Assembly: GCA_963920765.1 (NCBI GenBank) | Contig: OY987251.1 | Coordinates: 3,598,501-3,662,500 of the forward strand | Reading direction: 5' to 3' | Length of the DNA: 64,000 bases | From: Ulota crispa | Lineage: Eukaryota; Streptophyta; Bryopsida; Orthotrichales; Orthotrichaceae | Shown here: piece after piece, positions 1 to 64,000 of the stretch | How the letters are laid out: every line of letters starts with the position of its first letter | Position numbering within the stretch: position 1 is the stretch's first letter | Program-made: the position numbers and the translations under genes | Notes under the pieces: generated by a model | Told to the model about the DNA's origin: nothing | Seen by the model: the letters and a program-made list of their open reading frames with translations, nothing else | The model's database searches: none

Positions 1-1101
1 TTCCTTTGACTCGTCTGGTGCTCCTCTAGACTCCTTTGAATCCGCTTCACGTTGCTGCTAGGTTTGCCTCCGCACTCTTCTCCATTGCAGCCTAGTTTTG
101 CTTCATGCTCATCTGGAACAGCCACTCGTTCGTCGGGGTTCCAAAATGCTGTGGAACTCTTTGCGTAACTATGTGTGACTGTCTAGTTACTTGCTAGCAT
201 GAGAGCGAACCCTTTGGAAGCTTTCAAATGAAGAGGTTTTGCAGAGTCAGCGCAGCTTGTTACCTACCCTCCATTGTAACTGTGAAGGAACCGCTTTTTG
301 TACAATTCGTGCAAGGACACTGCTGTGACCGTGTCAATGCGCGGTCCGGATTTTAGAAGAAGAAAAAAGAAGTAGATCTGCAGGCCTAACTTCCTTCGTG
401 TTGCTCGCTCTTGTTGATATACATCAGCAAGTGGGTTGTACAACTTTTATTCAGCCACTTGCAGCAGCAACGTTAATTAAGTGCGTAGGTTGACAGGACC
501 ATCGATGATCCACCGTCCTTGGAAAATGTGTTTTTCCTCGTTTGAAGCTGTTGCTGTTTACTAGTTCTTTTCCGTCTTCAAGGACTGGTATCAGGACAGC
601 TTCGTCTTCCTCGTTAGAAGTCTGACTGTGGAAGTTTTGGCGTGTGCTCGGTTGAGATGTTTTCAAGGGTGGTAATGAGTTGGATTGGGGCTTCGAAGTA
701 AATGTTTCTGTTCGCCTTTGCTAGAAAAGGTTGGGGTGGGCAATGGCTACTTCAAGTGTTTGAGTCTCGTCATTCTTCATCAGCAGAAGTGCGACTGACA
801 GTGTGAACGTACCGTCTTGCAGCTGGCTGACACAGGAACGAAGGGCCGCAGATCGTTGTCTTCGTAGACAGGGTGGAAATTCAAGAGCTTGTGGGTGTTA
901 GCGTGAGTAGGTGATGGTTATCATCAACCTGGTGTAAGGCTATAATTTTCCTGGGGTACTTTCAAACTCTCTTCGAAAGTGATCGTGTTCATCATCGTCA
1001 GTACCAGAGCATGTTGATGTCCGACTCACATTTTCTCCATGGTGTATCAAAACTCCTCCGTTGAAGAAATCCCCCGCTGAGAGGATTCTCGACTATTCTT
1101 A
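1..1101 (+). promoter_or_regulatory. Upstream flank and probable 5' leader of the ALOG gene
   Basis: No coding region is supported here. The stretch is richer in G and C than the rest of the window and lacks the repeats seen downstream, so it probably holds the promoter and 5' untranslated leader of the gene starting at 1102. I cannot place a transcription start or a TATA box with confidence. Several short upstream ATGs occur, including a seven-codon frame at 743-763 and the better placed frame at 1039-1080 described separately. An intron in the leader cannot be excluded. Confidence 0.5.
1039..1080 (+). other. Upstream ORF (13 codons plus stop) in frame with the ALOG gene
   Basis: The sequence reads ATG at 1039 and TGA at 1078-1080, encoding MVYQNSSVEEIPR. 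The ATG has G at +4 (tctccATGG), a fair plant initiation context. It is in the same frame as the main ORF, and its stop lies 21 bases before the main ATG at 1102. The same TGA is the in-frame stop that limits the main ORF on its 5' side. If the transcript starts upstream of 1039, scanning ribosomes would meet this frame first and would have to reinitiate or leak past it. Presence of the frame is seen directly; any regulatory role is inference. Confidence 0.45.
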
Positions 1102-1983
1102 ATGACATCTGACTTCCGCAACACCGAGTTCCGCAACATTCTGAACCAAACGGCGCCGGCCATTCAACCGGGAGATTCTGTTCGGCCGGGCGAGCGGACG
1201 GCGTTCGACCGGGCGGAGGGTCACTTTAACATGGGCGCGCTGCAACATAGGGATTCTAAGCTTGGCAACATTCGAGAGAATGACTTCGCCAGCCGGATTC
1301 AGTCCCTCATGAGTGGCGATGTGGCGCTGGGCAACTTGCAGGTCGACCATGGCGCCGGGCCGTCCACGCTGATGGGGTCCTCGCCCGGCGGCGGCATGGT
1401 GCCCAACGGCGGCATGCCGCCCGGCATGCAGGCGGACGCGCAGCAGCAGCACGATCAGAACTCGCGCGCGCCCAGCCGCTACGAGGCGCAGAAGCGGCGA
1501 GACTGGAACACGTTCGGGCAGTATCTGCGCAACCATCGGCCGCCGCTGGCGCTGACGCGGTGCACGGGCGTGCACGTCCTGGAGTTTGTGCGGTACCTGG
1601 ACCAATTCGGCAAAACCAAGGTGCACAACCCGTCGTGCCCCTTCTTCGGGCTGCCGCACCCGCCGCACCCGTGCCCGTGCCCGCTGCGGCAGGCGTGGGG
1701 CTCCCTGGACGCGCTCATCGGCAGGCTGCGGGCGGCGTTCGAGGAGAACGGCGGCAAGCCCGAGAGCAACCCGTTCGGCGCCAGGCAGGTGCGGCTGTAC
1801 CTGCGAGAGGTGCGCGAGATGCAGGCCAAGGCGCGCGGGATCGCGTACGAGAAGAAGAAGCGGAAGCGGATGCCGGCGGCGTCCGAGGGCGGCGCCAACG
1901 GGGCGTCGACAGGCATGAGCCTGAGCAACGGCGCGGGCGGCCTGAGCCCCGGCAACGTGCAAGCGCTCCCTGCCCAGCAGTAA
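1102..1983 (+). CDS. ALOG-domain transcription factor (LSH/G1-like), complete, single exon
   Basis: This 293-residue protein belongs to the ALOG family (Arabidopsis LSH1 and Oryza G1), plant nuclear DNA-binding regulators of meristem and lateral organ development. The ALOG domain spans about residues 124-257: it opens with [20 protein letters not shown], continues with [11 protein letters not shown] and [20 protein letters not shown], and ends with [19 protein letters not shown]. The family's inserted zinc ribbon is intact: H175, C179, C191 and C193. A basic nuclear-localisation run, KKKRKR, follows at 251-256. The C-terminal tail (258-293) is low-complexity G/A/S/N. The N-terminal 123 residues are unusually long; 92-109 are rich in Gly, Pro and Met. 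The start is fixed by an in-frame TGA at 1078-1080. The family is thought to derive from the DNA-binding domain of DIRS1-type retroelement recombinases. No neighbouring gene is visible. Family assignment is very secure; the orthology group within it is not. Confidence 0.97.
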
Positions 1984-3892
1984 GCCGGATGCGGCCGTAA
2001 CGCACTCGATCCGGGTGGTGCTCAACCCAGAGCTCCGAAGTAGTGGCCCCCGGACGATCGGAAGAGAGAGTCGACGGACTCAGCGCTTGGCACGAGCATC
2101 GGGATGCAAGTCGGCACCCGGGTGCCCCTCTACAAAGGCGATCAATTTTTGCCACGAAGAAGACGACGGCGAGGACGCAGAGCGACAATCCTGGCCGGGA
2201 GCTGCAAGCACGGCTGGCTGCGAACGGCAGAGTCTTCCATGTACATATCTAGACCATTTGTGAGCGAGTATGTGTAGATATTCTTTTTCCTCCATGATGC
2301 GACAACCTTCCCCCCTCCCTCTCTCTCGAGCTCTTGAGCGGTGTGATCACGGCAGGAGCTCGATTCTGCAATCTCAACTATATGCAGAGGACCTTAGAAC
2401 GCCGTTTGCTGTCAGTCTGTACATGGGCGGAGCAAAGGTGTAGCCAGATAGGTAAAGCTGTAGACACCCCAGCCCTTAATCTAGATCGATCACCAGATCT
2501 CTCTCTCTCTCTCTCGCTGTTCTCTTCCTCCGTTTTTCCCCTGCCCTGGACCATCCTATTTTTTTTTGGTCAGTTTTGCAAATCATTGAGGCAACCTCTT
2601 CCCTGCTCATTGCCTTTCACTTCCTTCCGCCGCTCAGGTGCTTCTTTGTGGAATCATTAATAATCCAGGGCTTTCGGAAATGGTAGTTCCAGGTAGATTG
2701 ATTTAGATCATGATGCTAGTGGATGGGATGAGCTTGACGAGTTTGCCTCAATGAATAGGAGCTTTGTCGTCCGGTGGAGCTGCTACGAGCTCGGCTGTAA
2801 AGTTTCCACTATTGAGACCATGTCTTCGTCTCCCTTTACATTCTTCCGTACTGACATCGATCGATTCACCTCTCTGCTTATTTGAACAACTGATGCCACA
2901 CTCAATTTAGGGTTGATGAATTTGGTCCTTTACCGACCTATATCCTTGTCGGAGATGGCTATGGGCTCAATCTGTATGTTGCGTGGTTTGTGGAAACTAG
3001 TCAGGCAGGTCATGATGCTCTGGCGTTGCACTTGGTACTCCGATATTAATGCTGTGACATATTTGCATATACGCTGGTACCCACCCAGCAATGATCGTTC
3101 TCTATGATTACGGAATAGAAGAAGCAGAACGTGAGGTGTCATGTCCTCTCACTCTGCACCATGTTGACGGCATTGATTTTGTTGGAAATACTTTGGGTGC
3201 ACGTGGCTCTAACCGGCCAATAGCTATACAACCAGGTCACCCGAACATATTTCCCTCCAGCGTTCACTGTCTATGGTCCTGGATGATAAAAATTGCCCAA
3301 TTGAGGTTACATGAAGATGCTATGCTGTGCACTGTGCGTGGAGCGTTAGACTATTCATGTAATCAGGTCTTCATTGTTGACGTGAGCAGGGAAAGCGGTA
3401 GACTCACGCATCCACAGTCCACATTAGTAAGGTAATGATTTCCAACATGGGTGAGCAGGGTAACACTGCTAGACGGAATCGCCGTGTGCTTTCGTGCTGA
3501 AACGGGGAGCATGAAACTGGTCGGATTGTCAGCGGGGGTGTATGAGTAGTCGCCTGTGTGCGTGGTAGCTGCCCTTTTTCCACAGGGATTTGGATCCGCC
3601 GGCCTACAGTGCCTGTCTGAAGAGCGGCTGCCTGCTGCACTCATGCGCATCCATGATGCACGCAAGTACTCTACAGTAACCAGAGCCGTCGTGTGATAAT
3701 CTTTGTCACTAAAATACATCTGCCCTCTACCAATATCTTGTTCTGTTTGCGGGCCTTGCGGCTCGCACTCCACCGCCAGCTCAGCTGCCTTGCTAGACTA
3801 CTCGTGTACTGTACCGGTTCGTTCCCGTGCAATTATGTGCTTCGCAGTAAGCATTCCGGGGAGCCAGGCAGGAAGGGCAGGGAATATTTTCG
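1984..3892 (+). other. Probable 3' UTR and downstream flank of the ALOG gene
   Basis: Non-coding as far as I can see. GC content falls gradually after the stop codon at 1981-1983. A short CT microsatellite lies at about 2498-2515. I cannot pick a polyadenylation site with confidence, though AT-rich stretches after 2640 would fit. From about 2900 on there are only short chance frames, no repeats found elsewhere in the window, and no recognisable protein similarity. Confidence 0.4.
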
Positions 3893-4739
3893 TGGCAAAT
3901 TTTCGCCACAATTTTTTACGAACTTTGAGACTGGCTACCATAACACGAAACCAAATTCTGTGAAAATATGGATGAAATAGCCAAATTCCTCTCAAAACTA
4001 GTATCAAGTTCGCCAAATATGGGATGAAGTTTACGACTTTTAGCGGATTCATTCAATGGATGAATTGTGCAGTCACATGCATGATACTATTTTCCCCCCC
4101 TTACCCCATTGTTGCATTCTAGGGCGCATGTGGCCTGACCGATGGAAAACCTGAAAAATAAATCTAAGGAAAGAGTGTAGAGTAAAGAATAAAGACTACT
4201 GGGTGATTTTCTGATTAGTGATGATGATCCTACTTCCACAAGCTCAGCCTGGGAAGCAAATCTAGACAAGCGATGCGATGCGTATGGGCATTAAATGGCG
4301 CAGGCCACTCATAACGATTGACCTGATTATAAAATTAAATAATAAGCATCTTGGAAGGGTATAATTATGGCACCAGGGACCGGGACACCGAAAGGTACTG
4401 TATAGATGATTTCGGAGCGCAAGTGGGATGCTGAAACTGCGCGGTCAACATGGTAGGGCCATGTGAAAGGCCCCCTCGTCCTCCCATGACTTTGGACTGG
4501 CCTTGATTCTATCAATATCTCTTGCTCCCCCCCCCCTCACGATCCTCAACGCTTCCCCCGGTCCCCCCTCCGCCCTCCCCCAAGTCCCAAGTCCCAACCC
4601 ACAATCGTCCGCATCTCCCCCAAGTCATGCCGTCATCATCATCACTCACCACCTCGTGATTCGCCCCCCAATCTGCACTGCTGAATGTGCCAAAGCTTGA
4701 GTTTCTAAAACTATTATGTTCTCAGTATTTTGCGTCTGG
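3893..4739. repeat. Old dispersed repeat fragment followed by unassigned sequence
   Basis: Bases 3893-4065 resemble 34254-34430: both carry a GGCAAA-TTTCGCC/GTTTGCC start, a 'gaatttgccaaat'-like block, a 'tgggatgaa/tggatgaaa' block and end near 'ggatgaat'. The similarity is patchy, so this is an old dispersed repeat with unclear ends. From 4066 to 4739 I see only C-rich low-complexity sequence around 4526-4620 and nothing that looks like a gene. Confidence 0.35.
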
Positions 4740-4794
4740 TACACCAAATGAGTGCATTTAGGTTGCCATATACTAATTTCTCAACATTTTACAG

Positions 4795-5049
4795 AGGAAA
4801 TGCTAAATCGTGAGCAGGGATTCATGAGTCGTGAGCTGTGAGCGTAATTTTTTTGTCAAAATATTTAATTTCACGTATATATGTGTACACAAGATCTTAC
4901 AATTACACATTACAAACATTCATCTCTTAAAAAATTGTTGTTTTTTAAGTTTTTCCATTAATTTTGAGCACAAATTTGATTCCCGCTCACAAAATCTTGG
5001 CTCATTGCTCATAGGCTCAGCATTCTATGCTCACAAAATAGCTTACCTC
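4795..5049 (+). mobile_element. Mutator-like MITE (family G) with 10-bp target duplication
   Basis: The element is flanked by a perfect 10-bp direct repeat, CATTTTACAG, at 4785-4794 and 5050-5059, lying inside the family D element. Its ends share an imperfect inverted repeat with GGxAA(x)GCTA and GTGAGCA blocks. A diverged inverted copy lies at about 51981-52198. Target duplications of 9-11 bp are typical of the Mutator superfamily, so a MULE-derived MITE is the best guess. No transposase is present. Confidence 0.65.
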
Positions 5050-5112
5050 CATTTTACAGTTGTTTAAATGTTTGCAAAGATTATTGTAGATTTTGCACTA
5101 GTGATAAATAAT

Positions 5113-5268
5113 GAAGGGCATCCTTCCATGCGAGACTGGTGGCTGGTAAAGCTCACTATAGCTCATTAATAATCTGTCAAATGGGAGTTCTTGTTTTTCT
5201 ACAATCCCATTTGATCAATTATTGGTAAGATTCTCCGGCCACTTGTCTCATATGGAAAGATGCCCTTA
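5113..5268. mobile_element. Short MITE (family E) nested in family D copy 1
   Basis: The ends are inverted repeats: GAAGGGCATCCTTCCATG at the left pairs with CATATGGAAAGATGCCCTTA at the right, and the match continues inward with GAGAC and GGCYGG blocks and a second paired block around CAAATGGGA. Length is 156 bp. I see no clear target duplication, but subtracting this length from its host gives the expected host size, which supports the ends chosen. Confidence 0.55.
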
Positions 5269-5664
5269 GCAAGCAAAGGTTGGGCACAACAACAAGGGCC
5301 AAAGTCACGGAGCAAGGAAGTTAGAACTTTACACAAACTAGAAATCACTATTGCAAAAATAGAGTTTCATGCCCCTCCAAGTGGTCAAGGGTGAACCATG
5401 AAGTAACTTTGCCAAGATAAGGCAGCCTAATTGTCAAGGTAACCTAAATGAGTTGTTTGGTGTACACTATGTATTGCATATAGGTTGCCCCACACCTATT
5501 TCTTGACATTCTACACTAAATAAATATTTCCTATTGTAACTATGACCTTCATCAAAAATTACTGCTACAAAAAAGCTTTGAATGACCTGGGAACAACATG
5601 GAAGCTGCAAAGAAAAAAACATACGCATCCAAGTAAAAAAACATGTGAAATCCAAGTATCTAAA

Positions 5665-5920
5665 AGACCATATTCATTAAATTGGAAAAACGTGATTCTC
5701 AAACAAATTTTCACCTTAAACCCAAAAGGTTAACTTCAACCAAATTAGAAGCTATCAAATTTGGTTTGACCCACTAAGATTTTTTCCCTCACAAATTCCT
5801 CTTCTCAGGTGAGGCCACATGTACCCAAAAAAACACTACAAACACGGTTTTAGGGGATCAACTAAAACCTTCAAAAGTCCCAAAATGTACTCTTTTTCCC
5901 AATTTAATGAATATGGTGTT
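5665..5920. mobile_element. MITE family F copy 1 (CTAAA duplication)
   Basis: A 256-bp element with inverted ends: CCATATTCATTAAATTGG at the left and its complement AATTTAATGAATATGG at the right. It is flanked by CTAAA at 5660-5664 and 5921-5925; uninterrupted family D copies carry a single similar block at that place. A diverged copy is at 9178-9425 and shares the interior CCACTAAGATTTTTTCCCTC block. The superfamily is not clear from a 5-bp duplication. Confidence 0.65.
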
Positions 5921-5995
5921 CTAAAGAGTTGCATGCATGTCCAAGTGCCCAAGTGACTAGTCATGAGGTAACTTACAAGGGTAAAGCAACCTAAT

Positions 5996-6114
5996 ACGCC
6001 ATATTCATTAAATTGGGAATTTTGTGACATTTTGGGATTAAGATGACCACCTTAAACTGAGTGTTAGGGTACAATTTGGGAATCTAATTTTCCCAGTTTA
6101 ATGAATATGGCGTT
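5996..6114. mobile_element. MITE family F copy 2, short form (CTAAT duplication)
   Basis: A 119-bp deletion derivative with the same inverted ends as the element at 5665-5920 (CGCCATATTCATTAAATTGG and complement). It is flanked by CTAAT at 5991-5995 and 6115-6119, inside family D copy 2. Together with CTAAA at the other copy this suggests a CTAAW target preference. Confidence 0.65.
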
Positions 6115-6120
6115 CTAATT

Positions 6121-6926
6121 GGGCAATGGCACGATCAGGGTACCCATGAAAGGGCCTGCCGGACCTCTGAAAGGACTCTTTCCTAAGGAGTCTAGATTAA
6201 TTTTGTTTAGGTAAAAGTTTGAACTTGCAAGTGATGAAACATTTTTCTTAAACTTTCCTTACGCTAAGACATCCATTTAGAAAGTGTTCCATCCATCAAA
6301 AAGACTTTCTTGGTCTTCTTTCACACCATAAAAGTGATTAGAACCCAAATGTCTTGATCCAAACTTTTTTTGACTTGTAATTTGTAATGGCTTCCTAAAA
6401 TGAATTATTAACATTTTAATAATTTTGACCATATGTGCACCTAAAAACAAGTATATGTGCATGCTTTTGCCACTTTAAAAAAAATTACAAATTTTTAATG
6501 TTCTTTATTGGACGTGGAAAAACTCCTATGAAAGTGTCCCTAAAAGAACTCATAACAACTAGTTTTAATAATGTATGGACTAATGCACTTCAAATTCATG
6601 GACCATAGAAGCTTGCACAACTATAAATGCATTAACCTAATTCCTACTAACCAAATTTGTTGTCCGGATGAGTCCTTTACTTCATTTTTATGAAATGAGA
6701 CAGTTCCGGAACTTCTCACATAATCACTCATTTAGACATGATAACATTCATCATTTGAAAAAATGTATTTTTTTTCTACTAATTTACAAGTATAAGCAAC
6801 TTCTTGCCAAAAAGTAAATAGCAAAGCACTATCCAGTAAGACATATTAATAAATAGCAAAAGTATTATGGGTATGGCCAAATTGAAGTTAAGGAGTCCTT
6901 TGGGTACCCTGATCGTGCCATTGCCC
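6121..6926 (+). mobile_element. 806-bp TIR element (family A) with AATT duplication
   Basis: The ends are a perfect 25-bp inverted repeat beginning GGGCAATGGCACGATCAGGG. The element is flanked by AATT at 6117-6120 and 6927-6930 and sits inside family D copy 2. A full second copy at 26486-27300 shares most of its interior, for example the blocks around AAAGTGTTCC and ACACCATAAAAGTGATTAGA. Only short chance frames occur, so this is a non-autonomous element. Four-base duplications occur in several superfamilies (for example Sola1/2); I do not assign it. Confidence 0.7.
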
Positions 6927-6931
6927 AATTG

Positions 6932-7882
6932 TTAGCTCCTAAAGGACCAACTGTCCCCTTGGGGGACAAATGGATTTTGGGCATGTACCTACAGCTAATC
7001 TACTTTTTGTGATTTTTTGAAACTTTTACTCAAGGTGGGGAATTGATAGATCTACTTGGGCATCTAAGCTTTTCTTCATTCTGACATTTATTAAAGAAGT
7101 TATGCATGAACTTTTGAAAAAAGGCAAAGGCGAGCAGTTCAAAAAAAATTCAAAATTGCAATTTTTAGAAATTAAAATTTGAAACTAGTTCTTTAGGTTT
7201 ATACAAATGTGGGAATCTTTAAATCATTCAATTTTTATTGATGAGATGAAAGTTATGAGAAGTTTTAGTTTGCGGGTAGGTATGATATTCCCAAACCTCC
7301 ATTCTTTCTGCCTCTTGTAAAAAAATTGCTTTCCTTTTTTGAGCTCTTTGTGAATTTGTTTTTTGACTTTTTTTTCCCAAGTTGTAGTAGACTAAGATTC
7401 CTTGGTTTTCACCATTTGGATCAAAGTAATTCAAATTTCTCAATTTTACATAAATTCTCCAATTTTGCCCAGCGTATATGCAAATTTCATGGCCTTACGG
7501 CATGGCAAGATTTTACAAAGTATGATCCACACCTCCAATTCACTTGAAAATTCTCCCACACATACCTAACTTGGTCTTCGACATGGAAAAAATAAACCTC
7601 AACTTTGCGTAGAGCAATTTTTTTGATATAGGAGCCGTCAAAGGCTTCTGAAATTATTGGGCAGCACGGAAAAACTTTTTTTTCCACTTCAAATGTCAAT
7701 ATCTTACTCCTCTACTTCTATTGGGCTGAAATTTCTCCCACAAGTACCTCCCATAGTTTAGGACAAGATCTTACGGTTGGATTTTCAAAAAATCTTTTTT
7801 ACTTACCTTTTTACTCATTCTCCAAAAAGTGACAGTTTTGAGTGATTTCAAAGAAAAAAGGGCTTGGTCCTTTAGGGGTTAA
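6932..7882 (-). mobile_element. TTAA element, long subfamily, nested in family D copy 2
   Basis: The left end reads TTAG-CTCCTAAAGGACCAA, the right end CTTGGTCCTTTAGGGGTTAA. The host family D sequence reads AATTG-TTAA-GGCAACC when the element is removed, so TTAA was the target and the left copy has mutated to TTAG. The interior matches the reverse complement of 56595-57527 and 19720-20640, including the GGGGGACAAATGG block inside the left end and the conserved core near 7223-7280. No transposase frame. Confidence 0.75.
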
Positions 7883-7909
7883 GGCAACCTAAATGCAATA
7901 TTCAGTGTA

Positions 7910-9177
7910 GAAGAGTTTGCTAAATTTGGTTACATTTGTGCATTGTGGTCTGGATATCTCAGTGTCCGTTTTCTCAATAAAACTAATCTCTTGTTTTTGT
8001 TACAATTAGCTAGCCTATTGTCGTCTTTCTTCGTCGTCTTTCTACTGCACTTTTTCTACGACCAACTTTCACCCCTCCCTCCCCCCCTGCCGAGATCCTC
8101 ATAATGACACCCTGGCTATTCTCCAGAAACAAAAGAGCTACTGTTCAAAGTTCAGTCCGCTTGCATCAGCCTGATCACAGCAGGCCTATTTTCTGGGGCC
8201 ACTTACAGTCTCCTCCGCCAATCCTCGATCTCATTATTACCAAAAAAGGGACTGGAAGTTTGGACTCTGGAACCCTACCGCATCGAGCAAAACCACCGTT
8301 CAAGCTACTACTCTCTAGCCTAGTCTCAAGTCTGAACAATTATACTTTCGTTATCATAATAGTATTTCTGCAACCAGGCTTAAGTCAACGGTGAAACCTG
8401 CGCTCTAATCACGGAACTTAAAGCGTAAATCTGCTGGGAGCTGGTTTTGTTACTGGACCCACTGACCCAGCATCTGCGGTGTCCTGGTGAGACTCTGACA
8501 AAGAGAAGCATTTCTTTTACATCAAGGACGATCGGACGGACTGCCTTCCTTTTCTTTTTCTAGGCCGCATTGGTCGCCCACTCGTCGGCCACGCCCCGTC
8601 CATTTCCAGCGTCGGATCCACATGCTAGTAAACATGGTAAGATCGGGGCCGTCCGTTTGTAAAAGATGCACGTGGGGCCTGGATCGTTTCGATTGGGAAT
8701 CGTTGCATTTCCTTTTATAACCCCTGAGAGGACTGTAGGTCTGAAAGTACTGAAGGACTGGAGGAGGTTTATTATTAAATTTTTCTGGTTTTGTTTGGCA
8801 GGGCTCGGGTTCTGAGGCGGTGATAGGTCAGGCTGGACTCTGGAGGGAGGGAGGGGGGCCAGTTTGGAATCCGCGCACTCGCGCATTCAAGTTCTCTCAA
8901 ATTTGAGTGGGTCCTCACCGGAGAGACATGTCTTGGTTAGTCCGCTTTTTGACTCTCCTGTCTTTGCTTTCGTGGCGTCCACATGCATCCGTAGGTTCTG
9001 AACGAGGGCCCCTTGAGTTCGCTGCGTGGTTTTTTTTTCTCCTCTAATTCTTGCATAGGTTCTTGAGTTCTTCTGTGTGTAATACTTTGGTTACAAAAGT
9101 CGCACTGTTTTGTATAATTTTCAATTTAAAACTTGTCAAAATGGGGAAGGGTAAGTGCCTTACACAAGGAACGTGTT
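7910..9177. other. Low-repeat, GC-richer patch with no supported gene
   Basis: This stretch contains none of the window's repeat families and is richer in G and C than its surroundings, especially 8040-8300 and 8560-8900. Open frames of about 96 codons at 8104-8394 (+) and 108 at 8560-8886 (-) have no recognisable domains. A promoter-like arrangement is described separately at 8590-8760. It may be the remains of a gene, a non-coding transcript or part of a gene with exons I cannot see. Confidence 0.3.
8590..8760 (+). promoter_or_regulatory. Promoter-like patch: G-box plus TATA-like box
   Basis: A perfect G-box CACGTG lies at 8669-8674 and a TATA-like TTTTATAA at 8713-8720, about 40 bases apart, followed by a GC-rich segment and a possible splice acceptor (TTTGGCAG) near 8802. 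This is the spacing expected of a plant RNA polymerase II promoter with a bZIP/bHLH site. No convincing coding exon follows, so it could drive a non-coding RNA or be a relic. Motifs are seen; the function is inference. Confidence 0.25.
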
Positions 9178-9425
9178 ATTCGTAAAATTGGGAAAAACGT
9201 ACGTACCATTTTGAATTCCACCTGAAACCCAAAAAATTACTTTAAACCATATTCAAAGGTATTAAATTCAGTCTGAGCCACTAAGATTTTTTCCCTCGCA
9301 AATTTCTCCTCTCAAGTGAGGGCACGTGTATCGAAAAAAAACGTTGTGGGCTCAAATTTAGGTGATCACCTGAATTTTTGAAAGTCCCAAAATGTATTGT
9401 TTTTCCCAATTTAACAAATAACGCG
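9178..9425. mobile_element. Diverged MITE family F copy
   Basis: The ends are inverted repeats around AAATTGGGAAAAACG and TTTTTCCCAATTT, and the interior block CACTAAGATTTTTTCCCTCG and the later AAAGTCCCAAAATGTA block match the element at 5665-5920. The outermost bases have diverged (GTTATTCGT and AACAAATAACGCG). It carries no coding sequence. Confidence 0.6.
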
Positions 9426-9443
9426 TTAAGGGCATTCTTGTGT

Positions 9444-10328
9444 TTAACCCCTAAGTGACCAAGGAGCCCATTTTGTGCTTTTGGGATATTTGGGCAGGCA
9501 TTTTCTGAGTAAATACAAAAGATAAGATTGTGAAAACAAGGATGTATGTGCTCAAATTAAAAAGCTTGTATACCTCCAAATAAAAGTGAAATTGAATAAT
9601 TTTTGAGTGATATATGGTGCAATATGTGATTTAGATGTCAACACAGGCATCCTAAAAAAAAACCGAAAACAAAGGGATTGAGGAAGGGTGTTGCCCAAAT
9701 AGTGTTCAAAAGCACTTTACAATGGCTTGGTCAATGGGCAAAATTTGTAATCAACTCTGCTTGACTATGTAATAACTTTTGTTTTACTTTTTATTTTATT
9801 TTTAAAATTTCCTTTGGCAAGTACTTCATATGATGTTCTAGGTTTACACCATAAGGATTTTGTAATTGAGATCTATTTCTATAAGAACCTCTTCAGTGAC
9901 GTTTTCTTAGTGTAATGACAATTTGAACAAAGTGGTTCTTGATTCCAAAAAAATTCCACTATGTTTTAAGCATTGGATGATCATAAAATTTGTGAGGCAT
10001 ATAGTCAACCTCATGCTTTACAAGAAGTTCAAATTGCACAAGAAAACCGTAAAGTAGGAGATATCATTTTGAATGACCAAAAAAACAATTGAAACCTTAG
10101 AGAAGCTTCAAAAAAAGATTTGCCCCTACTTTGAGTGTTATAATCTAATGAAGTATGCCCTCACAAAGTTTGAATTTTTGAGAGGATGTGCATGAGCAAG
10201 TGAAGAAATAGATCTTAAGGTTTCATTATTGACAAAGATTCAAAATTTTGATTTACTAATCATTTTATTGAGAGAGGTCAATTTTGAGCCATTTGACCAT
10301 GTAAACACAAAAGGATTTTAGGGGTTAA
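9444..10328 (+). mobile_element. TTAA element, subfamily with AAAATYCTTTTGTG end
   Basis: The left end reads TTAACCCCTAAGTGACCAAG and the right end CAAAAGGATTTTAGGGGTTAA. Both ends match the inverted copy at 17279-18199: its right end complement also continues GGCCCACTTTG, and its left end continues AAAATTCTTTTGTGTTTA. About 885 bp with no coding frame of note. Confidence 0.65.
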
Positions 10329-10676
10329 TCCCGGATGCCCAAGGCCTTTCTGAGCTTCTTAAAATTCTCATGAAATTGAACAATCAACCAACCTTTTCAT
10401 AAATTTCATCAAGTTTTTTTCAATTGTAATTGAACAAATTTGAACTAAATAGGTTATGGGATTACATGGAAATAGAAAACACAATAATATCACCTATAGT
10501 TTGAAAGATTGTAAAAAATGAATATGAGGGTTTTCAAATTGCAAAAGTGACTTTGAGTCTTCCAATCCTCATTTCACATGTCAAACCTAAAAGTTAGTCA
10601 ACAAAAAAATGTGAGGTTTAAAGTCATTATATGTTTAACTTTAATCAATTAACAACTTCCAAAATCTACCCTTGCA
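10329..10676. other. AT-rich spacer between TTAA elements
   Basis: Nothing recognisable. The stretch is AT-rich with short homopolymer runs and no open frame of interest. Confidence 0.3.
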
Positions 10677-10894
10677 TTTTCCCCTAAAAGATTGTTGTCC
10701 GCTTGTGGGGATAAATGGGCTTTTGAGCATGTACTTACAACTAAACTACTTTGTGTGGTTTTTTGAAACTCTTGTAGAAGATGGGGAATTCAATTACCTA
10801 CATGCGCATCTAAAATTTTCTTCATTTTGACATTTGGTGAAGAAGTTGTGCATAAGTTTCTAAAAAAAAATGTGAGGGTAGCCCAAAAACTTTT
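10677..10894 (-). mobile_element. Truncated TTAA element (left end only)
   Basis: Starts TTTT-CCCCTAAAAG and continues with blocks that match the left part of 6932-7882 (GGGGATAAATGGG, GAGCATGTACTTACAACTAA, and TTCATTTTGACATTTGGTGA). The match stops where the next TTAA element begins at 10895, and I do not see its other half after 11820, so it is probably a truncated copy. Confidence 0.5.
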
Positions 10895-11820
10895 TTAACC
10901 CCTAAAGCTTTGTTGTCTCCTCACGATACAAATGGGATTTTGGGCACATATTGACAACCTCAATTTTTGTCCTAATTTTTTGAAATTTTGTTTGAAGATA
11001 GAAAAACACATTAGCTTTTGCAGAATACAATTTTTATTCCAATCTATGCCCAAAAGCAAAAGTTATGCCTAGATAAGCAAAAATTTATGGAGATCGGGCA
11101 AAAACAAAATTTCCAAAAACTTGAATTTTTTTTAGATTTTTTTCTCATAGGTTATAGTTTTGTCTATGTCTAAAGCTTTTATTCATTCCATTTGAACTAC
11201 TTATGAGAAAATTATGGACAATCTTGTTTTTTGGGCAACTTAAGCATCTTCTTGAAAAAGTAACTTATAAACTTCATTTTTGAATGCAAATTTAACTCTT
11301 TTTCAAAAATATTGTTGGAAAGGGTGAAGTTTGCTTTTCTAGAACAATCCCACAGTTGGGATTATTGCATTTCAATTCCATTGTAAGGTTATTAAAAGTT
11401 TAAGATTTTGTTCAATCTCATACCTTCTTCTACCTGATGTTTTTTTTAAGAATGAAAATTAAGTATTTTTGTTTTGGTTTTTTTTTTGAGGATTCTCAAC
11501 TTGATTTTCCACCATAGAAAAATTTATCTCAAAACTATGTGGTACAAAAAAATTAAGTTAAAAAAGTTCAAAGTCAAAGAATCTAGTCATGCATGGTGCA
11601 AAAAAGTTTGTCTTTTACACTTTAAACGCAAATATTTTGCAATTTGTGCCATCAAAGTTTTTGAATTTTTGTTTCCACATTCCTATACTAGTCTAGTACA
11701 TGATCATGCGGTTAGATATGCAAAACGACCAATTTTCAAACTTCTTAACTCTTTGCGATAGAAATGGCAGTTTTTGATCGTCTTTTGACAAAATATAGGC
11801 CCTAGGGATTTAGGGGTTAA
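10895..11820 (+). mobile_element. TTAA element, long form (926 bp)
   Basis: Left end TTAACCCCTAAAGCTTTGTT; right end CCCTAGGGATTTAGGGGTTAA. The internal layout (gggattttgggca block near the left end) follows the long subfamily, but sequence has diverged strongly. A 95-codon frame at 11474-11761 is lysine/phenylalanine-rich AT sequence and not convincing. Confidence 0.6.
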
Positions 11821-12058
11821 GCACCCAACCCATGTCCTCCAAAATCTATACCCAATCAAACTCAATCCAACCAAATCGTCATCACAAACAAGATGCACAA
11901 AATCTAATCGTACTCATTGGCAAGGGAGATAAGCCCTGAAGTACATGGAAAAGGACAAATGATTAGACCATATTGATGGAAAGGATATAACAATCAAACA
12001 TGAAACTTTTTGAAATGTTAGAGGCTAGATTTGGGGAGTTGGGGCGCTCAAGGGTTAA
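11817..12058. mobile_element. Possible short TTAA element with GCGCTCAAGGG end
   Basis: The right end GGGGCGCTCAAGGGTTAA at 12041-12058 is like the right end of 30390-30636. The left end is less clear; the TTAA at 11817-11820, shared with the previous element, is followed by GCACCCAACCC, which may be its decayed counterpart. Confidence 0.35.
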
Positions 12059-13303
12059 GGCTTAAACCACTACAAACAAAGGCAAAGCTTGAATAACCAA
12101 TGGCACAAAAAACCTCGGGGAGTGCACTCCCAAATTTTTTTGGGTATATGTGCAATCAAATGAAGGTTTATTTTAATTGCCTTGGTCCTAAATTTTTTAC
12201 ATGACTTGGAAATAAGTTAGCATTGTTGTAATGTGTTTGGAGTCTTTATAAATAATGAAGGGCAGGGTTTATTAGTGAGATTTAGGTTTATTTTAATTCT
12301 ACAATAGCCTTGCAAATATTAAAAATACAAATCAATGAATTTAATAGCAATATCACTCTGGTTAGTATTTAGTATTCAAGCTTTGTGGAGTATCTAAAGC
12401 AGGATCCCATGCGTGTTTACAACCAGCTATTGTAGAGCTTTAAAGGGGGTTATGACATAAGACATGTGTTGTTCAATTATGGGATGAAGATCAATAATAT
12501 GGATAGAGATATACAGACATGACACTTTGTTGTTGCAGTCGATGGATGAGAAGCAAAAATTTGCACACCGTTATATTGATGAACATGGCTTAGGGCATTT
12601 TTGTTTGATGACGTTGCGTTTCATGAGAGCGGCATTCAAAGGTTTCACAGGTGTGTTTTTTTGTGAGATTGCATGGGAGTAACCGGAGTACGTCTTTATG
12701 TGCTTTTGCAGTTAACATGCTTTGTGTTTCATTGCACTTTCTTGTTGGACATGTTTTGTGATTACTCAGGATTCTTGTTTCAAATGTATGATGCCATGGT
12801 CTAAATGTACATTTTCTTCTACAATACCCCCAGTTACTGCAACGTGGTTTAAATACTAAACAACAATGTTTTTACCATACAAAACAACAGTCACATTTTG
12901 CATGTCTCAACAAAAAAAACCAAATTTTGTTGGTACTTAATTAGGTGTATGCACTTTTATTCATGTCTTCATATACTTATAATAAACGTAGGGTATCCTA
13001 AATTACCACACATTTTTTTTTTCAAATAAAGCATAGAGTACATTAAATTACCAAACTTTAGAAATTTAGGTAAATATAGCCATATGTAAATGACACAAAT
13101 TTACCTACATAGCCCCCCTCTAATAGGGCTTTGCACGCATGCTACCCATGTAAACCTTGTATAGTGCACCCCTTGAGCAAAAAACAAGATTTCTTGAGCA
13201 TGAGGCCCTTAGTTTGTATATATATTGCTTGAAGAAAATGTTGCCATGTGTTCTTTTTGCTTTCATGAGTGATGTCATGCAACATGACATCTCACATAAG
13301 TGC
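12059..13303. other. Unassigned AT-rich sequence
   Basis: No gene and no copy of the window's repeat families was found. There are only short frames and homopolymer runs. Confidence 0.3.
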
Positions 13304-14049
13304 TTAACCCCTCAAGGCCCAAGCAGCCTTTTCTATGTTGTCTAGGGATTTTGGGCAGGTCACTACAAATGAACTTTGCATTTGCTTTTTTTTTTTTCAC
13401 ACATGAAGTACCCAAGGAGTAGCTTTAAGGCCCAACAATTTTCATGACTTTTGACTATATGGTTCAAAAGTTCTTGCATGATCTATTCGTTGTTTTCTTT
13501 GCTCATTAGGGCAGCTTGGGCAGCTCAAAAATTTCTTTAAAAATTACATTTCAAGTTTGGTTTTTTTATGATTGGTTCTTTAGATTTATTTATAAGTGGG
13601 GAGCTGTGAATTATTCAATTTCTGTTAATGAGATGAAAGTTATGAGAACTTTTAGTTTGCGGGCAAGTATGATTTTGAGAGACTCCACACCTATCCAAAA
13701 ACTAAAACCTCTCATAACTTTCATCTCATTAACATAAATTGAATGATTCAAAGCTTTCCACCTATAAATAGATCTAAAGAACCAATTATAAAAAACCAAA
13801 CTTGAAATGTAATTTTTAAAGAAGTTTTTGAGCTGCCTGGGCTGCCCTGACGAGCAAAGAAAACAACAGATCATGCAATAACTTCTAAACCATGTAGTCA
13901 AAAGTCATGAAAATTGTTGGGCCTTAAAGCTACTCCTTGGGTACTTCATATGTGAAAATTTTAAAAAAAAAATGAAAAACTCATTTATAGTGACTTGCCC
14001 AAAATTGCTAGAATGCCAAAATAATGTTGCTTGGGCCTTGAGGGGTTAA
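13304..14049. mobile_element. Giant fold-back TTAA element (arms about 360 bp)
   Basis: Left end TTAACCCCTCAAGGCCCAAG and right end CTTGGGCCTTGAGGGGTTAA are perfect inverted repeats, and the inverted match runs almost to the centre near 13676-13698. Paired blocks include ATGAAGTACCCAAGGAGTAG (13405 region) with its complement near 13925, and GATGAAAGTTATGAGAACTT with AACCTCTCATAACTTTCATC. Frames on both strands inside it (13516-13737 and 13611-13901) translate to similar peptides only because the arms are complementary. Transcribed, it would form a very long hairpin. Confidence 0.8.
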
Positions 14050-16035
14050 TGTATGTTGTTATGTTCCCAAGTGTAAGAGTAATTGGAAATGCAAAGGATT
14101 TTGTTCAAGTGACGTTTATGTATTGCTAGACTCCTCCTCCACCAAAAAAGAAAAAGAAAAAAAGCAATATTACAACTTACAGGATACTAATTTTAGGGTT
14201 CAGATTTTTTTGAGCCTCAGGTGCCCATTTTGTTTGCCCTTGAGTTCAAATTTTGAACAAACAATGGATGGAAACAAGTCTCATGCATCTGGAAAAATGC
14301 ATATATGTTTCATTCATATATATGTTACTACATGTTTCTGTTAGTTTTTTTTAGCATTTGTTCATATAGATATCCAAAACTAACTATGTAGAATGTAAAT
14401 AGACTTATGTTATTTGAAGACCACAAGAAAAATTCAACTTGAAAATTTATTGTACCATTTCAACAAAAGAAAATTTCAAAAAGAGCTTCTGAAAGTGATT
14501 AATTTAAAAGAAAAACATTATTAATCACTTCAAGCAATTGTAACTTAGCATCGTAGGCATAGAAAGGAAATGAACAGTGTGAACTGTGAATACCATAAAC
14601 ATTCATTTTGTAGTCGATTTCAAATGAAATTTCGAATAATATTGCTAAAACTTTTAAATGAACATTTGTAAATGAAATGGTACTCCTAACCTATGGATAT
14701 GATTTAGATTCTAGAGGTCATAATCTAGATTTTTTTTGTTTTGTTAGTGTTCATATTCTTTTGGTTTGGAAAATTGTAACTCATCTTCACATTTTTTGGG
14801 ATTTAGAGTTGGTTATTTAGGGGTTCTTAAAATAAATGTCGTTGAAAAAACTTTTGATGTTAACTGCAATACAATTTTATACATAATTCTTTTCATTTTG
14901 AATCAAATGTCACTTATCCATCTAAGTGTAAAAATGTTTGTTTAAATATGACAATGCTATTCTCTATATACCGTACCTTCTTTTGGATGGTTTTCTTGCT
15001 CTTTCATGAGTTTATTACTTCTTTACAGGTAAATTAAAATCCGGTTTTCTTCATATCAAAGTATCAAACTTGGATTGACAATAGCATACAAGTTATTTGA
15101 ATTGGAATTTGTGAGGTGCATTGAAGTATATCAGAGTAATTTAGGTTAATTCAAAATAATGTGGACTAGATAGAGTATATAAATACTATCACAAATATTG
15201 TGATTGGCAAGTGGCCAAAATATTGAATATTTTTTGTGAGTTTTCAATTTAACTAGAGAATACATAAAGGATGTCACATTCTGAAGAATACACTAGGAAG
15301 TCCTTACAAAAAACAAAAAAAAAAGTTGCCATCTAAGCCTTAGTTGGAGGACAAAAGCCAAAAGCATGCCACATTCTCACACGCTAATCATTCGAAATAT
15401 TCATCATAATTTGGGTAAAAGAGTTTTGCAAGATATAAGACTTAAATCCAATTGAAAAAAATGTAGAGTAACAATTCAAAAATACGCATCACATAGAAAA
15501 GCAAAGAATTGGAAGAATTACTAGGTAACTGAAGATGAGTTTATTAATATCCGGAATTGGTTTCAACACCATACCTTCATGCAAATTGCCTAGAAATGTT
15601 TTGTTTTGAAAAGCTTCCTAGTGTAAATGAATGCACACAAAGTGATTCAAAAGCACGAATGAAAAGGGAATTAATAGCACAGAAGTACGGATATTGGGTA
15701 TTTAAGTGCAACTTTCTCTCATACATTGGGCCCCCAAAGCAAATCCAATAACATCAATCACCGCTCAAATATTTTCAGAGGAAAATCTAAAACGAGCTTT
15801 TGATTACTTTTATAGGCAATCCAACGTAAATCATGTATTTAATATCTGATGTAGATATTGAGATGTAATCATGTTTCTGAAATTGATATATACTTCATAT
15901 TTGTTTTTAAAGTTTCTTCTAACGAAAACATCAACTCTAAATGATATTTTATTTGCAAAAATCAACATAAAGACTTGCAGATGCAAATGTAGGATATCAA
16001 GATTGTGAAATGGGAATATCCGCTTTAAATACTTA
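14050..16035. other. Unassigned AT-rich sequence
   Basis: About 2 kb without a recognisable gene or repeat family. Frames at 14123-14344 and 15557-15751 are short and not convincing. Confidence 0.3.
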
Positions 16036-16341
16036 TACACTAAATATTGCATTTAGATTGTCTTGACAATTAGGTTGTTTTACCCTCGTAAATTGCCTCA
16101 TTATTCATCCTTTGGTCATTTGTAAACACATGCAATTCACTAAATATTAATGTTTCACTTGGTTTATGACTTGAAAGTCACTAGTTTGTCTTTATGCAAC
16201 TTCATTGTTGTTGATAGGTCCTCTAAAAATGGTTTGTTACAATAATTTTTGATGAAAAATACTATAGCATCAATAAATATTTATAAAGTGTCAAATGTTA
16301 AGAAATTAGTGTGGGGCAACCTAAACGTAATATCTAGTGTA
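16036..16341 (+). mobile_element. MITE family D copy 3, uninterrupted (306 bp)
   Basis: Ends TACACTAAATATTGCATTTA and CGTAATATCTAGTGTA are inverted repeats. This intact copy carries the blocks CAATTAGGTTGTTTTACCC, GTTGTTGATAGGTCC and AATTAGTGTGGGGCAACCTA and serves as the reference for the interrupted copies at 4740-5465 and 5463-7909. The outer TA may be the target duplication. Non-coding. Confidence 0.75.
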
Positions 16342-16368
16342 GCTTCCTATAACATATAATTTAGTAGG

Positions 16369-17282
16369 TTAACCCTTTAGAGACCACCAAACCATATTTT
16401 GGTTCAGGAGAGTGGTTTTTGGCTTATAGAGTAAAATTGTTCAATAATTTGGAAATCGGTCTTGAAAAACGCTTGTGCTCATAAGAACTTTGCATCCAAC
16501 CAAATAAAAAACAATGAAATCAGGCATGTGAGTTGAAAAATAATGGTATTTATACAGCATGACCTCAAAATACGTATCCATATTTGGTCAAAGATGGATC
16601 AAAGCAACAACACAATACATCAAACATCCAAGAAGAATGTCAAATTTTAATTGTGCGGTCCTAGAAAATTTCAAATTACTCAAGAAATACGCTTGTATTG
16701 TTTTTCTATACGGTAGTAGTGTAATTGTAGTATTTGAAGATCTATTGAAATGGTGCTATCATTTCATTTCTAAAATTTGTTGTCCTATATTTAGGGCCCA
16801 TTCTTTATTGTTTTCACCAATTGGATTTTCCATAGCATTTATCAAGTTTCTTGTAGAATTGTTTTTGGGTAGCAAAGAAAGTGGGATTTCTGACCCTTTT
16901 TGTCTACTTAGCTACACCTTATGATTGTTATTTTTATCCATTTTGTGTGAAACTAGTCTCATTGGAAAGGTAGAAAACCCTGCTTTCTAGAAATATAAGG
17001 CTCTTCTCAAATAAAGCTTGTATGAAATAGTAAGATCCAAAACCACATAAGCATAAAAACTAAAGATTTTCCACCTACAACTCACTCAACCATTATAATA
17101 TTTCACCTCCAATGGTAGATCTAGTTATAATTTTGATACTCTATAGTAAATAAGGAGTACTTCTCGTTTGTATGGTTGGATTACTGAAATTGGATCCATA
17201 TTTGATTCAACCGCACATCCAAGTTTACTACCCTAATTTTTGATGAATTATGTGAAAATGTTTATGGTCTTTAAAGGGTTAA
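16369..17282. mobile_element. TTAA element (914 bp), abuts the next one
   Basis: Left end TTAACCCTTTAGAGACCACC and right end GGTCTTTAAAGGGTTAA are inverted repeats. The final TTAA (17279-17282) is at the same time the first TTAA of the next element. The longest internal frame, 16559-16924 (121 codons), shows no known domain and is AT-driven. Confidence 0.65.
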
Positions 17283-18199
17283 CCCCTAAAATTCTTTTGT
17301 GTTTAGAGGCCCAAAACTGCTTCAAAATACTAGTCCCCAAAGCAAGGTCAAAATCTTCATTGAAACTTACTTTTTAACAAATCCAACTATAGGATCCTTT
17401 GGTTGACTTGTATAAATATATTGTCCCAAAATTTCAAAATGAATATCCCCACCAATTGCAAGATCAATGTGCCTAAACCTCAAAATGTAGGCTTTTCTAG
17501 TCCTTCTAGAAGGTGAGGTTTTGTTTTTCAAATTTTTTAGAGAAAAACAAAAATGTTGTAATACTTGTGCAATTTTGGCAATATGTTGGAAAATGGGTTG
17601 AAAGTGTTTATAAAAAAATTTAACCAAAAAAGATTCTCATTCAATTTTGCAAAAATTGTAAAGTGCAAGGTATTGATGAATGAAAGATATAACTAATATG
17701 CTAATAAGTTTTGGAAGAATTTGAAAATTGTTAATCCCAATGGTGAGAATGCTCTAACAAACAATTAGTAACTTTCATTTTCATTTTCATTTGAAAATTT
17801 TCAAAATTGAGAGTAAAAGATAACTTTATATGTTTTTTCTACCCTCTTCCTACCTTCATTGCCCGCAAAAGAAAACTCCTTTTAACTCTTACCTCATTAT
17901 TTGGAATTGAGGGATTCAATTTTTTTTGAGTAGGTATCAATCTATACAATTCTATAAAAATAAAATGAAAAAAAATTAGAATATATTTTTTGCTGCCCGG
18001 TTTGACATTGAAATTGAAAAAACCTTCTAACTTTTGCATTACTTATCGGAATGACATGAAATAAAGCTTCACATGTAGATTATGATGAGTAGGATCAATC
18101 CTAAAAAGAACATGAAAAATTTCCAAATTATGAAATCAATAGAGTTTGCCCAAGTTCTCATAAAGCCCAAAGTGGGCCCCTTGGTCCTTTAAGGGTTAA
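17279..18199 (-). mobile_element. TTAA element (921 bp), shares TTAA with its neighbour
   Basis: Left end TTAACCCCTAAAATTCTTTT and right end CCCCTTGGTCCTTTAAGGGTTAA. It is an inverted relative of 9444-10328. A diverged form of the conserved core (CCTCATTATTTGGAATTGAG) lies near 17890. No transposase. Confidence 0.65.
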
Positions 18200-19698
18200 T
18201 GGAAAAATGTTTTGTCATAAAGTTTTCTTTACTACTAATATCTTTTACATCAGATGATAGTTTTATTTTTGAGTGAATCAAAATTTAAGATCAATTAAGG
18301 TAACAATTTTGGCTCAACTTTCGGTTTAAAAATGAAAACATAAATAAATTAAAACACTACTATGTAAAAATAAGTCTTGGATTCAAAACTTAAGCACTCT
18401 AGGTTTTGTTTATTTTGATGATATTCATGTTCACTTTGAAGTTTGCCTTATATGGAACTATGAAACACCAAACTTTCAAAAAAACAACAAAATTAAATAT
18501 TCAATTTATGAAACAAATACATTACAGTAACCCTATCCTTGAAAGTCACCAATGTTTTTCACTAGATTTACAACTCATAGTGCACTTAAGAAGCATGCAA
18601 AACATGATCAATTTTTGTTTTTTTCCTATACCATAAATAGATGTACCTAGCAATCCATATTTGAAATTTGATAGATTTGGTGTTAGATTACTATTAGCAA
18701 AGTACTAAAGAAGATTTTATTGCAACAAAAAAAAAATAATCCAAACATGCTACTCAATGATTTAGGTCATCGCTTATATCAATTAGTAAGTCCTCAATGA
18801 TGGTACTTGTGACCAACACCAATTGCTCTTGAATAATGTTTAACTACTAACTAACCAAATTCATAAACACAATGGAAATTTAAAATTAGTATGCCATTAT
18901 TCAATCTTATAAAAACATTGAGAGAAATAAGAACTCAATATGAGCTCAATATATATCATAATATTTTCTATTTTGTGTCATGAAATGCACAAAAGTCCTC
19001 CATAAGTCCTCCAGAGTGAAATGAAAGCAATAATGAGATTCCATCTCCAATCTTATCACCAACTAACCATCAGAGTTTATTATGGCTGCAAAAGGAAATG
19101 AAGAAGAAGTTCACTTCCAATCATGTTATTCTTTGCTCAATTATGACACTTTCTTGGTCTAAAAATGTTTGTATGGTTATGTTTTCTTTAGGTCAGACTA
19201 ATGATTTTGGTTTCCAATGCTCTAAGATAGGAGGCTCAAAATCCGTTTATGCATTTTGAACCACTCATATAGAGTGTAACCAAATGGACATGAGGTGGTT
19301 CTTAAATTGCCCACTTACAATCATTGGATGCATGGAAAAAAAGTTGTAAGAGTAAATCATTCTCCTTGATTCCCCAAATTTCTTCACAACTTACAAGTGA
19401 ACAGTTTTTGGAAGGTCTAGGGTCATAAATAGGGACCTATGACACATGCCCTTTGAAAAATCACAAGTACTTTGAAAACTCATAAGTAATTCAAAAATGC
19501 TTCAAAAAATATGAAACAACTTGTGTTACATTCCACATCTATTTCTCTTTGCCTGAAAAATGAACTAAAAATCCTCCCATCTACGGAAAACCATAAAAAA
19601 AAGGGGGATGAGCCCTTAGATGGTTGGTTTTTGAGCCTCCTACCTTATTTCAAAATTTCAAAGTACTGCCAATCTTTCCTTATAATTTCTTTTAATCT
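18200..19698. other. Unassigned AT-rich sequence
   Basis: No gene and no member of the listed repeat families recognised in this 1.5 kb. Frames at 18406-18636 and 19511-19702 are short and of AT-rich composition. Confidence 0.3.
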
Positions 19699-20661
19699 TT
19701 AAATAAAATCAATAAACACCCTACTGGACCAAGCCATTTTTTCTGTGAAAAAGACTGAAAACTGCCACTTTTGGGAAAACAAGTACAATAGTAAGAAAAA
19801 AAATTCTTCAAGAACTCAACCGTAAGATCTTTTAGTAGACTACAAGAGGTACACGTGGTAAAAATATTAGCCCAATCTACACAAAACTAAGTGAGATATT
19901 CACATCTGAATTGTGGAAAAAAATTTCTTTTTGCTGCTGCCCAAAAACTTCAGAAGGCTTTGACCACTCTTAGAGCAAAAAAATTACTCTACACAAAGTT
20001 GAGGTTTATTTTTCCCATGTAGAAGACCAAGTTAGGTATGTGTGGGTGAATTTTCAAATCAATTGGAACTATTCAACACATGGGAAAAAATAGTAAGTAA
20101 AAAGAAGTAGAGAATGAGTCAAATCACTAAATTGTTAAAAATTTAATTATTTCAAATGAAAAAAATGCAAATCCCAATGGTCATAATGGTGTGATAAACA
20201 ATCTCCATCGTTTGATTTTGCTTTTTTTTCCAAAATATTGAAAATGGAGTAAAATAAAGGACTTCAAAGTTTATTTTAGAGTAGAGAAGTTAGAACTACT
20301 TGCAAACCAAAACTCCTCATAACTTTCATCTCATTTATCAAAATTGAATGATTCAAAGCTCCCCACGTCTACATAAGTCTAAAGAACCTATTTCAGATTT
20401 TTATTTTAAAAAGCTGAAATTTTTAAAGAAGTTTTTGGCTGCCCGGGGAGCAGCTTTTTCTAGATTTTCATGCATAACTTTTTTAATAAATGTCAAAATG
20501 AAGAAAAAAATACATTCCCATGTAGATCTTTGAATTCCTCACCTTTAATAAAAGTTTCAAAAGATCACGCAAAGTAGTTTAGCCATAGGTACATGCCCAA
20601 AATCCCATTTATCCCCAAAGGGACAAAGGTCCTTTAGGGGTTAAATAAAATCAATAAACAC
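19699..20661 (+). mobile_element. TTAA element flanked by a 21-bp direct repeat
   Basis: The element body is about 19720-20640: left CCTACTGGACCAAGCC, right GGTCCTTTAGGGG. It is flanked by a perfect 21-bp direct repeat at 19699-19719 and 20641-20661 that begins with TTAAATAAAATC, instead of the usual 4-bp TTAA. The interior matches 56595-57527 closely, including CTCATAACTTTCATCTCATT near 20318 and CAAAGGGACAAAGGTCC near the right end. Confidence 0.75.
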
Positions 20662-22089
20662 GTTTGCTTTAACAAATTGACGAGAAGATTAAAAAGCACT
20701 GTCCAATTGTTCAATTGAACAAATACTGCAAAAGCTGTAAAAACTTAATACAGCACAAGTTCTAAAAACTTATCCATTTAAGAGGTGAAGTTGTGCATGG
20801 CTCCTACTTTTTTGATTTGGTCATAGATTTCCACTCATGGCTTTGCTACGTCGATTGAACCTCAGCAGTTTACTCCTTTTTTCTTAATACCACTTTTATA
20901 ATATGCAACACGTCATACTGCCATGAGGGACAATCCTTTGGATCCTTCTTTCCACATTCAATCATAATAATAAGTGTGGCAAATATAATAGAGTTGGGGA
21001 CAAAAACTAGTAATCCTCATTCAAACCCCTCCCACATCCCATCCATGCAGTCAACTCCTCACCAAATCTTAAATTAATTACATAGTTCAAAAGGATAGCA
21101 AAATAAAATTCTAAAAAAAAACATCAAGTCAGGGTTAAAATGCTCATGCAATCACTACAATTTCACCACCAAGTTAGCACCAATATTCTCTCAATATGTT
21201 CTCAATTTATTAAAGGCTTGCTTAAGTTTAGACAATTTTGAGTTCTAAAAGGCAAATTAACCCCTCATCACCTACAAGGACAAATTAATCCTTTCAAATT
21301 AAAAAAACATGTTTTATAGTTTGCAATTTTGACTTGAGTATGTGATTGGGTGTTCTAGTTTGAGATTATAACACCAAATCTAAAATTGTGCAAGGGTGGA
21401 AATGAAGTTGCTTGGATTAGCCGATCTTTGTGGTTTTGCGTCATGCACTTGTAAAGTGACTAGGAGATGTCAATAGGAGACCGACCATTGGCGCTCAAAT
21501 GACTTTCATCCGCTTTTCAAACGTTGCAATTGAATCAAATTAGGATGATAGGTCAATGCGATTGCATATCATTGCGCTGGCATCTATGCATGAACGACTT
21601 GATTTGCACTCCAAGTGACATTGTAGTGACGACTTGCTCTAACATGTTCCGATGAACCACATTACAGGTCACCCAGTCACTCAACCATAGGTGCTCCAAA
21701 CTTCAGTCTCAGATTGTGCTCAAATGATCTACAATCGTACTTCGAGAAATCACCAAGGACTTTGAAGTTGTTCAACCTACTCCACTTACAAAAAAATTCA
21801 AAATAAATAAAATCATCGTAGTCAAATTTTGCTTTGTTGCAAACAATGAAAGCAAAAACATTTTAAAACCTCAACTTGATATTGCAATCAAATGTTATAA
21901 ACGATAGATTCATCATAGCAAATTCTAAGCAGAGTTGGATTTAGATGGATTTTGAAAGCAGTGACCACTTAGCATTTAATTGCAACAGTGAGTTTTGTAC
22001 AACTTCAAAATTTGACAAAGCAAGCAATTTGTTTTGGCTGCACATTGTATCCCGCTTCAACATGCCTTTACAACTTCGGCAACTAGGGA
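20662..22089. other. Unassigned sequence, possible extra TTAA element at 21257-22093
   Basis: Bases 21257-21273 read TTAACCCCTCATCACCT and the stretch ends with CAACTAGGGATTAA at 22093, where the next element begins. This could be a TTAA element of another subfamily, because 30375-30393 has a similar right end (GATGAGGGATTAA). The interior shows no other support. Bases 21120-21250 resemble 56440-56580 weakly (TCTCAATATGTTCTCAA block). Confidence 0.3.
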
Positions 22090-23013
22090 TTAACCCCTAA
22101 AGGACCAAGCAAAGTTTTCACCAAAAACTTTTCAAAACTGCCATTTTTAGAGCATCAATCAAATTAGAAAACAAAAACATTTTCATGCATATGTGACTGT
22201 AGGATCTTGTAGAAGAATGGTAATAGAAGATGTGGAAAAATTTTCAGAGTTTTCCACCACGTGGATTGGAAGTTAGAATGGTTTGAATATTCAAAAACAT
22301 CTAGTGAAAAATCAAGCAGCTACCCTTCAAAAAGTGAAATTTTTAAGGAAAAAAGGTCATGTGGGTGGTGCTTCTCTAAATTCCTTATTCCACCTAAGTA
22401 AAGTACATGTCAAAAAAGTTTCAAATCATTTGGAGTTGTATAACATATGGAAAAAAACTAATAAGTAAAAAGAAGTAGAGAATGATTCAAAACACTAAAT
22501 TGTTAAGAATATAATTATGGAAATGAAAAATGCCAATCCCAATGGTTGTAATGTTATCATAAACAATCTTCATCATCCTTTGGTTTTGTTTTTTTTCTAA
22601 AATATTGAAAATTGAGTAAAATAAAGGACTGCAAAGTTTATTTTGGAGTAGAGAATCCATAACTGCCCGCAAACAAAAAATCCTCATAACTTTCAACTCA
22701 TTGATTGAAATTGAATGATTCAAAGCTTCCTACTCTTACATAAATCTCCTTAACCAATTTTAAAAATTATTTTTGAAAAAAGCGATTTTTGAAAATCTGC
22801 CCAAGCTGCCCAACAAGTGTAAAAAACAACATATTAGGCCATAACTTTTTACTCATAATTCCAAATATCATAAAATTTAGTGCATATGAAAGATAAACGT
22901 CGTCTCCACATTCTATTAAAATTTCAGCCTAAAATATGAAAAGCTCCAATCACATATACTTGCCCAAAATTGCTATGTTTCTAATAAAGGGGGTATGGTC
23001 CTTTAGGGGTTAA
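22090..23013 (+). mobile_element. TTAA element, long subfamily (924 bp)
   Basis: Left end TTAACCCCTAAAGGACCAAG and right end ATGGTCCTTTAGGGGTTAA are near-perfect inverted repeats. The interior block TGCCATTTTTAGAGCATC and the core CTCATAACTTTCAACTCATT near 22682 are shared in inverted order with 30676-31591 and 31588-32501. It has no coding frame of interest. Confidence 0.75.
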
Positions 23014-23373
23014 GAGACACAAAAACATTGGTGAAAGTTGACGAGTATGGCACACGCATTTATGCAAAATTGTGCTTGACATGAATTTAAAAGCAAGGAA
23101 TAAGAATAGTATGCTTTTCTAAACTTAATGCATATTCTCCCCTTTCTAGGTTTTCAAACATGTGATTAATTTTAGAATTGATGAAGAATTGAATGGGTGA
23201 GACGGGTTTGAGTGAGGATTGCAACTTTCCCAAACTCTGTAAATTTTGAAGACTTATGACTCTTTAATCCTGATAAAAACCCTTGAATGTTGTGAATCTA
23301 CAAGTTCAATTTCTAACATATTTGCTTCGCCCCCTATATTCTTTCAACTGTTGCACTTTAGCCCCTGGTTTCC

Positions 23374-24323
23374 TTAACCCCTAAAGGGTCAATTGGTGTT
23401 TTCACCAAAACTGCCAAAATTTGTATTTTTTCAGTACGTTGATGTGAATTTTAATTTGAAAACTATTTTTGAAACTTAAACCATACAAAATTGTAGTAAA
23501 ATATTTTGGTATTGAGTGCAAAAAAATTCAGCCCATTTGATCACATGTTGAAAGATTCTAGCATTCAAAATTTATAAAAAGGTTTTTTTTGTCCTTGCCC
23601 AAATAGGCTAGCACACTTTGATCCTCTTTGGAGTCAAATTTTTGGTCGGTATGAATTAATGATTTTTTCCACTGATATCTAAAACTTGTTAGGTACACTC
23701 ATGAAAAGTTTCAAAAGTGAATTATGAATCTAGCTTACTCTAAATTGCCTTGCAGTATAAGGAGGTTAAGTGAATTGGCAATACATTAGTCATTCTTTCA
23801 TGATTTCTTGTGCACTCAAGACATCTTTTATTTGAAATCTAAATGGTGAAAATTCAGAGAGAAACATTTGAAATGTTTGAAAAAACAATTCAAGAGCTTT
23901 GGATTTATATATTGAAAGATAATAGGCCTTGAAGTTAGAGGAAAACATTTTTTCTTGAAATTGTCCAAACATAGTTAACAAATTTTGACTCTCTTTAGAA
24001 TGTAATGTGGGACCTCATTTTTTTTTGACGGTTGTACACCATATCTTTTTAGTTACATACTTGCCAAATTTCAAGAGTTGATGAGAGTTTTAGCATAGAT
24101 TCTCCAAAGATGCCCAAACTGCCCAAGCTGCCCTAATTTTTTTGGGTAGCATAACTTTTGAACTAAGCATTCAGATTAAGAAAAATATTTATTTCCATTT
24201 GGGGAATACATGTTTACACCTTTTGGATCAATTTTGAGAAGATCTAATAAAAATTAACTCCATATGACCCTACCCGAATTCTCAAGTGGCTATTGAACAA
24301 ACACTTGGGCCTTCAGGGGTTGA
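23374..24323 (+). mobile_element. TTAA element with decayed right end
   Basis: Left end TTAACCCCTAAAGGGTCAAT; right end TTGGGCCTTCAGGGGTTGA, where TTAA has become TTGA. Early bases (TTTTCACCAAAACTGCCA) follow the layout of 22090-23013. The rest has diverged. Confidence 0.55.
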
Positions 24324-25440
24324 AACACCTCATTATCCTTCCACCAAGCTTTTTATAAAGTCCGATGCGTTATTCATTGTGTTCTTTGTGCTCCCCAAGG
24401 TTTTTGAAGTGTTTAGTTACAGAGGTACATTATACCCTTACAAACTTTTTTTTCAGTACAATATAGAAAATTCCAGGTACTCAAAACAAATGCATGCATC
24501 CATGATTGTCTTTGCATAGTTTTTGTTTTCACCATTAATTTCATATTTGAAGGTAGAGTTGGTTGTGGGATTCTCCCAAGATTTTGGGACTCATTTTATA
24601 GATTCAAGTCATTCAACACATGCATATGAAAATTCAGATGTAGAAACCTAGTAAAAAAGTCTCTCTTTGCTATTGCTTTTCCTTTGAAAGTCCTTAATTT
24701 CATCTAAGATCAAAACTAAAAATACATTATAAAAGCTAAGCTAGGGAGACAAAAATGAACTCAAATTTGAAGTGTCAATCATTGTTTTACCATGTCATCC
24801 AATTTTGGAACTTGCACCAAGCTCAATCTCACACCTCCAAGTTTGAAAGGACTATGACATACTCACAAATGTTTTTTGGGCTAGAAGTTGCTCTTTCTAA
24901 CTTGAATGCCCTTCAACTCAAGCAAGCTTATCATAAATTGAGAATAGATTGTTGATATGTTGGTGGTACATTGATAGTGGAGTTATGGTGACTTTGAGAT
25001 CCTTGTGACAATGAATTATATATATACAAGTCTTGCCTACTTGTCGTACCAACAGGATTACAAAAGAAACATTCTCATGCACAAATGCAATTTTAAAAAT
25101 GTGCCACCACAAAAAATGTTTTAAAATTTGAAATTTCTTAACGTTCCTAAGGGACCTCCATGACCCCCTACTCCCATGGCCCCATTCCTCATCTATGATC
25201 CATGGCCCCAGGACCAATAGCTCCATCTCCAGCTTGAGGCCATCCCAGCCTAATCCCAATAGAATACAGTGACAAAATAGTTACTTGTCATCCATTCCGT
25301 TCAATGTCTGTCATGCATCCAATTAGTTATCATCCAAAATGACTGACCATGACATGATAATCGTAAATCAAATTCCATTATATATATAAGTCTTCTATAC
25401 CCGTTGGTACAACGGGTCCCCATGCCCACCCACGCATCCC
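24324..25440. other. Unassigned sequence
   Basis: No gene recognised. From 25140 on the sequence is richer in C with ATGGCCCC-type words that reappear at 25480-25525, so an old duplication of that low-complexity block is possible. Confidence 0.3.
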
Positions 25441-25441
25441 C

Positions 25442-25710
25442 ATGCCCACCTCCTATGGTTCTATGGTCACATGCCTTCCATGGCCCCATGGCCCCATGCC
25501 CTTCATGCCCCCCCATGGCCCCAGGGTCTCGCCATCCTTGCAGCCAAGCCCCGACCTGATCCCCACGCTAAGCCTGAACCCGATCCCGCAACCAAGCCCA
25601 AGCTTCAACCCGATCCCGCAACCTAACCCAAGCCTCAACCCGATCTCGCAACCAAGCCCAAGCCTTGCCTCGATCCCGCAACCAAGCCCAAACCTAGTTC
25701 CGACTTGATC
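25442..25710. repeat. CCATGGCCCC low-complexity tract and 30-bp minisatellite
   Basis: Bases 25480-25525 repeat CCATGGCCCC words. From about 25549 to 25710 a 30-bp unit recurs about five times, built around CCCGATCCCGCAACCAAGCC. Because 30 is a multiple of three, frames stay open on both strands: the plus frame gives a ten-residue repeat NPIPQPSPSL and the minus frame a Gly/Leu-rich one. I regard both as by-products of the tandem array. Confidence 0.7.
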
Positions 25711-25799
25711 CATACCCGATCCTCAGCCAAGCTCCAACTGATCCTTGAGCCAAACGTAATTCAGTTGACTGACCACCACAAACATAACCACCATCACAT

Positions 25800-26216
25800 T
25801 TAATTATGGGACCGACTAGGTGGACACCTCCCAATTGCTATGTGGACACCTCCCATAGCCAAATTTATTAAATTTGAGATTATTGTTACGCTGAAATATG
25901 AAATAAAAGCAAAGCAATAGTTTAGCATACATTTGTGTTTACAAGCGCTCCAAACATACAACAAATCTGCCTCATTTGTGACACAATTAAGAGTCAAACC
26001 AATAAATGAAGGGAGCAATTGGTTTAACTCCTAACCATGTCACAAATGAGGCAAATTTGTTGTGTGTTTGCAACGCTTGTAGACGCAGATGTACGCAAAA
26101 GTATTGCTTTGATTTATTTCATATTTCAGCATGATAATAATCTCAAATTTAATAGATTTGACAATGGGGGTGTCAGTGTGGCAATTGGGGGGGTGTCTAC
26201 CTAGTCGTTCCCTTAA

Positions 26217-26220
<4 letters not shown>
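25800..26220. mobile_element. hAT-like hairpin MITE with 8-bp target duplication
   Basis: An element at 25808-26212 is flanked by a perfect 8-bp direct repeat TTAATTAT (25800-25807 and 26213-26220). Ends are inverted repeats, GGGACCGACTAGGTGGACAC and its near-complement ending ACCTAGTCGTTCCC. The inverted match continues nearly to the middle (about 26005), e.g. AAATTTGAGATTATTGTTAC with its complement at 26135. An 8-bp duplication is typical of the hAT superfamily. No coding capacity. Confidence 0.7.

Positions 26221-26221
<1 letters not shown>

Positions 26222-26258
<37 letters not shown>
26222..26258. repeat. AT dinucleotide microsatellite
   Basis: An uninterrupted run of TA/AT units about 37 bases long directly follows the right flank of the hairpin MITE. 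Confidence 0.95.
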
Positions 26259-26260
<2 letters not shown>

Positions 26261-26485
26261 CAACAAGAAACATAGCACTATTTTTTTCACAACTTCAATT
26301 TAGCAAATTTTGACCCTAAAGAATAAGAGTTGTTTCCAATAGTTGAGGTTAACTTTGCTACTTTAGGTGCAAATATGGTTAGCTACTTTACAAAAGTTTC
26401 TTCAAATTTAGCACCAGTATACTATAACTATAGATTGCTACATAGTAGCTCATTTGTTGCACACATAAATCCACCAATTGTATTG

Positions 26486-27300
26486 GCGTGATGGCACGAT
26501 CAAGGTACCTCTAAAAGGGCTTGCATGACCTCCGGACAAGACTATTATCTTACTTGCATTATTGAGTCTTGATTATTTTTGTTTAGTGAAAAAATTTGAA
26601 CTTGAAAGTGATGAGACATTTTTCTTAAGCTTTCCTTACGTCAAGACATTCATTTAGAAAGTGTTCCTTCCATCAAAAGGACTTTCTTGATTTTTTTCAC
26701 ACCATAAAAGTGATTAGAACCTAAATGTCCTGATTAGGAATTTTTTAAACTTGTAATTTGTAATGGCTCCCTAAAATGAATTATTAACACTTTAATAATT
26801 TTGACCACATGTGCACCAAGAAACAAGCATATGTGCATGCTTTTGCCACTTTAAAAAAAATTACAAATTTTTAATGTACTTTATTGGACTTGGAAAAACT
26901 TGCATGAAATTGTCCCTAAAAGAATTCATAGCAACCCATTTTAATAATGTATGGACTAATGCACTTTAAATTCATGGACCATTGAAGCTTGCACAACTAT
27001 AAATGCATTAACCTAATTCCTACTAACAAAATTTGTAGTTTAGATGAGTCCTTTACTCCATTTTGATGATATGAGACAGTTCCAAAACTTCTCACAAACT
27101 CGCTCATTTGGACATAATAACATTCATCATTTGAAAAGTGTAAATTTTTCCTACTAATCTACAAGTATAAGCAACTTCTTGCCAAACAATAAATAGCAAA
27201 GCATTATCCATTAAGACGTAATAAATAGCAAAAATATCATGAGTATGGTCAAATTAGGCTTAAGCAGTCCTTTTTGGTTACCATGATTGTGCCATCACCC
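26486..27300 (+). mobile_element. Second copy of family A (ATTG duplication)
   Basis: The ends are imperfect inverted repeats, GCGTGATGGCACGATCAAGG and its counterpart ending GTGCCATCACCC. ATTG occurs at 26482-26485 and 27301-27304. The interior is clearly homologous and collinear with 6121-6926. Both copies lack a transposase frame. Confidence 0.7.
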
Positions 27301-28328
27301 ATTGTTGCATTGATGTTTTCAAATCTATGCTCAAATTTTATTAAATATTCCATAATTATGCAACATATTCATATTGGAGCAAATAGTATCCGTGACATGT
27401 TGTTGATCTTTTTTGATACTCTATTGCACATTGATCTTGTCAGTTTTAATTGTTTTAGTGTACTTTTCTATAGAAAAATCATATTTTTGGCATTTATTAC
27501 CATTTGTTTTTTTAATGCGCATTTTATTTTAGAGCTTTGATATATTTTATGCGTAATCACTTAATTTGATTTTATTGTCTATACACTCGGCTTTGACAAG
27601 CATGCTTTGACTATGTCAATGAAACCATGCATAAACTTACAATACTTGCAGAAAATAAATGAATCATATTGTTGGTTTAGCACAAATCTCATGGTTTGCT
27701 ACTTTTCTTAGTTGGTTGCTAGAAGTATATGGATTTGTATATAATGTTCTCTTTGCGCTCATGTGATTTTATTGAAGTTATTGTTTTGAAAAGGTAACTT
27801 TGACATCACTATTTTTTCCTTAAATTACAAAGGGAGAATTTTCAACTTGAACTATGAATACACACACTTCTTTCTCAAATTGAAAATCTATACTACAAAG
27901 TTTGAACCTATAAACATGGGTTTGTATTCTAGTATTATGACTTATGACAACTCTAAAACATGTAAGACGAATCACACTTTGAGCAGCTACTTTGTTTGGC
28001 CTTTGATTATTTTTAGATTATTTTGTTTGTTTGTTAAACATGTATATAAGAGATGTTTTTGTCTTTATGAAATTCCCACAAAAGTATTTTGTAATGCTTT
28101 TTTGCTTATAGCTATAAAGTACAATTTCAGGATTACAAATGAACAAGTCCATAGACTGTGCTCAAAAGATGGTTTTGCCTAAATGAATTGTCAAATAATA
28201 TATTCATTCATAGTATTTGTTGGATGGAACTTAAATTTTCAAATCTAGGTGTAATTGACATGAGTATCAAGTTTAGATTATGTTTTCTCAAAATTTCTTC
28301 TAGCACATTTCAAGGTTATGTTTTTGGT
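27301..28328. other. Unassigned AT-rich sequence
   Basis: A 111-codon frame at 27847-28182 and a 93-codon frame at 28158-28439 have no recognisable domain, and the second runs into a repeat. Nothing else stands out. Confidence 0.3.
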
Positions 28329-28710
28329 TTAACCCCTAAAGAACCAAGTCCATTTTTTCTCAAAATACACTCAAAACTACCATTTTTTTCATTTATTTTT
28401 AGAACAAAGATATTATATTTTGTAGAGACCTTATTGTAGAGACCTTACTCCATAATCTTGCATTAGATTTAAGCAAGAAGATACAGTGAAAGTTTTGTGA
28501 GGTCTCATTGTACAAACTGAGAGAAATGATCATCCAAAGTAAATTTGATTTCAATCAAAACTTTACTATGCATGTGGCTCTTACAAAACGACACCCCAGG
28601 AAGAAAAAAAAAAGAAAAAAAAAGAAAAAAACGGATCAAAAGTTTGAATACTATAAGCCAGCCCAAGATCTATTTTATGTACATGACGATTTTAGTTCTT
28701 TAGGGGTTAA
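28329..28710. mobile_element. TTAA element, 382-bp form
   Basis: Left end TTAACCCCTAAAGAACCAAG and right end AGTTCTTTAGGGGTTAA are inverted repeats. The interior contains a small tandem duplication (TTGTAGAGACCTTA twice near 28420-28447) and an A-rich run near 28600-28630. A 69-codon frame inside is lysine-rich because of that run. Confidence 0.65.
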
Positions 28711-28857
28711 AACGTGAATTTTGAAAAACGTGGAAAAGTACTTTATATACATAGTGTATTTGCACATTATACTAGTTCAAAAACACTATATAAGTACACT
28801 ACACATATAGAGTACTTTGTCACATTTGTTGAAATCCACATTTTAACCCCCAAATGC

Positions 28858-29420
28858 TTAACCCTTAAGTGCCAGGGGTGGTCACCATGTCTGCCCCTTG
28901 TACATTTTTTAAAGTGAAGAGTGACATCTCTAGGGGTGCCCGCACATCAAAATATTATTTAAACAAATTGCAAAAGTCAATAGTGCATAGTGCCCTCATG
29001 AAAATTACAGTAAGTACAGCTTGAGACCTAACACAATGATTTTAAAATTTCTCACAATTTGGGTTTTTTACAAATATGAGTGCAATTAATGAGGTGATTT
29101 TTTGTCTTCTATGATGGATCATGTCTTTATGATCACTTTTGAGAAAAATCAGAAGTGATCATAAAGACAAGATCCCTCATAGAAGACAAAAAATCACCTC
29201 AGTAATTGCACTCATATTTGTAGGTAACCTAAATTGTGAGAAATTTTAGAATCATGGTGTTAGGTCTCAATATGTCCTTACAATAAATTTCATGAGGGCA
29301 GTGTGCCCTATTGACTTTTGCAACTCTTTTAAATAATATTTTGATGTGCGGGCACCCCTAGAGATGTCACTATTCACTTTAAACAATGTACAAGGGGCAA
29401 ACACGGTGACCACCCCCGCT
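28858..29420. mobile_element. Giant hairpin element (arms about 275 bp)
   Basis: Left end TTAACCCTTAAGTGCC is TTAA-type; the right end has decayed (CCCCCGCTGTCTAACC). The inverted repeat runs to the centre near 29145, where ATGATCACTTTTGAG faces CAGAAGTGATCAT. Long blocks pair perfectly, such as GTGACATCTCTAGGGGTGCC near 28921 with its complement near 29352. By eye the arms are about nine-tenths identical. Part of one arm also occurs once in the 379-bp element at 50711-51089. Confidence 0.8.
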
Positions 29421-30389
29421 GTCTAACCCCTTGTTGCATGAGGGGTCGAAAAGTGTCCTTTGAGACTCTACCATTGTAATTCAAAGTGCTGATTCTTTTG
29501 CATTGATAGTTTAAATCCAATAAAATTTCTTGGCAAAGTTGCACATACTAATCTAGTTTTTGTGGTGAAAATTTTAAAACAATCTAAGAAGTATTGAGTT
29601 TGTGAAAGCCATTCAAAGTTCATAGATTCAATTTGAGTTCACCACATTGCATTGTGATGGCTGCAACTTCGAGGGCTTGTATCTTTTTCACCAAATGTTT
29701 GTTTTCAATAAAATTTGATGGATTTTGTTCCCTTTAAAGCTTGCTAATTGTATTAGAATTTTCATGTCAATCCAAGTTGTTTTAAATGTTTGGGAGCAAC
29801 TCAAGTTCAAAATCCATACACTTTATTGTTATTGTGAACTTTGGTGGCTTATAACTTCTTCTTATAACATTCATTTTTAGTATTCTTTTATTAGGAAAGT
29901 TGTGTATAATAGTCTAGTTGTTGCTATCAAAATTTTGTATCAATCCAAAAAGTTATGAGTGAATGAGAAGCATTTTGATAGAGGGAGGTTTAGCCATAGA
30001 TGTGATTTATTGCTACTTCTTTCATTGTTTTTTGACATTTCAAAACAATCATGCAAACAAAAGGAGTATATTGATTGATATTGTCTATTACCAATGTGTT
30101 TGTATATTGGTTTGAATTACTTTACATTTTAATTGTTTTTCATTTGAGTAGGTTTAGAAATCAAATTTCACCTCAAAAAAAATTCAACATTTTTTTTCAG
30201 CACTAAAACATTATAATCTTCCAATCTATGTGGTAAAATGACCCCAAATTTGATCCACATCATCTGCAACATACACACTACAAAGATTGTACGGTTGAGA
30301 TTTTCATACTCCACTAGCATTGAGACTTATTAGAACACCTAAAAAACAAGGATGCATGTAAGCCTCTTCGGACCTTAGGCGATGAGGGA
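29421..30389. other. Unassigned AT-rich sequence
   Basis: No gene recognised. The end at 30375-30393 (GATGAGGGATTAA) may be the right terminus of another TTAA subfamily, but no matching left terminus is clear. Confidence 0.3.
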
Positions 30390-30636
30390 TTAACCCCTGA
30401 GCGCCCCACAGACATTATAATATCTCTCAAGATTTAGAGAAAAGGATTTTGGCCGCACGATGTACTGTAATTGGTATAGGGCTGGCAAGGAGTGGGTGCA
30501 GTAGGGCACTTGAGTGGTTTCATAGGATTTAGTCACATCCCGTGGATTGTGTTTTCCAGCTCACATGAGCACCTCAAATGCAAGTATGTTGCTTGATCAA
30601 GCATTTTTGTGAAAAAAGTGGGCGCTCAAGGGTTAA
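30390..30636. mobile_element. Short TTAA element with GCGCCC ends (247 bp)
   Basis: Left end TTAACCCCTGAGCGCCCC and right end GGGCGCTCAAGGGTTAA are inverted repeats. A related long form with TTAACCCCCGCGCGCCCA end lies at 37157-38134 and a right end of the same type at 12041-12058. Confidence 0.65.
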
Positions 30637-30675
30637 GGGTCAACACACAAATTTGGTACCATAGGCATTGAGGGG

Positions 30676-31591
30676 TCAACCCCTAATGGACCAAGCTCCC
30701 TTTTTTTTAGCAACATAGCAATTTTGGGCATGTATTTGTGGTTAGAGATTTTCATATTTTGGGTTGAAGTTTTAATTGAATGTGGGAACAAGGTTTATCT
30801 TTCACATTCACTAAATTTCATGACATTAGGAAGTATGAATAAGAAGATATGCCCTAGTTTGTTATTTTTTTCACTTGGCGGGCCACCCAGGTGGAATTTA
30901 ATAAATCACTTTTTTCAAAAAAAAAAAATTGAAATTGGTTTAGTATATATGTGAAAGTGGAAAACTTTGAATCATTCCGTTTTGATCAATGAGATGAAAG
31001 TTACAAGAAATTTTTGTTTGCATGCAATTATGGATTCTCTACTCTAAAATAAATTTTGAAGCCCTTTATTTAACTCAATTATCATTATTTTGGAAAAAAA
31101 AATACAACCAAAGGATGTAAACTGTTTATTACAACATTACAACCGTTGGGATTGGCATTTTTTGTTTTCCTAATTCATTCTTAACAATTTTGTGTTTTTG
31201 ATCATTCTCTACTTCTTTTACTTACTATTTGTTTTCCATATGTTGTGTAATTCCAAAGGGTTTGAAACTTTTTTGACATGTATCCTACTTAGGTGGAATT
31301 AGGAATCTAGAGAAGCACCACCCACACGGTCTTTTTTCTTTTGGAATTTCACTTTTTGAAAGGTAGCTGCCCAGTTTTCACAAGAAGTTTTTGATTTAAA
31401 CTGTTCCATCTTCTAGTCCGCATTGTGAAAAATCATGATTTTTTTTTGAAATCTTCTAAAACTATCCTACTACAAGATCCTACGGTTACATATGCATAAA
31501 ATGTTTTTGTTTTCAAATTTGGTGGATGCTCTAAAAATGGCAATTTTGGAAAGTTTTTGGTGAAAATGATGCTTGGTTGTTTAGGGGTTAA
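30676..31591 (-). mobile_element. TTAA element, long subfamily (916 bp)
   Basis: Left end TCAACCCCTAATGGACCAAG (TTAA mutated to TCAA), right end CTTGGTTGTTTAGGGGTTAA. It is the inverted counterpart of 22090-23013, sharing the GAGATGAAAGTTACAAG core near 30990 and the GATGCTCTAAAAATGGCA block near 31525. Its last TTAA is also the first of the next element. Confidence 0.7.
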
Positions 31592-32501
31592 CCCCTAAAA
31601 GACCAAGCTGCCTTTTTTAGAAACATAGAAATTTTGGTGAGGTACTTGTGATTGGAGATTTCCATACTTTAGATTAAAATTCTTATTGAAAGTGGGGATG
31701 AGGAATATCTTTCATTTCCACTAACTTTCATGACGTTTGGAATTGTGAGCAAAAAGATATGGCCTAATATGTTGCTTTTTATGTTCGGCGGGTAGCTTGG
31801 GCAGTTTTTTTAAAATCACTTTTTTCAAAAACTAGAATTTAATGTTGGTTCAACAGATTTATATGTGTGTGGGAATCTTTAAATCATTCCATTTGGATTG
31901 ATGAGATGAAAATTATGAGGAGTTTTTGTTTGCGGTAATTACAGATTCTCTACTCTAAAATAAACTTTGAAGCCTCTTATTTTACTCAATTTTCAATATT
32001 TTTGAAAATATGTAAGACCAAAGGTTGTAAATTTTTACTCACAAAATTACAACTATTGGGATTGATTTTTTAATTTTCCATAACTAAATTGTTAATATTT
32101 AATGTTTTTGATCATTCTCTACTTTTTACTTTCTATTTTTTTCCCACGTGTTGTACAATTCCAAATGATTTGATTTTTTTATAGGCACCCTACTTAGGTC
32201 GAATATGGAATCTAGAGAAATACCGCTGACATGGCCTTTTCTCCTTAGGAATTTCACCTTTTGAAGGTAGCTGCTTGATTTTCCACATGGCCCAAAAATA
32301 CTTTTCAAATTGTTCTACCTTCCAATCCACTTGGTGAAAAATTCTGAAATTTTTTCCACATCTTCAAAAACTAATGCACTACAAGATCCTATGATAACAT
32401 ATGCAGAAAAGCGTTTTTGTTTTTGGATTCGGTTGATGCTCTAAAAATCGCAGTTCTTGAGAGTTTTTGATAAATACTAAGCTTGGTCCTTTAGGGGTTA
32501 A
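31588..32501 (-). mobile_element. TTAA element, long subfamily (914 bp), tandem to the previous one
   Basis: Left end TTAACCCCTAAAAGACCAAG, right end CTTGGTCCTTTAGGGGTTAA. It is collinear with 30676-31591 over most of its length and in the same orientation. The two share a single TTAA at 31588-31591. Confidence 0.75.
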
Positions 32502-32505
32502 GGAC

Positions 32506-32746
32506 TTAACCCCTAAACAACAAGGGAGCCCTTTGCAACCAATACAATACATTGTATTGTTCTTGTATTTGGAGTGCATCCACACCTTTAAAACATTTGA
32601 GATCAACAAAGAAGTTGGAGAATAGATCAATGCGATTCTAGTGAGCTACTTGAGATCCCAAATTAAAATTTCTTATTGGTAACAAATGACAATTATACGT
32701 CAACATATATGGTATGTATTATAGTAGCCTTGTCCTTTAAGGTTAA
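32506..32746 (+). mobile_element. 240-bp TTAA element, copy 1
   Basis: Left end TTAACCCCTAAACAACAAGG, right end TTGTCCTTTAAGGTTAA. The interior contains AACAAAGAAGTTGGAGAATA and GTGAGCTACTTGAGATCC blocks, also found in the adjacent copy 32743-32976 and, inverted, at 44866-45098 and 50414-50655. Confidence 0.75.
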
Positions 32747-32976
32747 CCCCTAAACGTTTGAGCGTGCTGCTCCGACTAGTACAATACATGATATTTTTCT
32801 TGTATTTGGAATGGATTCGCACCTCTACTACATTTGAAATCAACAAAGAAGTTGGAAAATAGATTAATGCGATTCTAGTGAGCTACTTGAGATCCCAAAT
32901 TAAAATTTCTTATTGGTAACAAATGACAATTATACGTCAGCGTATATACTATGCCCTATGGACGTTCAAAAGTTAA
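32743..32976 (+). mobile_element. 240-bp TTAA element, copy 2, sharing TTAA with copy 1
   Basis: Left end TTAACCCCTAAACGTTTGAG, right end GACGTTCAAAAGTTAA. It is collinear with 32506-32746, in the same orientation, and the TTAA at 32743-32746 is common to both, as expected from insertion of one element into the flanking target of the other. Confidence 0.75.
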
Positions 32977-33520
32977 GGTAATCAGTGTCAATATAAGGTA
33001 AGATTCTGACAAAAATTCGTCCAAATCATTTTTCCGTGCCTCCCGGCACCTCTGACCAAAGTAGCCCTAAAATACTCTGATTTTCGTTTTTTAAGTTGCA
33101 CATGCACCTTTCAATTCAATGAAGCCCTAATGAAAGAGGTGGGTCTTTTATTTATATTACTCCAATTATAGCCAATGCTCCTCCCTTTAGTATAAACATG
33201 TGGGTGAACGTGCTGTCCAAAGTCCCTGATTTCCGATCGTGCATTTGTCATTAAACATCTTTGCTTTTTTTCATATTATTTGAGTCGATTGATTGCTTTG
33301 CCGCCTTCTAAAAACAGCAGCAGTTTTTAACTAAAGGAACATTTTATTGTTTTTGTTCCTCCCTTATTTAAATAATACATACCACTGATAGTCACGCTGT
33401 GTAAACGGGATACTAATTCTCAAGAGTACCACCTTCTAGAATGTGGATAATAAATTATTTCAAACGAGAGTAGAGTGGATGAAGTACATCCAAGTATGAT
33501 TAGTAAGCTATTTGTTTTTA
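32977..33520. other. Unassigned sequence
   Basis: Nothing recognised. Bases 32979-33010 resemble 54526-54552 (GTCAATATAAGGTAAGAT versus GTCAAAATAAGGTAAGAT), a short repeat of unknown origin. Confidence 0.3.
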
Positions 33521-33842
33521 GGGGAAATTTCATGGATACCCCTGAAGTTTGCAATATTTGCTTAGATGCCCCTGCTTTTTCAGAAATTGCACAAAATATC
33601 CTTGGACCAAAATTTTCAAGAGTTTGTTTTGTTGAACATGCCACTTCCCTTCTTCCTTTGTGTGCACGCTGCTTCTTTTTGTTTCATTACATTCCCTTCT
33701 TCAACATTGATCATGAAGGAAGTACAAGCACAACAAATACATGCCTAAAAATTATGGTCCAAGGGTGTTTGTGCAATTTCTGAAAAAGCCGGGGTATGTA
33801 TGCAAATATCGCAAACTTCAAGGGTGTCCATGAAATTTTCCC
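33521..33842. mobile_element. Palindromic MITE family C, full copy with TTA duplication
   Basis: The 322-bp element starts GGGGAAATTTCATGGATACC and ends with its near-complement, and much of its length is an inverted repeat. TTA precedes it (33518-33520) and follows it (33843-33845), which fits the PIF/Harbinger group, though other copies do not show a clear duplication. Frames at 33475-33783 and 33566-33748 recur in other copies because the repeat is conserved; I do not take them as genes. Confidence 0.7.
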
Positions 33843-35259
33843 TTATTTTTATTAGTTTTAGAGGTTTGTGGCTTGTTTCACGATTGAGTGCTTCATGATT
33901 TGTATGCAAGATTTTGACTTAGTTCATTGTCAAGATGGGAGGGATTGCAATATTTTGGGCCTACAAGCGTTTCTTGTTATGTTTTGAGCGACAAGTTAAT
34001 TTTCAAACAAGGATACTCGTAGTAATTTGTCCCCTATTCTTTTTTTTTTCAATTGTATTCTCCTCCAAGGTCCTTAGATTTCAGCAAGGTCTCTAAATCC
34101 AAAATTGAATTCAGAATTCCCGGATTCAATCTCTAAATGGTAAATTTTTGAACTCTCACAAAAAACAAATTGAAATACAAAATAACAAAGCTATTTCACT
34201 ATGGCCCCAAGTTGCAAAACATGGCAAGACACAGTCACTAGCTTTTAATTTTTGGCAAAAGTTTGCCTAATTTTTACCTCATAACTTGAGTGGCCATTAT
34301 AACACTAGAAAATTTCTTGAAATAAATGAATGAATTTGCCAAATCCCTCCCATGTTTGCACCAGATTCACCAATTTTTGGATGAAAGCTACTAATATTAG
34401 TAGATTTCTTGGATGAATGTACTCACGTCGTTGATTTCACCCAACTCTGTACAAATTTTCTTACCTGTTAGCATGGTGGGGTGCGTGTCGCTCTACCAGG
34501 GAAATACCAAAAATTAAACGCTGACGGTCACAAGTCCTAAATATTGCTCTCCAGATGGGAGCAATAAGAATCTTGCAAAAATAAGGATCTTGGTTTTGTA
34601 GTTTTCTTGGATTGTAATTTAAATTTCCTCAGAATCTACTTTTTTGACCTTTGCGCTCTTGAGGGTTCACCCTTAGGAGTGTAGGGGTGAAGCATGTAGA
34701 TCTAGAGCTTTTTTAGGCAAATAAATTATGGTATAAGAAGGTTTTAGAAACAGGATCTTCAATTTTGCAAGATTTGTTTCTTCCATCTTTACATGAACTG
34801 ATTTGAAGACCTGCTCAAAAACTACGAAGCACCTAATACTGAAGCTAGTCCCAAACTTAAAGAGTAAACAAAAACAAAATTTTAAGCGTACTTGGATGTA
34901 CTTCATCCTTTTTACCCTGCTTTGACAGCAAGCGTTTAGGATCATGCAGCATCCACATCTTGGTAGCTGACACATTTGGGGGTTAATGTTGCCCATTGGG
35001 TCTCAAGCAAATGTAATAGTTTTGTTGTTTGGAATTTATATAGAATGAACATTGACCTTTTATTTCCTTACATCTAAAAGTGCTTAGAAGTATTGTATAG
35101 GTTTTGTAGAAATGGTATTTCAAGGCAAATGAATGGCCTCTCCTTTGTAAGTGGGTGTTGACTCCAAAGAGGGTCAGCCCTTGTGGGTACAAGACACTTG
35201 GGCAGAAGGAGAGTGCAATGGAAGGTGCTCATCTTGGGAACTCCTGAACCTACATTCTT
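33843..35259. other. Mostly unassigned; old dispersed repeat at 34254-34430
   Basis: Bases 34254-34430 are a diverged relative of 3893-4065. A 107-codon minus frame at 34673-34996 and others nearby have no known domain. From about 34977 a decayed TTAA-type end (TTTGGGGGTTAA) may belong to the element whose right part follows. Confidence 0.35.
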
Positions 35260-35846
35260 TTTGCCCTTTGTAAAATTTGGTGCTTTCATTTATTAAGCAG
35301 TTTGAGTTTTTTTTATATTAATTTTCTCCCAAGTTGTAGTGGGCTAAGAATCCTTGGCTTTCACCATTTTGATCAATGTGATTTTTATATTTTAAAATTG
35401 TACATAAAGCCTCCAATTTTGCCTAGTGTATATGCAAATTTCATGACCTTCTAGCATTCAAAGATTTTTGGAAGATACACCTTCAATTGATTTGAAACTT
35501 CTTCAATATGTATCCTTGTATGTATCTAACTTGGTTTCTTACATGGAACAATTAAACCTCAACTTTGCATAGAGCAATTCTTTTGCGACAAGAGTGGTCA
35601 AAGGCTTCTGAAATTATTGGGCAACAAGGAAAAACTTTTTTTTATCACTTGAGATGTCAATACCTCACTTGTCTATATGTAGAATGAGCTAATTTTTTTC
35701 CCACGAATACCTCCCATAGTCTAAGGCAAGACCCTATAGTTGAATTTACAAACAAAAACTTCTTTCCTACTTTTCTACTCATTCCCCCTGAAGTGGTAGT
35801 TTTTGCTGACTTTCACAGAAAATAGGGCTTGGCCTTTAGGCGTTAG
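35260..35846 (-). mobile_element. Decayed partial TTAA element, long subfamily
   Basis: The interior is collinear with 7310-7882: CTTGGCTTTCACCATTTTGA, CCTCAACTTTGCATAGAGCA and TCTGAAATTATTGGGCA blocks match. The right end is GGCTTGGCCTTTAGGCGTTAG, a decayed version of the usual terminus. The left end is missing or too diverged to place. Confidence 0.55.
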
Positions 35847-36334
35847 GGTAGTCCGTATTAAAACGAAGAAAGATTTTTGCAACAATTTGCACGATTTTTA
35901 TTTTCTCTGTATCAAAATACTTTACAAGACAACACCGCCTCTCACTAGAAGTAATTAGGAGGTGATTTTTTCAATAAACGCAAGGGCTACCTCATTTTTC
36001 TCCAAATCTATTTTTCCCCAAATTTCCTCTTTCTCTTTACGTGGACCCATCGTGGAGGAGCTCCATTTTTTTCACTTGCAAGAAAAAAACACTAAAAATC
36101 TGTCCTCATTGTGGAGTCGTTACGTATCACCCAACTTCGTTATCTTACTCTGATCAAGGGTTTTTGGATTCAAACATGACTTCAAAAATTTATAAAGTCG
36201 ACAAACTGAAATTCCAGCATTTTGCCTAAATAGATATTCTGAAAAATTTCAGCCCAAGGTCCACTTGAGGGAAAAAAAAGAACTCGAGAAAGATGAACGC
36301 GACTTACATTTTCTAATGAAACTCACCTTCAAAT

Positions 36335-36635
36335 TGCTTCTAGGCATTTAGGTTGCTTTTACAATTAGGTTGTCTTACTTTGGAAAATTACCTCATGATT
36401 CATCACTTTGTCACTTGGAGGCGCATGCAACTCTCTATATACTTGGATTTCACATGATTTAGGACTTGAATGCTATTAGTTTTCTTTTCTACAACTTTAT
36501 TGTTGTTGTCAAGTCCTTAAAGAATTGTTTATTACAATAATTACTGATGAAGTTAGTGTAACAGCAGTAAGTATTCATGTAGTGTAAAATGTAGAGAAAT
36601 TATTGTGGGGCAACCTAAACCCAATATTCAGTGTA
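36335..36635 (+). mobile_element. MITE family D copy 4, uninterrupted
   Basis: Interior blocks AATTAGGTTGTCTTAC, GTGTAAAATGTAGAGAAATT and TGTGGGGCAACCTAAACCCA match the reference copy at 16036-16341; the right end is CAATATTCAGTGTA. The left end has decayed, so its start is approximate. It shows the uninterrupted form of the sites occupied in 5463-7909. Confidence 0.65.
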
Positions 36636-37156
36636 TTGAGCGGCAAAAACAGCAACTTGCAATTAGCATCTTTTAGTACACATGCAACAAATATACCGCC
36701 GAGCTTACGATTTTCTTTGACGTTCTACATAGCTTCTAAAGATTTTATCTGTGACACACTCCGCAGAAAAAAACAAAAAACAGAAGCAACAACAACAAAT
36801 CAAGGAAAAGTAAACGAACCAAGAACAGAAAAACTACGACTTTGACACTGTAACCTTTGCAACTTTTGTTATGCAGTTTCTACCGACAAAAAGCATTTTC
36901 CTCTCCCCCCCTTCCTTCCTCATATTGTAACAATCAGCAATCCATTATTTACTGTCACTTGCAAACACGGTAGTACAATGAGGGCCAAAAGGGTGCCTTT
37001 GTAGTAAGTATCTGTACCCTGTACACCCTCTCTCTCTACTGGCTCAAATTGACAGGGAGATAATGATTGGTGGAGTGAGACTTGGTATAATGGCATGTAC
37101 GAATTTTTCTTGGGGGCATACTAGAACAACTTGGAGCGTTTTGAGTTGAGGTGCAA
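36636..37156. other. Unassigned sequence
   Basis: No gene or known repeat. A short CT run lies at about 37029-37038. Confidence 0.3.
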
Positions 37157-38134
37157 TTAACCCCCGCGCGCCCACACTGAAATCGAGAAAATGAGGCCAA
37201 GGTGACCATGCTAGAAAACATTGTACTCCCTAGTTGGGAACTTAGATCGGGGAGGATTCATCCTAAAATAACAAAAAGGGTGATGTATTTAATCAGAAAT
37301 TTGTAAAATTTTTGACTGCGCCATTTCATAAATTATAATAGTCAAAGTATAATTGACTTTATGGCAATCAGCCAAATTGAGGGAGGGTCTATGCCTGTGG
37401 ATGCAAAAATTCATGCCTTAGAGAAGGCTCCTTTTGGTGAAATTTAGGTAAGAGGTGAACTTACAAGTATCTTGCTTGCTGCCAAATTTGGTAATGTTCT
37501 GACATCTGCAAGGTGTTTTTTAGAGGCCCAAAGTTGCAAGGCCCACACTGCATAGTGGACAATAGACGGGGTATGGGTAAGGCTTTGACCTCCACAAGAG
37601 CTCGCACTAGAAGAAACCTGTGTTTTTTATAACAGATTTTTTTGAATGTCCACTTGTTTTTATGTTACAATTGATGTTAAAACTAACAGCTTGATGTTAT
37701 GTTTGATGTCATTGTCAACACAAAAACAAGTGAACGTCCAAAAAAATTTGTTATAAAAAACACAGGTTTTTTCTAGTGACGACTCCCAATGATGCAGCTG
37801 CAAAACCCTTCTTCAGTCTAAGCCATGCGTGCCAAAACACCCCTAACGGTATGGAACCGGCCATAGCCAATGCTCTCTATCCTTGCACATAAACCCTAAA
37901 CCACATGAAATAAAGTTCTAGCATACTATTGTCATACTTGACTTGCACAATCCATGGATTCCATGCTTGTACAAGTGGTGAAACCCCCATTGCCCACTAT
38001 GTGGCATGAGAGTAGTAACATGTCCTAAACCCAAGTACAATTCCGGGATAGTAGACCCATGATTTGGACTCCATTTCTTGCAAAGTTTGATCTTGGGGGG
38101 CTAGAATCTTGCCTATGGAGCGCTTAGGGGTTAA
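37157..38134. mobile_element. TTAA element, GCGCCC subfamily, long form (978 bp)
   Basis: Left end TTAACCCCCGCGCGCCCA and right end GGAGCGCTTAGGGGTTAA are inverted repeats of the GCGC type. A CACTA-type MITE is nested in it at 37605-37778. Only short frames are present. Confidence 0.6.
37605..37778. mobile_element. CACTA-type MITE (174 bp) nested in a TTAA element
   Basis: Ends are CACTAGAAGAAACCTGTGTT and its near-perfect complement finishing TTTTTTCTAGTG. The inverted repeat extends about 65 bases, including TTTTTATAACA and CACTTGTTTTTATGTT. CACTAG termini are the hallmark of the CACTA (EnSpm) superfamily. The flanking bases TCG and ACG do not give a perfect 3-bp duplication. Confidence 0.75.
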
Positions 38135-39272
38135 GAGTCCCAGTAAAATAATAAAAGGAGGGCCTTGTTACGTGTGCAATTTTGAAATGGTCTCTTTAAA
38201 GAATTTGTAGCGATATTGCGCAACTTGCTTTGAAGCTAATAGGAACATGGGAACGCCCGATTGGAGAGGCTAATTGCCAGAGAGATGAAAAAAAATTGCA
38301 ATAGAAACTTTCAAAAAAATTAATTGCAATTGACATCAAAATTGGTATTGACCAAGTTTCCACGCTTTGCAGTTTCCCTTTAAGTGTCAACCAAGACCAT
38401 GCTTGTGTCAAGGCTCGAGCTTCTAGTTTGGTTTTGTAGCCAATTTGGGATTATTTACCCATTACACTTGGACTTGCCTCCACTATACCAATATTGTCTC
38501 CTCATCTTAACTATATTGAGGACAGCCTTACTAAAAAGAGCATGCAATGGCAAAACAAAGGAAAGAACTCAGAAAAATCAATTAAAGATTAGCAAAATGC
38601 ATAGAAGGAAGGAATGCCCAATTTTATGATGCAATTCCTTTTGCAAAAGCAAGGAATCTATTTGACCAAAGAGAGTTTCTAACTTTGTTTGGTGTGTTAG
38701 GGTCAAGTGGTAAGGAACAGATGGGCTTTCTATTAGCCATGCTTGTATGAATTGTGGCTATTTGCAATGTAACAAAGATCCGCTTTCTAGCCGTTATGGC
38801 ATGCCCATGAAGGTCTAGACAAACCCATATAACCCCAATTTATTTACTAACAAGTATGAAAGTAAAAACTTGCTATTTGTTCTAAATTAGTCAATTTTAT
38901 CTTCCCCCAACAGTTGTAATAAAAATGAGGGTAGTTGAATCCAAACATAATTTCAAAATTATGAAATTTAGTCATCTAGTGGCAAAGTTCTAAATTGTTA
39001 CATCTTTAGCATGGTGAAAAATCTGAACATTTCCATTCTTAGCTTGACTCACAAACTTGTATGTGGGGTAGCCCCACACTAAAAACCATCAAGAGGGGTT
39101 TTTCTGTCTAGTAAAGGCAAGGCTTGCCTCTATCATATTCCAAATCACCTTTGTCCTTTTGTGTGAACTCTAGGGTGGAAGAGTGCCATATTTCCTACAA
39201 CAACAAGAAAAAAAAATTGCACATATTTTTGTTATTGTTCCATTTTACTTCCTAAAATCACAATAAAATATA
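38135..39272. other. Unassigned sequence
   Basis: No gene recognised; frames at 38196-38411 (-) and 38384-38629 (+) are short and domainless. Confidence 0.3.
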
Positions 39273-39543
39273 GAAAATTTCATGGATACCCTTGAAGTTT
39301 ACAATACTTTCATAAATACCTCTGCTTTTCCAAAAATATCCCAAATATCCTTGGACCAAAAAAGTTAGGCATTTGCTTTTTATGCATGGCACTTCCTTCT
39401 TCTTTTATGGGCACACTACTTTTTTCTTATTATGCATGCGCACAAAAGAAGAAGGGAAGTGGCATGTACAACAAAACAAACACCTAATCTATTTGTTCCC
39501 AGGGTATTTGTGATATTTCTGAAAGAACAATGGTATTTATGAG
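39273..39543. mobile_element. Palindromic MITE family C, right end truncated
   Basis: Starts GAAAATTTCATGGATACCCT and follows the family C layout (TTGGACCAAAAA, GCATGGCACTTCC, then the inverted half) but stops after TGGTATTTATGAG, without the terminal inverted repeat. Confidence 0.6.
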
Positions 39544-41480
39544 CCCTTGGTTCATCACCACGGTCTCAAAGTTTTTTTTGGGGATTTTAATTATTTCAAA
39601 GAGCAATTTTAACCAGACAAACAATGAAAATGATGTTATGAGAGAAACAGTAAACAATTAGATGTACCCAATTTACCCTAACTTATTTTACACCAAATTA
39701 CACCAATTTAGCCGAAATAGGAGATTTTAGGACTTTCAAGGTATGACCTATAATTGAGCTCTAGATCCATATTTTACCAAGTAGGTAGTAAAAATTGATC
39801 TACTAGGCCCCGAGAGGTAGTAAGAAAAGAGAATTCGAAAAAGCAACACTAGATTCTAAAAATAGTTCAACCTAGTCCCAAGAGTTAGTTAAGAAGAGGG
39901 ATCAAGGAATTGCAACACTAGATCCAAACCAAACCCCTACGGCATCAGTAGTTTACATTGTTCACTTTTCTTGACATGATTATCTACCAGGAGCTTCACG
40001 ATAAAGTCGGCTTAACTCGCCTTGATCGTACATCATTAGTTTTAGTCTATGTTATCATTGTTTTGTAGACCTCCATTGGAATACCCACGGAAATTCCTGG
40101 ATCCTTTTGTACAATAGAAGATTTGGTTCCGAATAATCAACCAATCCAATTTCCGGTTTAAATATCGCAAGAATTCGGCATTCAGCCATAAAATCCCCCT
40201 AAAATTCTAGATACAATGTTCAGAGTTACCAGAGTTCCCTGACAAATTGCAGAAGATTTCAATAGCGGCAAGGCCTTGAATGGCAACATCCAGCTGAAAT
40301 CAAGAACTCACGTAATATCAAATTGCAAGTTATCAACTATTTGGAGTCCAATTGAAGAAAGTAAAAAGTACTCTCTAGCTCCTCCAACAACTCCCAAAGA
40401 CCTCGGGAAATCAATTTCATAAAATGGAATGAACTTCCAATTCTGGGTTTTTCATCCATCTACCCTTCATTCTTCCATTTAGATTCCTGATAACTTGTAG
40501 CTTGGAATTGGAAGTATGAACAACCAAAATCAACTATTTTGGGGCCAAAAAATCCAATGGCACCGTTTGTTTGTGATTTGGAGCTGTTCTCCAAAAGTAT
40601 TTTTACGGCCAATAGTTATTATTTTTAGCTATTTTGATCAATTATGGTAGAATTAAGTAACTTTCTAAAATATCAAGAGGTGATTTTGAGGAGAGGGCTT
40701 TGGGAATGTATAACAAGGTCCCTCTCTTCTCCCATTCCACCCCCATTAGTTGTAAGGAGTCCTTGTTATTGTGTTCAAGTTTTTAGTCATTTGAAATACA
40801 AATTCTAGTCTATTTTTGTGTCCACAGTGTTTTGAGAGCCTTCTTTTTTTGTGTGATTATAGAAGTAGGCCTTGAAGGACTGGGAGTCCTTCAAGGTATT
40901 AAAAGTGCATTTCCTTCTGTGTTTCCTTTGTCAACTTAGTACTAACTAGTCTAGAGCCAGTTCGGCCTTGACATCTTCTTCATTTCTCTCCATTATTGTG
41001 TTATTTTAATACTAATTGTTTGGAGTCGATTAGGCACTGGCATTTTTCCTTATTCTCTTTATTTTCTTTGCTTTAGAGTCATACTAATCCTAGGAAAATC
41101 TTAGCCGTGATTGGCAATGCCGTTGGCCAAGATCCCATATAGTCTATATTTGGAGTCATTTTTTCATGTTACTAAACTGGTCCAAGACATGGCTAAGATG
41201 CCCAGGCAATTTCAAGTGTTGGTTTTCACTTCTTTTCTTGTTATACTAATTAGGACATGTTAAACTTAACCTAGACAAATTTAGTGAATTAAGTTTTCAC
41301 CCTCATGGTTGGATTTCTTTTTGTTGGGACCTCTGAATTCCAAATTTTTTCTTTTCTTTATTCACTTTGATCATCCCTCAATGCTTCATCTAGACCCATA
41401 ATTAAATGTCAAAAACATGAGAGAAAGGAAGGGCTGAAGTTTTGAAATTCAGTTGGGGGCCTTAGACCAGTAAAGGGTCG
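39544..41480. other. Unassigned sequence
   Basis: About 1.9 kb of moderate AT content, with fewer homopolymers than the element-rich part. I recognise no gene, no RNA gene and no listed repeat. Confidence 0.3.
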
Positions 41481-43266
41481 GCTTAAAAAAGGGGAGTTGA
41501 TAGGGCAGCTACTAAACTGCAGAACAAGAGGCCAGCACCGAGGGTCAGGACAAGGGGTCAGGGATAAGCAAGACCGGAAGTTGTTGATGAGCAGAGATAT
41601 AGACGAAGAGACACGTATCGCACCCATTTGGAGGCACTGGAGAATGGAGCCGCGACGGGATCAAGCCTGCAATCAAATAACAGGGTTGAGCTCCACCCTC
41701 CACGGCCATGCGAGCTTTGGTCCACGTTCACAAGCTCAGGGCCAGGAGTCATGGCACAGTTACAAAAAATTGCAGTAGAGCTCCAAGCTGCTACAAGCCC
41801 AATAGAGCCAGGGTAGAGGGCTTGGGCCAAAGAAAAACTAGAGCTGGGAACTTAAAACTATGAAGATATGAATTGAAGCCTTGCTCCCCTTTTTGATTCT
41901 TTTGGTCTAATCATCTCAGTATTTTGATACTCAAGATGAAACTAACTAAATCAAGGTAGAAGAATTTGAGAAAGGGAGAAGAGAATTTAATTTTCCTCAA
42001 CTAGTTAATTCTTCCATCAAAAAATCACTCCACCATCCAAGTTCAAAGCAAATCAAAGGAAAGATGAAGATTGAGAGAAGAGAGCTCACGCACACAAACA
42101 TTGACAAACAATTGAAGTGAATGAGGAGAAGATGGAGTCTTTAGAAGGGAGGAGAAGACAATAACAAACTTACATAAAATAAAATTGTTGACTTTCCGTC
42201 TCATCTTTTTGCTCATAAGCATCCCTTATATGACGTCATGTTTTATTGATTATGCTAGCTAGATGATATGGGGTGCTTGCGATTTTTGCTATTGAAAAAG
42301 ACAAGGTTGTCATGCTTTATTGACTATTAGCTTTTAGATAATGATCACAACTCAACAAAAACTATCTTAGCAATTGAAGGATCTAGTGAAAAGAGATACA
42401 AAAAGAGGATACAAGATAAGAGAGGATATAGGAGGAGACAGTGTAAATGTTAGAGTGAGGCACAAGGAACTTGTTGGAATATTCAACCTACAATATTGGT
42501 GATGGATGTAGCGCTTGACGCCAACAAGGGCTCTGCACCTCACACGGACGAGGTATGGTAAACCAACCATTAGAAGACTATTAGGGTCTCTAAAAGGCCA
42601 TGGGAGGCAGTTGTGGTCAAGGAAGAATGACAACACGGGCCAATAGGCCCTGTAACTACCATGGTTGCCAACAAGTCAGCTGAGCGTGAAGTATTGAAGT
42701 TGTGGCCAATGAGAAGGAACCTCCACTTTGCTCAGTGGACCGATGCAGACCAATTCTCCGTGCTGCTAGACATGCTAGTAGAATAAAATAATCCAAAGCT
42801 AGAATGTTGAAATACAACCGCACTTTCGTGAAACACATACTTTAATTTACTATTCTAATATTTTAATAATACAAGGGACGCTCATGTCAACAAAGATAGA
42901 GACTAATGTTGGTAGGAATCTTGCTAAATGTGTAGCGTCAGCATTTTTAAGGTTCATTATATGGTTTCAATGAGACCGTGTGAATTTGTGCAAATATCCT
43001 TGCGGCCACATGCAATTGGTTGAGTTCCTGGAAGAGCGAGTAGCTGTCCTGAGTCGGCCATGGATTAGCCAATTGAGGTCAATCAGCCGCCAACAAAGGT
43101 TTAGAGTGTAGTTTTTTTAAATTCACAAGATGTTGAAGGTAGGTTGATTTCCATGCGGATTTCAATTAGCTCATGGGTTGCTTTAAAACCGGCAAATCAT
43201 GGTCCGTGGGCTAGAGATGCTTGCACTCACGGTGACAGATTGCACGCAGGTGTATGGAAAGCTTAA
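41481..43266. other. Possible LTR-retrotransposon remnant and unassigned sequence
   Basis: AAAAAAGGGGAG at 41485-41496 followed by TTGATAGGGC resembles a polypurine tract next to an LTR start (TG). No matching second LTR, primer site or polyprotein frame is visible in the window. The region 41500-41830 is GC-richer and open in several frames (for example 41497-41778 +, 41558-41830 -), without recognisable domains. Confidence 0.2.
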
Positions 43267-43296
43267 GTGTTGCAATTTAGGTGGACTTCCATAATT

Positions 43297-43818
43297 ATGC
43301 AGTGTAGGAGGCAGATGATTAGGTTAGACGCAATCGCAGTGCGTCATGCATACCAATGGCGTCAATTGCATCTTGACCCAACTATTGTTGCTAGTAAGCC
43401 AAGTGCTTGCAATTTTCATTATGCTTCCTATTGGGATGATTGGGTGTCACCGTTGTTGGTGCTTGATATGATTTTGGTGTTGCACCACGAGATTGGAGAG
43501 GTGAGTCGCAATGGGCACAATCCCAAGCAGTTGCTTAGGAATGGGACTTTCTTTTTGAAGGTTGTTTATGTCCCAAGGTCTGGCATGGATTTATATGGGA
43601 GTCTTGAAGCACTAATGATGCCCAAGCTTTCCAATCTTGCTTGGCCTATTTTGGACATGCACACTTTGGAAGCCTTTTGGTTGAAGTTGGTAATGGACAT
43701 TGCTGCCGTAATGAAGGGCAGCAGTGGCAGCAAGATTCCGCGTGTACATTGGTTTATGCCAATTCATGTGATGGTTGACATGTTTAGAGTGGCTGATAGG
43801 TATTTTGCATCCATGTGA
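43297..43818 (+). CDS. Unrecognised open frame, 173 codons from its first ATG
   Basis: The longest open frame outside the ALOG gene. It opens after a TAA at 43264-43266 and the first ATG is at 43297, giving 173 residues ending VADRYFASM. I recognise no domain. The composition looks more protein-like than that of the AT-driven frames elsewhere: Trp, His and Met are common and there are no homopolymer runs. A hydrophobic segment around VSPLLVLDMILVLHH and another around EAFWLKLVMDIAAVM are notable. It overlaps none of the repeat families. It may be an exon, a transposon-derived fragment or chance. Confidence 0.2.
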   Translation: MQCRRQMIRLDAIAVRHAYQWRQLHLDPTIVASKPSACNFHYASYWDDWVSPLLVLDMILVLHHEIGEVSRNGHNPKQLLRNGTFFLKVVYVPRSGMDLYGSLEALMMPKLSNLAWPILDMHTLEAFWLKLVMDIAAVMKGSSGSKIPRVHWFMPIHVMVDMFRVADRYFASM

Positions 43819-44587
43819 ATTTGAGGAATGCATCCTTCCATAGTGTTTGAAACATCTCTAAGTGCCATGCTAAAGCATTAAGCATTAGCCAGGTACACAA
43901 CAACATCGTGCATGACCAAAAAAGCACGCACACTAACTTCCAAAAGTCCATGCAATCTCTGCCAACACAACTTCTCTTGCACCATTGAGCTTGTTGTTTG
44001 ATTTGAGAGTTTGGCGCCAATGTAAACCCAAATTAAAAAAAGTAAGAATTCATTCCATTTGCATTAATAAACAAACGTCCACAAAGGACCAACCGTGCGG
44101 CATACTCATGAGTCTTCACCATTTTCAATATGTCCTCTTTGCCACATCACGAACTTTGGAATCCAAGTAAGCATTGGCAGTACCCTTAGCCGTAACTAAT
44201 GGAAATAAGCGTCATCTGCCTGCACTAAAAGCTACCCATGTGGAGGCATGCCCAAGCTTGAAAGTCAAACGGTGGAAGCTGCCCGCACAAGCCTTAGAGG
44301 GCCTTTTGGAGACCCCAAACCGCTTCTAATGCCTTCCCTTTTTCTCTATTTTTCACTTTGACAAACTAAACTCTACTTGCAAAATATCCACTTGCGTACC
44401 TTTTACTTCTCATTTCTAACTAGTTAGTTTAAAAACAAATAAAAAACATAAAAAAAGATTCATTGCTTGGAAGGCATTTTAGATTGGATTTTTTACAACG
44501 CATTGTTCCCCTTTCCCTTTTCTATTTACTACTAGAACCCAATTGTGTTTTGCACTTATCCTAAGGGGGGTTTTAGAGCACTCACAG
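43819..44587. other. Unassigned sequence
   Basis: No gene or repeat recognised; short frames only on either strand. Confidence 0.3.
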
Positions 44588-44635
44588 TATCTATGAAAAT
44601 ATTGCATTATTCAAAGGTATCCATAAAATTTTCCC
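44588..44635. mobile_element. Right-end remnant of MITE family C
   Basis: The words GTATCTATGAAAATATTGCA and AGGTATCCATAAAATTTTCCC match the last 48 or so bases of family C copies such as 55483-55791. The rest of the element is missing. Confidence 0.5.
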
Positions 44636-44865
44636 TAGTATATGTTAGGCCACGGAATTCAAATGCAAACTCAAAATTTTCAAATTTGACATTTTGTGGT
44701 AAATTTTGGAAACTGATTTTTCCCTTGCATAGTAATATTTTAATTTTGAAATTCATCTTGAATCTGTAATAAAGAAAAAAGAAGGATTTGGAAAAGATGT
44801 ATGCAAGCCTTGTGTTTACTAAAAAAAAAAAAAAAAACCTTTGGATAATTATTAGTGTACGGCTG

Positions 44866-45098
44866 TTAACCCTTAAAGGACCATAGGGCATAGTATATAC
44901 GCTGCCATATAATTGGTATTTGCTACTAGTAAGAAATTTTAATTTGGGATCTCAAGTAGCTCACTAGAACTGCTTTGATCTATTCTCGACTCCTTTGTTA
45001 ATCTCAAATGTAATAGAGATGTGGATCCATTCCAAATACAAGAAAAATACCCTGTATTATACTAATAACAACGGCGCGCATAGTCCTTTAGGGGTTAA
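44866..45098 (-). mobile_element. 240-bp TTAA element, copy 3 (inverted)
   Basis: Left end TTAACCCTTAAAGGACCATA, right end AGTCCTTTAGGGGTTAA. The interior is the reverse complement of 32506-32746 (GGGATCTCAAGTAGCTCACT block). A run of 17 or so A residues lies just outside it at about 44821-44837. Confidence 0.75.
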
Positions 45099-45540
45099 AG
45101 GAGGTATTTGAGCTTCAATAACTAAGATCTAGTATTTTTCCATTTCAATTAAAATTTCCCAGGCATGCACTTGAAATTGCCTGTAAACTAATTGTGAAAA
45201 CATTTATTTAAATCTAGCAGGTTTTCTTTAGACAGTTCTAAAATTCAACCATTTGTTTGTGCCATTCCAACCGACTGACTTTGTATTAATACCGGGTTAT
45301 CCCCAATCATCGTACCACTCAAGCCCAATAGTGTGATGGATAATTTCCCTATGTAGCCACTGCGGGAATCAAGCATTGGGTGATTAAGCTCAAATCCTGC
45401 TATTTTCAAATGAGAAAAGCATTAATTTGAGTCAATCATAAACAGTTTAAAAACTCCTTTTCTTTTTTTCTAATTTTCCACACAATCATGTGTTCCACTT
45501 ACAATTGGAACACAAGCATAGCCAAAAATAAAATCTAAGG

Positions 45541-46812
45541 TAACCGCACCCATAAGCGTGAAAAGGAGGGTTTTGGAGTAGGTAAACAATTAATTAACTT
45601 TGAAAAATATTGTAAGTAAGCAAGAGGAAACTTAAAACGTTGGCATCAATTTCAAGGTTTCAACTGCAAGCATTTGTTCACAAATATTTTTTAAAGCCCA
45701 AAATCATTTACAATGTAAAGTCATGTGTAGGAGATGCTAAAAACAAGACTTATTGGTTCTTAACCCCTAAAGGACCAAAGTCCCCTCAAGGGATTTTTAA
45801 GATTTTGGGTAGGCTCATGTGACCTCAAATTTTTACATGATTTTTTGAAACTTTTTATGAGTGTGTAGGAATGTATAAGGTTTGTGGGATGCAAAAAATC
45901 ATGTGCTTATGTCACACAGTTCACAAGTTATGGGTTTTTTTTTGGCCAAAAGCAGTTTGAGGGGCAGCTTGGGCAAGGGAGAAAATATTGACTTTGGAGG
46001 GGGGGAGCAAGGAGGGGTTGCCACATGTTGCTTTGGTGGTCCCCATTATTTCATCATTGCTCCCTTTCATTTCCAATTAGAAGGTCATAATAGGCTTTGG
46101 GAGCTTCTAAATTTTTTAGATATTCTAAATTTCTTAAATTTTCTTTCCTTAGACATCTAAAATACATGTTTATCTTCATACACATTGTTTGGATTTTCCA
46201 TGTCTAAAAGCATGAGGTGGAAAACTTCACTCAAAAACGTCATAGTGTATTGGCAAAACTTGTTATGTAATGGCATTGCAATATTTTTTAGGATATATTT
46301 TGTGTAATTGCCTTGAAAATTGGTATACATATGTCTGACTTGATTACCTATAAGATAAATTACATCTTCAAGGTTTGTAGTGCAAACAAAGTTTGCAAAT
46401 GGCGGTCAAGGCCACCTGAAATTTTTGGCATCATGGGAAAAAAAAACTTTTCTCTTCAAATGCTCATAAGTTTCAATCTGTATAGTCAAATGTCACAAAA
46501 TTTTCAGCACTTCTTCTTTTACAAGTGCATTACAAGATCCTATGGTTAAATTTTCAAGAAAAGCATTCTGGTGTAATTTTTGATGAACACAACATTAGGG
46601 GCAGTTTTGAGTGGTTTTTGGCAAAAAATGGCCTTGGTAGTTTAGGGGTTAAATAGTGAGATGGGGTACTCAAAGCTATCATGCTAGTCACCCACAACCA
46701 TCACTTTAGTACCCATAATTAATTTTTTTAATACTTGCTAATATTGATAGTGTGACCAAGGCGTAGGTCACGGGCATGGAGACCCTCATGGGGATGAGTG
46801 CTGCTACCTTAA
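45541..46812 (+). repeat. Dispersed repeat R, copy 1, split by a TTAA element
   Basis: Bases 45541-45763 and 46649-46812 together match 51581-51985 collinearly (CCGCACCCATAAGCGTGAAA, GTGTAGGAGATGCTAAAAAC, AATAGTGAGATG, CCCATAATTAATTTTTTTAA). The 45760-46652 element sits between. Function unknown; perhaps a member of another transposon family whose ends I did not find. Confidence 0.65.
45760..46652 (-). mobile_element. TTAA element (893 bp) with an empty paralogous site
   Basis: Left end TTAACCCCTAAAGGACCAAA, right end CTTGGTAGTTTAGGGGTTAA. Flanking sequence GGTTCTTAA...TTAAATAGTGAG corresponds to GGTCCTTAGAAATAGTGAG in the copy of repeat R at 51581-51985, which lacks the element. The interior follows the long subfamily layout but is diverged. 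A 92-codon frame at 45882-46160 is not convincing. Confidence 0.8.
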
Positions 46813-46903
46813 AGAATCTCACAAACTTAGGGAGAAATAAAAGGGCAAAACTAGCTTGTTGTTTAGAATGTTGGAGTACTAAGAATATTTTAGGATAATT
46901 CAC

Positions 46904-47034
46904 TTAAAGGTATGTTCACACTTGATGTTAGGAGGGGTATTAACAATATGAATGCAGTCTAAAGGTGTGTCCAAATGTATCTAATTTTCCTTGGTTACTA
47001 CCCCTCTTAACACCAAGTGTGAACATACCCTTAT
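46904..47034. mobile_element. Short MITE, 131 bp
   Basis: Ends are inverted repeats of about 35 bases: AAGGTATGTTCACACTTGAT and its complement finishing CAAGTGTGAACATACCCTT, continuing with GTTAGGAGGGGTA and TACCCCTCTTAAC. The target duplication is unclear. Confidence 0.65.
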
Positions 47035-47751
47035 AGAGGTACTAAATCACAACTTAAGCTCACATAGAAGCGTTTTTTTTTAAGTGATCATAAGTAAAGG
47101 ATGCACTACCATAATGTTAGTGTTGTCCTATTATTAGGCAAGCCTCCTATTCATGCCCTATTCTCATTGGCACGTCACATACTGATACGTTTGTTGTGAA
47201 CACTATTTCAGGTGAGTTACCTTGAAATCTCATTCTCATTGGCAGTGAACATCAAAGGAATAAACATGAATAAAAAATCATAAATAAAACTAAAAAGCTC
47301 AAAAAAGTTATAGAGCCCCACCACTTCAAAGGTCCCACTTGGTGATTCCCTTCTTTTGAGGTCATATGGCTTCATCTTATTGGTGGCTGAAAACTAGAAA
47401 ATGCATCATTTCATCAAACGTCTTTGACTGACGCATTTTGTCAAACGTTTGGGGGACGCACTTGAATGCCATGTTTGTGGACCCACGTCTAAGAAAAGGA
47501 CAAAACTCCCCTCATCAAAATGAGTTCAACGGTTTGGTGAAAACGGGCCTTGAGAAAGGCGGTTTGCCTTAACAACTGCAAAGACTAGACAATTGAGTAT
47601 GATGTGAAAAAGCATTGCAAAAAGGAACACAATGCAAACATGTGTGACCAGCAATGTCAACAAAAGTCCTTACAAAAACCAAAGGTTGGGCAACAAGTGG
47701 CAAGTAATTGACACCCATTGGTGCGTCCTTGGAGTATGTTATAACCGCAAG
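47035..47751. other. Unassigned sequence
   Basis: No gene recognised. The words ATTCTCATTGGCA occur twice near 47160 and 47232, a minor local repeat. Confidence 0.3.
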
Positions 47752-48009
47752 TTAGGAGATCACCTAAGGTAGGAGGTTCTAAAAGCGAGCTAGTTCTAAA
47801 AGCAAGTGGCTATAGGAACTTCTTACATTTTGCAAAAAATATGTACAACTATCATTGATGAGTTAGGTGGGCTTAGTGATATTGCTAAGCCCACCTAACT
47901 CGTCAATGATAATTGTACATATTTTTTGCAAAATGTAAGAAGTTCCTAGAACCGCTTGCTTTTAGAACTAGCTCGCTTTTAGAACCTCCTACCTTAAGCA
48001 CTAACCTAT
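47752..48009. mobile_element. Near-perfect hairpin (arms about 112 bp, tiny loop)
   Basis: Arms at about 47763-47876 and 47885-47998 are inverted repeats with few mismatches; blocks include AGGTAGGAGGTTCTAAAAGC and ACTTCTTACATTTTGCAAAA and their complements. The loop (GATATTG) is only about eight bases. A weaker extension (GTTAGGAG... / ...CACTAAC) reaches 47752 and 48009. It may be a fold-back MITE or an inverted duplication; transcribed, it would form a miRNA/siRNA-precursor-like stem. Confidence 0.75.
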
Positions 48010-48249
48010 CAACCTTCACTAGTCCAAACAAACTACCCTTGATGAATGACAAAGGAAGAGCATCCACAATTGATAAACAAAGGCCGTTGGTAAGTTATTA
48101 ACTAGGGGTAATAGCATTATTGGTGTGCCCCTGTTAATACACACTTTTTTTTATGCATGTTTACTACTATTGTGTGTGTACATTTGTAAATCTCTCTATA
48201 TAAAAGAATACAATTTACCTGCAAGCCAATCTTTTTATTGCAATATTTT

Positions 48250-48620
48250 AATTGTGTGGATAAATAAACCTATGTGGATAAAATCTTGCTTGGGTAAAAA
48301 ACTTGCTTAGGCAAAAACTAGCATGAGAAACAAATGTATGTGTTAACAAATGTGTTGGTAAATAATAGAAAATGTAGTAAAATTGCATGAGTAAAAAACA
48401 AAAACAAACAAAAAAAATTGCGGGAATAATTACTACATGGGTAAAACATTTGTGTAGGTAAAATACAAATATTTTTTTTGCATGAGAAAACAATGACATT
48501 CCCTTTATTGCGTGGGTAAAAAACTCTATGGTTATAAAACAAAAAATGTTTTACTGCAAGGGGATGATTTGTAAACAAAATCAAATATTTTAATACATGG
48601 GTGAATTTTGAAATTGGAAT
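48250..48620. repeat. Degenerate array of TGGGTAAA-like words
   Basis: Words such as TGTGGATAAA, TTGGGTAAAAAAC, CATGAGTAAAAAAC, ATGGGTAAAAC, GTAGGTAAAAT and GTGGGTAAAAAAC recur every 20-60 bases, often preceded by TTGC or TACA. The spacing is irregular, so this is a degenerate repeat rather than a clean tandem array. Frames on the minus strand here (48248-48499, 48318-48584) result from it. Confidence 0.5.
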
Positions 48621-50040
48621 GTGAGAATAAAAAATAAAAAATATTTTCTTGTGAGGAAAATGTTTTGCATAATTGGGCTAAAAATTATTTTACGTCCAGC
48701 TGGGGCGACGGGTGCCTATATTAGTTCCTATAAACCAATTTATGAAATGACAAGTTAGGAAAGGTCTATATGTTTTAAAATTGTGAGGAATGTCGAATCG
48801 GGCTCCGTGCGCTTACAACAAGGGTGAAGTGCAGAATGAGGAAGGAATCAAATCTTGGGATTAGAGGGATTGTGGACTATGACCCACCGGAGGAGGCTTT
48901 GGCATTGCCTCCGGAGTCCGGACAACCCAAGTGACCAACCTTCTTCCCATTTTCCCATAGGATTTTCAAAGGCCTGGGGAATGGGGACCAGGGATCTTTT
49001 TTTTATTTTAAAGAAGAGTGAAAGAGGCGATTTAAAATGTTATAATGATGCTTCAAATTTCGACATTCATCCACATATTCGATAGAAAATATCACATTAG
49101 TACAAGTTGTCTATAATTTGGTTTTCATCCACAATTTGGCAACTTTATCCAATTTTCTTTCAATAATTTGAAGCCTTGTGGCGATTTCATGCAAGTCTTT
49201 TTTGGCATTTTTTTTGACATTTTGTAGTCAGACTTTTTTTAGGTGCAATCTAGCACCAGAAAGCCAGAAAAAAAAAAGCCTTGATGGGATCCCACATCTT
49301 CCATAAGGTAGGAACACTCATAAGCGTAAGTGTCCCCATAACCATCACCTTTGAAATCTTGAAAAATAGGTGGAAACGAATAAATGTAATTACAAGGATG
49401 TACAACATGTGAACATGAAACCTTTGTGTTGGTTATGGGTGCAATGGCAATTTGCTCTTTAAAAATTCACAACTTATTCTCACAGTATCCAAAGAATACA
49501 TTTAAAAGCGCAAACTCATTTTTTTATTCCTAATAAGATCTTATAATTTGCTAGTTGTTTGTTAATAGTCATCATGTTCTAAACCCTTAGTTTGACGTTT
49601 ATGGGTGCTCCTACCTTACTTTGAAAGCGTCAATGTGTATTATATTGTGCATTTCAGGTAACATTGAAGTGAACTTAAAATCATTGTTTACTTCTATGCA
49701 TGTGCACTTGGTACTCTTCTCTAAGTCCATTGGATTGGATTGGATTAGGGTTGCTTTACACTAGAAGCGAAGGCATGAAAATCTGGGGCCCTTTTAATCA
49801 AAATTCTAGCGCATACTCCCTTTATCCCTCTAAAAAGCTCCAAATTAGACACATTTCTTTTATCACTAAAAAGCTCCCTTTTGCTGATTTCAAGCACTAA
49901 GAAAGCGTTTGTTATGTTCAATGATCTCATGGGGGCAAGTTAAGCGATTAGAGAGCATTCCTTTTCTAATAAGCTTGGCTTTGCCTGTATGAGGTATCAT
50001 TGTTGTTACTAATCTTTAAATCATCAATAATAAAGGAATT
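48621..50040. other. Unassigned sequence
   Basis: No gene recognised and no copy of the main repeat families. A weak relative of 3893-4065 (GGTTTTCATCCACAATTTGG) lies near 49118. Confidence 0.3.
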
Positions 50041-50212
50041 GGTAGCATGCAATGTGTTTTTCATTATATTGGGAAAAAGTAACATTTTGGGACTTTTGGA
50101 TTTTACTCTTTTTGAGGAGTATATGTTGAATACTCTCTAGAAAACATAAAATCCAAAAGTCCCAAAATGTCACTTTTTCCCAATTTAATGAATAAGGAGT
50201 TACTTGCATAAA
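50041..50212. mobile_element. MITE family F, further diverged copy
   Basis: Inverted ends around CATTATATTGGGAAAAAGT and ACTTTTTCCCAATTTAATGA. The AACATTTTGGGACTTTTGGA block is itself mirrored by AAATCCAAAAGTCCCAAAAT, so the element is largely palindromic. About 170 bp. Confidence 0.6.
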
Positions 50213-50413
50213 TATGGTACTTTTTGCATGGAATTTGGGTGTCCAAACGACAACATCAAAGTTGGAGATTTTGCATACATTTGGTAGATGGTATATTAAT
50301 TCTAGAATGCATGTCTCATTAGCACAAAAACTAAAAACATAGTTAATCATATGCAAAAAAAGCTTTTTGGACATTTTTAGAGGGAAACTAGGAGTATGGT
50401 CTTAAGAACAACC

Positions 50414-50655
50414 TTAACCCTTAAAGGACCAAGCTACTATAATACATACTATGTACGATGCTATATAACTGACATTTCTTGCTAACAAAAAGTTTTAATT
50501 TGAGATCTTGACTACCTCATTAGAATAGCATTGATTTGTATTCTAACTTCTTTGTTGATCTCAAATGTAATAAAGGTGTGAATGCACTCCAAACACAAGA
50601 AAAATACTCCGCATTGTACTGGTTGCAAAGGGCTATTTGGTCGTTCAAGGGTTAA
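50414..50655 (-). mobile_element. 240-bp TTAA element, copy 4 (inverted)
   Basis: Left end TTAACCCTTAAAGGACCAAG, right end TTGGTCGTTCAAGGGTTAA. The interior matches the reverse complement of 32506-32746 (AACTTCTTTGTTGATCTCAA block). Confidence 0.7.
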
Positions 50656-50710
50656 GCATCTATTACAAAAACAAGTATAATTGGGGCCAATTCTCTTGTG
50701 TTTAAAGGCC

Positions 50711-51089
50711 TTAACCTGTAAAGAACAAGGCTAACGTTTATTGTGTGCTATTTATGAAAAAAAAACACTTTGTAGGACAATAAAAAGTTGTTTTTCATCT
50801 CATTTTTTTGGACTTGATCACAAGTACATGGCCCACCATGGAAGGCAAAAAACAATCTAAACCATTGTACTCATATTTGTAGGTAACCCAAATTGCAAGA
50901 GAAGTCAAAAACATAATGTTAGGTTTCATGCTACTTATCCTGCAATTTTCATGAGGTCATCATGCATTATTGACTTTTGCAACTTTTGTAATTTTTATCC
51001 CTTAAATGCCAATGGAGATGAAAATTGTCCCTGACAAAGACATTGAGCCCATATATTTGTGACAATAGGCCCAGGTGCTTAAGGGTTAA
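50711..51089 (+). mobile_element. 379-bp TTAA element related to one hairpin arm
   Basis: Left end TTAACCTGTAAAGAACAAGG, right end GGTGCTTAAGGGTTAA. Blocks TACTCATATTTGTAGGTAAC, AATGTTAGGTTTCATG and TTTTCATGAGG match the right arm of the giant hairpin 28858-29420 (near 29205-29300). This element is not itself a long hairpin. Confidence 0.6.
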
Positions 51090-51580
51090 AAACAGGCACT
51101 TCGCCACACCATTTTAGTGCACTGTAGGGCAACGGTAGAGGGGCTCAAACAAAATTAAAAAACTATTTTTTTAAATAAGCGCTGACAAGGTAATCAACCA
51201 TTGCGTGTCCTGAGGTTTTTCCAAACCTAAATTTGATACGTGCATCTCAGCTACCTGGACCAGTGATATTTGTCATCAACGAGGGTCCATGTCAGTTTAA
51301 GACATGTGTCCTGGTCTTCAAGTATGAATCAATCAGGAAGCCTAATAAGAGCCCCGCCCTGCAGTACAATGATCTGATGTTACATGTCCACAAAAACACA
51401 CATCGTGCTCAATTCCAAGTACTTAGAAAAAAAAAACGATAAATAAATACCTTGCAGGGGCATTGTTTTGAAGTGCTATTCATATGAAAAACTCTGTTGC
51501 ATTCTGTAAGCCTTATTTCCATTTACACCCCTCTCTCCTGATTAGTGGTTGGGTAGGGACAACGCTATTTTGTAAGGAAG
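51090..51580. other. Unassigned sequence
   Basis: No gene recognised. A 69-codon frame at 51233-51442 shows no domain. Confidence 0.3.
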
Positions 51581-51985
51581 CCGCACCCATAAGCGTGAAA
51601 ATAACGGTTTTGGAGGAGGTAAGACAATTGACTAATTTTAAAAAAATGCTGTAAGTTAGCCAGAGGAGACTCAAAATATTAGCATCAATTTCAAGGTTCC
51701 AATTGCAAGTATTTGTTCACGAAGATTTTTCAAAGTCCAAAATCAATGAAAATGTAAAGCCATGTGTAGGAGATGCTAAAAACAAGGCTTGTTGGTCCTT
51801 AGAAATAGTGAGATGAGGTACCCAAAACAGTCATGCCAGTCACCCACAGCCATCACTTTGTCACACACAACCATCACTTAGATACCCATAATTAATTTTT
51901 TTAAATTTTTGTCAATCCTGACAATGTGACACATGAGTAGGTCACAAGCATGGAGACCCTCACGAGGATGGTGTTGCTACCTTAA
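51581..51985 (+). repeat. Dispersed repeat R, copy 2, without the TTAA element
   Basis: Collinear with 45541-45763 plus 46649-46812. The site corresponding to the element at 45760-46652 reads CCTTAGAAATAG at 51797-51808, a single TTA-type target. The copy differs elsewhere by a local duplication of a 'caccatcactt'-like block near 51850-51880. Confidence 0.65.
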
Positions 51986-52198
51986 GCATAAAACTGTGAG
52001 CCTATAAGTAATGAGCCAAGCTTTTGCGAGCATGAACCAAAAACTTAAAAAATAGCAAGTTTTTCAAGAGATGAACATTTATAATTCACAATTATAAGAT
52101 TTTGTGTACACTTTTATAAGTGAAATTTAGTATCCTCACAAAAAAATTATGCTCACATCTCATGGCTCATGGATAATTGCTCACAATTGAGCATTCCT
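51981..52198 (-). mobile_element. Mutator-like MITE family G, second copy
   Basis: Reverse complement of 4795-5049 in outline: CTGTGAGCCTATAAG at the left and GAGCAATTATCC/CACAATTGAGCATTCCT at the right. No clear target duplication is visible here. Confidence 0.55.
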
Positions 52199-52243
52199 AG
52201 TTGGGGTTGTCAAGGTTCCTTGCAGAGCCATTCAAAAATTAGT

Positions 52244-52412
52244 TTAACCCTTGAACGGCCCTTGGGGGTGGTGCTACGGGACCGTAATTGAATCCGTATC
52301 TTCTTGCTCCAAACAATTTTATGTTAGGAAAAATGACAATAACCGTAAAAACTGCCCAATACCCCCAATACACATATGGCCACAAAGGGCTTTGAGGCCA
52401 TTCAGGGGATAA
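52244..52412. mobile_element. Shortest TTAA element (169 bp)
   Basis: Left end TTAACCCTTGAACGGCCC and right end GAGGCCATTCAGGGGATAA are inverted repeats; the right TTAA has become ATAA. The interior contains no frame of interest. Confidence 0.55.
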
Positions 52413-54821
52413 GAAAAAACTTTTATGTTGCCTCTTAAATAGGAAATCCACAAACAATAACCAATTTTGCACTAGAAGCTTGTTTGTTGTTTCCAAGTTT
52501 TGCAATTTGGAGTCAACATAGAAGTTTGCTTCAAAGTAACCTTGGAAGTTGCAAGGGAGAAAAAAAGGTATTTCAAGTTTCATAGAGTTGGTCAATTGCT
52601 TTGTGAGATTAACAATTTAATTAAAGAACCAACGTCCATTGTGTTAATGATGAACAAATGGTATCAAAACAACACCATTTTCATTGTATTGAATGAATTT
52701 TGTTTATCCTAGTTTCACATAAAAATAATTGAGATGTAATTTGCATGTGTGTTGTTGATTTGTTACACATTTATAATTTATTTGCCAACAAAGTGACATT
52801 CCTTACAAGTCCCCTAAACATTTGTAAGGGTTAAGTTTTTGGAAACATATCTACTCTACAAAATTTAAACAACAAATTATTAGGAATTTTGTATTATACC
52901 AAACTAATGTAGTTTAGCTAGTTATGGACTATTCATGTAACTATGGACTCTCTAAGTCCCTAAATATTTGGTGATCTCTAGGTATTTTGTATGCATCTCC
53001 CAATGATTTGCAAACAAACAGATTCCCAGTTGTTAATTCATAATTCACAAATAGATGAACATACATAACCCACTACTTCACAACAATTGAAGATCTGTGG
53101 ATGCAACCCTGGTACAGTAGGTTTTTCTACAGGTAAGAGTGAGATTTCTCTGAGATTGTGTACCAACAAAGGGGGGCACAAAAAAAGCAATGCAAAACAC
53201 CCATCATGCAATCAACTAAAACAAAAAAGAGTAAAAATTTAAGTCCAGCTGGTGCATTAATATTCCTGATTCAGACCCATGACCCACTCATCAGCATGCC
53301 CGGCTCAATAGACATGCAACGTCCAACCACTTCAGCATCAAAAAAAACAAAAACAACTAAATCCTCAACTACCAGTCTCATTGACCTTGAATGCAATGCT
53401 GGGGTGGAGCATACTATTATTCCTTGACACAAACAGAGAGAGTCCACAAGAATTATACTATCAAAACCCCACACACAAAGTCTCTCAAACTGATTTATTG
53501 TTTTCATAGACTCAAGGACGTCTATTGAAGTGGACAACACAAAAAATAGAAAAAAAATACCAATGATATTTTTCGGTGCCATACATACACCCCAACCTGA
53601 GCACCATATAGGATTCAACTTGGCTTAACTTATGCAAGGGCGTCCTTGGTTTGGTTGGGATGAGGGTACAGTAAACAGTAGAAAAGAGGAGGTGGATCCG
53701 AGCATAATGGGAGACAATCATCCCCAATCCGCCCAAAAAGCCAAACATGAAGCCACTGTCCGGGAAACATTTGAGTTTGACCAGTTGATTTCTTTCAATT
53801 CTTGTTTTGAACTGGTTTATCAAGGAACTATTCTCATTATTTTCTCTATTCCATATTATAAATTGTTTTTTTGAGATTTTAAACTAGTTTTATTATAAAT
53901 TGCAAATGGCTTTTCCTCAATTCAACCGGCTAGCTTTGAACTAATTGCATATTCTTCTTAGAATTTGCATGAAGCTCATGGCCTTGGTTGATACTCACAG
54001 CAAACTTGCAGAGCTTGAAGAGTTGGTCACTATCTATCTAGTTGATAAGTGCAATTGACTTTCTAATGGATACTTTTGCAACTCTTCCATCACTCTTGCA
54101 ATTAGCATCTTTGATTGCGTGCTCCCACATCCTTGGCAACTCTAGAGCTTGTTGCGCATGACGCCCGTAGACTCCTTTAAGAGGCCGTTATGAGACTTGC
54201 ACACATAGCAAGACCCTCCTTTTGCTCTTTCTAGGGCTATTACCCGTGCCTCAATTTAGGATGCTTTTACTTAAATAAATTTGAACATCGATGATGCGTC
54301 CCAAGTTTTTTTTTTTTTTTTTCATAGATAGACCGACATGTATTCTAGAATGCAACCAAGGAAAAAAAATGGATGGAATTGTCCACGTACGCTTGATTGT
54401 TTCTAAAATGTCCAAATATTGGTATATTCCATCAGTTGGTGTGACCTTGTCTGTTTGAGACAAATATGACAATTTCATCCATTTTTTGTTCCCTATCTTT
54501 TTTTTAATATTAATGTTAAGATAGTTAGTGTCAAAATAAGGTAAGATCGTAGGAAGCATTTGCCTAGGAAAAGTTCCTTTATGTGTCCAATGTAGAAGGC
54601 AAACTGTATGGGCATGTGCAAGTCAGAGCATTTCCTTGGATCTCGAGTAGACTGTTTTCCTTCAAACTCACCAAAAGCCACAAAAACCCACAGAACTCCC
54701 CACAGAACCTGGGTTTCTCTACTCAAGGTTCACAAATTTGCTTTTAAAATTTAGTCTAATTCAAAAGGATTGGATCCTCAGTCATCTCCTGCTTCGGACC
54801 ACAAATCTCCTATGCCTGACG
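52413..54821. other. Unassigned sequence
   Basis: About 2.4 kb without a recognisable gene. Frames at 53158-53427 (+), 53271-53618 (-) and 53512-53823 (-) overlap each other and show no domain. A T-run of about 16 lies near 54307-54322. Confidence 0.3.
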
Positions 54822-55382
54822 TGTACAGTGCCCTCCAACAAGTCCTCATACACCATGTTTTGCCTTAAAAAAAACTTTGATAATTTAAAATGTAATTGGT
54901 ATTTTTTTGTTTTGAAGCATAGGAGTTTGATTTTTATGCGATCTCAACCAAGCATACTAATTTTTGATTCCTCAAAGCTAAAACCTCATTTTTGGTGAAT
55001 TATTTTGTATTAAATTCATGGTTTTACATGATAATTGATTAAAAAATATGGATGATGAATTTTTGAGCTTTAATTGCATGGGTATGCATGAAACATCCAT
55101 ACGCACATCTTCTATGCTAAAGAGAACCCCCTTAAGTAACAAAAAATTGATCTACAAAAATTTCAATATAACTTGTGATATGCTCAAATTTTGTAAAATA
55201 TATATATTTTTACATTTAACTAGCTTTTCATCAAATCAACGTAACATCATGTTGAAAGGTACAAACAAGGTCACAATGTATGAATCAAACAGCAAAATTT
55301 GATCATCATAGAGAAATATCTATTAGCAAAGTTCTTTGAATGGCAAATGGAGTGTATGAGGACTTGTTGCAAGGCACTGTAC
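54822..55382. mobile_element. TIR element of about 560 bp
   Basis: The left end TGTACAGTGCCCTCCAACAA and the right end TTGTTGCAAGGCACTGTACA are inverted repeats, continuing inward with GTCCTCATACAC and its complement. Only one copy in the window. Frames at 54738-54998 and 55048-55302 show no transposase features. Confidence 0.55.
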
Positions 55383-55482
55383 ATTTCACATTGAATTGAT
55401 GAGTTGCACAATCAAGCACACTTCTACAATCCAAACACATTGTTTTTGTCATTTCATATAAGTTACGCTATATACTTCCAAA

Positions 55483-55791
55483 GGAAAATTTTATGGATAC
55501 CCTTGAAGTTTGCAATATTTTCATAGGTACCTCTGCTTTTTCAGAAATATCACAAATACCCTTGGATCAAAGATTTTAGATATTTGTTTTGTTGTGCAAG
55601 GCACTTCCCTTTTCTCTTGTGCCCATGCATATCACGAAAGAAGTAGAGTGCGCACAAAGGGAGAAGGAAGTGACATGCACAACAAAATAAATGCTGAAGA
55701 GTTTGGTCCAAGGGTATTTGTGATATTTTTGGAAAACCAGGGGTATCTATGAAAATATGTCAAACTTCTGGGGTATCCATAAAATTTTCTC
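55483..55791. mobile_element. Palindromic MITE family C, full copy
   Basis: Starts GGAAAATTTTATGGATACCC, ends GGTATCCATAAAATTTTCTC. Both halves carry the inverted CTTGGATCAAAG / TTTGGTCCAAGGG and GGCACTTCC / GGAAGTGACATG blocks typical of the family. Confidence 0.65.
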
Positions 55792-56594
55792 TATCTCTAA
55801 ACATGTTTCTAAAAATGTAGCTTAGAGCATCTCCAACCGACTTGTAGTTTTCCATGCCAACAAATTGGAGTGTTTTTTGTTTGCAAAGTTGTATTATAGT
55901 AATTTCCTCCACCCGTGAAACTAGGTAGAATAGTGTTCAATCAACAAGAAGTCTCCTTGATTGAAAAATTAGATATTTAGATTCTCCATCATTGTTTACT
56001 CAACCTATTAATTGATCAAAGAAAACTGGTTTTAGAAGAGTTGTTGTGCATTGAAAAAATGCAAATTTTGCAATGCAAGAGTGAATATTTTTGCGGATTA
56101 GAACATTAATTGCCTCCTTTTCATTCAAAAGTGCATCTAACATGGTGTTTTGCCATATGGGTGGAGATGCTCTTACATGTTAATCAACAGGCTAAACCAA
56201 AATCATCAAGGATAACTGATTGTATTAGGGAAAGACCATTTCAAACTAAAAATTTATAAGCTTATTCTAGGGAAGTAGAGTTAAGGACAAAAAGATCCAT
56301 TCCTTACTCATACTCCTCCCACTTAGTCAATTTCTCATTTAGTCTAAAACTAATTACATATTTTTATAGTTTAGAAAGGGGGACAAAGTTAATGAATATT
56401 TAACACAAAGCAAACTAGGAGAATTATTATTTAAAAAAATTAAAGTTTCTTTTATTGTTAAAATACTCTTGAAATCAATATAAAACCATCACCAATTTTT
56501 CAATATGTTCTCAACTTGTTCTGAATTTGCAAGAGGTTAGCTTGAGGTGAGGCAATTTCAAGTTCAATGGGAAGACACCTGAGATTGCATTGAA
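55792..56594. other. Unassigned sequence
   Basis: No gene recognised. Bases 56440-56580 resemble 21120-21250 weakly, perhaps an older repeat in front of two TTAA elements. Confidence 0.3.
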
Positions 56595-57527
56595 TTAACC
56601 TCTAAAGGACCAAGCCCTTTTTTTTTTGCCAAAATCACTAAAAACTGTCACTTCTAGGAGGTTTAGAAAAAATGGATTTTATGTTTTGTTTTGGGAAATC
56701 CAACCATAGGGTCTTGTTCCAGACTAGAAGAGGTACTTGTGGGAAAAAAATCAGCTCATTCCAAATGGAGAGGAGTGAGATATTTATATCTAAAGTGAAA
56801 AAAAAACTTTTTCCATGCTGCCCAAAAATTTCAGAAGCCTTTGACCACTCTTATAACAAAAAAGTTGCTCTACCCAAAGTTGCGCTTTATTTTTTCCATG
56901 TAGGAGATCAAGTTAGGTATGTGTGGGAGAATTTTCAAATCAATTGAAACTATCCAACTTATGGGAAAAATTAGTAAGTAAAAAGAAGTAGAGAATGAGT
57001 CAAAACACCAAATTGTTAAGAATTTAATGATGGAAATGAAAAATGAAAATCCTAGCAGTGATAATGTTGTGATAAACAATCTACTTCCTTTAGTTTTAAT
57101 TTTCCAAAATATTAAAAATTGAGTAAAATAAAGGACTTCAAAGTTTATTTTAGCGTAGAGATACCATAACTACCCGCAAACAAAAACTCATAACTTTCAT
57201 GTCATTGATTGAAATTGAATGATTCAAAGCTTCTCATGAATAATAAAATCTAAAGAACCAATTTCAAATTTGAGTTTTAAAAAAAAAGTAATTTTTAAAG
57301 AAGTTTTAGGACTGCCTGGACGGGCAATTCTCCCCAATTTTTTTGAAATTTGTGCATAACTTCTTCATCAAATGTTGGAATGAAGAAAAAATTAGATGAC
57401 CACATGAATCTTTTAATTCCCCATTTTCCATAAAAGTTTCAGAAAATCACACAAAGTAATTTAGCCATAGGTACGTGCCCAAAGTCCAGCCTGTCCCCCA
57501 AAGGGACAACGGTCCTTTAGGGGTTAA
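56595..57527 (+). mobile_element. TTAA element, long subfamily (933 bp)
   Basis: Left end TTAACCTCTAAAGGACCAAG, right end GGTCCTTTAGGGGTTAA. It closely follows 19720-20640 and the reverse complement of 6932-7882, with the core CATAACTTTCATGTCATTGA near 57188 and the CCCCCAAAGGGACAACGG block near the right end. A 91-codon frame at 56672-56947 repeats in other copies and is not transposase-like. Confidence 0.75.
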
Positions 57528-57669
57528 TCCAATGTAGTGACATAATTTCCATGACAAATAGAGAAAAACTTGGTGAAGGAAACATGTGCTTCCTTCTACA
57601 ATAGTCAGAAACCTCAAAAATTTCATAAGTAAATGTTATCTTGTTGTCTTGATTGACTTCTCACTTTTC

Positions 57670-57937
57670 TACACTAAATAGTGAAATAATTATCTTGAAA
57701 AGTTACCTCATGACTCATTACTTGACCACTTGGAGGTGCATGCAACTATTTAGATACTAAAATTTCATATAGTTTATGACTTAGACGTCGCTAATTTTTT
57801 TATTACCAATATTGCTACTATTGCCAAGCCCATAGTGTAGTAATTACTCACAAAAGTTACTATAGTTTCAACAAATATTAAAAAAATGTAAAATGTTGAG
57901 CAATTAGTGTGGGCAACCTAATTTCACTATTTGGTTT
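57670..57937 (+). mobile_element. MITE family D copy 5, shortened
   Basis: Starts TACACTAAATAGTGAAATAA and contains TTACCTCATGACTCATTACT, CACTTGGAGGTGCATGCAAC and TTAGTGTGGGCAACCTAATT blocks like the copy at 36335-36635. The right end (TTTCACTATTTGG) has diverged. Confidence 0.6.
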
Positions 57938-59149
57938 GAAGATTCTGTATTGGATACCACGGAATGTTTCTCTGCGCCGAATCTGAAAAGGGATCTCAAC
58001 ACGGTATCAGGGAAAGTTGCCGGATCACGAAGGATCCCACAAGAATCTTTGGACCAAAGATTCTTGAAGGTCCGCTGAGCCCAAGTAGCTCAACTTGTCA
58101 CCAGGAGGATATCATAAAAAAACAAAGTGAACCAGTAATAGGGGGTTTCAATAGGGGGCTTCAAACATGAAATCTGGCCCTCGAACTTCTCACCTCACAG
58201 GATCTCCGGCACTAGTGAATTGTTTTCGTTCCCTCGCATGCGCAAAGTCTGAGAGACTTGTAAGTTTGCGGAAATTTCTACAAGAGAAGTTTTGGGGTTT
58301 GAGGACGCACGTGAATGAGCCGAGAGAAGCCACTAAGATGAGTTTCTAAAGTACACACCTCACGTGAATCACGTTAGGAGTGGAGTCCAGAGGTGAGTCA
58401 CGGCAAAGTTCACGAGTGAAGTCATAGAGGTGAATTGTAACGGGAGTCACTTGAAAAAGTTTAAGTTTGAAGCCCCCTAATTATACCGTTTTGCACCAAA
58501 ACCATTCACGTGAACAAGATTCGTGAAAAATTGGAGTGAACGAGCCATGATGACATCCGGAAGTCGTGACAGCACGTTCATAGCTGTGAACGAGTTTTTG
58601 TTCACGTCCATTCCTTCATTGATTTTTCCAGATATTTGAAACCCCCTAATATCTCAATCAATTCTTTGTACACTACAGCATTCTGCATCATGCATTCTGA
58701 GATTAAGGAAGGCACACCCATACCTGACCATTTAAGGTTTTGGGGCACCTCAAAGTCTTGGAAAATTTTGGAAAAATCCGTATGGTTAGCCTTTCAACAA
58801 GCTATCAAGGAACATAATTTTTGTGGAAAAAAGTATTGTAGAATATTTTATATTAAATGGCAAAGTTGCAACTCAAAAGATCCTAAAGGCAACTCTAGAC
58901 TACCCTTGAAAGTGCTTGGGTGTGTTCCTATAATGGCACAAGATGGTCCCAATCCCAATCGCCTCAAAGCACCTTAGCAACTGACACGTGGCACAATTTG
59001 CTTGTGCAAGTGGCATTTAGTGCTCCACTTTGGGTTCAACAATGGATGGAAAATAGCCAAAAACTAGAGTGAGGTACTGGGAGGTAGTCGCTAATGGGTG
59101 TGCCTACCTTATCCTGTATCATCCCCATTGCATGTACAGTACATTAGGG
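57938..59149. other. Unassigned sequence with a cluster of CACGTGA/TTCACG words
   Basis: GC-richer than its surroundings between 57960 and 58620. Perfect CACGTG boxes, each followed by AA, are at 58308-58313, 58361-58366 and 58507-58512, with several partial forms (GAGTCACGG, GTTCACGAGTGA, GTGAACGAG, TTCACGTCC) between and after them up to 58606. This may be a degenerate repeat or a regulatory cluster. The frame at 58636-58977 lacks an ATG at its start and has no domain. Confidence 0.3.
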
Positions 59150-59376
59150 TTAAGGTGGGTTCACCCAATTCCGACCATGTGCCTAATTCCTCCCAAATAT
59201 ACCCCCATGGCAATCATTTTAATCTTGAAATCTAGATGTCTCATAGATACCCTATCTTCCATGTCACAAAAGATAAGGTATCTATATAACACATAGATTT
59301 CAGAATTAGAAAGACTATCGTGGGTACATTTAGGCGGCATTAGGCACATGGTCGGAATTGGGTCTCTCTACCTTAA
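59150..59376. mobile_element. Hairpin MITE flanked by TTAA (227 bp)
   Basis: Inverted ends share ACCCAATTCCGACCATGTGC (59163-59182) and its complement at 59344-59363; inner blocks around ATAGATACCCTATCTT and AGATAAGGTATCTAT also pair. TTAA precedes it and follows it (59150-59153 and 59373-59376). Its termini (GGTGGG/TCTACC) do not resemble those of the CCCCTAAAGG elements, so it is a separate family. Confidence 0.55.
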
Positions 59377-62357
59377 GGTGGAAGCACCCACACCCAATAG
59401 CTTAAGCAATTCTGTAGCAATTTATAAAGAGTTTGAGGTAACATATACTTTTCCCGTGTTAGAAAATAAGAAATATTGAGGCTGCAAATTTTTCATAATT
59501 TTATTTGTAAAATTAAAAATATTACAAATTTTGGGAGTCAAAAACTGCTTTGAACCCATTGCCAACCTCTACTGAGACTGGACATAATGCACCCTATTGG
59601 ATGGGTATGGAACATTGACTGCACATGCTTCCACCTTACGGGGTTTCAAACCTAGGGGAAAAATTAGTTTTTTGATGCGTTTTTTCATTGTAAATACAGC
59701 TGGTTTTTCATGCAAAATTGCATTTTGTCATGGGGGTTTGTAAAAAAATGTACCAAGCAAGTGTACTAAAGCGCAGGCATGGGTTCCTTTGTGAGAGAAA
59801 CCAATAAATAGAAGATAGAAACAAGATTTGAAACCATTGTGAAGAAATTGTTATCTATTTTTCTTGAAAGAAGGAACAGAGGGAAAACTAGTGTTTTCTT
59901 TAGAATGTACCAAGATTTAGAACCCCGCAATCCTCAATAAGAACGTATTACCTTACAATTATGCCTTATGAAACTTGTGTCCACAAATTGACATGTGGAT
60001 GGCAAATTGACAAATTTTGATTACATGTATAGAATGTAAAATTATAGAGTGCCGTTTGAGAAAACTAAGTGTGCAACTTAAGGCAATAAGGGGTAACAAA
60101 GTTCAAAGGAAATTGAGGTTTTGTGGCGTTGTTTGCTTGCAAAAGTGATTGTTTTTGCAAGAAGCCCCTGCTTTTCCTCATGCAAAATCTTGTATTGTTG
60201 TGATAGAACCCAAAAGATTTTTTCTTGCACACAAGAAGGTTGTAGAAATCTTTGCCAGAGCCTCTTAGCTAGAGCTCCCTTGTGAGAGACTTCAACGAGA
60301 AACAACAAAAACCACTACCTCTCTATTGAGGATTTCAAATTTTGCAATCCTCTTGGGTGAAATGAGGATTCTTCTCTTGTTACAAAAAGGGGGCAAAGAA
60401 AACTCGTTCGAGGAAAAAAAAATTTGGTGAGAAAGCTGTAGAGCTTTTAACCCTCTAATGGTTTGGGTTGCAAGCTTAATTGCAAGCTTCATATACACAA
60501 AGTCAATTCAAATGAAGGATGACCTGTATCATGATTTGCAAAGAATAAAGACATTCACTACGGATATTTGTACAAAACAAAAGATCTAGAAGAATGACTT
60601 AGGTTACCTAATTTTTACTTACTGCAATAGAAGCATCTAAAATATGGACGACAAGGTGGGAAATTTAGTTGGAAGATTGAAAAATTAGGTTTTCAAAAAA
60701 GAGCATGAAATTTAGGCTAACCAAACAAGTCATGGAAGATTCTTTCTTCTTTTTTTTTCTAAAAATTTAGGAAAGAGGGGCTTGAGTATGAAAATCTTCT
60801 ACATGTTTGAAAACCTTTATCCAGCCTCTTTTCTTGCCATGAAAGACAACAAACTTGCACGTAGCTACAACATGGGTGTCAAAGTTTCTTTCTAGTTTTT
60901 ACTCTAGAAGTAACATGTGTTACCCAAGAGTTCAATATTCTCCTGCAAGTTCCAACCTTGACTCCCACTATTGCAACGCATAGATTCTAAGAGAAATAAT
61001 CAACTTTACGAAGAGGAAAAATGCTTGAATTTTGCTTACTTTCAATTACGGAACAAAGAAACAAGAAATAGCCATTGACTCAAAATAGTGCACAGTAGTG
61101 TCTGGGGAGATTTTGAACTTCCTTGAAAAAGAAATCCTGCATCACTCATTTTAAATAGGTTTCTTAGTATTTGCATTGGGTATATCCTTGGAAAAAATTA
61201 TGCATCACTCATTATAAATAGGTTTCTTAATATTTGCATTGGGTGTTGCCTTTACATATACAACACTTAGACATTTGAAAAATATATAGCAATTTTTATC
61301 CAGTTGATTCAAAATTTGACCAATTTTTTTGACATTTCATTTGGTTGGCTTTTTATTGCTTTTCAGATCTCCCCGCTCAATAGTACACATATGTTAAGCC
61401 ATCAAACAAAAATACATGTGGACACTTATTCAGGAAACTGTATGATTAGTTTCTTGCAGAGCTCAAGAAAAAAGTGGAGATCTATTAACTACAGAGGCAT
61501 CTCAAAGAAGAGTTTCACAAGAAATCATTTATCAAACCCATTCAGTTTATCCCAAACAATGGAGCGATGTTGAAAAATACTAGGCCACTTCACTTGCACT
61601 GAGGGATTTTCAAAGCTCTAAGATAAAAGGTCCATAAACCGACCATTTAAGATTACTTAACTCATCAATGACAATCTGAATAGAATATGTCACTTGTTCT
61701 TAAACATGGAACCCAGGCCAAACAACTTGTGACTTCTCACAGCAATTTCACACAAATTATTTTTCCCTTTTTTTTCTCGTAGCGCGTTTAGTATCTCTTT
61801 GACAATTCAACACGCGCAAGGGAGGTGATGCTAAATTGGAATTAGTGCCTCTTGATGTGCAGAAAAGTTTTTTACTTTCTCAAGACACGACAAAATTTTG
61901 CAAAAGTTCAAAAATTGGTTTTTTCGTGAAAGGATAGTGAATTTTGCAAACAAAAATGTCTTGACAAAAACCAAGTTTTTCTTCAGCTTTGAAACAAGAA
62001 CTTGCAAAAAACTATGCCTCCCAAAGTAGAAAAGGATACTATAACTGTTTAGGAACTAGATCTGGTTTCTTGTGTTGATTTGTCTCGATTATAAAGCATC
62101 AGGTGTCTATTTGTCACAAGAAACACAAAATTCTCTACTATAAAGCATTGGGTCTACTGGAAATTCAGAGAGAGGGAGGGAGAGGATATGGCAAGGGAAG
62201 GTGAAAAGTCATTGGAAATTTGAGGGTGAGAGGGAGAGGAAAAGAATTGTGAAAAGTCAAAGGGACGGTGAAAAGTCACCAAAAATTAAGAGGGAGACAA
62301 CACCAAAGAGCAAACAAGTTGAACTTACAGAAAGTGATGTAAGCATGATTTGATTGA
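59377..62357. other. Unassigned sequence with one short tandem duplication
   Basis: About 3 kb without a recognised gene or listed repeat. A 63-bp unit beginning GCATCACTCATT is present twice in tandem (61139 and 61202). Around 62160-62300 the sequence is purine-rich with GTGAAAAGTCA repeated three times. Confidence 0.35.
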
Positions 62358-62930
62358 ATGTTCATGATCACTGCTCTTTGGATGGAAACGAAATCAGTTG
62401 TTATAATTTACGACAACCTCCCATATAGAAATTGCACAACAGTTTCATTCTTAGTGTTGAAAATTGGATACAAAATAGATTTGGCTCTTGTACCCACAGA
62501 TCTCTTCACATCAACCCAAAATCACTCTACATGTCAAAAAGCTTATACTGTAACGACGCAAACAATATCCTCTATCCCCGCTGAATATGTGATACTAAAT
62601 TATTTCAATGCTGTAGATATCACCTTGAAGGATTACAAAATCATATCAAAAAGTACAAGTTGCATTAGAGGAAACTGTAGAATTCCATGAATGTATCTTT
62701 TTGGTGATAGACGTTCACCACAAAAGGTTGCATGCAAAAAGCAAGCTACAACGGTAAAGGAAGCCTTAAAGGCCTGGCTGGTGGATTCGATTACATTTTC
62801 AAGGCAACTTGTATCCGTGATGTTCCCAATTTCTACAAAAGCAGATGTGTTACAACAAGATTTCACAAAGGAAGTACAAAAATTCACCGGCCATATCTTT
62901 AGGCCGGGTAAGGAATCTCCACGCGGATAA
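62358..62930 (+). pseudogene. Unrecognised frame of 190 codons interrupted by one TGA
   Basis: An ATG frame runs from 62358 to a TGA at 62688-62690; an ATG follows directly at 62691 in the same frame and continues to 62930. Without the stop it would be one 190-codon frame. No domain is recognised in either half. It overlaps no listed repeat and its composition is balanced. It may be a decayed gene, an exon, or coincidence. Confidence 0.18.
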
Positions 62931-63041
62931 CTTTTGATGTAAGGCGGCCTACAACCTCATCAGTAGAAATTTAGTCTACATAGACTGAACCTTAAGACCC
63001 ACACTTGATCTAGTTTGTTGTGAAATGACAAGTTAAAACAA

Positions 63042-63359
63042 GGGAAAATTTCATGGATACCCCTGAAGTTTGCCATGTTATCATATTATCATAGATACCC
63101 CTACTTTTTCAGAAATTTCACAAATGCCTTTGTACCAAATTTTCAGGGGTTTGTTTTGTTGTGCATGCCACTTCCCTTCTTTCTTTGTGCACACGCATAA
63201 CAAGAAAGAAGTAGTGTGCGCACAAAGAGAGAAGGAAGTGGCATGCACAACAAAACAAACCCTTGAAAATTTTGGTCCAAGGGTATTTGTGAAATTTCTG
63301 AAAAAGTAGGGTACCTATGATAATATGGCAAACTACAAGGGTGTCCATGAAGTATTCCC
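63042..63359. mobile_element. Palindromic MITE family C, full copy
   Basis: Starts GGGAAAATTTCATGGATACC and ends GGTGTCCATGAAGTATTCCC. Both halves pair over much of their length, so similar frames appear on both strands. It lies only 12 bases from the next copy. Confidence 0.7.
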
Positions 63360-63371
63360 TTACAACAAATA

Positions 63372-63694
63372 GGGAAGTTTTTATGGATACCCTTGAAATT
63401 TGCCATATTTACATAGATATCCCTAGTTTTTCAGAAATTACACAAATATTCTTGGTCCATAACTTTGAGGTGCTTGTTATATTGTGCATGCCACTTCTTT
63501 CTTCCATGTGTGCACATTGCTTCTTTTTTGTTCTATTGCACTCCTTGTTTTAACATTGGTCATAAAAGAAATAACATGCATAACAAATCAATCACCTAAA
63601 AATTATGATCCAAAGATATTTGTGCAATTTCTGAAAAACCAGGGGTATCTATACAAATATCGCAAACTTCAAGGGTATCCATAAAAAATTTCCC
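63372..63694. mobile_element. Palindromic MITE family C, full copy, tandem neighbour
   Basis: Starts GGGAAGTTTTTATGGATACC and ends GGTATCCATAAAAAATTTCCC. Same layout and orientation as 33521-33842, with which it shares the CTTCTTTTTTGTTCTATTGC-like middle better than with its neighbour, so the two adjacent copies probably inserted separately. Confidence 0.65.
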
Positions 63695-63884
63695 TAACAA
63701 AAACGGGTCTTAAAACCTAGTCTTTGCGAACCATACTTCTCCTAGTGCCTTTGTGCTCACCCTCTGAATAGAGGATCCTTACATCACATATTCCCTTGTG
63801 TGAATTCCTTACCTTCTAAGAAAAGCCTCATTCCAGTACACATTGACTCCCATTCTACTGAACAGGCTTCACATACGACCGAAC

Positions 63885-63937
63885 CCCAAACCTAAAACTC
63901 TAAAACCCTAAACCCTAAACCCTAAAACTCTAAAAAC
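63885..63937. repeat. Short interstitial telomere-like tract
   Basis: AACCCTAAACCCTAAACCCT and flanking variants (CCTAAAACTCTAAAA) form about 50 bases of plant-type telomere repeat (CCCTAAA). Too short and degenerate for a chromosome end; such tracts also occur in promoters as telo-boxes. No gene is visible before the window ends. Confidence 0.6.
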
Positions 63938-64000
63938 AACACAGTCAAAAACACAATGGCTGACTAACTGGATTTCCTGACAATGAACAACAATCACGAA

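What the first reader, a model, noticed from the sequence alone, without database searches (positions are those of the whole stretch)
6932..57527. A large superfamily of non-autonomous TTAA-flanked elements fills the intergenic DNA
About 22 elements begin TTAACCCCTAAAGG (or variants) and end with the complement, in size classes of about 170, 240, 380, 750 and 900-980 bp. Subfamilies share only the ends, or the ends plus a core. piggyBac, Kolobok and Sola3 are known to target TTAA, and TTAA families of this abundance are not something I know from plants. No transposase is visible, so the driver is unknown.
Basis: partly seen in the sequence, partly recalled or inferred. Interest (0 to 1): 0.75.

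Follow-up and report, generated by a model that had tools for sequence, protein, structure and literature searches.

The report
Moss genome packed with TTAA-transposon fragments
About a tenth of the sampled DNA of this moss consists of short, gene-less jumping-DNA copies that insert into the sequence TTAA and have piggyBac-like ends, an abundance that seems unusual for a land plant, but the enzyme that moved them was not found because that search did not complete.

Summary
The window lies in a moss genome (best named relatives of its ALOG gene: Ceratodon 80%, Physcomitrium 71%). It has about 20 elements with inverted TTAACCCCTAAAGG-type ends. Genome-wide there are 36,702 such ends (20-mer, up to 3 mismatches; reversed control 13). 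They cover 10.9% of a 197-kb sample and 21% of the window. TTAA is a 4-bp target duplication: conservation starts exactly there, 3,038 of 3,614 perfect inner ends carry it, and related unoccupied sites hold one TTAA in 6 of 15 comparisons and a changed single site in 9. Ten copies of one family lie 3.6-5.8% from consensus. Longest open frame inside: 126 aa. Neighbours sharing a TTAA are no commoner than chance. Ends 5'-CCCC...GGGG-3' fit piggyBac and contradict Kolobok. The decisive test, a piggyBac transposase within these ends, was not made: the genome search for PF13843 did not complete. Reading: piggyBac-type MITEs, driver inferred, unusually abundant for a land plant.

The parts
6932..7882 (.). 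TTAA element, 951 bp (left site TTAG)
9444..10328 (.). TTAA element, 885 bp
10895..11820 (.). TTAA element, 926 bp
13304..14049 (.). TTAA foldback element, 746 bp (matches its own reverse complement at 84.5%)
16369..17282 (.). TTAA element, 914 bp, diverged ends; shares its right TTAA with the next
17279..18199 (.). TTAA element, 921 bp
19713..20644 (.). TTAA element, about 932 bp, left end decayed
22090..23013 (.). TTAA element, 924 bp; relatives genome-wide at 88-91%
23374..24323 (.). TTAA element, 950 bp (right site TTGA)
28329..28710 (.). TTAA element, 382 bp; not a high-copy family, possibly an internal-deletion derivative
28843..29449 (.). foldback element, 607 bp, arms 90% complementary, diverged ends (TTAA/TCGA)
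30676..31591 (.). TTAA element, 916 bp (left site TCAA); shares its right TTAA with the next
31588..32501 (.). TTAA element, 914 bp, 75.7% identical to its left neighbour
32506..32746 (.). TTAA element of the 240-bp class; shares its right TTAA with the next
32743..32976 (.). TTAA element of the 240-bp class, 82% identical to 44866-45098
35247..35846 (.). fragment of a 950-bp-type element with one recognisable end
44866..45098 (.). TTAA element, 233 bp; relatives genome-wide at 86-91%
45760..46652 (.). TTAA element, 893 bp; a related empty site with one TTAA was found
50414..50655 (.). TTAA element, 242 bp
50711..51090 (.). possible TTAA element, 380 bp, diverged ends (right site TAAA)
52244..52412 (.). 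possible TTAA element, 169 bp, diverged ends (right site ATAA)
56595..57527 (.). TTAA element, 933 bp

Best explanation
These are non-autonomous cut-and-paste DNA transposons (MITEs and somewhat longer relatives, about 0.17 to 0.97 kb) of piggyBac type. A transposase encoded elsewhere recognises the short inverted ends (consensus 5'-CCCCTAAAGGACCAAG), cuts the element out and joins it into a TTAA site, which then stands at both ends. As only the ends need to be recognised, elements with unrelated or recombined cores were amplified together. Shown here: inverted ends, 4-bp TTAA duplication, dispersion, copy number, lack of coding capacity, shared and mosaic cores. Inferred: that the transposase is of the piggyBac superfamily and acts in trans by the usual cut-and-paste route. 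Whether it still exists in this genome is untested.
For: Boundary: with the inner end alone (up to 4 mismatches, window plus 20 sample stretches) 55 of 88 hits have exact TTAA outside and the base beyond is not conserved; of 20 shuffled motifs (7 to 30 hits each) 18 have no TTAA hit and two have one. Genome-wide 3,038 of 3,614 perfect inner ends have exact TTAA. Empty sites: of 15 comparisons of joined flanks with related loci, 6 show exactly one TTAA, 9 a changed or poorly aligned single site, none two. Of 35 paired elements under 1 kb, 25 have exact TTAA at both ends and 10 at one, and 1 of 35 has an identical 4-mer outside TTAA (pairs had been chosen with at most 2 mismatches to TTAACCCC at each end, so the TTAA share is favoured, the outer 4-mer is not). 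Copies of the 924-bp family are dispersed with different flanks. Ends begin 5'-CCC, as a large number of piggyBac elements do (PMC10813416, passages), and not 5'-RR as in Kolobok (PMC9587614, passage).
Against: No transposase was found, and the whole-genome PF13843 search did not complete, so piggyBac rests on the duplication and a few terminal bases, which is weak evidence for a superfamily. The commonest piggyBac start in PMC10813416 is CCCTT, here it is CCCCT. Longest open frame in the 45 listed pairs (duplicates and a few nested or false pairs included) is 126 aa. A 5.9-kb interval between two perfect ends held no coding element.
Confidence: 0.7

Rival explanations
1. The driver is Sola3, and the elements are its MITEs.
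For: The TTAA duplication does not separate these families. Sola copies (2,739, subgroup not given) are listed for the fern Ceratopteris (PMC6890710, table passage).
Against: The CCC start matches the piggyBac pattern. No source with Sola3 termini was seen, so the ends were not tested.
Confidence: 0.13
2. The driver is an undescribed TTAA-specific superfamily.
For: No transposase is known for these ends; thousands of copies with one end type and no coding copy among those seen.
Against: Duplication and ends fit a known superfamily, and the search for its transposase did not complete, so absence is not shown.
Confidence: 0.1
3. The driver is Kolobok.
For: TTAA duplication.
Against: Kolobok termini are 5'-RR and YY-3' and its listed plant hosts are chlorophytes and rhodophytes (PMC9587614, passage); here the ends are 5'-CC and GG-3'. 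The THAP-domain search of the genome did not complete.
Confidence: 0.04
4. TTAA is part of the element, or the duplication is TTA/TAA (PIF/Harbinger) or TA (Tc1/mariner).
For: TTAA contains TA and TTA; the pairs share it by construction of some searches.
Against: All four bases are conserved when only the inner end is used as query, 3,038 of 3,614 genome-wide, and empty sites hold one TTAA or a changed single site. Only 1 of 35 pairs has an identical 4-mer outside.
Confidence: 0.02

Closest known systems
piggyBac superfamily and its MITEs
   Same: TTAA duplication; ends beginning 5'-CCC; short inverted repeats (4-24 bp in most, PMC10813416, passages; about 14-20 bp conserved here)
   Different: No transposase seen; CCCCT instead of the commonest CCCTT; host is a moss; 10.9% of sampled sequence against 1,230 copies and 0.00% of the genome in the fern Ceratopteris (PMC6890710, table passage)
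Kolobok and its T2-MITEs (Xenopus)
   Same: TTAA target, very many short non-autonomous copies (PMC6004289, passages)
   Different: Kolobok ends are 5'-RR/YY-3', T2-MITE ends AGGRR; here 5'-CCCC
Tourist (PIF/Harbinger) and Stowaway (Tc1/mariner) MITEs of flowering plants
   Same: Short, non-coding, high-copy plant elements with inverted ends
   Different: Duplications of TAA/TTA and TA (PMC10004981, passage), here TTAA

Membership tests
piggyBac | 4-bp TTAA target duplication | tested here: met
piggyBac | terminal inverted repeats beginning 5'-CCC | tested here: met
   (85 ends, up to 2 mismatches to the 14-base end); pattern for comparison from PMC10813416 passages
piggyBac | DDD transposase of the PF13843 type between such ends | not tested
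   request sent 33 times, never answered
Kolobok | 4-bp TTAA target duplication | tested here: met
Kolobok | termini 5'-RR and YY-3' | tested here: not met
   ends are 5'-CC and GG-3'; definition from PMC9587614 passage
Kolobok | transposase, usually with THAP domain | not tested
   not answered
Sola3 | Sola3 termini and transposase | not tested
   no reference sequence or family model was at hand
PIF/Harbinger (Tourist) and Tc1/mariner (Stowaway) | TAA/TTA or TA duplication | tested here: not met
   all four bases of TTAA conserved and kept singly in empty sites; definitions from PMC10004981 passage
MITE / non-autonomous DNA transposon | short, inverted ends, target duplication, no coding capacity, many dispersed copies | tested here: met

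The most novel reading that the evidence does not exclude
A land-plant lineage in which one TTAA-specific transposition system, piggyBac-type or undescribed, has built about a tenth of the genome (at least some 18,000 copies if the 36,702 ends pair up), by a transposase not yet recorded from mosses in anything I saw.
Probability: 0.35. Interest if true: 0.65.

Novelty: new member of a known kind. Interest (0 to 1): 0.48.

Why it matters
If a piggyBac-type transposase drives these elements, mosses would be a land-plant group in which this superfamily is a main genome builder, which bears on where TTAA transposons survive in plants. A working moss transposase could also serve as a plant-derived TTAA gene tool. 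Independently of the driver, the genome offers thousands of datable insertions with a known target.

Tried and rejected
Transposase by family in the whole genome: PF13843 (piggyBac) not answered. THAP (PF05485) and DDE_3 (PF13358, meant for the second repeat family) not answered either. Pattern and DNA requests to the same tool were answered.

Long copies: one long pair of perfect ends (5.9 kb on C1) from the first 100 listed positions was fetched; it holds three paired short elements and one more end, longest open frame 113 aa. The 1,452-bp pair in L009 is a 950-type element with a further insertion. Two loci that matched the left part of the 382-bp element (L046, L047) hold other short elements, longest open frames 102 and 133 aa.

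Proteins: Pfam on 5 of the 10 window open frames and on 10 of 286 open frames of at least 90 aa from sample and window, chosen by eye, gave no transposase; the rest were not scanned.

Self-targeting: window elements that share one TTAA with a neighbour (17279, 31588, 32743, less clearly 30676) suggested a preference for element ends. Genome-wide the exact junction palindrome occurs at 21 places against about 33 if left and right ends (7,692 and 7,719) fall independently on about 1.78 million TTAA sites (density), or about half of that if order of insertion is allowed for. No excess; rejected.

Literature: PMC10619864 (moss genome) matched only through 'piggybacking' (passages). Searches for TTAA or piggyBac elements in mosses and liverworts listed no such report by title. 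Passages on Sola3 gave no termini. Rfam: no match in the window.
Full report
Setting. The window is G000:C10:3598501-3662500 of a 274.8-Mb genome in 157 contigs. An open frame at 1081-1980 carries an ALOG domain (PF04852, E 6.6e-63). Its best named relatives are mosses: Ceratodon purpureus 80%, Physcomitrium patens 71%. The host is therefore a moss; the species was not identified.

The observation. Sites like TTAACCCCTAAAGG occur on both strands and pair in inverted orientation. Within the window, elements share ends and parts of the core at about 65-90% identity and in different combinations: 22090-23013 and 56595-57527, for example, share a 366-bp core at 81%. Two elements are foldbacks (13304-14049 and 28843-29449). 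The longest open frame in the 45 pairs listed is 126 aa; that list contains duplicates, because some loci overlap, and a few nested or false pairs.

Genome scale. Exact TTAACCCCTAAAGG occurs 15,411 times (reversed control 1). TTAACCCCTAAAGGACCAAG at up to 3 mismatches occurs 36,702 times (control 13), some 18,000 elements if all ends pair. A library of 32 paired elements under 1 kb covers 10.9% of 197 kb from 20 stretches of 10 kb (0 to 33% by stretch) and 21.1% of the window. The library was drawn from the same sequences, so self-matches are included, while families that it lacks are missed. DNA searches with five window elements, each scoring only 40 candidates: 924-bp element, 40 of 4,905, 88-91% apart from itself; 893-bp, 40 of 1,209, 83-90%; 233-bp, 40 of 3,561, 86-91%; 950-bp, 40 of 1,757, mostly 83-87%; 382-bp, 40 of 349, none but itself covering more than 223 bases. 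An internal deletion is the likeliest origin.

Target duplication. With the inner motif alone, 55 of 88 hits have exact TTAA outside and the base beyond is not conserved; of 20 shuffled motifs 18 had no TTAA hit and two had one each. Genome-wide, 3,038 of 3,614 perfect inner ends (84%) carry exact TTAA. Of 35 pairs under 1 kb, 25 have TTAA at both ends and 10 at one, but the pairs had been picked with at most 2 mismatches to TTAACCCC at each end, which favours TTAA; the outer 4-mer, not so picked, is identical in 1 of 35. Joined flanks were compared with related sequences elsewhere: 15 comparisons for 6 elements, chosen by me from the spanning matches. Six show exactly one TTAA at the junction, for instance 45760-46652 against L023 with 34 and 36 of 40 flank bases identical (in one of the six the left flank is poorly aligned, 19 of 40). 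In nine the site is changed (TTAG, TTGA, TTTT, TAAA and the like) or poorly aligned. None shows two copies. TTAA is thus duplicated on insertion and is not part of the element.

Age. Ten copies of the 924-bp family lie 3.6-5.8% from their consensus, and six copies of the 893-bp family are 88-93% identical to each other. TTAA kept at 84% of perfect inner ends corresponds to about 4% change per base. All three samples favour young copies: the loci were the best matches to the window copy, and the inner ends had to be perfect. No copy above 91% to the query was seen among those scored.

No self-targeting. Several window elements share a TTAA with a neighbour, but genome-wide the exact junction is found at 21 places, about what random use of TTAA sites predicts (17 to 33).

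Which superfamily. Kolobok termini are 5'-RR and YY-3', in contrast to piggyBac (PMC9587614, passage); here they are 5'-CC and GG-3', so Kolobok is contradicted. A large number of piggyBac elements begin 5'-CCC, with TTAA duplications and inverted repeats of 4-24 bp (PMC10813416, passages), which fits, although the commonest start there is CCCTT and here it is CCCCT. Tourist and Stowaway have other duplications (PMC10004981, passage). The same passage lists PiggyBac among angiosperm MITE superfamilies, so the kind is not new to plants. The abundance seems unusual: the fern Ceratopteris has 1,230 PiggyBac copies at 0.00% of the genome (PMC6890710, table passage). My paper searches listed no report of such elements in mosses, in a library that lacks most subscription journals.

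What is missing. Sampling could not replace it: one 5.9-kb interval between perfect ends proved to hold three paired short elements and one more end. The driver is therefore inferred, and its absence is not claimed.

Verdict. A real, very large set of TTAA-duplicating non-autonomous transposons in a moss, most likely of piggyBac type. The way they work is ordinary for MITEs; the abundance in a land plant and the unseen driver are what make them worth following.

Noticed in passing
33522-33845, 39272-39455, 44587-44637, 55483-55794, 63044-63362, 63373-63696: A second, unrelated repeat family, in several places a foldback of about 310-325 bp, with ends like GGGAAAATTTCATGGATACCC...GGGTATCCATGAAATTTTCCC, possibly flanked by TA.
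   Followed up: partly
47765-47996: Near-perfect hairpin: 112-nt arms, 96% complementary, 8 nt between them; a young foldback element or a small-RNA precursor. No Rfam match in the window.
   Followed up: no
6299-6598 and 26675-26974: 300-bp direct repeat at 88% identity without TTAA-type ends.
   Followed up: no
45603-45762 and 51642-51801: Another repeat (86%); the first copy is the target into which element 45760-46652 inserted, which gave one of the empty-site tests.
   Followed up: yes
25540-25689: Tandem repeat with a 30-bp spacing, units rich in CCCGATCCCGCAACC.
   Followed up: no
1081-1980: ALOG-domain gene of moss type.
   Followed up: partly
30676-32976: Run of four TTAA elements almost head to tail, with single TTAAs shared at 31588 and 32743; no genome-wide excess of such junctions.
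   Followed up: yes
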